Assembly: GCA_040756155.1 (NCBI GenBank)
Contig: JBFLZU010000121.1
Span: forward strand, 1 to 38,850
DNA: 38,850 nt
Source: Nitrospirota bacterium
Lineage (GTDB): Bacteria > Nitrospirota > Thermodesulfovibrionia > JACRGW01 > JBFLZU01
Direction: 5' to 3'
Shown: positions 1 through 38,850 of the stretch, one piece after another
Numbering within the stretch: the stretch's first letter is position 1
How the letters are laid out: the number at the start of each line of letters is the position of its first letter
Made by a program: the position numbers and the translations under genes
Notes under the pieces: generated by a model
The model's input: only the letters and a program-made list of their open reading frames with translations
What the model was told of the DNA's origin: nothing
Databases searched by the model: none

Positions 1-116
1 AGGTATGTTTGACGACTCGATTTTATGTATAACTGTTATTTTTTATAAACTAAGGACCTCTTTATGAGAAATTGTCAGGTCACCCACAAAAGTTGGATTA
101 ACTTAAGAAGTATTTT

Positions 117-135
117 GGGACAGCCTGGCTGTCCC
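117..135. repeat. Short hairpin, possible terminator or transposon-end hairpin
   Basis: Eight-base arms GGGACAGC and GCTGTCCC surround a 3-nt CTG loop, followed by TATTTT. The hairpin plus T-rich tail has the shape of a rho-independent terminator reading rightward. A GGGACA...TGTCCC hairpin is also the kind of structure recognised by Y1/REP transposases, whose relics occur elsewhere in the window. Apart from this hairpin I see no gene or convincing signal in bases 1-359. Confidence 0.45.
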
Positions 136-359
136 TATTTTCCTACTGATAACTTTCTGGTGCCTTAGAGCCCGTATGGATGTTTGATGCAGATAATGTG
201 ATGCATCGCTTTTAGAAAGACGAGTCAGATTGTTTTGTCAAAGATCAGGTAGAGAATTATCATAGGCTTAAAACAAAAAAACTAAAGGGTTATTTTTGGG
301 TCTTGACACGGTCGCTCTCAATGGATGTTAGCCGAAGTCGCTTGTTTAATTTTGATTCA

Positions 360-1022
360 TTACTTGGCAAGTTCACAATATTTCTCAATCGATTCCATAG
401 TCTTATTGGTATTTTCTAAGAGTGTAGTCGATACTTCCTTTATATTTTGGAAGTTCGCAGTCCCTTTTCTTCCTAAATCGCCAAGATAACTATTCCAATT
501 GTAAGCATCAATAAACCAGTTAAAGAAAGCTGCCTGAAGTTGGGCTAAATTAGCTCTACTACTTTGCAGATCTTGTGGTGGTTTAGTAATAAAATATGCT
601 ATGACATCGGCAATACCAAGACCTCCAAAAACTATTGGCAATAGAGATTCACCCTTGAAAATAGCTAAACCAACTGAAAAAACAATTAGACCGACTCCTA
701 AGTAAAAAGCTACCTTATACATCATCATGGTTGAACGAAAACCTTTATCAATCTGCTCAACTGTATTCCTTAGACCCGACTTAAATTTATCAGCGGTTTC
801 CATCGTTGTTTTAAGTTGATTTGTTAGTAATGTATTTATTTCCGAAGTTTGAATTACCGCATTAATAAGAGGAAGTAAAACTTGTTTCAATTGAAATATT
901 TCATTCGGATCATTTATTCCCTCATTCTGTATAACAACATCTGGATTACTTACAAGGGATTGTAAAAAGGAGACATCGGCAACAGCTCTCCTCACAATAC
1001 TGTAGGCAATTTCGTTACTCAT
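360..1022 (-). CDS. Two-transmembrane protein of unknown function
   Basis: The product has 220 residues and I do not recognise its family with certainty. Residues about 5-45 carry the pattern RRAVAD..FLQ.L..NP, which resembles the short helical segment found in nitrile-hydratase-like RiPP leaders and in some bacterial signalling proteins. Residues about 50-100 look like an amphipathic coiled-coil stretch. Two hydrophobic helices follow at about 103-122 and 126-145, joined by a short KGES loop. The C-terminal part (150-220) is again helical, with an Asn/Trp-rich NWFIDAYNWNSYL segment. The start is well supported by AAGGAGG at 1030-1036, 7 nt before the ATG. The gene stands alone, is AT-rich like the adjoining restriction-modification region, and is probably part of the same accessory island. 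The layout (soluble N-terminal module plus two-helix membrane hairpin) recalls TRADD-N-associated membrane proteins, but that is a guess. Confidence 0.7.
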   Translation of the reverse strand: MSNEIAYSIVRRAVADVSFLQSLVSNPDVVIQNEGINDPNEIFQLKQVLLPLINAVIQTSEINTLLTNQLKTTMETADKFKSGLRNTVEQIDKGFRSTMMMYKVAFYLGVGLIVFSVGLAIFKGESLLPIVFGGLGIADVIAYFITKPPQDLQSSRANLAQLQAAFFNWFIDAYNWNSYLGDLGRKGTANFQNIKEVSTTLLENTNKTMESIEKYCELAK

Positions 1023-1270
1023 TGATTAACCTCCTTCAATCATGCGGATTCAATCTATCTTTTTTATTCTAATAGCGATATTCCAATAACGATTTCCCCA
1101 CCCCTTATCCAGAATTTCGACACTGCCATAAGGAAATGAATTTCGAGCCATTTTCAGAATCACAGTCCAACGTTCTTTTGCTGTTTCACGTTCACTTTTC
1201 ATATAGCCCCAATAGTCTCATATATAGAAATTTGCCCCCAACGGCAAATAACGTTTGTGACACAGACGCA

Positions 1271-1300
1271 AAAATTAAGGGGTCAAAAATTAAGGGGTCA
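1271..1300. repeat. Perfect 15-bp tandem duplication
   Basis: The unit AAAATTAAGGGGTCA is repeated exactly twice, followed by GGTTATGGGCC. The motif TTAAGGGGTCAGG is, from memory, frequent at the downstream end of IS200/IS605-type (Y1, REP-associated) transposon copies, which fits the transposase relic immediately to the right. The rest of the 1023-1590 gap holds this repeat, the relic, and dispersed repeats; no intact gene is visible. Confidence 0.6.
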
Positions 1301-1358
1301 GGTTATGGGCCACCTATTTAAAATAAAACCCTTACTTTGTTATAGCATTCTTGAAATA

Positions 1359-1430
1359 TCAGTTTTTAGCCTCCACATCTTTTATTGCCTCGCTTACTGT
1401 AGTATAGTGAACACCTAAATAATCTGCAAT
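1359..1430 (-). pseudogene. C-terminal relic of a Y1 (REP-associated) transposase
   Basis: Reading leftward from 1430 gives an open segment of 23 codons ending in TGA at 1359-1361. It contains YLGVHYTTVSEAIK, the helix-turn-helix tail typical of REP-associated tyrosine transposases of the IS200 superfamily. There is no start codon: two stop codons lie directly upstream, at 1431-1433 and 1437-1439. The upstream part of the gene is missing and replaced by the dispersed repeat at 1424-1460. The fragment is therefore dead, and marks where a transposon copy has been truncated. Confidence 0.65.
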
Positions 1431-1460
1431 CTACTTCTACTTCGGGGACAGTCCCGATTC
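1424..1460. repeat. 37-bp direct repeat, copy 1 (left of R-M system)
   Basis: This stretch matches 3304-3340 at 35 of 37 positions in the same orientation. It contains the inner palindrome CGGGGACAGTCCCG. The two copies bracket the restriction-modification gene pair. Confidence 0.75.
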
Positions 1461-1479
1461 GGAGCCTGCCCCGAACTGC

Positions 1480-1546
1480 TGAGATTGCGGAGCCTGTTCC
1501 GAGTCTGCCTTGAGATTGCTTCGTCGCTCCACTCCTCGCAATGACA
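1480..1546. repeat. Dispersed GAGATTG/GCAATGACA repeat, copy 1
   Basis: Bases 1480-1502 match 11525-11547 at 22 of 23 positions (core GGAGCCTGTTCCGA, itself containing an inverted repeat). The following GAGATTGCTTCG...CTCCTCGCAATGACA forms the two halves of a loose inverted repeat. This type of intergenic repeat is common in environmental Nitrospirota and deltaproteobacterial genomes; no coding function is apparent. Confidence 0.6.
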
Positions 1547-1590
1547 AGTGAGGGGACTCTGCTTTGCTCCGTCTCCTTTTTCCTCTCTCA

Positions 1591-2346
1591 CTAAAAAATT
1601 AATTCAATATTTTTCCTCTTTGCTGAATTAAATTTCACTATCTTGTCCCATAGGATTTTTCCGTCAGAAGCACAATACTCTTTAGCGAATTCAAGTGTAA
1701 ACTTGTTAATAACCTTTGCATATTCTTCCAAGAATTTTTCATTCTTCTCTTTTGCTCTGTGTCCAAGAGGCTCGATAATTTCTGTATAGAGATTCTCATC
1801 TCCGGAAACAAATGACCAGAATCTCTGACCGCACAACTTTAAATAATCACCCTTGTCAGGATTATCACCAATCCCATAACAACACCCATTTACTGCAACA
1901 ATCTTTGTCAGTGATGTATTAGTTCTTAAAATTCTTTTTGCTTTTTTAAAATTATCCCTCATTCTTGAAACCTGCTGGCTATTTCCCCAATTCGGACCGG
2001 ATTTTATTGTCACAATATATTTGGCATCGCCTTTCTCTAATTCCAAATCGATACCTTCTGCCGATGATTTTCTGCCACCAAATACCCTGCTGCAAATGAA
2101 AATCGCCAATTCTTCAAGAAAACCTCCAAATATGCCTTCTTCTTGCGAAGATAAATGTGCGTCTAATAACGATTTAACCAGATCCGGAGCTGCTACTAAG
2201 TTTTTGGCTTTAAAAAGATAAGGATTCTTTCGTTTTAAAATATCATTCAGCTTTAGATTCAAAAGATTTTCTAAGCGTTTGGTATGAAATGTTTGAATAT
2301 TTGCTTCAATAAAGGAGATTATATCTTTCTTTGTTATTTCAGGCAT
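1591..2346 (-). CDS. Type II restriction endonuclease, PmeII-like
   Basis: Predicted to cut DNA at the site methylated by the adjoining methyltransferase. The 251-residue protein has the arrangement NPYLFKAKN (41-49), SSQEEGIFGGFLEELA (66-81), GIDLEL with Asp100, then YIVTIKSGPNWGNS with Lys115. Asp100 and the I-K115 strand fit a PD-(D/E)xK nuclease core, and the IKSGPNWGNS signature matches what I recall of the PmeII family; recognition specificity cannot be read from sequence. I start at the ATG at 2346, which overlaps the methyltransferase stop codon (ATGCCTGA) and has AGGGCAAGG upstream, instead of the longer frame opening at 2412 that would lie entirely inside the methyltransferase gene. 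It is transcribed after the methyltransferase, the safe order for establishing an R-M system. Low GC suggests recent acquisition. Confidence 0.75.
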   Translation of the reverse strand: MPEITKKDIISFIEANIQTFHTKRLENLLNLKLNDILKRKNPYLFKAKNLVAAPDLVKSLLDAHLSSQEEGIFGGFLEELAIFICSRVFGGRKSSAEGIDLELEKGDAKYIVTIKSGPNWGNSQQVSRMRDNFKKAKRILRTNTSLTKIVAVNGCCYGIGDNPDKGDYLKLCGQRFWSFVSGDENLYTEIIEPLGHRAKEKNEKFLEEYAKVINKFTLEFAKEYCASDGKILWDKIVKFNSAKRKNIELIF

Positions 2347-3187
2347 ACCTTGCCCTCTTTTCTGCAATAAGACATTCGACTTCTGGAATTCTCTCCTGAG
2401 CCATTCTGGCATATTCAGAGATTATTTCGATTCCAACAGAATTTCTTCTTAATTCATAGGCAGCCTCACAAGTAGTTCCCGCTCCCAAAAAAGGATCAAG
2501 AACCCAATCATATTCTCTGGTAAATAATTTTATAAACCAATTCGGCAGAGCTTTAGGAAATGTTGCACTATGATTTTTATTTGAGGTTTCGGTCGGCAAA
2601 TGCAATACATTTGTTGGATAAGCCATCGTTCTACCGATCCAATTAGATATGTTTTTGCCAAAGCCGCTTCCAGCGCGGGAGTTAAATCTTATGATATCAT
2701 TTTTGCCGAGATTTTTTAATCGCTTATTCGCCCAGTCACCCATTGGAATCATGACACTTTCCTGATACATGTTAAAATTTTTCGTTTTGTTAAATTGCAA
2801 ACATCTTTCCCATGAGTCACGGAACCTGTTTGGCCACTTTCCGGGATGGCAATTTTTTTTGTGCCAAATAAATTCCTCAGTCCATAACCAGCCCTGTTTT
2901 CTCATCTCCAAAATTAGTTCAATTACATATGTATGTCTTTCACCGCCAACAACACGTTCTTTTATGTTTAATATAAAAGTACCGCGTGGTTTGAGTACTC
3001 TTAAAAATTGCTCGCTACGGGGTAAAAACCATTTCACATATTTATCCGGTTTAATGCCACCGTAGGTCTTAGTCCTACTGTCAGCATATGGAGGAGATGT
3101 AACAATTAAATCAAAAAAATTATCAGGGAATTCTTTGAGAACATCTAAGCAATCACCAACTCTAATATCTGTTTTTAACTCTTTCAT
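2339..3187 (-). CDS. DNA methyltransferase, beta class (N4-cytosine or N6-adenine), of a type II R-M system
   Basis: Protects host DNA by S-adenosylmethionine-dependent amino-methylation. The 282-residue protein has catalytic motif IV TSPPY at residues 30-34 near the N-terminus and the SAM-binding motif I DPFLGAGTT at about 231-239 near the C-terminus. This order defines the beta group of amino-methyltransferases. TSPPY, as opposed to DPPY, favours N4-methylcytosine, though some N6-adenine enzymes also carry it. A variable target-recognition region lies between. The ATG at 3187 is preceded by GAGGTGA. The stop overlaps the endonuclease start, so the two are translationally coupled and form one operon driven from the promoter at 3252-3280. 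Confidence 0.9.
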   Translation of the reverse strand: MKELKTDIRVGDCLDVLKEFPDNFFDLIVTSPPYADSRTKTYGGIKPDKYVKWFLPRSEQFLRVLKPRGTFILNIKERVVGGERHTYVIELILEMRKQGWLWTEEFIWHKKNCHPGKWPNRFRDSWERCLQFNKTKNFNMYQESVMIPMGDWANKRLKNLGKNDIIRFNSRAGSGFGKNISNWIGRTMAYPTNVLHLPTETSNKNHSATFPKALPNWFIKLFTREYDWVLDPFLGAGTTCEAAYELRRNSVGIEIISEYARMAQERIPEVECLIAEKRARYA

Positions 3188-3245
3188 TACGGCTCACCTC
3201 GCTTGAACATGTTTTTTTCAATTAATAGTTTTCTCGGTTTCAACT

Positions 3246-3280
3246 GATTCAATTGAATCATAGAATAAGCATTTTGTCAA
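3246..3280 (-). promoter_or_regulatory. R-M operon promoter with palindromic operator over the -10
   Basis: On the minus strand TTGACA (3275-3280) is followed after exactly 17 nt by TTCAAT (3252-3257), a sigma70-type promoter for the methyltransferase gene. A perfect 14-bp palindrome GATTCAATTGAATC (3246-3259) covers the -10 box and the base pairs next to it, where a dimeric repressor or the methyltransferase itself could bind. No controller (C) protein gene is visible beside the pair. Confidence 0.5.
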
Positions 3281-3303
3281 GAAAAATTTTAGAGACTTTC
3301 CCA

Positions 3304-3340
3304 CTGCAATCTCCTTCTACTTCGGGAACAGTCCCGATTC
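3304..3340. repeat. 37-bp direct repeat, copy 2 (right of R-M system)
   Basis: Direct repeat of 1424-1460 with two mismatches. Together they flank the 1.6-kb R-M pair. The remaining bases to 3388 show nothing recognisable. Confidence 0.75.
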
Positions 3341-3388
3341 TAATCACCCCCTTGGTGGTCATGTCTTAACCCAATTGTCAAGGACTGA

Positions 3389-3417
3389 TTGACAAAGAGG
3401 GCTTTATGGTTTATCTT
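3389..3417 (+). promoter_or_regulatory. Promoter of the rhomboid gene, start predicted at the ATG
   Basis: TTGACA (3389-3394), 17-nt spacer, TATCTT (3412-3417). The +1 expected 7 nt after the -10 is base 3424, directly before the ATG at 3425, which implies a leaderless or nearly leaderless message. Confidence 0.5.
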
Positions 3418-3424
3418 AAGAGGC

Positions 3425-4075
3425 ATGATACCACTTAAGGACGACAACCCCACAAGACATTTTCCTATACTCACAGTTACATTGATCGCTATAAACGCCG
3501 CCATATATCTCTATCAGATATTTGGTGTTTATAATCCAATGAGGTTTATCTTCACCTATGGGGCTATACCGCAGAAAATCTTCAGCAGTGGTATACCAAT
3601 CTCCTATACCATATTTACCTCTATGTTCCTTCATGGTGGATTGTTTCATGTTGCAGGCAATATGCTTTATCTCTGGATATTTGGAAACAACATAGAGGAC
3701 AGGCTTGGAATCCCGAGGTTTATAGCCTTCTATCTCCTCTGCGGGATCGCTGCTGCATACAGCCATGCGATTTTAAATGCAGACTCTCCGATCCCTATGG
3801 TAGGTGCAAGCGGGGCAATTTCTGGAATTCTCGGTGCCTATATGGTTCTTTTTCCCCGTGCAAGGGTATATACCCTCATCTTTCTTGGCTTTTTTATACA
3901 GATAGTGCGGATTCCTGCTTTAATTGTAATCGGGTTCTGGATTGTTATTCAACTTATAAATGGACTTATAAGCCAAGGAGGTAGTCTCGGTGGTGTTGCC
4001 TGGTTTGCCCACATCGGAGGATTCTTTACAGGGATAGTGCTGATAAAGATCTTTCTGCGCCCAAAAAATTTTTGA
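3425..4075 (+). CDS. Rhomboid family intramembrane serine protease
   Basis: Cleaves transmembrane substrates within the inner membrane. The 216-residue polytopic protein has six or more hydrophobic helices, the catalytic serine in GASGAISG (Ser129), the catalytic histidine in AHIGGF (His196), and the conserved HGGLFHVAGNM loop (70-80) with oxyanion residues His75 and Asn79. I start at ATG 3425, giving MIPLKDDNPT, which matches the usual opening of this subfamily; an upstream in-frame TTG at 3389 falls inside the -35 box. The AAGAGG just before the ATG is too close (1 nt) to serve as a Shine-Dalgarno. The gene precedes the cytochrome operon with only 62 nt between; no functional link is obvious. 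Confidence 0.9.
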   Translation: MIPLKDDNPTRHFPILTVTLIAINAAIYLYQIFGVYNPMRFIFTYGAIPQKIFSSGIPISYTIFTSMFLHGGLFHVAGNMLYLWIFGNNIEDRLGIPRFIAFYLLCGIAAAYSHAILNADSPIPMVGASGAISGILGAYMVLFPRARVYTLIFLGFFIQIVRIPALIVIGFWIVIQLINGLISQGGSLGGVAWFAHIGGFFTGIVLIKIFLRPKNF

Positions 4076-4100
4076 CAATTATGGTTTAATTATGTTAAAA
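4072..4100 (+). promoter_or_regulatory. Possible weak promoter of the cytochrome operon
   Basis: TTGACA at 4072-4077 overlaps the rhomboid stop codon. The best -10 after a 17-nt spacer is TTAAAA (4095-4100), which matches consensus at only three positions. It would give a leader of about 30 nt with a GGGAGG Shine-Dalgarno at 4123-4128. Read-through from the rhomboid gene is the alternative. Confidence 0.3.
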
Positions 4101-4137
4101 AACTACGATTAAAATTAAAGAAGGGAGGAAAGAATGG

Positions 4138-5160
4138 GTGTTTAACCCTTTCAAATGGCTATCTAAACTTTTCAACTGGCTAACTATTCCCTTCAGATGG
4201 CTAAAAGAGGGGATGCCCCTTAAAGGCAAAATAATCATAGCCCTTCTTTTATTAGTCATTATAACCGGAGGTGGTATAGGTGCCTTCAAATTCTACGACT
4301 TTACACAGAATAACCCAAAATTCTGCGTAAGTTGCCATCTCATGAAACCTGCCTTTGCAGCATGGGAAAAAAGTGAACACAAAGGTTTAAACTGCCATGA
4401 TTGTCATCACCTCTCAATACCAGAGCAGAATAGGCTCTTAGTAAACTTTATCCTGTATAGACCTACTAAGGTGCCTGAGAGGCATGGAAAGATTATCGTC
4501 CCATGGAAGTATTGTGTAAACTGCCACTGGGAAAGGGATGGGCGTTTTCCTGATGCCTATATGATAAATAGATCCCGTATCCATGCAAAGCATTTCTTTA
4601 TAGAAAAACTTGAGTGTTCCAAGTGTCATGGATATATCTTACATACATTCACTCCTGAAGAGCGATTCTGCGTGATGTGTCATAAAAAGAGAGAGGTTCA
4701 TGGCACAGGTATGGAACAGCTTGCCTGTTTGAACTGCCATACAGATAGAACCGTAGACCTAAAACCTGGAAGGAAGAAATGTCTCTTCTGTCATGGCGAA
4801 GAAAAGATCAGGAAAGAACTTATTGCCGATGCAACCATTGATGTCAGGTATTTCCGTCCTGATAAAGATACTATTGCAAAGGCAATAAAGATAGATGTTC
4901 TACCTGATGCACCGATGCAATTTTACTGTTATGAATGTCATAAACCTCATAAAACCGTGAGACCTGATTGGGGACATTGTCTGGATTGCCATAAGGTCAT
5001 ACCTGATGTTGGAAAACATAACCTCCATATCAAGGTTGTCGGAATGAAGTGCAGTGAATGCCATAAACCACATGGCTGGAGGGTTAAAGAAGAGCAGGCA
5101 AAGAAGGATTGTGTAAAGTGCCATGAATATAGAGACCCAAAGAAGTTTATCGGCTCGTGA
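4138..5160 (+). CDS. Membrane-anchored undecaheme cytochrome c with NapC/NirT-like N-terminus
   Basis: Predicted periplasmic electron-transfer protein of 340 residues. It carries eleven CxxCH heme-binding motifs, the first at residues 63-67 and the second at 86-90. An N-terminal amphipathic stretch (1-28) is followed by one transmembrane helix (30-51) that acts as uncleaved signal anchor. The segment around the first two hemes (FCVSCHLM...W..SEH...CHDCH) resembles quinol-oxidising NapC/NrfH proteins, so it may take electrons from or give them to the quinone pool. The start is GTG at 4138; an ATG at 4134 with better Shine-Dalgarno spacing opens a different frame that stops after three codons. 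It heads a four-gene operon with a tetraheme cytochrome, an FeS protein and an NrfD subunit. Confidence 0.9.
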   Translation: MFNPFKWLSKLFNWLTIPFRWLKEGMPLKGKIIIALLLLVIITGGGIGAFKFYDFTQNNPKFCVSCHLMKPAFAAWEKSEHKGLNCHDCHHLSIPEQNRLLVNFILYRPTKVPERHGKIIVPWKYCVNCHWERDGRFPDAYMINRSRIHAKHFFIEKLECSKCHGYILHTFTPEERFCVMCHKKREVHGTGMEQLACLNCHTDRTVDLKPGRKKCLFCHGEEKIRKELIADATIDVRYFRPDKDTIAKAIKIDVLPDAPMQFYCYECHKPHKTVRPDWGHCLDCHKVIPDVGKHNLHIKVVGMKCSECHKPHGWRVKEEQAKKDCVKCHEYRDPKKFIGS

Positions 5161-5175
5161 GCATTTTAAAAGGTT

Positions 5176-5661
5176 ATGAAAAATCATGTTATCAGGCCTT
5201 TATTTGTAGTTGTTGGACTGGTTGCCCTTATCCTTATTATCAGGGTCTTCGTTGTCCCTAAGGATTTTGGTGTCCATGAACGAGGTTATATGTTTGGCTG
5301 GTATAGAAAAAGTAACGAAGGGGATTGGAAAACCTTCAAAATCAAATATCAGACAAGTGAATACTGTAAGGATTGCCACTCCGAACAGTATAAAAAGATT
5401 ATAAACTCAAAACACGCAAAGGTTCAATGTGAGAACTGTCACGGACCTGCGGCAGATCATCCAGAAAAACCAGAGAAACTAAGTATTGGCAGAAGCAGGG
5501 AATTATGCTTGAGATGTCACGCATATCTGCCTTATAGGCCTTCGGTCTATGCCCAGCTTCCTGGCGTCCCTATAACCTTAAAGATGCAGGACCCTAATGT
5601 CCATAACCCGGGTATAGAATGTGTGACATGCCATAGCACCCATGAGGCGTCATTGAAATAA
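5176..5661 (+). CDS. Membrane-anchored tetraheme cytochrome c
   Basis: A 161-residue periplasmic cytochrome with one N-terminal transmembrane anchor (about 7-25) and four CxxCH motifs at Cys64, Cys85, Cys111 and Cys149. Additional histidines near the motifs (His80, His94, His143, His156) could be distal heme ligands. It starts 15 nt after the undecaheme gene and ends 11 nt before the FeS gene. With its neighbour it brings the predicted heme count of the operon to fifteen. Likely relays electrons between the large cytochrome and a soluble partner; direction unknown. Confidence 0.88.
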   Translation: MKNHVIRPLFVVVGLVALILIIRVFVVPKDFGVHERGYMFGWYRKSNEGDWKTFKIKYQTSEYCKDCHSEQYKKIINSKHAKVQCENCHGPAADHPEKPEKLSIGRSRELCLRCHAYLPYRPSVYAQLPGVPITLKMQDPNVHNPGIECVTCHSTHEASLK

Positions 5662-5672
5662 GGAGCTTAACC

Positions 5673-6443
5673 ATGGATTGCGACAGGAGAGAATTTCTGA
5701 AAGTAGGTTTTAAAACCCTCCTTGCTACAGGAGTTTCTATTGGTGCCTTTGAATTACTCAAGCCGGAGGTGCTCGCAGCTTTAAATAAAGAGAAGGGGCT
5801 GAGGTGGGTATTTGTTGTGGATACCACAAAATGTGTAGGATGCGGGATGTGTGTTAGAGCATGCAAACTCGAAAATGAGGTTCCTTACGAGACAAATGTA
5901 TCAAGAACCTGGGTCGAAAGATATGTTATGACAAAGGATGGAAAGATTCTTGTAGACTCCCCTAAAGCAGCAAGGGATGGTTTTATTAAGAACGACCCGA
6001 TGGGTGTAACGGTCAAAAAAGAAGATATTGATAAGGCATTTTTTGTTCCAAAACTCTGTAACCAGTGTGAGGCACCCCCATGTGTCCAGGTCTGCCCTGT
6101 AGGTGCGACATACCAGGCACCAGATGGAGTCGTTCTTGTGGACAGGACATGGTGTATAGGATGCGGATACTGCATTATGGCATGTCCCTATGGTGTAAGA
6201 TTCTTTCATCCTTTATATAGGGTGGCTGAAAAATGTAATTTCTGTTACCACAGGATAAATAAAGGCATGAAGACTGCCTGCGTGGATGCCTGTGCCTTCG
6301 GAGCAAGACAGATTGGAAATATAAAAGACCTTGAGGACCCAGTAGCAAGGATTATCAAGACCGAGAGAACCGCTGTGTTGAAAGAAGAGTTCGGGACGAA
6401 ACCCCATGTTTTTTATATTGGTCTTGATTCCATAGTGAGGTGA
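5673..6443 (+). CDS. Periplasmic 4x[4Fe-4S] ferredoxin subunit with Tat signal (HybA/DsrO/PsrB-like)
   Basis: Electron-transfer subunit of a quinone-linked membrane complex. The 256-residue protein opens with a twin-arginine motif DRREFLK (4-10) and hydrophobic helix, so the folded protein should sit on the periplasmic side. Four cysteine clusters follow: CVGCGMCVRAC (54-64), CNQCEAPPCVQVCP, CIGCGYCIMACP, and the split group CNFC...CVDAC, the pattern of the DMSO-reductase beta-subunit family with four [4Fe-4S] clusters. AAGGAG overlaps the end of the upstream gene and precedes ATG 5673. The downstream NrfD gene starts 4 nt later. Cytochrome plus FeS plus NrfD is the architecture of Qrc, Hmc, Nhc, Ohc and ACIII complexes. 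Confidence 0.92.
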   Translation: MDCDRREFLKVGFKTLLATGVSIGAFELLKPEVLAALNKEKGLRWVFVVDTTKCVGCGMCVRACKLENEVPYETNVSRTWVERYVMTKDGKILVDSPKAARDGFIKNDPMGVTVKKEDIDKAFFVPKLCNQCEAPPCVQVCPVGATYQAPDGVVLVDRTWCIGCGYCIMACPYGVRFFHPLYRVAEKCNFCYHRINKGMKTACVDACAFGARQIGNIKDLEDPVARIIKTERTAVLKEEFGTKPHVFYIGLDSIVR

Positions 6444-6447
6444 CAGT

Positions 6448-7680
6448 ATGGAAGTGCATGGTGAATTATGGACTTTAAAAGAATTTTTTGTCTATCCAAA
6501 CGAGTATATCTACTGGAGTATACAGATAGTTATGTATCCCTTTATGACTGGACTTGTGGCTGGTGCCTTTGTCCTCTCTTCCCTTTATCATGTCTTTGGA
6601 AGAAAAGAGCTAAAAGATATGGCCAAGTTTTCCCTGACCTTTTCTTACGCCCTTCTCTTAGCAGCACCAATGCCACTGCTTTTTCATATCCAGAAGCCAT
6701 TGAGGGGATTTAATGTATTTTTTACACCTCATTTTACATCGGCAATTGCAGCATTTGGAGTTGTATTTTTTGCATATGCTGCCATAGTTGCCTCTGAGAT
6801 ATGGTTTGTTAATAGAAAGTTTTTCATAGAATCCGCCATTAATCTTAAGAACGCCTCTGGGCTCGGAAACAGGCTGAAAGGACTTGTATACAGGGCATGG
6901 ACCCTCGGATCCTATGATATCAGCGAAGAGGCGTTAAAGAAGGATGAACGGGCAGCAAAGATTCTTGCGGGTGTAGGTATCCCAACTGCATGTTTTCTTC
7001 ATGGTTACGCCGGTTTTATCTTTGGCTCTGTGAAGGCTAATGCTCTCTGGATGACACCTCTTATGCCTGTTATATTTATAATGTCTGCAATAGTTTCAGG
7101 TATCGCCCTCTGCATGCTCACTTATATAATCATAATGGAGGCTAAAAAAGTGAGGATTTTAAGGAAAAGAAAACCATGGATGATATCTGTAGAGGAGATT
7201 CGAAGTGTTGAAATAGATATCGTAAAGTCGACCACAAAATATCTTATATTCTTTATGATCATGGCTATATCCCTTGAGCTCTTAGACCTTGTTTTTCGTG
7301 GATATACAGCGCTCAAGCACTGGGATATCTTACGTACTGTTATTTATGAAAGGGATTTCATCAACATCTTTGTTATCCAATATGGGATAGGAACTTTACT
7401 TCCTTTGATAATATTTCTTATTCCTGGATTGACTATAAAAAGGGCAATGGTAGGATTATTCCTGGTGCTTGTTGGAGTTTTTATGATGAGATGGAATGTG
7501 GTTATAGGTGGCCAGGCATTCTCATTGACATTATCTGGTTATATGGATTATATCATGCCCATAATTCCAAGAAACTTAGAAACCCTTAAGGAAGGTCTGG
7601 TCGGTGCACTCACCATAATGGCTCTGCCTTATATCTTTCTCTGGATGCTTAACAAGTTTATCCCTGTGATAGATAAGTAA
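6448..7680 (+). CDS. nrfD: NrfD/PsrC-type integral membrane quinone-interacting subunit
   Basis: Polytopic membrane protein of 410 residues with about nine to ten hydrophobic helices, matching NrfD/PsrC/HybB proteins that bind quinone or quinol and, in some complexes, translocate protons. Helical pair at about 22-45 and 63-80, a long cytoplasmic basic loop around 230-260 (EAKKVRILRKRK), and further helices to the C-terminus are visible. Start ATG at 6448 lies 4 nt after the FeS stop. It completes the cytochrome-FeS-NrfD operon and presumably anchors the FeS subunit. Assignment to the family is secure; the reaction partner is inferred. Confidence 0.9.
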   Translation: MEVHGELWTLKEFFVYPNEYIYWSIQIVMYPFMTGLVAGAFVLSSLYHVFGRKELKDMAKFSLTFSYALLLAAPMPLLFHIQKPLRGFNVFFTPHFTSAIAAFGVVFFAYAAIVASEIWFVNRKFFIESAINLKNASGLGNRLKGLVYRAWTLGSYDISEEALKKDERAAKILAGVGIPTACFLHGYAGFIFGSVKANALWMTPLMPVIFIMSAIVSGIALCMLTYIIIMEAKKVRILRKRKPWMISVEEIRSVEIDIVKSTTKYLIFFMIMAISLELLDLVFRGYTALKHWDILRTVIYERDFINIFVIQYGIGTLLPLIIFLIPGLTIKRAMVGLFLVLVGVFMMRWNVVIGGQAFSLTLSGYMDYIMPIIPRNLETLKEGLVGALTIMALPYIFLWMLNKFIPVIDK

Positions 7681-7689
7681 TCGAAATCA

Positions 7690-7718
7690 TTGACCTGGCA
7701 TCGGTTTTCCTGTAGAAT
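7690..7718 (+). promoter_or_regulatory. Promoter of the sensor operon, start predicted at the ATG
   Basis: TTGACC (7690-7695), exactly 17 nt, TAGAAT (7713-7718), five of six matches in each box. The expected +1 is base 7725 and the ATG is at 7726, so the message would be leaderless. No Shine-Dalgarno is visible before the ATG. The promoter separates the regulatory genes from the NrfD operon. Confidence 0.6.
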
Positions 7719-7725
7719 TTTTACT

Positions 7726-8637
7726 ATGGGATTAAAGTTAAAGGCTTGCTTCCTATTTTTTCTAATCTTTATATATGCATGTGCAGACAAAGAAGTCCCC
7801 AAAAAGGTAAGTCTTAAAAAGACAACATCCCAAACACTACAGATACCATCGGATGTAGGCTCTTTAAGATTTGGTTTTGACCTCAGGCTTGGCCCAAAAG
7901 AAGATATGCGAATATATATCCCATTTCTCCGCTATCTTGAAATGAACACGAGCAATAAATTCAAAATAAAATTCGCTGAAAAATATGAGACCACTATTGA
8001 TTTACTTGGAAAAGGTGTTATCCACTTTGCAGCTATTGGTCCGATGAGCTATATACAGGCAAGGGATAGATATGGTGTAATTCCCCTGGTAAGGGGGCTT
8101 AATTCTGAGGGAAAGGCTGAATACAGGGCAGCCATCATCGTAAAGTCTGGAAGCGATATAAAAGGTATAAGAGACATAAAGGAAAGAAGCTTTGCCTTTG
8201 GTTCAAGATATTCCACCCAAGGGCATCTTATACCAAGAAAGATGCTTGAAGACAGGGGCATTACCATGGATGACCTGAGCTATTATTCCTTTACTGGTTC
8301 TCATGCAGAAGTAGCAAGGGTGGTGATAAATGGCGAATACGATGCAGGAGGGCTGCAGGATACCCTCGCCAAAAGACTTGAAAAAGATGGAAAGGTAAAG
8401 ATAATCAGTCTTTCAAAACCTTATCCGAGTAGCCTCATCTGTGCAAATAAGGATGTGCATCCACCCATCTTGAAGGCAGTAAGACAAGTTCTCCTGCAAC
8501 TCGAACCCTCTGGTAAACACAGGGAAATCCTTATAGACTGGGATAAGACAGAGATGCCGATGGGCTTTGTAGAAGCAAAGGACTCAGATTATGAAGGACT
8601 CAGGAGGCTGGCTTATAAATATGGACTTATAAGATGA
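7726..8637 (+). CDS. PhnD-like periplasmic substrate-binding lipoprotein (sensor input)
   Basis: A 303-residue binding protein of the phosphate/phosphonate (PhnD, TIGR01098-like) superfamily. The N-terminus is a lipoprotein signal with IYAC as lipobox (Cys19). Family features include FGFDLRLGPKEDMRIYIPFLRYLE near the start, HFAAIGPMSYIQA in the first lobe and GSRYSTQGHLIPRKML and GEYDAGGLQDTL in the second. The ATG at 7726 gives a sensible signal peptide; the frame extends upstream to a TTG inside the -35 box. Its stop overlaps the kinase start (ATGA), so the two are coupled. PhnD-like proteins encoded next to a kinase and a sigma54 regulator act as oxyanion sensors in arsenite (AioX/ArxX) systems, and the tetrathionate kinase TtrS carries a fused version. 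Ligand here is unknown. Confidence 0.85.
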   Translation: MGLKLKACFLFFLIFIYACADKEVPKKVSLKKTTSQTLQIPSDVGSLRFGFDLRLGPKEDMRIYIPFLRYLEMNTSNKFKIKFAEKYETTIDLLGKGVIHFAAIGPMSYIQARDRYGVIPLVRGLNSEGKAEYRAAIIVKSGSDIKGIRDIKERSFAFGSRYSTQGHLIPRKMLEDRGITMDDLSYYSFTGSHAEVARVVINGEYDAGGLQDTLAKRLEKDGKVKIISLSKPYPSSLICANKDVHPPILKAVRQVLLQLEPSGKHREILIDWDKTEMPMGFVEAKDSDYEGLRRLAYKYGLIR

Positions 8638-10022
8638 AGATACGTTCAAAGATTATCATTATAACAACTTCAATTGTAATCGCCCTCGGCATGATTATTT
8701 CACTTCTTGTAAGGGAAATGATCGGAAAAGCTCTGCGGGAAGAATTACAGAAAAGGGGAGTTACTATTGTAAGAGACCTTGCTGACAGAATTGCTAACGC
8801 TACCATTACAGAGGATATCTTTTTAATAGAAGAGGCAATAAAGGATGTCCTTGATAGAGAGAAAGATATAGAGTATATCTTTATATTAAGGTATGATGGA
8901 AGCCCCATCGCACATACCTTTAAAAGTGGTCTGCCTGAAGGGATTGAAACATGGAACCCAACTGATGGCAAGCGATTCTCTGTACAGCTCCTTGATACAG
9001 AACGGGGCTATATAAGGGATATAGCATACAGGGTTCTACCTGATTTCGGGGCAGAGGTTCATGTTGGTATAAATGAAGAAAGTATCCAGAAATCCTTAGA
9101 AAATACCTTGAAGCTTGCATGCCTTTTAACCTTTCTCTTTACAGGATTTGGCGCAGCCGTTGCAGTCCTCTTCAGTCAGTTTATTACAAGTCCGATGAAA
9201 AGATTTATGGAGTTTACAAAAAGGCTCGGAGAAGGAGATTTCGACCAGAGGATTACCATTCGAAGCAGAGATGAGATAAGGGAGCTTGCTGAGAGATTTA
9301 ATGAACTCTCTATGAGGCTAAAAAAGGCAAGAGACGAAATGGAGTCTGCACATAGAAAGATGCTTCAGACAGAGAAACTTGCTGCTTTAGGACAACTTTC
9401 AGCAGGCATTGCTCATGAATTAAAAAACCCGCTAACCTCTATCAAGATGCTCTTTCAATCTTTTATCAAAAACCCTGAGCCTTCACAAAGGGATATAGAG
9501 GTTATTACAGAGGAAATAAACAGAATGGATGATATAATCACAAGGGTTCTCGGTTTTTCAAGGACTGAAAGCCTCGACCTCGAAAAAACAAGTATAGTAG
9601 ACATATTAAGACGTGTTATAATCCTTACACGATACAGAACCAGAGAACAGAGAATAGACCTATCTGAAGGGCTCGACACTAACATTCCACTGATTAATGT
9701 TGATAAGGCTCAATTAGAGCAAGTGTTTTTCAATTTAATACTTAATGCAATTCAGGCAATGCCTCAAGGTGGAAAACTCAGGGTCTCTGCAACTCTTGAC
9801 GGTAACGGAGATTTAAGAGTTGCAATAGCCGATACAGGCAACGGGATACCACTTCAGATACAGGATAAGGTCTTTGATCCCTTCTTTACCACAAAGGAGG
9901 ATGGCACAGGTCTTGGACTCTCGGTTGCTTATGCCATAGTCAAAGCACACGGGGGAAACATCTGGTTTGAAAGCCTTCAAGGCAATGGTACAACTTTTTT
10001 TGTCACACTTCCAGTTGATTAG
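8634..10022 (+). CDS. Membrane sensor histidine kinase (HAMP, HisKA, HATPase)
   Basis: A 462-residue kinase. Transmembrane helices at about 7-26 and 160-181 bracket a periplasmic sensing domain of about 130 residues. A HAMP linker follows (about 182-235), then a short coiled coil, the dimerisation/phosphoacceptor helix with GIAHELKNPLTS (His261), and an ATPase domain with the N box NLILNAIQAM, G1 DTGNGIP, F box DPFFTTK and G2 GTGLGLS. It overlaps the binding-protein gene by 4 nt and precedes the response regulator by 56 nt, so the three form a binding protein-kinase-regulator unit like AioXSR/ArxXSR. The kinase most likely reads the loaded or unloaded state of the lipoprotein. Confidence 0.93.
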   Translation: MKIRSKIIIITTSIVIALGMIISLLVREMIGKALREELQKRGVTIVRDLADRIANATITEDIFLIEEAIKDVLDREKDIEYIFILRYDGSPIAHTFKSGLPEGIETWNPTDGKRFSVQLLDTERGYIRDIAYRVLPDFGAEVHVGINEESIQKSLENTLKLACLLTFLFTGFGAAVAVLFSQFITSPMKRFMEFTKRLGEGDFDQRITIRSRDEIRELAERFNELSMRLKKARDEMESAHRKMLQTEKLAALGQLSAGIAHELKNPLTSIKMLFQSFIKNPEPSQRDIEVITEEINRMDDIITRVLGFSRTESLDLEKTSIVDILRRVIILTRYRTREQRIDLSEGLDTNIPLINVDKAQLEQVFFNLILNAIQAMPQGGKLRVSATLDGNGDLRVAIADTGNGIPLQIQDKVFDPFFTTKEDGTGLGLSVAYAIVKAHGGNIWFESLQGNGTTFFVTLPVD

Positions 10023-10036
10023 GTAAAAGGTGAAGG

Positions 10037-10068
10037 GATACCCCAAAAAATCACAAGATTTTTGGGGG
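10037..10068. repeat. CCCCAAAAA-type palindrome, copy A, with flanking direct repeats
   Basis: Left arm CCCCAAAAAATC (10041-10052), 4-nt loop, right arm GATTTTTGGGGG (10057-10068). The left 17 bases GGATACCCCAAAAAATC (10036-10052) are identical to copy B at 18117-18133. The element is bracketed by the 8-bp direct repeat AAAGGTGA (10026-10033 and 10069-10076), which could be a target-site duplication. It lies between the kinase and the regulator genes. Confidence 0.75.
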
Positions 10069-10078
10069 AAAGGTGATT

Positions 10079-11473
10079 ATGGCAACTATTCTTGTAGTTG
10101 ACGACCAGAAGAGTGTTCTCTACTCCTTCCAAAGGGTCTTTGGAGAAGAGGGTTACAGGGTTATTACAGCCCAGTCCGCTGAAGAGGCTATAGAAACTGT
10201 TAAAAAATCGCCACCCGACCTTGTCATTATGGATATAAAGATGCCAGGGATGGATGGACTTGAGGCATTGGAGATAATGAAGGGGTTTTATCCAAAACTT
10301 ATGGTCATAATCATGACAGCCTACAGCACAACAGAGAAGGCTATTAATGCCATAAAACTCGGTGCATACGACTATATTGTAAAGCCTTTTGACAATAAAC
10401 ACTTAAGGGAAGTAGTTGAGCGAGCAATAGAGGCAAAAAGGATAATGTCAGAGGTAGTAACCTTTGAGGGTGAAGAACAGGAGACAGAAGAAAGAATTGT
10501 TGGTAGTAGCTCCGGGATGATCGAGATTTACAAAAAGATAGGGAAGATCGCCCCAACAGAGGCGACTGTCCTTATAAGGGGCGAAAGCGGTTCAGGCAAA
10601 GAACTTATTGCAAGGGCGATTTATCACCACAGTTTCAGGGCTGACAGATCTTTTATGACTGTAAACTGTGCTGCTATACCAGAAGGACTTCTTGAGTCAG
10701 AACTTTTTGGCTACGAGAGGGGTGCCTTTACAGGAGCAGATGTCAGGAGGATTGGCAAATTTGAGCAATGTAGCGGTGGAACTATCTTTCTTGATGAGAT
10801 AGGAGATATGTCTCTACCTTTGCAGTCAAAGGTTCTGAGGGTTCTTCAGGATGGGACCTTTCAACGACTTGGAGGCAATGAGATTATAAAGACCGATGTG
10901 AGGGTTATTGCAGCTACAAACAGAAATCTTGAAGAAATGGTGAAAAATGGCTCTTTCAGGGAGGACCTTTACTACAGGTTGAATGTGGTCAGTATCAGCA
11001 TACCTCCACTGAGGGAGAGAAAAGAGGATATTAAGGAACTTGTCCAGTATTTTGTCAGAAGGTTCAATAAAGAGTTAAAAAGAAATGTAAAGGGAATCGC
11101 CTCTGAGATATTAAAGAGGCTTGAAGAATACAACTGGCCTGGAAATGTGCGGGAGTTAAGAAATATTATTCAAAGGGCAATGGTCTTCTGTCAGAAGGAT
11201 TATCTCTCCTTTGAGTGTATAGAGTGCAGTGACCTTTTTGAGAAGCCTGCCTCAGTATCATCCCGCAGGGATATAGAAGAATCCTTCCTCAACATCATTG
11301 ATGCATACCTGAGAAATGGTGGCAGTGTTTTTCAAGAGGCAATCTCAACCTTTGAAAGACTTTTAGTCAAAAGGGCACTTGAACTTACAAATGGAAATCA
11401 GGTTCATGCTGCAAGACTCCTCGATATTGCAAGAAATACCCTGAGAAGCAAGATCGAAAATTCCAAAGAATAA
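10079..11473 (+). CDS. Sigma54-dependent NtrC-type response regulator
   Basis: A 464-residue transcription activator. Receiver domain 1-120 with acidic pocket Asp8/Asp9 and phospho-acceptor Asp52 (MDIKMPGMDG). AAA+ domain from about 137 with VGSSSGM, Walker A GESGSGKE, the sigma54-contacting loop GAFTGA, Walker B GTIFLDEIGD and the arginine-finger region. The C-terminus is a Fis-type helix-turn-helix (ELTNGNQVHAARLLDIARNTL). I start at ATG 10079 (MATILVVDDQ), with AAAGGTG about 4 nt upstream; a GTG at 10073 in frame is less likely. The Shine-Dalgarno is the right-hand copy of the repeat that flanks palindrome A. A sigma54 promoter lies only 4 nt after its stop codon, in front of the molybdoenzyme operon. 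Confidence 0.95.
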   Translation: MATILVVDDQKSVLYSFQRVFGEEGYRVITAQSAEEAIETVKKSPPDLVIMDIKMPGMDGLEALEIMKGFYPKLMVIIMTAYSTTEKAINAIKLGAYDYIVKPFDNKHLREVVERAIEAKRIMSEVVTFEGEEQETEERIVGSSSGMIEIYKKIGKIAPTEATVLIRGESGSGKELIARAIYHHSFRADRSFMTVNCAAIPEGLLESELFGYERGAFTGADVRRIGKFEQCSGGTIFLDEIGDMSLPLQSKVLRVLQDGTFQRLGGNEIIKTDVRVIAATNRNLEEMVKNGSFREDLYYRLNVVSISIPPLRERKEDIKELVQYFVRRFNKELKRNVKGIASEILKRLEEYNWPGNVRELRNIIQRAMVFCQKDYLSFECIECSDLFEKPASVSSRRDIEESFLNIIDAYLRNGGSVFQEAISTFERLLVKRALELTNGNQVHAARLLDIARNTLRSKIENSKE

Positions 11474-11476
11474 TCC

Positions 11477-11493
11477 TGGCATTAACCTTGCTT
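11477..11493 (+). promoter_or_regulatory. Sigma54 (-24/-12) promoter of the molybdoenzyme operon
   Basis: TGGCAT-N5-TTGCTT, with GG at 11478-11479 and GC at 11490-11491, exactly the spacing of a -24/-12 element. It reads towards the ferredoxin-molybdoenzyme-chaperone genes and sits next to the gene for an NtrC-type activator. The predicted start is near 11505, giving a leader of about 345 nt that carries several repeats. Upstream activator sites would have to lie inside the end of the regulator gene. Confidence 0.65.
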
Positions 11494-11524
11494 AATCCTT
11501 CCTTTGTGAACTGAAGACTTCTAT

Positions 11525-11690
11525 TGAGATTGTGGAGCCTGTTCCGACCCCGTATTAAATACGGGGGAGGAATCTCCGAGTTTGCTTTACTCCTTACAAT
11601 GACAGAAAAATGGTGTCATTGCTTGATTTGTCATTGCGAGTCCCGATATTCATCGGGATAAACTCCGGTGAAGCAATCTCGTATTTTGGA
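11525..11690. repeat. Dispersed GAGATTG/GTCATTGCGAG repeats in the sigma54 leader
   Basis: Bases 11525-11547 are a near copy of 1480-1502. They are followed by the palindrome CCCCGTATT-A-AATACGGGG (11548-11566), CTTACAATGACAG, and a second unit GTCATTGCGAG containing the hairpin TCCCGAT-ATTC-ATCGGGA (11641-11658), ending AGCAATCTC. This fills most of the 11474-11850 gap. In the predicted leader RNA these would fold into strong hairpins. Confidence 0.6.
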
Positions 11691-11733
11691 CAACAATAAG
11701 GTAGTAATAGCCGTGCAGAAAATGAGCAATGAG

Positions 11734-11763
11734 TTCAAAGATTATACATTCAAAGATTATACA
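11734..11763. repeat. Perfect 15-bp tandem duplication
   Basis: TTCAAAGATTATACA occurs twice without a gap. Same unit length and copy number as the unrelated duplication at 1271-1300. Confidence 0.7.
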
Positions 11764-11783
11764 GGAGAAAGGGGGTGAAATAA

Positions 11784-11818
11784 GTTTAGAGTTAAGAGTT
11801 CAGAGTTAAGAGTTTAGG
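11784..11818. repeat. Heptamer tandem array, five units (GTTNAGA)
   Basis: Five consecutive 7-bp units: GTTTAGA, GTTAAGA, GTTCAGA, GTTAAGA, GTTTAGG. It lies 33 nt before the ferredoxin gene start. Rotated, the units read AGTTAAG, fitting the AGTNARR theme shared with the other arrays in the window. Confidence 0.7.
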
Positions 11819-11850
11819 GATGGTTTGATTTTTTATGAAAGGAGGAGAGG

Positions 11851-12516
11851 ATGGCTAAGAAATATGCTTTACTGGTAGATTTAAGGAAGTGCGTTGGATG
11901 TGCCTCCTGCCAGGTGAGCTGCAAGATGGAAAATAGCGGGCCAATTGGCAGTTTCAGGTCTAAGGTGGATATTGCAGATGTAGGAAGATATCCAAAGGCA
12001 AAGAGGCATTTCTTCCCGAAGTTATGCAATAACTGTGAGGAGCCACCATGCATCCTCCCGTGTCCTGTAAAAGGCGCAACATACAAAAGGGGAGACGGCA
12101 TAGTCATGGTAAACAGAGACCTCTGCATAGGCTGTGGAAGGTGTGTGGAAGCCTGTCCCTATGGTGCAAGGTATCTACATCCACACATACCTGTTAAGAA
12201 TGATCCGAAACCTTATGCAAAGGATGTCCCTGAAGTAAAGGACAAAAAGGCTAAGGATCTCAGGGTTGCTGACAAGTGCGATTATTGCAGCCATAGACTT
12301 GCAGCAGGAATCGAAGAACCTGCCTGTGTGCGTAACTGTATGGGAAGGGCAAGGGTCTTCGGGGACATGAATGACCCTAAGAGCAAGATTGCAAAACTTA
12401 AGGCGGCTGTGAAGACTATGGACTGGCATCCAGAGTATGGTACGAAACCCAAGACACCGTATATCGTAGTTGATAAAGCCGTGTTTAAGACAGCCGATGG
12501 TAAACTCAATAGATAG
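11851..12516 (+). CDS. 4x[4Fe-4S] ferredoxin subunit of a molybdoenzyme (beta subunit)
   Basis: A 221-residue electron-transfer subunit without its own signal peptide; it would be exported by hitch-hiking on the Tat signal of the catalytic partner. Cysteine groups: CVGCASCQVSC (14-24), CNNCEEPPCILPCP (59-72), CIGCGRCVEACP, and CDYC...CVRNC, enough for four [4Fe-4S] clusters. A strong Shine-Dalgarno AGGAGGAG precedes ATG 11851. It is the first gene of the operon placed under the sigma54 promoter and is followed 11 nt later by the catalytic subunit. Close relatives in general design are the PsrB, TtrB and ArrB subunits. The operon has no NrfD of its own, so the upstream NrfD complex is the likely electron partner. 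Confidence 0.92.
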   Translation: MAKKYALLVDLRKCVGCASCQVSCKMENSGPIGSFRSKVDIADVGRYPKAKRHFFPKLCNNCEEPPCILPCPVKGATYKRGDGIVMVNRDLCIGCGRCVEACPYGARYLHPHIPVKNDPKPYAKDVPEVKDKKAKDLRVADKCDYCSHRLAAGIEEPACVRNCMGRARVFGDMNDPKSKIAKLKAAVKTMDWHPEYGTKPKTPYIVVDKAVFKTADGKLNR

Positions 12517-12527
12517 GAGGTGATAGT

Positions 12528-15368
12528 ATGCAGATATCAAGAAGGGTATTCTTAAAATATACAGGTGCGGTTACAGCAGGTGCTGCCATTGTAGAGAGCG
12601 GTCTTTTATCCCTGAAAAAGCTCTCACCAGACGAGGCAGAGGCAATGCAGAAGGCAATGGGCAAGTATGAGGTAAAATACACCGCTGACTGTATGTGTCC
12701 GAGTGAGTGTGCAATGGAGATGTGGGTTAAGGATGGAAGGATCCATAAAATCTATGGCAATCCGGCAGCTCCCTTTAATGATGGTATTGCCTGTGCAAAA
12801 GGTGCCTCAGGAGGTCAACTTGTTTATTCCCCTTACAGACTCAAGTATCCAATGATAAGGGTTGGTGCAAGAGGAGAGAATAAGTTCAAGCGCGTTACAT
12901 GGGACGAGGCTATAGATTACATTGGCAGAAAACTTATAGAGATAAAGAAAAAATATGGTCCTGAATCTGTTATCATGGACTGCGGTGATATCACAGACAG
13001 AGACCATTACTACAGGCTCTTCTTTGCCTATGGAACCCCAAACACTACAGAGCATGGCGCCATATGTGATACCCCGAGGAGGCATGGGCCAAAACTCATG
13101 GTTGGCGGTAAAAGGTGGGAACCTGATGTAATGAGACCTGTTCATGTCAGACAGCCTGATGGCTCAATAAAGAAGGATTACACCTACAAGACAAAACTCA
13201 TTATCTACAATGGATGGAACCCCTTTGTTGCAACGAGGATAATGTATGAAAACAGGGGAACTGTTGGTGCAAAGGTAGAAAATGGCTGTAAGGTAATAGT
13301 CATTGACCCATGTTACTCAAACACAGCCACTGCTGCAGATATGTGGCTTGCACCAAGAGCAGGCACAGATGGTGACCTATTTGGGGCAATGCTCAGATAC
13401 ATCCTTGAGAATGATAATCAGAGTGACCCGAAGAAGAGATACATTAACTGGAGCTTCAAGAAATACTCTGTAGGCTGGGATGAATTTGAGGCTGCATTTA
13501 AGTCATGGTGGCAAAGGAAAGACCCTATCAATGGCTTAAGCTATTTCAGCCTTGAGTGGGCAGCAGAGAGAACAGGGCTACCAAAGGATAAGATTGCAGA
13601 AGTATCTCATCTCTTTGGCATCACAAAGCCCGCAGCCATTATCTGGGGCATGCAGTCGCCGGGGCACCATTTTAACGGATACTGTGCCTCTATATTAGGT
13701 GTGGCTCTTAATGTGATTACAGGCAACTTTGACGCACCAGGAGGTGCTATTGACACAGAGATAACAAAATCCAGCAAAGGTGGAACCGCAAGCGGAGGAT
13801 TCTTCAAAGGCAGAAAAGTCAAAAAAATGATAGACGGCAAAGAGGTAGAGGCAAAACAGGGTGAGCTCCATATGGACCTTTATGGTGATTGGCCCTCTGC
13901 ATGGGACGAGGTTGTTGGAGATTATCCCCATGCGTTTCTTAATGGTGTGACTCTGAGATACGGACCTTTCAGGGGACATAAATACCCTATAAAGGCGTAC
14001 ATCCTGAGGACAGGGAATTCCGTCATCTCAGGGAGTGCAACATGGAAGTGGAAGGAGGCACTCACAGCAAAGGATGCATCCGGCAATTACAAGGTGGAAC
14101 TTATGGTCTTCATAGACACCCTCAATCTTGAAAGCGCACTGTATGCAGATGTCATTCTCCCAGAGGCGAGTTATGCAGAGAGGATGAGCCTCTCCGACAT
14201 ATATCCTTCTTTCCCGCTGATATATCTGAGAGACCCTGCAATACAACCTCTCCATGAGTCAAAGAAGCCGACTGACATTATGAACATGCTCGCAAAGAAA
14301 CTCCATGAACTCGGCGATACAGACATAAAACCTTCTGACTTCTGGGAGAAGTATAAGTCAGAGGAAGACTTTGTGAATGAGATGCTTCTGGTTTCACCAG
14401 GAAGGCATAATGTTGGCGAGCCTCTGCCTTATCCAAAATATCCAGAGGGATACCAGATACTCGGAACACCTGAATCACTGGAGAAAGGTGAGGTTACCAT
14501 TGATGATACAAAGAAGGTAATAAAGGGCAAGCCTGTTACGGTTGAGTGGATGAGAAAGAACAACGGTGTTGCTGTATGGGTTATGAGCTGGTATAGATAC
14601 AAAAAGGTTGGAAAAGACGAGCCGAATAAGGCATGGCCGTATACCTCAACAAAACTCATTGAGTTCAAGTGGGATTGGAAAGAGGGTGATAAGAGATACG
14701 GTCAGTATAAGTCCTACAACGAGAAGATTGAAAAATCAGGCGAAGTTCCAAAAGGGCTTAAGAGGATTGGTTTTGATAAATTCCCGTCAACCTTCTACTG
14801 GTTTGAGACTATCTGGAATCCATACACAAATCCTGATTATAAGAAATATGCGAAGGACTATCCGTTCCAGCTTATCACAGGCAGGGTGCATCATGCCATG
14901 ACAGGGACACAGATGGTTGCATGGCTCGGAGAGTTGAAAACAGAAGGCACATGGCAGCCTCTGAATAAGGAGTTTGAGCTTGAGGTTCCTGAGGCAAATC
15001 CATTAGGTCCTGAGCCATTCAAGAACATTCAGAAAAAATTCAAGGCAAATACCTATTCTGTAGGGACCGTCTGGATGAATACAGATGATGCAAAGAGGCT
15101 CGGTATAAAGACAGGTGACCTTGTGATTGTGGAGAACCCCCTCGGCAGATCACAGAAGGGCAAGGCATTTGTTTCAGGAGGCATAAGGCCCGGTGTGATA
15201 AAGATTGCCTTTGGTGCAGGAGGAAGATTCAGCCCTGGGATGGGACCTGCATACAAAAGCAAGGACTACACAGCCGACCATAACATGCTTGTTGACCCAG
15301 ATGCCCTGAGCCCCATCATGGGACAGACTGCCTATGCGGATATGATTGTGAGGGTGAAAAAGGCGTAA
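12528..15368 (+). CDS. Tat-exported molybdopterin oxidoreductase, catalytic subunit (PsrA/TtrA/ArrA-like, substrate unknown)
   Basis: Predicted periplasmic bis-molybdopterin guanine dinucleotide enzyme of 946 residues, longer than PsrA/PhsA and nearer TtrA or ArrA. A twin-arginine motif SRRVFLK (4-10) starts the signal. The proximal [4Fe-4S] site is odd: Cys55, Cys57, Cys61 and Cys89, that is C-x-C-x3-C-x27-C, whereas the family norm is C-x2-C-x3-C; Asp54 occupies the usual first position. The likely metal ligand is Cys180 in HGAICDTPRRHG. Further conserved stretches include GWNPFVATR and the C-terminal dinucleotide-binding domain with LITGRVHHAMTGT. Shine-Dalgarno GGAGGTGAT precedes the ATG. 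Expressed with a beta subunit and a TorD chaperone, and regulated by a PhnD-like sensor. Plausible substrates are oxyanions or sulfur compounds (arsenate/arsenite, tetrathionate, polysulfide, selenate); I cannot choose. Confidence 0.88.
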   Translation: MQISRRVFLKYTGAVTAGAAIVESGLLSLKKLSPDEAEAMQKAMGKYEVKYTADCMCPSECAMEMWVKDGRIHKIYGNPAAPFNDGIACAKGASGGQLVYSPYRLKYPMIRVGARGENKFKRVTWDEAIDYIGRKLIEIKKKYGPESVIMDCGDITDRDHYYRLFFAYGTPNTTEHGAICDTPRRHGPKLMVGGKRWEPDVMRPVHVRQPDGSIKKDYTYKTKLIIYNGWNPFVATRIMYENRGTVGAKVENGCKVIVIDPCYSNTATAADMWLAPRAGTDGDLFGAMLRYILENDNQSDPKKRYINWSFKKYSVGWDEFEAAFKSWWQRKDPINGLSYFSLEWAAERTGLPKDKIAEVSHLFGITKPAAIIWGMQSPGHHFNGYCASILGVALNVITGNFDAPGGAIDTEITKSSKGGTASGGFFKGRKVKKMIDGKEVEAKQGELHMDLYGDWPSAWDEVVGDYPHAFLNGVTLRYGPFRGHKYPIKAYILRTGNSVISGSATWKWKEALTAKDASGNYKVELMVFIDTLNLESALYADVILPEASYAERMSLSDIYPSFPLIYLRDPAIQPLHESKKPTDIMNMLAKKLHELGDTDIKPSDFWEKYKSEEDFVNEMLLVSPGRHNVGEPLPYPKYPEGYQILGTPESLEKGEVTIDDTKKVIKGKPVTVEWMRKNNGVAVWVMSWYRYKKVGKDEPNKAWPYTSTKLIEFKWDWKEGDKRYGQYKSYNEKIEKSGEVPKGLKRIGFDKFPSTFYWFETIWNPYTNPDYKKYAKDYPFQLITGRVHHAMTGTQMVAWLGELKTEGTWQPLNKEFELEVPEANPLGPEPFKNIQKKFKANTYSVGTVWMNTDDAKRLGIKTGDLVIVENPLGRSQKGKAFVSGGIRPGVIKIAFGAGGRFSPGMGPAYKSKDYTADHNMLVDPDALSPIMGQTAYADMIVRVKKA

Positions 15369-15379
15369 AGACAGTGGAT

Positions 15380-15462
15380 AGTGTCAGTGGTCAGTGTCTG
15401 TAGTCTTGACGCTGGCCATTGACACAAACCATTAATGCAGACTAGCACTAAACACTGACACT
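15380..15462. repeat. Inverted repeat between catalytic subunit and chaperone genes
   Basis: AGTGTCAGTG (15380-15389) and CACTGACACT (15453-15462) are exact reverse complements. The left arm lies in a degenerate stretch with roughly 7-bp periodicity (CAGTGGA, CAGTGGT, CAGTGTC). The hairpin could lower expression of the chaperone relative to the enzyme. Confidence 0.5.
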
Positions 15463-15486
15463 GCTCACTTAAACTAAGAGGTAATG

Positions 15487-16092
15487 ATGATCGAAGCACT
15501 TAAAGAAGAGCTTTATTTATACAATCATTTGAGGCATTTATTTTTGAAAGAACCGACAAAGGAGATACTTAACGAGATAGGTAACATAGAAGTTTCTCCT
15601 GAGAATAATGACGATGTAGTTACTGGATTAAGATTGATAGTGGATTCTGTTAAAAAGAATGAGGATTATCTTGATAAATGGATTGAAGACCTTGCTGTTG
15701 AGTATGCACGATTATTTATAGGTCCTGCAAACCCACCAGCCCCACCTTATGCATCCTTTTATCTCTCTGAATCACATTTCCTCATGACAGATGAGACGAT
15801 CGAGGTCCGAAAAAAATACCTTGAAGCAGGACTTTCGGTTAAAGAACTTTATAGCGTCCCTGATGACCATATAGGAATAGAGCTTGAGTTTATCTATTAT
15901 CTCACAGGAAAAACAATTGAATCTTTTGAGAAAGGAGAACGGGAAGAGGCATCAAGGTTTTTTGAGATACGGAGTGATTTCATTCGAGAGCATTTCTCCA
16001 GATGGGTACCTGAATTCATAAATAATATTCTCAATTTTACCACCGAAGACCTCTATAGAGGTTCTGCCATTCTGCTCAGGGGATGTTTATAG
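15487..16092 (+). CDS. TorD/DmsD-family molybdoenzyme maturation chaperone
   Basis: Cytoplasmic chaperone that binds the Tat signal of the molybdoenzyme and helps cofactor loading. The 201-residue all-helical protein has the family signature EYARLFIGPANPPAPPYASFY (in its first half) and DDHIGIELEFIYYL in the second, the conserved D-H...E pattern of TorD/DmsD/NarJ proteins. Two ATGs lie in tandem; 15487 has the better distance (5 nt) to AAGAGG at 15476-15481, 15484 is the alternative. It is the last gene of the operon and ends 2 nt before the stop codon of the convergent aminotransferase gene. Confidence 0.88.
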   Translation: MIEALKEELYLYNHLRHLFLKEPTKEILNEIGNIEVSPENNDDVVTGLRLIVDSVKKNEDYLDKWIEDLAVEYARLFIGPANPPAPPYASFYLSESHFLMTDETIEVRKKYLEAGLSVKELYSVPDDHIGIELEFIYYLTGKTIESFEKGEREEASRFFEIRSDFIREHFSRWVPEFINNILNFTTEDLYRGSAILLRGCL

Positions 16093-16094
16093 TC

Positions 16095-17258
16095 TTAATT
16101 TTTCTTGCCACCAATAGTGGTCAGTGGAAGGGCTTCCCGTATACAGTTACAAACGGTTTCTATTTGTTCTTCTGTAAGTTCGGGGAACATCGGGAGTGAT
16201 ATTACTTCAGTGGATGCCCTTTCGCTTTCTAAAAGGTCTCCATTTTTATAACCAAGAAATCTGAATGCCTCCTGCAGGTGTAGAGAAAGAGGATAATATA
16301 TCGCTGATGCTATGGATTCCCTTGAAAGTGATTCTGAAAGGATATCCCTAAGGTTTTTATTTTTGACTTTTGACTCTTGACTCTCTGACTGTGTTCTTAT
16401 TGTATAATGGTTATACACATGGTAACAGCCTTCCATTTCTGCAGGGACAGTAATCGGCAATCCTTCTAAATAATCGCTATAGATGGAAGCATTCTTTCTT
16501 CTCAGTCTGTTATATTCATCAACCCGTTTCAGCTTAACCCGCAGGATGCCTGCCTGTATTTCATCGAGCCGGCTGTTAAAACCTATGACTGAGTGATGGT
16601 ATTTCTTTGTGCTGCCATGATTTCTGAGTCTTTTTACCTCTGAGTAAATTTCTTCGTCATCTGTAATAACCATACCTCCATCACCATAACATCCGAGATT
16701 CTTACTCGGGAAGAAACTGAAACACCCTGCATCTCCAAAGGTGCCGATTTTTCTACCTTTGTAGACTGCTCCGAATGCCTGGGCACAATCCTCTATAACC
16801 CTGAGCCCGTATTCCTCTGCTATCTTCACTATCTCATCCATCTCTGCTGGATGACCGAAGAGATGAACAGGGAGGATCGCCCTTGTCCTCTCTGTAATCT
16901 TTTCTCTTATTCTTTGTGAGTCTATATTGTATGTATTGGGGTCAATGTCAACAAAAACAGGGATAGCATCGAGATAGGAGATAGTCTCTGCCGTAGATGC
17001 AAAGGTAAATGGCGTAGTTATCACCTCATCACCTCTACCTATCCCACATGCCCTCAATGCCAGATGCAGGGCATCAGTCCCTGAAGCAACACCTACCGCA
17101 AACCTCACACCGTGATAATCAGCTATCTCCCATTCCAGTGCCTCTACATTTGGACCGAGGATGAATCGTGTGTCTTTTAATATATCATTTATGACAGCCT
17201 TAATCTCATCTTCTATTTGAAGATATTGCTGTCTGAGATCAACCAGTGGTATATTCAT
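16095..17258 (-). CDS. gnnB: DegT/DnrJ/EryC1 aminotransferase, probable UDP-2-acetamido-3-keto-glucose aminotransferase
   Basis: PLP enzyme of 387 residues. The Schiff-base lysine is Lys186 in FFPSKNLGCYGDGG, with the pyridine-binding Asp157 in IEDCAQAFGA and the cofactor phosphate region GVASGTDAL (56-64). It overlaps the dehydrogenase gene by 4 nt and is the last gene of an lpxD-fabZ-lpxA-lpxI run. In Acidithiobacillus and Leptospira, GnnA and GnnB convert UDP-GlcNAc to its 3-amino derivative for LpxA, and gene order there is likewise lpx-linked; this context supports GnnB over a generic sugar aminotransferase. Residues about 290-303 (rich in Ser, Glu, Lys, Asn) are an insertion encoded by a heptamer array. 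No downstream terminator: the TorD gene converges 2 nt away. Confidence 0.85.
   Translation of the reverse strand: MNIPLVDLRQQYLQIEDEIKAVINDILKDTRFILGPNVEALEWEIADYHGVRFAVGVASGTDALHLALRACGIGRGDEVITTPFTFASTAETISYLDAIPVFVDIDPNTYNIDSQRIREKITERTRAILPVHLFGHPAEMDEIVKIAEEYGLRVIEDCAQAFGAVYKGRKIGTFGDAGCFSFFPSKNLGCYGDGGMVITDDEEIYSEVKRLRNHGSTKKYHHSVIGFNSRLDEIQAGILRVKLKRVDEYNRLRRKNASIYSDYLEGLPITVPAEMEGCYHVYNHYTIRTQSESQESKVKNKNLRDILSESLSRESIASAIYYPLSLHLQEAFRFLGYKNGDLLESERASTEVISLPMFPELTEEQIETVCNCIREALPLTTIGGKKN
16361..16389. repeat. Heptamer array inside the gnnB coding region
   Basis: Units on the plus strand: TTTTGAC twice, TCTTGAC, TCTCTGAC. On the coding strand this reads AGTCAAG/AGTCAAA, encoding the low-complexity segment around residues 291-300. 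It keeps the reading frame open and falls in a surface region between the large-domain strands. Confidence 0.7.
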
Positions 17259-18274
17259 TGGGGGTTCCTTTTAGCAATTTCTGAGACTATCAGGGCAATC
17301 CTCAGCGCCTCTCTTCCATCAATACCTGATACAGCAGGTTTTGTTCTGTTACTCACCGACTGAATGAAGGCGGTGATTTCTTCCCTGAGGGGCTCTTTCT
17401 TGTTAACCTTTATTGTCTCCGTAATCTGATATGGTTTCCCACCATCACTTATGGTATTCCTCGAGATAGCAATCTCAAGGGTTTGATAGTTAAGTGATAT
17501 ACATGCATTTGATTGAAAGAACCGTATTTCCCTTACCTTTTCAGGTGATACCCTGCTCACGGTTATGTTTGCTATACATCCATTTTCAAAGACCAATCTC
17601 GCGTTGGCTAAATCTAACAGTGGTGTAAGCACAGATGAACCACAAGCTCTTACTTCTTTCACATTTGAGTTAACAAGGCTCAGGATGATATCTATATCAT
17701 GAATCATAAGATCAACCGTGACATCTACATCTGTCCCTCTCTCCACAAATGGTGCAAGTCTTTGAGAGTCAACGAAAAAGGGTGCATCAATTATATCAGA
17801 TAATACACTGACAGCTGGGTTAAAACGCTCAGAATGCCCAACCTGAAGAATAACTCCCTTTTTCTCAGCCCTCATAATAAGGTCATCTGCTTCATTAAGC
17901 ATAGTTGTAATTGGCTTTTCTATAAGGATGTCTATACCTTCATCAATAAACTCAGAGGCCACGGCGTGGTGAAGAGATGTAGGCACAGCAATGCTTACAG
18001 CATCTACTTTATCCATTATCCCGTGATAATCCTTAAATGCTGAAACACCATATTTCTCCGCTATGTCTTCTGCCCTCCTAAAATCTATGTCTGCAACACC
18101 TACGAAGTGTACATCAGGATACCCCAAAAAATCTTGCGATTTTTTTGGGGCCCCAGAACTGAGTTCCGAGTATATACGGGCATGATGCTGTCCCAGATAC
18201 CCAACACCAATCACACCAACCCTGATCTTTACCTTCGGGCTTTCGCCGTCAAGGGCGAAGCCTCTATTGCTCAA
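17255..18274 (-). CDS. gnnA: Gfo/Idh/MocA NAD-dependent dehydrogenase, probable UDP-GlcNAc 3-dehydrogenase
   Basis: A 339-residue oxidoreductase with Rossmann motif GVGYLG near residue 23, EKP (catalytic lysine region, about 119) and a C-terminal alpha/beta domain with HDIDI. Predicted to oxidise the 3-hydroxyl of UDP-GlcNAc, giving the ketone that GnnB transaminates. Start is TTG at 18274, overlapping the last codons of lpxI; no better in-frame start occurs before the Rossmann fold. Two palindromes are built into the gene: one encodes residues 6-13 and one (copy B of the CCCCAAAAA family) encodes GAPKKSQDFLGYP at about 41-53, between the first helix and second strand of the NAD domain, where related proteins have a short turn. 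Confidence 0.85.
   Translation of the reverse strand: MSNRGFALDGESPKVKIRVGVIGVGYLGQHHARIYSELSSGAPKKSQDFLGYPDVHFVGVADIDFRRAEDIAEKYGVSAFKDYHGIMDKVDAVSIAVPTSLHHAVASEFIDEGIDILIEKPITTMLNEADDLIMRAEKKGVILQVGHSERFNPAVSVLSDIIDAPFFVDSQRLAPFVERGTDVDVTVDLMIHDIDIILSLVNSNVKEVRACGSSVLTPLLDLANARLVFENGCIANITVSRVSPEKVREIRFFQSNACISLNYQTLEIAISRNTISDGGKPYQITETIKVNKKEPLREEITAFIQSVSNRTKPAVSGIDGREALRIALIVSEIAKRNPQ
18117..18154. repeat. CCCCAAAAA-type palindrome, copy B, inside gnnA
   Basis: GGATACCCCAAAAAATC, loop TTGC, GATTTTTTTGGGG, CCCC. Its left 17 bases equal those of copy A. It is translated in gnnA as APKKSQDFLGYP without breaking the frame. Confidence 0.85.
18238..18262. repeat. GC-rich palindrome at the gnnA start
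   Basis: GGCTTTCGCC (18238-18247), 6-nt loop, GGCGAAGCC (18254-18262). It encodes the extra N-terminal residues of the dehydrogenase and follows its TTG codon closely; as RNA it would form a hairpin at the ribosome landing site. Confidence 0.55.
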
Positions 18275-19100
18275 AGTTCACTCCTACGATTGAAATCCCT
18301 GAATTATCTGCTGTTCTGAGAACCTTCTCCTTATCAATTATTATTGTCTTATAAGCCTCCACAGCTAAAACCCCTGCCTTGACTTCATTCATCACCTCAA
18401 TAGTCCTCACTCCGACAGCAGGGACATCGAACCTCATATCCTGTTGTGGTTTACTTAATTTAATAACAACAGCACCTCCACCACTTAGTCTCCCACCTCG
18501 CCGTATTGCCTCATCTGTACCCTCGATCGCTTCAACAGCCATAACCGCTCTATCCTTTATTATTATAGTCTGACCAATATCAAGCCTGCCAATCTCCCTC
18601 GCTATTCCCCAGCCAAACTCTATATCTTCAAGTGATTTTTTTGACGGTTTCTTTGATGTAAGAACTCCTTCCTCGGAGAGCATATTAGGGATAAAGTCTG
18701 TAATCTTTTTTACCGTAATTCCTTCTTTTTCTATTTCCTCTGCAATCGCCGAGAGTATAGAATCATCTTTCCTATCTCTGAGTCCTCCAACAAGTGCAAG
18801 CGCCCTGAGATCGAGCCCCAGGCTGAGAATACCTGCTCCATTATACATTATCGTCTTTGAAATCTTTCCAGTCATAACTACATCTCTGACGCCTTCTTTC
18901 TTGAGCAGATTCAACATCCTTGTTAACTCGCCTATCCTGAACCAGTATGTGTTATTTGCAGATTCTTCAAATTCGGAATCGGTCAGATCTTTTACAGCAA
19001 TACCGATAACCTCATAGCCATCGTCTGTGAGTATATCACCGAGGATGGATGGCAACCTCCCATTACCTGCAATAATCCCTATCTTCTTTCTGCCTTTCAC
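18264..19100 (-). CDS. lpxI: UDP-2,3-diacylglucosamine pyrophosphatase LpxI
   Basis: Hydrolyses the UDP-2,3-diacyl sugar to lipid X (or its diamino analogue) and UMP on the inner face of the inner membrane; functional replacement for LpxH. The 278-residue protein has the DUF1009-type hallmarks IGIIAGNGRLP near the N-terminus, MTGKISK (about 95), and the catalytic aspartate region QDMRFDVPAVG. The start is GTG at 19098-19100, embedded in the last unit of a heptamer array, without a clear Shine-Dalgarno. It lies between lpxA and gnnA. Confidence 0.92.
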   Translation of the reverse strand: MKGRKKIGIIAGNGRLPSILGDILTDDGYEVIGIAVKDLTDSEFEESANNTYWFRIGELTRMLNLLKKEGVRDVVMTGKISKTIMYNGAGILSLGLDLRALALVGGLRDRKDDSILSAIAEEIEKEGITVKKITDFIPNMLSEEGVLTSKKPSKKSLEDIEFGWGIAREIGRLDIGQTIIIKDRAVMAVEAIEGTDEAIRRGGRLSGGGAVVIKLSKPQQDMRFDVPAVGVRTIEVMNEVKAGVLAVEAYKTIIIDKEKVLRTADNSGISIVGVNFEQ

Positions 19101-19128
19101 TTCTCACTTCTCACTTCTTACTTCTTAC
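19094..19128. repeat. Heptamer array across the lpxI start
   Basis: Units on the plus strand: CTTTCAC, TTCTCAC twice, TTCTTAC twice (coding strand AGTAAGA/AGTGAGA). It fills almost the whole lpxA-lpxI gap and contains the GTG start of lpxI. Confidence 0.75.
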
Positions 19129-19133
19129 TGTCC

Positions 19134-19904
19134 TTATCTGCATACCCCTCGCTGTGAGGATTCGATAAACTCGAGAAAATAGTTGACTTCGTAAGAATCA
19201 GAGAATTCCTCTCTTGCCTCCTTGAGGGCTGTCTTCAGTGGTAGTTTTGACTGGAATACAGTGCGATATACATGTTTTAGTTGTTTTATAGTATCTTCAG
19301 AAAAACCGTGTCTTTTCAAACCAATCACATTTAACCCGTAAAGCTTTGCCCTGTTTCCCACCGCAACAACATAAGGAGGCACATCCTGAGCAACACCTGA
19401 GCACCCTCCAATCATCGAGTAGGAACCGATACTGCTGAATTGGTGTACCGCAGTAACTCCACCAATAACAACACCATCCCCTACTTTAACATGTCCTCCC
19501 AATGTAGCTGCATTGGCGAAGATCGTATGATTTCCAAGCTGACAGTCATGTGCGATATGCACATATGCCATAAGATAGTTGTCATCCCCTATAACAGTCA
19601 AACCGCTACCTCCTACAGAAGCCCTGTGAATGGTTACAAACTCCCTGATGACATTTCTATCACCTATCTTTACCCCTGTCTTTTCACCTTTATATTTCAC
19701 ATCCTGAGGAGGTGTCCCTATGCAGGCAAACGGAAATATCTGACAATACTCCCCTATCTCTACATTCTGATCTATAACAACATGAGCACCTATAATAGTC
19801 CCCCTCCCTATCTTCACATCCTTACCTATAATTGTATATGGTCCAACTACAACATCATCTACTATCTCTGCGTCTGGATCTATTATTGCTGTTTGATGAA
19901 TCAT
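19134..19904 (-). CDS. lpxA: Acyl-ACP:UDP-GlcNAc (or UDP-GlcNAc3N) O/N-acyltransferase LpxA
   Basis: First lipid A enzyme; transfers an acyl chain to position 3 of the UDP-sugar in the cytoplasm. The 256-residue protein is a left-handed beta-helix of hexapeptide repeats with the conserved VHIAHDC segment; His119 corresponds to catalytic His125 of the E. coli enzyme. ATG 19904 gives MIHQTAIIDPDA, the usual start; a GTG three codons upstream overlaps the fabZ stop. With gnnA and gnnB in the same operon, the acceptor is likely the 3-amino sugar, making an amide linkage. Confidence 0.95.
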   Translation of the reverse strand: MIHQTAIIDPDAEIVDDVVVGPYTIIGKDVKIGRGTIIGAHVVIDQNVEIGEYCQIFPFACIGTPPQDVKYKGEKTGVKIGDRNVIREFVTIHRASVGGSGLTVIGDDNYLMAYVHIAHDCQLGNHTIFANAATLGGHVKVGDGVVIGGVTAVHQFSSIGSYSMIGGCSGVAQDVPPYVVAVGNRAKLYGLNVIGLKRHGFSEDTIKQLKHVYRTVFQSKLPLKTALKEAREEFSDSYEVNYFLEFIESSQRGVCR

Positions 19905-19909
19905 ACCCC

Positions 19910-20362
19910 TCACGATCCTTTATCAACTACCATCGCTGTAAACTCAGCCTCAGAGACAAGGTTTTCATTAACAAACGCATTTCCTTTAAACTTCCATACA
20001 TTCCCACGCTGCTGGATTATCTCTACCTCAAACCTGAGCTGATCACCAGGAACAACAGGCTTTCTGAACTTAGCCCGTTCAATGCTCATAAAATATACAT
20101 GGCGGGGCTTATCCATGTTTGCCTGTCCTTCATTTTTATACGATTTAAATACGAGGATACCACCGATCTGTGCCATTGCCTCTATAATCAGGACACCTGG
20201 CATCACTGGACGCCCAGGAAAGTGCCCTTGAAAAAAGGACTCATTGAAAGTAATATTTTTTATCCCCACAATCCTTTTATTCGGATCGATCTCATTTACC
20301 CTGTCAATGAGTAAGAACGGGTAACGGTGAGGAAGTATCTTCTGAATATCCTCTATCTCCAC
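19910..20362 (-). CDS. fabZ: 3-hydroxyacyl-ACP dehydratase FabZ
   Basis: Dehydrates 3-hydroxyacyl-ACP in fatty acid elongation and competes with LpxA/LpxD for the same substrates. The 150-residue hot-dog protein has PHRYPFLLIDRV (11-22), catalytic His47 in GHFPGRPVMPG, and Glu61 in EAMAQ. The start is GTG at 20362, 1 nt after the lpxD stop codon, with GGAGGAGAT as Shine-Dalgarno inside lpxD. Confidence 0.95.
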   Translation of the reverse strand: MEIEDIQKILPHRYPFLLIDRVNEIDPNKRIVGIKNITFNESFFQGHFPGRPVMPGVLIIEAMAQIGGILVFKSYKNEGQANMDKPRHVYFMSIERAKFRKPVVPGDQLRFEVEIIQQRGNVWKFKGNAFVNENLVSEAEFTAMVVDKGS

Positions 20363-20363
20363 A

Positions 20364-21449
20364 TCAATCTCCTCCCTTATCAGAGCTCTCCTCCAGTTTC
20401 TTTATCCGCTCTTCCAATTCTTTCAATTTTTTCCTCAGCTCCGGAAGTCTTGTAAAGATGGTACTTGCCTTTAGCCAGTCTTTATGTGATATCGCAGGGC
20501 TACCAGATACAATCTCACCTGGCTCAACATCCTTTGCAACCCCAGACTGCGCACCAACAACCGCTCTACTCCCTATCTTTACATGATCAACGACACCTAC
20601 CTGACCTGCCAGTGTCACATGGTCTCCAAGCTCAGTACTTCCTGATATACCTACCTGTGCTATAATGATAGAGTCCTCACCGATTATAACATTATGGGCT
20701 ACCTGGACGAGATTATCTATCTTTGTCCCTCTTTTTATCACAGTATTTCCAAGTGTTCCTCTATCAACAGTAACACATGCACCTATCTCTACATCATCTT
20801 CTATTACCACCCCACCAATCTGTGGTATCTTGTAATGCCTTCCATTTTCTGTTACATATCCAAACCCATCACTGCCGATAACAGAACCACTGTGAATTAT
20901 CACACCACTGCCTATTATGACACCTTCTCTTATCGATACATTCGGGTAAATAATGGTGTCATCTCCAATCCTTGAGTTATTTCCTACATATACTCCTGGA
21001 TAGAGTATTACACCATTTCCTATCTCTGCCCCATTACAAATGATAACAAAAGGGTGTATGGATACATCTCTCCCTATTATAGCACTTTTACTAATCATGG
21101 CTTTATCACTTATCCCTGTAGGTATGTATGGAGGGGTACTGAAAAGTTCAAGAATCTGTGCAAATGCATAATGTGGATTTTTTACGAGCAGAACAGATAT
21201 GGAATGCCCTTTTTCTCTGAACGATTCTACGACCTTCTGTGGGTCTTCAATCTCTCTTGAAATTATTACAGCAGTAGGATTACTTCTATAAAGTTCAGAA
21301 AGGTATCGTGGACTCGATACAAAGGTTATACTTCCATGAGAGGCATCTTTAACGCTTGAGACCCTGTTGATTTCAATCTCAGCGTCACCGATAACCTCTC
21401 CTCCGATGATCTCTGCTAAATCTTTTAATCTCCTCGCTGCACTCTCCAC
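20364..21449 (-). CDS. lpxD: UDP-3-O-(3-hydroxyacyl)glucosamine N-acyltransferase LpxD
   Basis: Adds the second acyl chain, to the 2-amino group of the lipid A precursor. The 361-residue protein has the N-terminal uridine-binding domain (1-100), then hexapeptide repeats with GSDGFGY and the catalytic His region VQVAHNVIIG, and a C-terminal helix rich in Lys and Glu (330-355). Lies between ompH and fabZ as in many Gram-negative genomes. Confidence 0.95.
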   Translation of the reverse strand: MESAARRLKDLAEIIGGEVIGDAEIEINRVSSVKDASHGSITFVSSPRYLSELYRSNPTAVIISREIEDPQKVVESFREKGHSISVLLVKNPHYAFAQILELFSTPPYIPTGISDKAMISKSAIIGRDVSIHPFVIICNGAEIGNGVILYPGVYVGNNSRIGDDTIIYPNVSIREGVIIGSGVIIHSGSVIGSDGFGYVTENGRHYKIPQIGGVVIEDDVEIGACVTVDRGTLGNTVIKRGTKIDNLVQVAHNVIIGEDSIIIAQVGISGSTELGDHVTLAGQVGVVDHVKIGSRAVVGAQSGVAKDVEPGEIVSGSPAISHKDWLKASTIFTRLPELRKKLKELEERIKKLEESSDKGGD

Positions 21450-21489
21450 CTTAATATCCTACCACCAATGCTTCGCGATCTTCGATTCC

Positions 21490-22020
21490 TCATTTCTTTT
21501 TTGTCTCGTTAATTATCTTTATTACTCTATCTGTAAGGTTAACCGATGGAGAACCATACAGTATTATGCCCTCGGCGTGTTCAAAGATCATAGTGTATCC
21601 CTCATCCTTACCAATCCTATTTACCACCGTTCTGAGTTCTCTGAGGATCTCTGAAGTCAACTCCATCTCTTTTTTCTGCACCTCCTCCTGTGAATCCCTG
21701 AGTAACCTCTGATAATCCCTCATTTCTCTTTCTAATGTATCTTCTTTCTTCTTTTTCGCCTCTGCTGAGAGAACTGCCTTCTGTCTGTCAATCTCTGTCT
21801 TCAATCGATCTATCTCTTTTTCCTTCTCATTTATCCCTTTCTGTTTCGAGGCAATAATATCTTCCATCTGTTTTTTTGCATTTTTCCCTGCCTCTGATTC
21901 GTTCAATGCCCTCTGAAGGTTTATATAACCTATTTTAATGGTCTCCGCTGTCAATACTGGTGTATTGACCAGTAACACCACCACTACAAATAATAGAACA
22001 ATCACTAATCTTCTCACCAT
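21490..22020 (-). CDS. skp: OmpH/Skp-type periplasmic chaperone
   Basis: Holds unfolded outer-membrane proteins on the way to BamA. The 176-residue protein has a cleavable signal (hydrophobic 5-20, likely cut after VLTA at 25), a short strand region IGYINLQRALNES, and a long Lys/Glu-rich coiled coil (about 45-125), the tentacle of Skp. Immediately follows bamA in the operon. Confidence 0.9.
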   Translation of the reverse strand: MVRRLVIVLLFVVVVLLVNTPVLTAETIKIGYINLQRALNESEAGKNAKKQMEDIIASKQKGINEKEKEIDRLKTEIDRQKAVLSAEAKKKKEDTLEREMRDYQRLLRDSQEEVQKKEMELTSEILRELRTVVNRIGKDEGYTMIFEHAEGIILYGSPSVNLTDRVIKIINETKKK

Positions 22021-22041
22021 TTACCCCCTGTAGAATATCTC

Positions 22042-22117
22042 AGGATTAAAGGATTAAAGGGCTAAGGGGTAAGCAACTTATACCTTAATCCTTACCCCTT
22101 ACTCCTTACTCCTGTAG
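22042..22117. repeat. Two short tandem arrays in the bamA-ompH gap
   Basis: Bases 22083-22117 hold five heptamers: CCTTAAT, CCTTACC, CCTTACT twice, CCTGTAG (coding strand AGTAAGG theme). Bases 22042-22072 hold AGGATTAA twice, AGGGCTAA and GGGGTAA. TAAGGGGTAAG (22063-22073) and CTTACCCCTTA (22091-22101) are inverse complements, so the two arrays can pair into a hairpin. Confidence 0.7.
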
Positions 22118-22118
22118 T

Positions 22119-24368
22119 TTAGAAGAATGTTCCGAAACTAAATTCAATTTTGCTTCCAGATTCTCCTGCTTTTCTGTCTAACTTTCTACCCCACTCAAGG
22201 CGTATAGGACCGATAGGGGATATCCAGCGTATACCTGCACCTGCAGATCTCCTCAATTTTGATAGTTTTGTCATCGATTCTCCCTCTCCGAAACCATATC
22301 CTTGATCATGGAATATAACACCTTTGAATTTTATAGCCTTTACTATCGGGAAGATATATTCAAAATTGAAGATAAGTTCCTTTACGCCTCCGATCTTTTC
22401 TCCTGCGGCATCTTTCGCACTCGCCTCACCCCAGCCGAATCCCCTGACTGTGCCCAATCCACCTACATAAAACCTCTCATAGAGAGGAAGTTTTTTATTC
22501 CTCAATCCATCCGCATATCCAACAATTCCTCTCGCAAGGAATGTTGTATCAAGCGGAAGAGGGAAATACCACCCAGTTTCACCTATAGTCTTATAGAAAT
22601 AGTTGTCTCCACCCAGTCCTGCATACATAATATAAATACTGTTGCGTGAACCCCTCGTTGGATCAATATAGTTATCCCTGCTATCCCTCACAAGGTCCCA
22701 GCCGATTGAACTCGTTGTTTTTTTACCTTCCTGCTCTCTAATTGTACTCGATGCACCAGCCGCTATATCAAATATTTCAGCCTTCTCATAATTGTATGTA
22801 ATACTGCTACTTACATATTCAGTAAAACTCTTACCGAGTGAAAGCTCAAGACCACTCGCCTTTCTTTTATAGTCTATAAACTGTCTTTCCTGTTTGTATA
22901 AACTTGTGCCTGCAGAGATTGGTTTGTCCATAAGCCATGGTTCACGGAAACTGAGGACATAGTTTTTTCTCCGTTTACCAAATTCACCCCTGAATCTTAA
23001 CTTCTGTCCTGTACCCTCAACATTTGCCTGTGCTACCTCTGCTGTGGCAATAAAACGGTCAATATTACTGTATCCACCACCAACACTCACAGACCCTGTT
23101 GGCCTCTCCTTAACATTTATATGGATATCCATTACATCTTCAGCTGGTTTTGCCTCAGGGATCATATCTACCGATTCAAAATAATTGAGGTTATTTATCC
23201 TATCGTAGCTACGTCTCATAAGTTTTGTGTTGAAAAGATCGCCCTCATCAAGCCTCATCTCCCTTCTTATGACTTTATCCCTTGTGGTTGTGTTCCCTGA
23301 GATGGTAATCCTTCCAACCTTTACAGGGCTCCCTTCTTTTATATCGAGCGTTATGTTCATCGTCTTTGTCTCTTTATCCGTAGTAATCAATGGGGTAATA
23401 TCAACAAGGGCATGACCCTTTTCTGAGTATGCATCTGTGAGAGAGGAAATATCTCCCTGCATTGTCTCACGGCTGAATGGCTTACCTTCTTTTATCTTTA
23501 TAAGCTTCCTGATCTCCTGAGTGGTGAGAACCTTATTCCCCTGCATCTTTATCTCTTTTACCCTGAACTGTTCACCTTCATCTATCTTTATTGTTATATA
23601 CATCTCTCTGCCATCTTTGCTCAGGGTTATTCTTGGCTCTTCTACCGCAACCTGGATGTAACCCTTATTATAATATACTGATTTAATCCTCTCGATATCT
23701 GCTGCCATCTCATCTTTCTTATATATACCTGATGAATCAATCCATGAAAAGAGCCAGCGTTTCCTGGTCTTCATAGCCTTTTTAATTTCTTTTTCTTTAA
23801 TAGCCTTATTCCCTTCGATAATAATGTCTTTTATCTTAACCTTAGGACCCTCCTCTATCAGGTATGTGAGGGTTACTTCCTCTCTGGAGATACTCTTTAC
23901 AACAGGTGTAATCTTTGCATGGTAGTAACCTTCTTCCTGATAAAGTGCAGCAATTCTGTCTGTGTTGTTGGCTATAAGGGATTGATTTAATACTTCCCCT
24001 GGCTTAATAGTTATCTTTCCCACGAGGGTTTCGGTATCAATCTTCTTATTACCTTCTAATCGAACACTGGTTATGGTTGGTTTTTCTATTACTTTGAATA
24101 TGAGCTTGATCCCACCCTCAAAACCCTCAGTCTCTACAGTAATATCATCAAAGTATCCTATCTCATATATTGCCTTAACATCATCAGCAATCCTCTCTAC
24201 AGAAAATGTATCACCAACCTTTGTCTTTATCTTTGATTTTATAGTTGCTTTCTCGATCTTCCTGTTTCCCTGGACATCTATCATCTTAACCTTTATGGCG
24301 TCTTTCTGTGCCATGGCTATAGAACTATATAAAAAAAGCGGTATAAAAAAGATTATTACATGTTTCAT
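22119..24368 (-). CDS. bamA: Outer membrane protein assembly factor BamA
   Basis: Central subunit of the beta-barrel assembly machine in the outer membrane. From ATG 24368 the protein has 749 residues: a signal peptide ending SSIAMA, five POTRA domains (about 25-420) and a C-terminal 16-strand barrel ending in phenylalanine (FSFGTFF), as expected for outer-membrane proteins. The VRGFGWGEAS motif near the C-terminus is the conserved loop-6 VRGF/Y signature. The start at 24386 is possible but lies in the -10 region of the predicted promoter. First gene of the lipid A operon. Confidence 0.95.
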   Translation of the reverse strand: MKHVIIFFIPLFLYSSIAMAQKDAIKVKMIDVQGNRKIEKATIKSKIKTKVGDTFSVERIADDVKAIYEIGYFDDITVETEGFEGGIKLIFKVIEKPTITSVRLEGNKKIDTETLVGKITIKPGEVLNQSLIANNTDRIAALYQEEGYYHAKITPVVKSISREEVTLTYLIEEGPKVKIKDIIIEGNKAIKEKEIKKAMKTRKRWLFSWIDSSGIYKKDEMAADIERIKSVYYNKGYIQVAVEEPRITLSKDGREMYITIKIDEGEQFRVKEIKMQGNKVLTTQEIRKLIKIKEGKPFSRETMQGDISSLTDAYSEKGHALVDITPLITTDKETKTMNITLDIKEGSPVKVGRITISGNTTTRDKVIRREMRLDEGDLFNTKLMRRSYDRINNLNYFESVDMIPEAKPAEDVMDIHINVKERPTGSVSVGGGYSNIDRFIATAEVAQANVEGTGQKLRFRGEFGKRRKNYVLSFREPWLMDKPISAGTSLYKQERQFIDYKRKASGLELSLGKSFTEYVSSSITYNYEKAEIFDIAAGASSTIREQEGKKTTSSIGWDLVRDSRDNYIDPTRGSRNSIYIMYAGLGGDNYFYKTIGETGWYFPLPLDTTFLARGIVGYADGLRNKKLPLYERFYVGGLGTVRGFGWGEASAKDAAGEKIGGVKELIFNFEYIFPIVKAIKFKGVIFHDQGYGFGEGESMTKLSKLRRSAGAGIRWISPIGPIRLEWGRKLDRKAGESGSKIEFSFGTFF

Positions 24369-24376
24369 TTCGGCGT

Positions 24377-24405
24377 AGTATAACATCCACTATCACGACT
24401 GTAAA
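24377..24405 (-). promoter_or_regulatory. bamA operon promoter, start predicted at the ATG
   Basis: Minus strand TTTACA (24400-24405), 17-nt spacer, TATACT (24377-24382). The expected +1 is 24370, two bases before the ATG at 24368; there is no Shine-Dalgarno. Another candidate for a leaderless message. Confidence 0.6.
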
Positions 24406-24423
24406 GAAAAAACAAATCTCTAT

Positions 24424-25134
24424 CTAACTCTCTCCTAAATATGCCTTCCTTATCCTGTTATCCCTGAGGAGATCAGAGGCATTACCCTCCATAACTATCT
24501 TACCTGTCTCTATTACATATCCCCTTTGAGCGAGCTTCAACGCTGCATTTGCATTCTGTTCAACGAGAAGTATTGTAACACCCTCTCTGTTTATATCTTT
24601 GATTATCCTGAATATCTTATTCACTATAATTGGCGCCAGTCCCAGAGAAGGTTCATCCATAAGAAGCATCTTTGGTTTAGACATTAAAGCCCTTCCAATA
24701 GAAAGCACCTGTTGTTCACCACCACTCAGAGTTCCACCTAACTGTCTCTGTCTCTCTTTGAGAACAGGGAAAAGATCAAATACCCATTTCATTGTCTCTT
24801 CGATAAGGTTTTCCTGTCCCTTCCAGATAAAAGCACCCATTTCAAGATTCTCCCTGACAGTAAGCCTCGAGAAAATGCGTCTTCCTTCAGGGACATGAGA
24901 TATACCAAGCTCTACGACCCTGTGTGGTGGTAAATAATGGATTTGTTTATCCATAAAAGATATAGTCCCATTCTGAGGTTTGATGACTCCGGATATAGTC
25001 ATAAGGGTAGTAGTCTTACCTGCACCATTGCTACCTATGAGGCAGACGATCTCCCCTTCATTGACCTTTATATCTATACCTTTCAACGCCTCAATAGGAC
25101 CATAGAATGTATGAATGCCTTCTACTGTTAGCAT
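24424..25134 (-). CDS. livF: Branched-chain amino acid ABC transporter ATPase LivF
   Basis: Cytoplasmic ATPase of the Liv importer. 236 residues with Walker A GSNGAGKTT, signature LSGGEQQVLSIGRAL, Walker B LLMDEPSLGLAP and switch His replaced by the LivF-typical LLVEQNANAAL. ATG 25134 is not preceded by a Shine-Dalgarno: a MITE-like element ends 9 nt upstream and has separated the gene from livG. Last gene of livKHMGF. Confidence 0.93.
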   Translation of the reverse strand: MLTVEGIHTFYGPIEALKGIDIKVNEGEIVCLIGSNGAGKTTTLMTISGVIKPQNGTISFMDKQIHYLPPHRVVELGISHVPEGRRIFSRLTVRENLEMGAFIWKGQENLIEETMKWVFDLFPVLKERQRQLGGTLSGGEQQVLSIGRALMSKPKMLLMDEPSLGLAPIIVNKIFRIIKDINREGVTILLVEQNANAALKLAQRGYVIETGKIVMEGNASDLLRDNRIRKAYLGES

Positions 25135-25143
25135 ACACTTGAG

Positions 25144-25323
25144 GCTGTTGCCGAACCCTTTGAGCGAAATTAGAGGATTTTTGGTAACAAATCCTGGCGA
25201 AGTGGAAGATAAGCAATTTCAACTGTTTGAGCCCGAAGGGCGAGTTTTGAAATTGCCTGTAACGAGCCATTGGATTTGTCAAAAATTCTCTTTAAAAAGC
25301 GAAAGGGATGTTCGGCAACAAGC
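25144..25323. mobile_element. MITE-like 180-bp imperfect inverted repeat between livG and livF
   Basis: The ends GCTGTTGCCGAAC (25144-25156) and GTTCGGCAACAAGC (25310-25323) are inverted copies with one indel. Complementarity continues inwards through GGATTTTTGG.AACAAATCC against GGATTTGTCAAAAATTC, to the central stem GCAATTTCAA (25213-25222) / TTGAAATTGC (25247-25256) around GCCCGAAGGGC. It encodes nothing of note. The whole livG-livF gap consists of this element. Confidence 0.7.
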
Positions 25324-25330
25324 TCCTTTC

Positions 25331-26095
25331 TCAGTGCACCTCTTTTCCCAGATAAGCTTCTATTACCTTTGGATCCTTCTGTATCTCCAGAGGAAGCCCT
25401 TCTGCTATCTTTGACCCATGGTCAAGAACCATAACACTGTCCGATATACCCATAACCACTTTCATGTCATGTTCAATCAGTATAACGGTAATCCCTCTAT
25501 CCCTTATGGTCTGGATCAAACCCATTAAATCAGCAGTCTCCTGTGGATTCATTCCTGCAGCAGGCTCATCAAGTAGCAGAAGTCTTGGGTTCATTGCAAG
25601 CGCCCTTGCTATCTCCAGACGCCTCTGTAAACCATATGGAAGGTTTCTTGCCCATGTATTAGCATAAGGCAGTATACCAACAAAATTGAGTATCTCAAGT
25701 GACCTGTCAAGAAGATTTTTCTCCTCTTCCTTGAATATCGCTGTTCGAAGGAAGGCTCCAAGGGCTCGTGTAGGAAGAAGTCTATGCCCTCCAACCATCA
25801 CATTCTCAAGGGTTGTCATCTCACCGAAAAGCCTTATATTCTGGAATGTTCTTGCTATACCCTTTTTTGCGATTTGATGTGTTCTTAGTCTAACAATATT
25901 TTCGCCATTGAATGTAACCCATCCCTTTGTAGGTGAAATAATCCCGGTAAGGCAATTAAAGAGTGTTGTCTTGCCAGCACCATTTGGTCCAATAATGCTC
26001 AGTATCATTCCATCTTTCACCTTGAAATCTACATCCTCAAGTGCCCTGAGACCACCAAAGACCTTTGTGAGGTCTTTTACCTCAAGTAAAAACAT
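25331..26095 (-). CDS. livG: Branched-chain amino acid ABC transporter ATPase LivG
   Basis: 254-residue ATPase partner of LivF. Walker A GPNGAGKTT, Q-loop TFQNIRLF typical of LivG, signature NLPYGLQRRLEIARAL, Walker B LLLLDEPAAGMNP and switch IEHDM. The C-terminal extension (LEIQKDPKVIEAYLG) is characteristic of the branched-chain amino acid family. Located 29 nt after livM. Confidence 0.94.
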   Translation of the reverse strand: MFLLEVKDLTKVFGGLRALEDVDFKVKDGMILSIIGPNGAGKTTLFNCLTGIISPTKGWVTFNGENIVRLRTHQIAKKGIARTFQNIRLFGEMTTLENVMVGGHRLLPTRALGAFLRTAIFKEEEKNLLDRSLEILNFVGILPYANTWARNLPYGLQRRLEIARALAMNPRLLLLDEPAAGMNPQETADLMGLIQTIRDRGITVILIEHDMKVVMGISDSVMVLDHGSKIAEGLPLEIQKDPKVIEAYLGKEVH

Positions 26096-26124
26096 TTAAG
26101 ACTCCCCCGCTTCTTTCATCTCGA

Positions 26125-27270
26125 TCATCTTCTTAGTGGTGTCCCCAAAAAGTCCAAAGAAGACTTTTTGGGGTGCCCCTTTCCACCAAATAAACCCTGC
26201 GGTCTGAAGACCATAAATAATATCAGGACAGCGCCGACTGCAAGCATTCTATAAGATTCAATACCCCTGAATACCTCAGGGAGTAAAACCAAAATGATGG
26301 CTCCTGCTATAGAGCCAGGTATACTCCCTAAGCCTCCTAAAATAACCATGCAGAGGATGATTATTGATTCAAAGAATGTAAAACTCTCAGGCGAGACAAA
26401 TCTCATCTTTGATGCAAAAAAGACCCCAGCTAAACCTGCCCACAATGCTCCAAAAGCAAAGGCAAGGAGCTTCATTCTGAATGTATTGATACCCATACAT
26501 TCCGCTGCTATTTCGTCTTCTCTTATAGACACCCATGCCCGTCCAATCCTGGAGTTATTTATACGATAGACAGCCACGACGGTGAACATGACAAAGAACA
26601 ACATCAGATAATAAAGATGAACTGGTTGATCGAACCTCAAAGAGCCGATAACAGGGGGGGCAATATTCGGTATTCCATTTGGACCACCTGTAACACTATC
26701 CCAGTTATTCAGTATAAGATGCACTATCTCACCGAATCCGAGTGTAACTATAGCAAGATAATCTCCTCTTAGACGAAGTGCAGGAAAACCAAGCAAAACA
26801 CCTGAAATAGCTGATATAGCCATACCTGCTGGCAGTGCTGACCAGAAGGGAATATTCAAATAAGTTGAAAGGATGGCATAGGTATAGGCACCAACAGCAT
26901 AAAAAGCAACAAAACCAAGATTTAAAAGTCCAGCAAGCCCTACCACAACATTTAAACCTATCGCTAATATTACATAAATGCCTGCAAGTGTTACGATATC
27001 GAGCCAGTAATTATTTGCAACAAGTGGAAAAGCAATTAGTAGGACTGCCATCACAGTTATGTAAACCCTTCTATCCTTTGACTCAAGAAATCCTCCTATT
27101 ACCTGTATCCTGTGAGATAAATTAAATATGCCCGACTCTGATATTCTCCTGATGGGCATCCAGAGCATCCACCCAATGAGTATAGCAAGAGCGAGATAAA
27201 GCCCCTTCAATCCCATAAATGGGATTGCTATAAACCCAAACCAGAGTGCAGCTATCAAGATCGTCTTCAT
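26125..27270 (-). CDS. livM: Branched-chain amino acid ABC transporter permease LivM
   Basis: Inner-membrane permease of 381 residues. An N-terminal region with two or three extra helices (1-90) precedes the core with GIYVILAIGLNVVVGLAGLLNLG and EAA-like AGVFFASKMRFVSPESFTF. The protein would normally end shortly after the family tail FRPQGLFG; here it runs on through GHPKKSSLDFLGTPLRR, encoded by palindrome copy C. The tail is probably a harmless cytoplasmic extension. Confidence 0.93.
   Translation of the reverse strand: MKTILIAALWFGFIAIPFMGLKGLYLALAILIGWMLWMPIRRISESGIFNLSHRIQVIGGFLESKDRRVYITVMAVLLIAFPLVANNYWLDIVTLAGIYVILAIGLNVVVGLAGLLNLGFVAFYAVGAYTYAILSTYLNIPFWSALPAGMAISAISGVLLGFPALRLRGDYLAIVTLGFGEIVHLILNNWDSVTGGPNGIPNIAPPVIGSLRFDQPVHLYYLMLFFVMFTVVAVYRINNSRIGRAWVSIREDEIAAECMGINTFRMKLLAFAFGALWAGLAGVFFASKMRFVSPESFTFFESIIILCMVILGGLGSIPGSIAGAIILVLLPEVFRGIESYRMLAVGAVLILFMVFRPQGLFGGKGHPKKSSLDFLGTPLRR
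26138..26179. repeat. CCCCAAAAA-type palindrome, copy C, in the livM 3-prime end
   Basis: Perfect 12-bp arms CCCCAAAAAGTC (26143-26154) and GACTTTTTGGGG (26162-26173) around a 7-nt loop, with outer GGTGT and TGCCCC. Translated in livM as HPKKSSLDFLGTP, the same frame as copy B. Confidence 0.85.
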
Positions 27271-27327
27271 GCGAGATTCACCTAATTTTGTATTGACTGC
27301 AAAACTGTATCACCGCAGCACTTTCTT

Positions 27328-28230
27328 TTATGCCTTCTCCACCACCTGCCTGCCAAGTAGCCCTGCTGGTCTTAAAAGGAGTATTATTATCAATAACCCG
27401 AAGGCAAATGCATCCTTATACTCACTTGAGATGTAACTGGCACAGAGGCTTTCTACCAATCCAAGTATAACCCCGCCCAGCATTGCTCCAGGTATACTCC
27501 CTATCCCACCGAGTACTGCAGCAGTGAATGCCTTGATCCCTGCTACATAACCAATAAAGTAGTTCACAAGTCCATAATACATAGCCACCATAACACCTGC
27601 TGCGGCGGCAAGTGCAGAGCCTATTATAAAGGTTATAGAGATAACTGTATCTATGTTTATACCCACCAATGATGCCATCCTTTTATCGAGGGCGGTAGCC
27701 CTCATAGCCTTTCCAATCCTTGTTCTGGTTACAAAAAGATGAAGACAGAACATAAGTAATACAGATACAGCAATTATAAACACCTGAAGATATGTTACTC
27801 GTGCATTGAATATATTGAACCCCTCGATGGAGAAAACCCCTGGAAAGACCTTATCTGTTGCGCCCTGAGTAAGCATAACAAAATTCTGGAGAAATATAGA
27901 GACACCGATAGCACTGATAAGTGGTGAAAGTCTTGGTGCGTTTCTTAATGGTTTATAGGCAACCTTCTCCATGGTAAACCCATATGAGGAGACAAAAAAC
28001 ATTGAGACAACCATTGCAATCAGAATAGATATGAAAGGATTATCTATGGTGAACCCGATCGCGGTAAGATAACCGATAACAATAATACTGATATATGCAC
28101 CTATCATGTATATCTCACCATGTGCGAAGTTTATAAGTTCGAGGATACCATAAACCATGGTGTAGCCGAGGGCGATAAGTGCATATACAGCACCAAGTGT
28201 AAGTCCGTTAATAATTTGCTGGAGAAGCAT
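27328..28230 (-). CDS. livH: Branched-chain amino acid ABC transporter permease LivH
   Basis: 300-residue inner-membrane permease with about eight helices. Starts with the typical LQQIINGLTLGAVYALIALGYTMVYG and carries ELINFAHGEIYMIGAY and GGIGSIPGAMLGG, the conserved LivH segments. Starts 3 nt after the livK stop codon. Confidence 0.94.
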   Translation of the reverse strand: MLLQQIINGLTLGAVYALIALGYTMVYGILELINFAHGEIYMIGAYISIIVIGYLTAIGFTIDNPFISILIAMVVSMFFVSSYGFTMEKVAYKPLRNAPRLSPLISAIGVSIFLQNFVMLTQGATDKVFPGVFSIEGFNIFNARVTYLQVFIIAVSVLLMFCLHLFVTRTRIGKAMRATALDKRMASLVGINIDTVISITFIIGSALAAAAGVMVAMYYGLVNYFIGYVAGIKAFTAAVLGGIGSIPGAMLGGVILGLVESLCASYISSEYKDAFAFGLLIIILLLRPAGLLGRQVVEKA

Positions 28231-28233
28231 TAG

Positions 28234-29379
28234 TTATTTATATTCTACAAATTTCCCATCTTTTGTTATCCAGACAACATAAGGCGATACTGTCACATCA
28301 CCCTTTTTGTCAAATTTGATGGTTCCGAGTGCCCCCTTGAATTCGAGGGTGTGGAGTTTCTCTGAGACCTTATTCCCATCAGTTGTACCTGCCTCTTTTA
28401 TTGCTGTTAATAGTATATTGGTAGCATCATAGGCATAGATTGAGTATGGACCATGGGGACCGTAAAGTCTGTTGTAGTTTTCAAGAAACCTTTTTGCGGT
28501 GGGAATATTCATCGGGTCGGGACTGAAGGTAAGGTATGTGCCTTCAGCAGATGGTCCTGCTATCTCAATAAACTTTGGGTCGATAACGCCATCTCCGCTC
28601 ATGAATGGAGACTTAAGAGCAAGCTCCCTTGCCTGTTTAACAAGAAGCCCTGCCTCAGGATATATACCTCCGAAATAGATGAGTTGTGGCTCTTTTCTCT
28701 TAACAGCAGTAAGAACAGCCTTAAAATCCTTATCACCCTGAATTATGCCACCATAATAGAGAACCTCTACCTTGTCTCCGAGTGACTGCTTGAATTCAGC
28801 AGCAAGCCCCTGTCCGTAAGTGGTCTTATCGTGGAGGATTGCTATCTTTTTAATCTTTAGAGTATTTATAACAAATTCTGCAGCCACCTTTCCCTGTTGA
28901 TCGTCTCTACCGCACACCCTGAAAACATTGTTATACCCTTTTTCTGTAAGTTGTGGATTTGTAGACGCCGGGGTAATCATAGGTATGCGTGCCCTGTAAT
29001 AGACATCGGATGCCGGGATTGAACAGCTACTGTTAAAATGACCTATAACACCAACCACACCTGCATTGACCATCTTGTTTGCAACCGATACAGCCTGCTT
29101 GGGATCATGTTGATCATCGCTGACCATCATCTTTATCTTTTTACCTAAAACACCACCTTTTTCATTCCATTCAGAGAGAGCGAGTTCTACTCCATTTTTA
29201 AAATCGAGTCCCATCTTTGCCTGATCCCCACTCATCGGTCCTGCAATCCCTATCTTGATAACATCTTCTTTTTTTGTGCAACCGAAAAGGAAGGTAAACA
29301 CGGAAAGTATGACAATCAGGGCACCCCCAAAAAAATAAAAGATTTTGGGGGACCCCATAATATAGATCGATCTTTTCAT
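28234..29379 (-). CDS. livK: Branched-chain amino acid binding lipoprotein LivK
   Basis: Periplasmic binding component, 381 residues, type I fold, beginning IKIGIAGPMSGDQAKMG and including YGQGLAAEF and ATNILLTAI. I start at ATG 29379, which has AGGAGG at 29386-29391; the upstream TTG is unsupported. The signal peptide is odd: a positively charged start (MKRS) is followed by MGSPKIFYFFGG, encoded by palindrome copy D, then a hydrophobic core and the lipobox LFGC with Cys34. It should be a lipoprotein, on the outer leaflet of the inner membrane or in the outer membrane. First gene of the operon; ligands may be amino acids other than Leu/Ile/Val or short amides. Confidence 0.93.
   Translation of the reverse strand: MKRSIYIMGSPKIFYFFGGALIVILSVFTFLFGCTKKEDVIKIGIAGPMSGDQAKMGLDFKNGVELALSEWNEKGGVLGKKIKMMVSDDQHDPKQAVSVANKMVNAGVVGVIGHFNSSCSIPASDVYYRARIPMITPASTNPQLTEKGYNNVFRVCGRDDQQGKVAAEFVINTLKIKKIAILHDKTTYGQGLAAEFKQSLGDKVEVLYYGGIIQGDKDFKAVLTAVKRKEPQLIYFGGIYPEAGLLVKQARELALKSPFMSGDGVIDPKFIEIAGPSAEGTYLTFSPDPMNIPTAKRFLENYNRLYGPHGPYSIYAYDATNILLTAIKEAGTTDGNKVSEKLHTLEFKGALGTIKFDKKGDVTVSPYVVWITKDGKFVEYK
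29319..29356. repeat. CCCCAAAAA-type palindrome, copy D, in the livK signal peptide
   Basis: CCCCCAAAA (29324-29332) and TTTTGGGGG (29343-29351), with outer GGG and ACCCC. Translated as GSPKIFYFFGG in the livK signal sequence. Confidence 0.8.
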
Positions 29380-29393
29380 TACAGACCTCCTGC

Positions 29394-29432
29394 GAGATAT
29401 CCCCAAAAGCCTTTTAGATTTTTGGAGACCTC
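29394..29432. repeat. CCCCAAAA-type palindrome, copy E, in the livK leader
   Basis: GAGATATCCCCAAAA (29394-29408) opposes TTTTTGGAGACCTC (29419-29432) with some mismatches; the most diverged copy. It lies in the 5-prime leader of the liv transcript, just upstream of the livK Shine-Dalgarno. Confidence 0.6.
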
Positions 29433-29466
29433 AGTTAGATAAAGGTATAATTGCGTAATTATTGTA

Positions 29467-29495
29467 ATTATAAGAAATTTCGGGGGTTTTGGCAA
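29467..29495 (-). promoter_or_regulatory. liv operon promoter
   Basis: Minus strand TTGCCA (29490-29495), 17-nt spacer, TATAAT (29467-29472). The predicted start near 29460 leaves an 80-nt leader containing palindrome E and the livK Shine-Dalgarno. Confidence 0.65.
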
Positions 29496-29541
29496 GGGGA
29501 TTTTTAAATAAGATTTATATCTCAGAAGGGAAATTATATCA

Positions 29542-29910
29542 TCACACAACAAGCACTACCCTGTCGAGTCCCTTAAAATGTGTATCGCTGGTTACTACTT
29601 TACAGTTTTTCTCTAAGGCCGTTGCATAAACAATGGCATCAGCCATAGGAAGGGAGTGCTTCAGACTAAGGTCTGCTGCTAAAAGTGCTATGCTTTCACT
29701 TAATGTGACAATCGTTGTTTTGTTAATCAGAGAAACTGCTAATAATGCATCCTCTTCTGTTCGTTCTCTTTTTATTTTCTTATAAACTTCATAAAGCACA
29801 ATGGTGGGTGTTACTATCTTTCTGAGGTCTTTGAGATATTTTGAATATTCTAAAGCAAAAGGCACATCTGTAAAGTACTCTATCCACTCAGAGGAATCTA
29901 CGAGGATCAT
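29542..29910 (-). CDS. PIN-domain toxin, VapC-like ribonuclease
   Basis: A 122-residue PIN protein with the acidic metal site Asp5 (MILVDSSEWIEYF), Glu41, Asp91 (MADAIVYATA) and Asp109 (VTSDTHF). Expected to cleave a tRNA or other RNA when freed from its antitoxin. It shares base 29910 with the antitoxin gene and is the second gene of the pair. Confidence 0.88.
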   Translation of the reverse strand: MILVDSSEWIEYFTDVPFALEYSKYLKDLRKIVTPTIVLYEVYKKIKRERTEEDALLAVSLINKTTIVTLSESIALLAADLSLKHSLPMADAIVYATALEKNCKVVTSDTHFKGLDRVVLVV

Positions 29911-30116
29911 TACCTTTCCTTATCCTCTCTTATATCCTTTGTATTCATCCCTTTTAAGAATCCTCTAAAGGATTCTACAGGTCTTTCAGGAATTAGATAA
30001 ACTAATCCTCCTTTTTCAACAACTGTCATCTTTTGCCCACTTTTAAGATGAAGCTTCTCCCTCACATCCTTAGGTATTACTACCTGATATTTTGGTGATA
30101 TTGTAGTTGTAGCCAT
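29910..30116 (-). CDS. AbrB/MazE-type antitoxin
   Basis: A 68-residue swapped-hairpin DNA-binding protein: TTISPKYQVVIPKDVREKL at the N-terminus is the SpoVT/AbrB motif, followed by the toxin-binding tail with VYLIPERPVESFRGFLKGM. Shine-Dalgarno GGGGGG precedes the ATG. It should neutralise the PIN toxin and repress the shared promoter. Confidence 0.9.
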   Translation of the reverse strand: MATTTISPKYQVVIPKDVREKLHLKSGQKMTVVEKGGLVYLIPERPVESFRGFLKGMNTKDIREDKER

Positions 30117-30146
30117 TTATCCCCCCTTAATTATATCGATAAAAAA

Positions 30147-30175
30147 ATTATAAAACGAAAATAATTTTTTGTCAA
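30147..30175 (-). promoter_or_regulatory. Consensus promoter of the toxin-antitoxin operon
   Basis: Minus strand TTGACA (30170-30175), 17 nt, TATAAT (30147-30152): a perfect sigma70 consensus, as expected for a self-repressed module. Start near 30140 gives a leader of about 24 nt with a Shine-Dalgarno. Confidence 0.75.
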
Positions 30176-30199
30176 TATTTGTTTGGAAAAACATGGACA

Positions 30200-30367
30200 C
30201 TAAAAACATGGGGACACTTCCCGTATTTTATTTCTTTCTCCTGGGCTGACCACCTTTCTTTTCTTAGGAAAAAGATCTCGCCTCAAAATCTTCTCAAGTT
30301 TCTTTATAAACCCATCACTGCCGAGGTGAGGATATCCTTCTACGCATACCCTCGAGATCCTCGGCAT
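30200..30367 (-). pseudogene. Internally deleted Y1 (REP-associated) transposase gene
   Basis: An open frame joins the start of a REP-associated transposase (MPRISRVCVEGYPH, ATG at 30367) directly to what looks like its end (GSDGFIKKLEKIL...PKKRK). The catalytic HuH and tyrosine regions are missing, so no active enzyme can be made, yet the frame is intact. It reads through a hairpin at 30365-30386 near its start (CATGGATA ... TATCCATG). Confidence 0.65.
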
Positions 30368-30422
30368 GGATACTATGCTATCCATGTCATTTCAATTTGC
30401 CGAGTAATATTGGAAGTGTCCC
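30211..30422. mobile_element. Non-autonomous deletion derivative of a Y1-type transposon
   Basis: Exact 11-bp inverted ends GGGACACTTCC (30211-30221) and GGAAGTGTCCC (30412-30422) bound a 212-bp element that carries the deleted transposase frame. The size and inverted ends make it MITE-like. It lies between the toxin-antitoxin promoter and the ftsH promoter. The remaining bases of the 30117-30506 gap are the two promoters. Confidence 0.65.
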
Positions 30423-30471
30423 TATATTTACCCCCCTGTAAAGAGATGCATTATCCTGCCATAGTTTTCTA

Positions 30472-30500
30472 TTGTAAAAAAAAGTGAACTGTGTTATTTT
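30472..30500 (+). promoter_or_regulatory. ftsH promoter, start predicted at the ATG
   Basis: TTGTAA (30472-30477), 17 nt, TATTTT (30495-30500). The expected +1 is base 30507, the A of the ATG. No Shine-Dalgarno is present. Confidence 0.55.
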
Positions 30501-30506
30501 TATGGT

Positions 30507-32312
30507 ATGAACTCTTTTTATAAGAATCTAACAATATGGTTGATTTTAGGATTGCTGATGGTCTTTTTGTTTAATCTCTTCAGTGCTCCCAAAAAGGTGG
30601 AGGAAGATGTAGTATTCAGCGATTTCATTACGAAGGTAGAGAAAGGGGATGTAGAGGATGTTGTGATAAAAGAAAACCATATTACAGGGAGGTTTAAGGA
30701 TGGGAAGAGGTTCAAGACCTATACACCAGAGTATCCAGATCTTGTGAGGGATCTCCGTGCAAAGGGTGTAAGGATAACAGCCAAGCCCCCAGATGAAAAT
30801 CCATGGTATCTTACATTCTTAGTTTCCTGGGGTCCTATTATTTTCCTTGCTGCAATATGGATATTCTTTATGAAGCAGATGCAAACAGGTGGAAATAAGG
30901 CACTGTCATTCGGGAAGAGCAGGGCAAGGCTTGTTTCAGAGAAGACCAATAAAATAACATTTGCTGATGTGGCAGGGATAGATGAGGCGAAGGAAGAGCT
31001 TCAAGAGGTTATAGAATTTCTTAAAGACCCACAGAAATTTCAGAAGCTCGGTGGGAGGATACCGAAAGGTGTTCTTGTGATGGGTCCTCCCGGTACAGGA
31101 AAAACCCTCCTTGCAAGGGCAATCGCAGGAGAGGCAGGGGTTCCGTTCTTTTCTATCAGTGGCTCAGATTTTGTAGAGATGTTTGTAGGGGTTGGTGCAT
31201 CAAGGGTAAGAGACCTTTTTGAACAGGGAAAGAAGAATGCACCGTGCATAATATTTATAGACGAGATTGATGCAGTTGGAAGGCACAGAGGGGCAGGGCT
31301 TGGTGGAGGACACGATGAAAGGGAGCAAACTTTAAATCAACTTTTAGTAGAGATGGATGGATTCGAGTCCAATGAAGGTGTAATACTTATTGCTGCCACA
31401 AATAGACCTGATGTCCTTGATCCTGCTCTTCTTAGGCCTGGTAGGTTTGATCGCCAGGTAGTAGTGCCCCAGCCAGATGTTAAAGGAAGACTCGGGATAC
31501 TGAAGGTACACACGAAAAAGATACTCATTGCAGAGGATGTAGACCTCGGGGTGATAGCTCGTGGAACACCTGGATTTTCAGGTGCTGATTTATCTAATCT
31601 CGTAAATGAAGCAGCACTCATGGCTGCAAGGGAGAATAAGAGCAAGGTTGAGATGGTTGATTTTGAGAAGGCGAAGGATAAGGTTCTTATGGGGATAGAA
31701 AGAAAGAGTATGGTGATGAACGAGGAGGAGAGGAGGAATACCGCTTACCATGAGGCAGGACACACACTTGTTGCAAGACTTATCCCCGGGACTGACCCGA
31801 TCCATAAGGTAAGCATCATTCCAAGAGGCAGGGCGTTAGGGATCACGCAACAACTCCCGATGGATGACAGATATACCTACTCAAAGACATACCTTCTCAA
31901 TGAACTCGCTGTATTTCTTGGTGGAAGGGCTGCAGAAGAAATAGCATTAAACCATATGACCACAGGTGCAGGGAATGACCTTGAAAGGGCAACAGAGCTT
32001 GCAAGAAAGATGGTATGCGACTGGGGGATGAGTGAAAAACTCGGGCCACTCACATTTGGTAAACGAGAAGAACAGATATTTCTCGGTCGTGAAATAGCCC
32101 AGCACAGGGATTACAGTGAGCGGACAGCTATAGAGATCGATGAAGAGATAAAACGAATGGTGACTGAGTGTTATGAAAGGGCAAAGAATCTTGTTAATGA
32201 AAATATAGATGCACTTCATGCATTAGCTAAGGCACTCCTCGAAAAAGAGACACTCGAAGGTAAAGAGATTGATGAGATAATAAAAGAAAAGAGAGTTGAA
32301 GCTTACCTGTAA
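30507..32312 (+). CDS. ftsH: ATP-dependent zinc metalloprotease FtsH
   Basis: Membrane-bound AAA+ protease for quality control and, in many bacteria, for degrading LpxC. 601 residues: transmembrane helices at about 8-26 and 103-122 flank a small periplasmic domain; Walker A GPPGTGKT (193-200), Walker B IIFIDEID, second region of homology around 300-316, and zinc site HEAGH (415-419). The C-terminus is a short coiled coil. An ATG at 30502 opens a two-codon frame only. Followed by folP, which overlaps its last codons. Confidence 0.97.
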
Positions 32313-33153
32313 AGATTTTACATTTAACTTTTCCAAGAAGACCTACATTATGGGAGTTCTGAATGTGACTCCTGATTCGTTCTCTGATGGAGGACTTTAT
32401 ATCGATCCATCGAGAGCAGTTGAAAGGGCACTCGAGATGGAGGAGGAAGGGGCTGATTTAATAGATATAGGTGGTGAGTCTTCAAGACCTGGCTCCGATC
32501 CAGTCTCAGAAGAAGAAGAAATCAAGAGGGTTGTACCCGTCATAGAAAAGCTATCCCACAGATTAAAGATTCCTATATCTGTGGATACATCTAAATCTCG
32601 TGTTGCAAAGATTGCGGTTAAGGCAGGTGCTTCTATTATAAACGATATAAGTGGCCTCCGTCTTGATCCTGAGATGGTTCATGTTGTTGCGGATAGTGGG
32701 ATTCCTGTGGTAATCATGCATATGAAGGGTACACCGAAGGATATGCAGGTTAATCCTACATATAACAATGTCGTCTCAGAGGTGATAGAGTTTCTAAAGG
32801 AAAGGATAAAAGTGGCTATAGATGAAGGTGTTAGTAAAGATAAGATAATAATCGATCCAGGAATCGGTTTTGGCAAGACCGTTGAACATAACATAGTGAT
32901 ACTTAGAAGGCTCGATGAATTCAAGGTTCTTGGTCGACCCATTCTCATCGGGACATCGAGGAAGTCATTTATAGGTAAGATACTTGATCTTGAGGTTAAT
33001 GAACGAATCGAAGGAACTGCAGCAACTGTTGCAGTTGCAATATTGAAAGGTGCCGCCCTTATAAGGGCTCATGATGTTAAAGAGATGGTGAGAGTGGCAA
33101 GAATGACCGACGCCATTATTCGGGCATCCCACCACCTCTCACCCACCCTCTGA
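32296..33153 (+). CDS. folP: Dihydropteroate synthase
   Basis: Condenses p-aminobenzoate with the pterin pyrophosphate in folate synthesis. 285 residues with [17 protein letters not shown] (17-33), [22 protein letters not shown], and [13 protein letters not shown], all signature segments of the TIM-barrel enzyme. The start is TTG at 32296, inside ftsH by 17 nt; no ATG occurs before the conserved [10 protein letters not shown]. ftsH-folP-cdaA-cdaR-glmM order is shared with several deltaproteobacteria. Confidence 0.95.
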
Positions 33154-33207
33154 TCTCTACAGCGATTAGTGGTCGCCAATTTCCGCATTACTACCAAATG
33201 TTAGTCA

Positions 33208-33236
33208 TTGACAATAAAAGTAAAATCAGTTAAATT
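33208..33236 (+). promoter_or_regulatory. cdaA operon promoter, start predicted at the ATG
   Basis: TTGACA (33208-33213), 17 nt, TAAATT (33231-33236). The expected +1 is base 33243, the A of the cdaA ATG; no Shine-Dalgarno lies upstream. Confidence 0.6.
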
Positions 33237-33242
33237 AAGTCT

Positions 33243-34016
33243 ATGGAAATTTTCAGGCAGATAAGGTGGCAGGATGTAGTTGATATACTCCTTGTGGCGT
33301 TTATAGTGTATAGAATCCTTTTGCTTATAAAAGGGACAAGGGCGATTCAAATGCTTGTAGGTCTTGGTATACTGCTTATTGCCCTGATGATTTCAAAGTG
33401 GATAAATCTTTACACAATAGACTGGCTTGTTCAAAGCTTCTGGTCACAGATAGTACTGGCACTGATTATACTCTTTCAGCCAGAACTCCGCCGCGCACTT
33501 GCCCATATAGGAGAAAACCCTCTTTTATATCCATTCTCATATGTTGAGGAATCAAGACACATCGAAGAGATCGTAAGGACAGCAGTATCATTATCCAATA
33601 GAAAAATAGGAAGTCTTATTGTTATCGAGAGGGAGACTGATCTCAAAAACTTTATAGAGATGGGGACAGAACTCGATGCAAAGGTCTCAAAGGAGATACT
33701 TGTAAGTATATTTCAGCCAACATCTCCTATACACGATGGAGCAGTGATTATAAGGGGTAAGAGGATTATAGCAGGTGGATGTTTTCTTCCATTATCATTG
33801 AGGGCAGATATAAGTCGTTCACTCGGAACAAGACATAGGGCTGCGATTGGAATTACCGAGGAGACTGATGCGGTTGTAATTGTGGTCTCAGAAGAAACAG
33901 GTGCAATCTCTATTGTAATCGGTGGGGAGATTACACAGAATCTCGATATGAATACACTGAGGGAGACACTAACAGATCTTTTTGTCCGGAAGCCACATAG
34001 GAAGGCAATGAAATGA
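33243..34016 (+). CDS. cdaA: Diadenylate cyclase CdaA (c-di-AMP synthase)
   Basis: Makes cyclic di-AMP from two ATP at the inner membrane. 257 residues: three transmembrane helices (about 12-30, 36-51, 62-78), then the DAC domain with DGA (165-167) and GTRHRAA (195-201), the metal- and ATP-binding motifs. Overlaps cdaR by 4 nt and is followed by glmM, the canonical cdaA-cdaR-glmM trio that ties c-di-AMP to cell-envelope precursor supply, here in an LPS-bearing organism. Confidence 0.95.
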   Translation: MEIFRQIRWQDVVDILLVAFIVYRILLLIKGTRAIQMLVGLGILLIALMISKWINLYTIDWLVQSFWSQIVLALIILFQPELRRALAHIGENPLLYPFSYVEESRHIEEIVRTAVSLSNRKIGSLIVIERETDLKNFIEMGTELDAKVSKEILVSIFQPTSPIHDGAVIIRGKRIIAGGCFLPLSLRADISRSLGTRHRAAIGITEETDAVVIVVSEETGAISIVIGGEITQNLDMNTLRETLTDLFVRKPHRKAMK

Positions 34017-34669
34017 GATTTAAAAGCCTTTTACTTAGAAACTCTGGATTGAAGATTGCGTCTCTGATATTTGCGATTATACTCTGGTTTTTTGTTATAT
34101 CAAGGGGAAAATCGGAAGTAAATTTTGAGGTACCACTTGAATTTAAGAATATTCCATCTACAATAGAACTTACAGGAGATATAGTAAAATCTATAGATGT
34201 AAGAGTTCAGGGACAGGAAGGGGTACTCCGCAATCTGAGGTCTCATCAGATAAATGCATATGTAGACCTTACCGGGGCAAAGGCAGGAGAAAGCACATAT
34301 TATATTACACAGAGTAATATTAATGTTCCAATGAATGTTAAGGTTTCGAAGGTTAGTCCCTCTACTATTAAAGTTAGACTTGAGAAGCTTCTTAAAAAGG
34401 ATATTGAAGTAGAAGCACATATAATTGGAAAACCTGCTCCTGGATTTAAGATTCAGGGCTTAGAAGTGACTCCATCAACTGTCAGGATAGAAGGGCTGAA
34501 AAAAGAAATCAACAGTATAAAGACCTTAAAGACAGAGCCAATAGATATCAGTGGTGCTAAGGAGGGCATCTCACAGGTCGTAAAGGTAAACACCGCAGGC
34601 AGAAATATCCGTAGCCTTAACAAAGAAGAAGTTAAGGTGAACATAAAGATTTCTAAAGAACGAAGGTAA
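34013..34669 (+). CDS. cdaR: YbbR-domain protein, CdaA regulator
   Basis: A 218-residue extracytoplasmic regulator of CdaA. An N-terminal transmembrane anchor (about 14-29) is followed by two YbbR repeats (about 35-115 and 118-215) with the typical P..V.V.G pattern. Start ATG overlaps the cdaA stop (ATGA), so it is translationally coupled. Shorter than Bacillus CdaR, which has four YbbR repeats. Confidence 0.9.
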   Translation: MRFKSLLLRNSGLKIASLIFAIILWFFVISRGKSEVNFEVPLEFKNIPSTIELTGDIVKSIDVRVQGQEGVLRNLRSHQINAYVDLTGAKAGESTYYITQSNINVPMNVKVSKVSPSTIKVRLEKLLKKDIEVEAHIIGKPAPGFKIQGLEVTPSTVRIEGLKKEINSIKTLKTEPIDISGAKEGISQVVKVNTAGRNIRSLNKEEVKVNIKISKERR

Positions 34670-34675
34670 GTTGTG

Positions 34676-36055
34676 ATGAAAAGGTTATTCGGTACAGATG
34701 GTATAAGGGGAGTGGCAAATAAAACTCCAATGACCAGTGAAATGGCTTTAGCATTAGGCAGGGCTGCTGCATATATATTTAAAGAAGGTAGTTACAATAA
34801 GGAAGGTAAGAGGTCATCTTCACACAGACACAGAATAGTCATTGGGAAGGATACAAGGCTCTCCGGATATATGCTTGAGAGTGCCCTTACTTCTGGTATC
34901 TGTTCTATGGGTGTGGATGTGATTCTTGTGGGACCACTGCCGACACCGGGTATTGCATTCATTACAAGAAGTCTCAGAGCAGATGCAGGCGTGGTGATTT
35001 CTGCCTCCCATAATCCCTATGAAGATAACGGGATAAAATTTTTTTCCATGAATGGCATTAAACTTCCGGACGAGCTCGAAAAGAAAATGGAGGAACTTAT
35101 ATTTTCAAATGCATTAGAACATATCCGTCCCACTGCGAGAGAGGTAGGGAAGGCATTCAGGGTAGATGATGCAGTAGGGAGATACATTGAATTTGTTAAA
35201 GGTTCATTTCCGAGAGGGATGACACTGGATGGCATGAAGATAGTTGTTGATTCAGCCAATGGGGCGTCATACAGGGTTACCCCTTGGGTACTCCGTGAAC
35301 TTGGTGCTGAGGTGATTTCTCTGAACGATAAACCTGATGGAACGAACATTAATCTTAATTGTGGTTCTCTATATCCACAGATAATCCAGAAAGCAGTTAT
35401 TGAAAATAACGCAGATATTGGGGTTGCTCATGACGGTGATGCAGACAGGGTGATACTTTCAGACGAGTCAGGAAGGGTAGTAGATGGAGACCGGATAATG
35501 GCTGTATGTGCACTCGATATGTTAACTGAGGGAAGATTAAATAAGAATGCCATTGTTACGACTGTGATGAGTAACATGGGTCTTGATATAAGCATGAAGA
35601 AAGCAGGTATAGATGTTATACGAACAGATGTTGGAGACCGTTATGTGGCTGAAAAGATGTTAGAAGGTGGGTATAATCTCGGAGGAGAACAATCAGGACA
35701 CATTATTTTTATGGATTATAACACTACTGGAGATGGAATTATAACAGCACTTCAGGTACTCTCGCTAATGAGGAAGAGACAAAAAAAACTCGGTGAGATT
35801 GTCTCTTCTATTAATATGTTTCCTCAGATTCTCGTAAATGTTAAAGTAAAAAACAAAAAAGAGGTTCACACAAATCCCTTCATAAGGACAGCAATCGCAG
35901 ATGCAGAGAAGTTACTCAATGGTTTAGGACGGATATTTGTCCGCCCATCCGGTACAGAACAGCAGGTGAGAATCATGGTTGAGGGCAGAAACAGAGCCCG
36001 GATAAAGAAGATTGCAGAGAATGTTGCTATGGTGATTAAGCGGGAACTCTGTTAA
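34676..36055 (+). CDS. glmM: Phosphoglucosamine mutase
   Basis: Interconverts glucosamine-6- and -1-phosphate, feeding UDP-GlcNAc for peptidoglycan, lipid A and surface sugars. 459 residues with FGTDGIRG (5-12), catalytic serine Ser111 in ISASHNP, metal loop DGDADR, sugar loop GGEQSGH and phosphate loop [15 protein letters not shown] 34676 has AAGGT 8-9 nt upstream; the GTG just before is less likely. An extra hydrophilic stretch (about 38-52, [15 protein letters not shown]) sits between the first helix and the VIGKDTR strand, where most relatives are shorter. Its stop codon shares the TTAA with the convergent epimerase gene. Confidence 0.96.
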
Positions 36056-37002
36056 ATCATTGACTTACTTTTATACCATGAAATCAACTTATCAATCCCA
36101 GCCCTTATGGTGTATTGGGGTCTGTATCCAAGAAATTCCCTTGCCCTGGTAATGTCTGAGAGGGAATGCCTTATATCCCCGTTTCGTCCTTCTCCATAAA
36201 TAGGCTCAGAATTAATACCAAGTAGACTGCTTATTAGTTTAAAGAGATTATTAATAGTTATACTCTCACCATATCCGACATTGAATATTTTACCCACTCC
36301 CTTTTCGGAGGCGCATGCCTTTATTGTTGCCTGAACACAATCCTCGATGAATGTAAAGTCCCTGGACTGTTCTCCATCACCATATATCACTGGTTTATCC
36401 CCCTTCAGGAGTGTGTTCACAAACTTCGGTATTACAGCAGCATATAAAGAATCAGGGTCTTGTTTTTTACCATAGACATTAAAGTATCTCAGTGAGACCG
36501 TTTCAAGCCCATAGAGATGGAAGAAAACCATACAATAGTATTCACCTATTAGTTTTGATACCGCATATGGTGACAGTGGCATTGGAGTCATAATCTCATT
36601 TTTAGGGAGAACTGGACTCTCTCCATATACCGATGAGGAAGAGGCATAAACAACCCTTTTGACACCTGTTTCCTTAGATGCCATAAGGAGATTAAGCGTT
36701 CCTGTGCTGTTTACATCATGGGTAGTGACAGGATCGGCTACTGATTTCTGCACAGAACCGAGCGCTGCGAGGTGGATTACGAAGTCTACATCCTCTACTG
36801 CTTTCCTGAGGACTGCCTTATCCCTGATATCACCGGTGATCAGTTCAATATCATCTAAGAATTCTTCAATATTTTCCTTTTTGCCTGTAGAGAAGTTATC
36901 TATTACCTTTACCGTGTGTCCCTGTCTTAAGAGCTCCTCAATAGTATTCGACCCTATAAATCCTGCTCCACCTGTCACCAGAAGTCTATAGTTACTGCTC
37001 AC
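36052..37002 (-). CDS. NAD-dependent sugar-nucleotide C4-epimerase (UDP-GlcNAc/GlcNAcA 4-epimerase type)
   Basis: A 316-residue extended short-chain dehydrogenase: GGAGFIG (11-17), SSSSVYG, and the catalytic YAVSK. Sequence features [11 protein letters not shown] and [13 protein letters not shown] match the WbpP/TviC/GNE group, which acts on N-acetylated UDP-sugars. It overlaps the dehydrogenase gene by 4 nt; together they should give UDP-GalNAc uronic acid, as in the TviB-TviC or WbpO-WbpP pathways. Start ATG/GTG region at 37002 lies in the end of the upstream gene. Confidence 0.88.
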
Positions 37003-38303
37003 GCCTTTACAATCCTTGAAGAGTTTATACCTTTTGTAGCATTCCTTGTATCGACTACGAGTCTGCTATTTTCTGTAATCCATTTGTAGTCATATAAAGC
37101 ATGATCAGTAGCTATGATGACACAATCATAACTCCTCAGCATCTCTTCATCGATTTCTCGTGAAGCCGCCTTCAGACCCTTTCTATGGCTGATAGCTAAT
37201 GGTATGTAAGGATCATTGTAATCAACTCTTGCACCTTTTTCCTTTAACAGTCTAATAAGTTCAAGGGAGGGAGATTCTCTGAGGTCATCTATGTCTTTTT
37301 TATAGGCTATTCCAAGAATGAGTATCCTTGAGCCCTTAACTGGTTTCCCATCTTCATTAAGCGCATCTATCACCCTGGATACCACATAATATGGCATATT
37401 TGTATTTATTTCACCTGCGAGTTCTATAAATCTTGTCCTGAAATCGTATTCTCTTGCCTTCCATGATAGATAGAATGGGTCAATCGGAATGCAGTGTCCA
37501 CCAAGCCCTGGACCAGGGTAGAAGGGCATAAAGCCGAAGGGTTTTGTAGATGCAGCGTTAATTACCTCCCAGACATCTATACCCATCCTGTCGCAGAGCA
37601 TCTTTAGTTCATTAACGAGAGCAATGTTAACACACCTGAATATATTCTCGAGTAGTTTTGTCATCTCTGCTACCTTTGGTGATGAAACCACTATAACCTC
37701 TTTGATTATAGAAGAGTACAGGGCTTCTCCGACTGATGCACAGTTGCTGGTTACACCCCCAATTATCTTCGGTATTGTTTTAGTAGTATAAGATTTGTTG
37801 CCAGGGTCTTCTCTCTCAGGAGAAAATACAAGATAGAAATCCTTCCCGGGCTTAAAACCCTTTTCTTCAAACATGGGTAGCAGTAGCTCTTCTGTTGTGC
37901 CTGGATATGTGGTGCTTTCAAGTGAGATAAACTGACCTTTTCTCAGTGTATTTGCTATTTGTCTTGCTGTGTCTATAATGAAACGCATCTCAGGCTCTTT
38001 TTTTTCGTTGAGTGGGGTAGGGACACAGATCAGGATGCAATCCATATCGGAAAGTCTATTGAAATCGGTCGTTGCCTCGAAAAATCCCTGTTTTAAAAAG
38101 TTAGAGATAACATCTGAAGGTATGTGTCTTATATAACTCTCTCCCCGATTAAGGGATTCTACCTTTGCCTTATCTATATCAAAGCCAGTTACACTGAATG
38201 ATTCCTCACAGAACCTGAGGGTAAGAGGGAGTCCTACATAGCCCAGTCCTATGATGCCTACTTTTATTTTTTTTTGCTTAATCTTTGAGGTAAGATCTTC
38301 CAT
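36999..38303 (-). CDS. UDP-N-acetylglucosamine 6-dehydrogenase (WbpA/TviB-like)
   Basis: Oxidises the 6-hydroxyl of UDP-GlcNAc (or GalNAc) in two NAD-dependent steps to the uronic acid. 434 residues: GLGYVGLP (about 19-26), LLENIFRCVNIALVNEL, and the catalytic cysteine in GPGLGGHCIPIDPFYLSWKA, the version typical of the WbpA/WbpO/TviB group as distinct from UDP-glucose dehydrogenase. Located 6 nt after the zinc-finger gene; the ATG is at 38303. Works with the adjoining epimerase to supply a surface polysaccharide; glycosyltransferases are not in the window. Confidence 0.9.
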   Translation of the reverse strand: MEDLTSKIKQKKIKVGIIGLGYVGLPLTLRFCEESFSVTGFDIDKAKVESLNRGESYIRHIPSDVISNFLKQGFFEATTDFNRLSDMDCILICVPTPLNEKKEPEMRFIIDTARQIANTLRKGQFISLESTTYPGTTEELLLPMFEEKGFKPGKDFYLVFSPEREDPGNKSYTTKTIPKIIGGVTSNCASVGEALYSSIIKEVIVVSSPKVAEMTKLLENIFRCVNIALVNELKMLCDRMGIDVWEVINAASTKPFGFMPFYPGPGLGGHCIPIDPFYLSWKAREYDFRTRFIELAGEINTNMPYYVVSRVIDALNEDGKPVKGSRILILGIAYKKDIDDLRESPSLELIRLLKEKGARVDYNDPYIPLAISHRKGLKAASREIDEEMLRSYDCVIIATDHALYDYKWITENSRLVVDTRNATKGINSSRIVKA

Positions 38304-38309
38304 TCATAA

Positions 38310-38735
38310 CTATTCTCTGAGTTTTTCTTCCTCTTCCTGTTTTGTCTTACATTCTATACAGAGGGTGGTGACAGGACGTGCCTCTAACCTCTTGATGCCT
38401 ATTTTCTCACCGCATTCTATACATATTCCATAAGTTCCGTTTTCTATCCGTTCGAGCGATTCTTCTATCTTCTTGAGCAATTTTTGTTCTCTTCCTCTTA
38501 ATCTGAGTAGAAAACTTCTATCGGATTCAGCGCTTGCCTGATCACCGAGGTCAGGGAAATTAGTCTTTTCAGGGGTCAATGTGCTTATGGTTACACCTGC
38601 TTCGTTTAAAATAGATGCCCTCTGTGCTTCAAGTTTTTTCTTGATAGCAAGGATACGTCTTGTATCAGGATCGAGTATTTTATGTTTCGACTTAAGTTTC
38701 TTTGGTTCCGCCTTCACCGTAGATTTGGTAGCCAT
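38310..38735 (-). CDS. DksA/TraR-type zinc-finger regulator
   Basis: A 141-residue protein with a long helical coiled coil (about 30-105) and a four-cysteine zinc finger CIECGEK...CIECKTK near the C-terminus, the fold of DksA-like factors that enter the RNA polymerase secondary channel. The N-terminal 25 residues are lysine-rich (PKKLKSKHK). The coiled-coil tip Asp residues in FPDLGDQAS match the conserved DxxDxA-type tip. Strong Shine-Dalgarno GGGGGGTGAT precedes the ATG. First gene of a unit with the two sugar-nucleotide genes, which may be only co-transcribed. Confidence 0.9.
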   Translation of the reverse strand: MATKSTVKAEPKKLKSKHKILDPDTRRILAIKKKLEAQRASILNEAGVTISTLTPEKTNFPDLGDQASAESDRSFLLRLRGREQKLLKKIEESLERIENGTYGICIECGEKIGIKRLEARPVTTLCIECKTKQEEEEKLRE

Positions 38736-38763
38736 ATGATCACCCCCCGGGTAAAATTGTGGT

Positions 38764-38793
38764 ATATTAGCAAACTAAATTTATGCAAGTCAA
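38764..38793 (-). promoter_or_regulatory. Promoter of the zinc-finger gene
   Basis: Minus strand TTGACT (38788-38793), 18-nt spacer, TAATAT (38764-38769). The start near 38757 leaves a leader of about 22 nt that includes the Shine-Dalgarno. Nothing further is visible to the end of the window. Confidence 0.5.
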
Positions 38794-38850
38794 CCAAAAT
38801 ATATTTTTCCTCCGCTCCGTCCGTCTGGTTTGTTATACAAAGAATTCCCC

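Follow-up and report, generated by a model that had tools for sequence, protein, structure and literature searches.

Protein-coding palindromes have been described mainly from Rickettsia and Wolbachia, where such insertions could be tolerated on account of a reduced genome and weak selection. The Rickettsia palindromic elements (RPEs), from Rickettsia and Wolbachia, measure 100-150 bp, and some of them sit within reading frames that stay intact (PMC3767692, PMC10969869). Other small repeats offer further comparisons: the REPs are palindromes of 20-40 bp, some of them in coding regions (PMC3733652), and the MITEs with open frames (ERIC, YPAL/RU-2 and the 107-bp form of Correia) are non-autonomous and can fuse in frame with genes (PMC2229807). 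The palindrome analysed here had been likened to RPEs in a first-pass annotation of the DNA, and in part the likeness stands. As with RPE-1, other RPEs and the Wolbachia palindromic repeats, it is a dispersed, multi-copy palindrome inserted in frame in unrelated, conserved and mostly essential genes whose orthologues lack it, and no mobility enzyme is known for either; PheT, in the source genome, and guanylate kinase, in UBA665, are hosts of both. The likeness fails in size and hosts, on which the distinction rests rather than on RPE family sequences: empty sites give 43 and 45 bp instead of 100-150 bp, the arms are stop-free in all frames, and the hosts are free-living anaerobes of several phyla. 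The MITEs named above differ in that they are about 100-200 bp long with terminal repeats and often target duplications, whereas here there is a single hairpin and no clear duplication. A literature search for the exact element sequence, with most subscription journals and preprints outside its scope, returned unrelated matches only. The element is a real, repeated, RPE-like coding palindrome that falls outside the named families in the membership tests that were run.

In the window, by which we mean the whole stretch of 38,850 nt analysed, the strict core pattern, CCCCAAAA N4-30 TTTTGGGG, was found at 10041-10067, 18122-18150, 26143-26173 and 29325-29350. A fifth, decayed copy has its core at 29401-29427, where the covariance model scores about 23 bits (E 0.04 per genome), so that the five palindromes reported earlier are all present, four of them exact to the pattern. 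When 500 versions of the window were generated from a first-order Markov model, the expected number of strict cores was 0, against four observed, and a chance origin of the window palindromes is excluded. Rfam families compared with the window at gathering thresholds gave no structured-RNA match.

Two of the copies occupy gaps adjoining ribosome-binding sites and three lie in open frames, as first described. Copy A (10033..10069, minus strand, 48 bits) has a TATCCC tail and is placed between the stop codon of a sensor-kinase gene and the ribosome-binding site of the gene that follows, for a response regulator; it has 17 identical bases, GGATACCCCAAAAAATC, in common with copy B. The latter (18114..18152, minus strand, 47.5 bits) lies inside gnnA (17255..18274, minus strand), an open reading frame for a Gfo/Idh/MocA oxidoreductase identified with its homologues, and is read as APKKSQDFLGYP. 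Copy C (26141..26181, plus strand, 47 bits) is at the 3' end of livM (26125..27270, minus strand), where the peptide HPKKSSLDFLGTPLRR forms the C-terminal tail of a branched-chain amino acid permease. Copy D (29319..29358, plus strand, 30.6 bits) falls in the signal-peptide region of a LivK-type periplasmic binding protein (28234..29406, minus strand) and reads SPKIFYFFGGA; both liv open reading frames are named from sequence and operon context, and the true start of the livK-like gene is probably the ATG reading MKRSIYIMG. The decayed copy E (29392..29429, minus strand), the weakest at 23.2 bits, is just upstream of the livK ribosome-binding site.

The source genome (G000, 2.26 Mb, a fragmented assembly) contains 32 strict copies, and the reversed-pattern control gave none. 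A covariance model trained on 36 copies, with sites counted at E < 0.15, found about 56 distinct sites; two of the matches, on contigs C32 and C87, have identical flanks and are probably one site. The element is about 43 bp long and forms a near-perfect hairpin with the stem CCCCAAAAARTC-N4-GAYTTTTTGGGG, in which one pair alternates between A-T and G-C in a compensating manner (14 cells changed on both sides among the aligned copies, vs 5.7 by shuffling). A foot is present on one side only, as TGCCCC, TACCCC or TATCCC in the source genome and as ACCCC in most other genomes, and the loops differ from copy to copy. The arms are free of stop codons in all six frames; 43 of the 56 copies are open in five or six frames, stops coming chiefly from the loop. 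The hairpins are stable, also within coding mRNA. One copy in the rplE leader region (L026:1573-1613) has an additional loop segment, CTTCGCTTCGCTCGGTGTA. Neighbouring hairpins at L171:4745-4860 and L170:5750-5930 have different stems in a common CCCC...GGGGACCCC frame, for example CCCCAGGAAAGCTGCGCTTTCCTGGGGACCCC, and the foot may define a larger superfamily to which they belong.

Aligned with their relatives, the copies are insertions. Der (EngA) of the source genome has two inserts, of 14 and 16 residues, both absent in all 26 class relatives aligned. Compared with solved homologues, extra residues appear at the palindrome in ArgB (14), PheT (about 14) and GyrA (15), and the proposed comparison of GnnA with its homologues gave the same picture, about 16 residues being missing from 7bvj, its best solved homologue; for IspE, the alignment with the best solved homologue is interrupted at the palindrome. 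Further in-frame hosts in the source genome, named by inspection, include SMC (two copies), Mfd, RnfC, a TonB-like protein, TamB, HslU, GltX and MnmG, in a list made via open frames that would therefore under-count frame-breaking insertions. In two independent lineages ArgB (L012, L066) and Mfd (L006, L133) apparently each carry a copy, and its position differs between the lineages.

For the related complete genome G008, empty sites were compared. One clean insert of 43 bp, directly 5' of a ribosome-binding site, has its empty counterpart in G035, G023, G136 and G140, and another of 45 bp, in frame within the ATPase gene of an ABC transporter, has one in G023, G035 and G140. The measured in-gene inserts, a small sample, are 42, 45 and 48 bp, all multiples of three, which the intergenic 43 bp is not. 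No clean target-site duplication was seen at the compared empty sites, and the only similarity at the targets was an imperfect one of 4-6 bases at these two sites. At four other G008 copies (L037a, L037b, L044a and the first in L045) the flanks align too poorly to define an empty site, and for L039 the search found no orthologue usable as one. Looking locally for repeats that occur both with the palindrome and lacking it gave mostly self-matches; the G008 paralogue pair L042/L046 looks like a filled and an empty site. Tandem repeats of the TGAAATTTGAAAT type occur at L039:1980-2130 and 2600-2680 in the same genome, and there are many similar copies in G023, G035, G136 and G140.

The idea that the coding copies are read in one conserved frame did not hold. 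Measured at the CCCC foot, the reading of GnnA is shifted by one base against those of LivM and LivK, LivK also deviates at the right arm, and genome-wide all three frames are in use, a likely reason being that the arms hold no stop in any of them. The commonest reading is PKKSxDFLG, and SPKN/TPKS and PQK (PQKxxxFLG) readings are also frequent.

Orientation follows transcription. Relative to the host or neighbouring gene in the source genome, the foot is upstream on the sense strand at 42 copies and opposite at 9 (p=3e-6), and the clear feet alone give 32:3 (p=4e-7), with gene directions set by hand from a simple coding score. On the sense strand the flanks appear rich in purines, and several of the intergenic copies start immediately behind a stop codon or immediately in front of a ribosome-binding site. 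We infer that the target is a purine-rich sense strand, though the bias may have other causes.

For a repeated family whose copies are inserted relative to relatives with reading frames preserved, we think it likely that we are dealing with a non-autonomous hairpin element moved in trans, with selection keeping the intergenic and frame-preserving insertions; trans mobility, target preference, translation and near-neutrality are the parts that we infer. The enzyme acting in trans on the hairpin of about 43 bp with its asymmetric foot (ACCCC, TGCCCC or TACCCC) would belong to the host or to a mobile element, and the orientation bias would probably come from a preference for purine-rich sense-strand sites, for instance around stop codons and ribosome-binding sites. 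An insert with a length that is a multiple of three, placed in an indel-tolerant loop, would add only a hydrophilic peptide of 14-16 residues because the arms are stop-free in any frame, and the insertions that are not tolerated would be purged by selection. Neither the search for Y1_Tnp genes in G000 and G218, nor the 19 Y1_Tnp loci inspected, nor a search for longer elements in G000 linked a mobilising enzyme to the palindrome. No longer element with the same end is visible in G000, where all 26 ACCCCAAAAARTC sites fall in listed palindromes; the assembly is fragmented, and a multicopy element could be missing from it.

The most obvious candidate for such an enzyme would be a RAYT (REP-associated Y1 tyrosine transposase), the palindrome then being an intragenic REP element moved by single-strand transposition. 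Size and coding location fit REPs (PMC3733652), an asymmetric-foot hairpin and clean empty sites without obvious duplication fit single-strand transposition, and the GTAG/CGTC REPs in particular are of similar size, form hairpins with an asymmetric foot, are frequent at gene ends and are sometimes intragenic (PMC3733652). However, the present family has no tag tetranucleotide at the foot (GTAG and CGTC each occur in 2 of the 56 copies) and no linked RAYT flanked by the repeat: the palindrome is nearby at 0 of the 19 Y1_Tnp loci, the single Y1_Tnp gene of G000 has unrelated ends, GGGACGGTTCTATT, and G218, the richest genome with 21 strict copies, has no Y1_Tnp match at all, which makes this origin unlikely. 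Another palindrome, GGGACAGCCTGGCTGTCCC, lies at 117-136 of the window and at L054:100-125; it is like the GGGACAGCCTGACGG end next to the only Y1_Tnp gene in the source genome and is possibly the REP-like repeat of that gene. It is rather improbable that the copies are regulatory or RNA sites under selection, such as operators, attenuators or mRNA-stabilising hairpins. Many of them adjoin ribosome-binding sites or just follow stop codons, their orientation tracks transcription and the hairpins are stable, but about half are insertions within unrelated proteins or at their ends, the host genes vary between lineages, and orthologues lack the element. We reject a terminator or operator reading on account of the in-gene insertions.

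The remaining readings concern the inserted segment itself. Several decayed coding copies retain the peptide through synonymous changes, such as CCCAAGAAATCC in L209, as would be expected if PKKSxDFLG were under selection, yet the use of three frames and both strands yields unrelated peptides, and we regard selection for the peptide as very unlikely. That ribosomes skip the segment, as in the bypassing of mitochondrial byp elements or T4 gene 60, or that it is cut from the RNA, would suit a stable hairpin within coding mRNA, but bypassing would not need inserts that are stop-free or multiples of three, and the in-gene inserts are both, while the intergenic one is 43 bp; such a process is scarcely credible here. 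An element moved in trans and filtered by selection is the reading that we prefer.

Beyond the source genome, 396 genomes of the phylum were surveyed with a pattern stricter than the core pattern, which was found in 15 of them, a patchy spread with none outside the class of the window, taken as Thermodesulfovibrionia; the reversed control gave 0 throughout. With this pattern there are 21 copies in G218 (UBA665), 14 in G338 (MAG_10313_ntr_31) and 13 in G000; Thermodesulfovibrio sp. N1 (G039) was among the genomes surveyed. In UBA665, which belongs to a different family from the source, 10 of the 21 copies are internal and in frame, in other genes, with SPKN/TPKS and PQK readings only; by inspection the hosts resemble Gmk, RecJ, IspD, Def, Mfd and LigA among others, the guanylate kinase being at L056. 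Among the matches listed from 84,980 species genomes, the hairpin occurs in Clostridia, Dehalococcoidia, Aquificota, Caldatribacterium, Carboxydothermus and others, with the exact ACCCC foot, absent from the search pattern, at 74 of the 118 places. The Clostridia copies frequently abut a ribosome-binding site. Common descent of the hairpin between phyla is plausible. More tentatively, and with some doubt on our part, one hairpin family of about 43 bp with a conserved ACCCC foot may have spread horizontally over several phyla by an undescribed mobility mechanism, one that works on hairpins and favours the sense strand of transcribed genes, repeatedly building loops of 14-16 residues into essential proteins of free-living bacteria.

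The shorter version of such elements described here, inserted independently in Der, SMC, GyrA, PheT, Mfd and further core genes of free-living Nitrospirota, shows that tolerance of these inserts by essential proteins is more widespread. The family is also a compact system in which to study how palindromic elements move, a question open since 2000, and as it is present in several phyla, the question can be tested in hosts that are culturable, among them Thermodesulfovibrio or Carboxydothermus. Two further arrangements were seen in other genomes, the first of which counts against the reading that we prefer. In G338 the palindrome sits inside a repeat of about 200 bp with inverted ends near GCGATAAGGAT (L055, L071, L072, L088, L092, L096, L116, L120 and L128), apparently a separate MITE that carries it, and it spreads along with that repeat. 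In G013 (L059:2480-2600) it forms a tandem array of 41-bp units, each made of the palindrome and ACCCCTAGTACCA.
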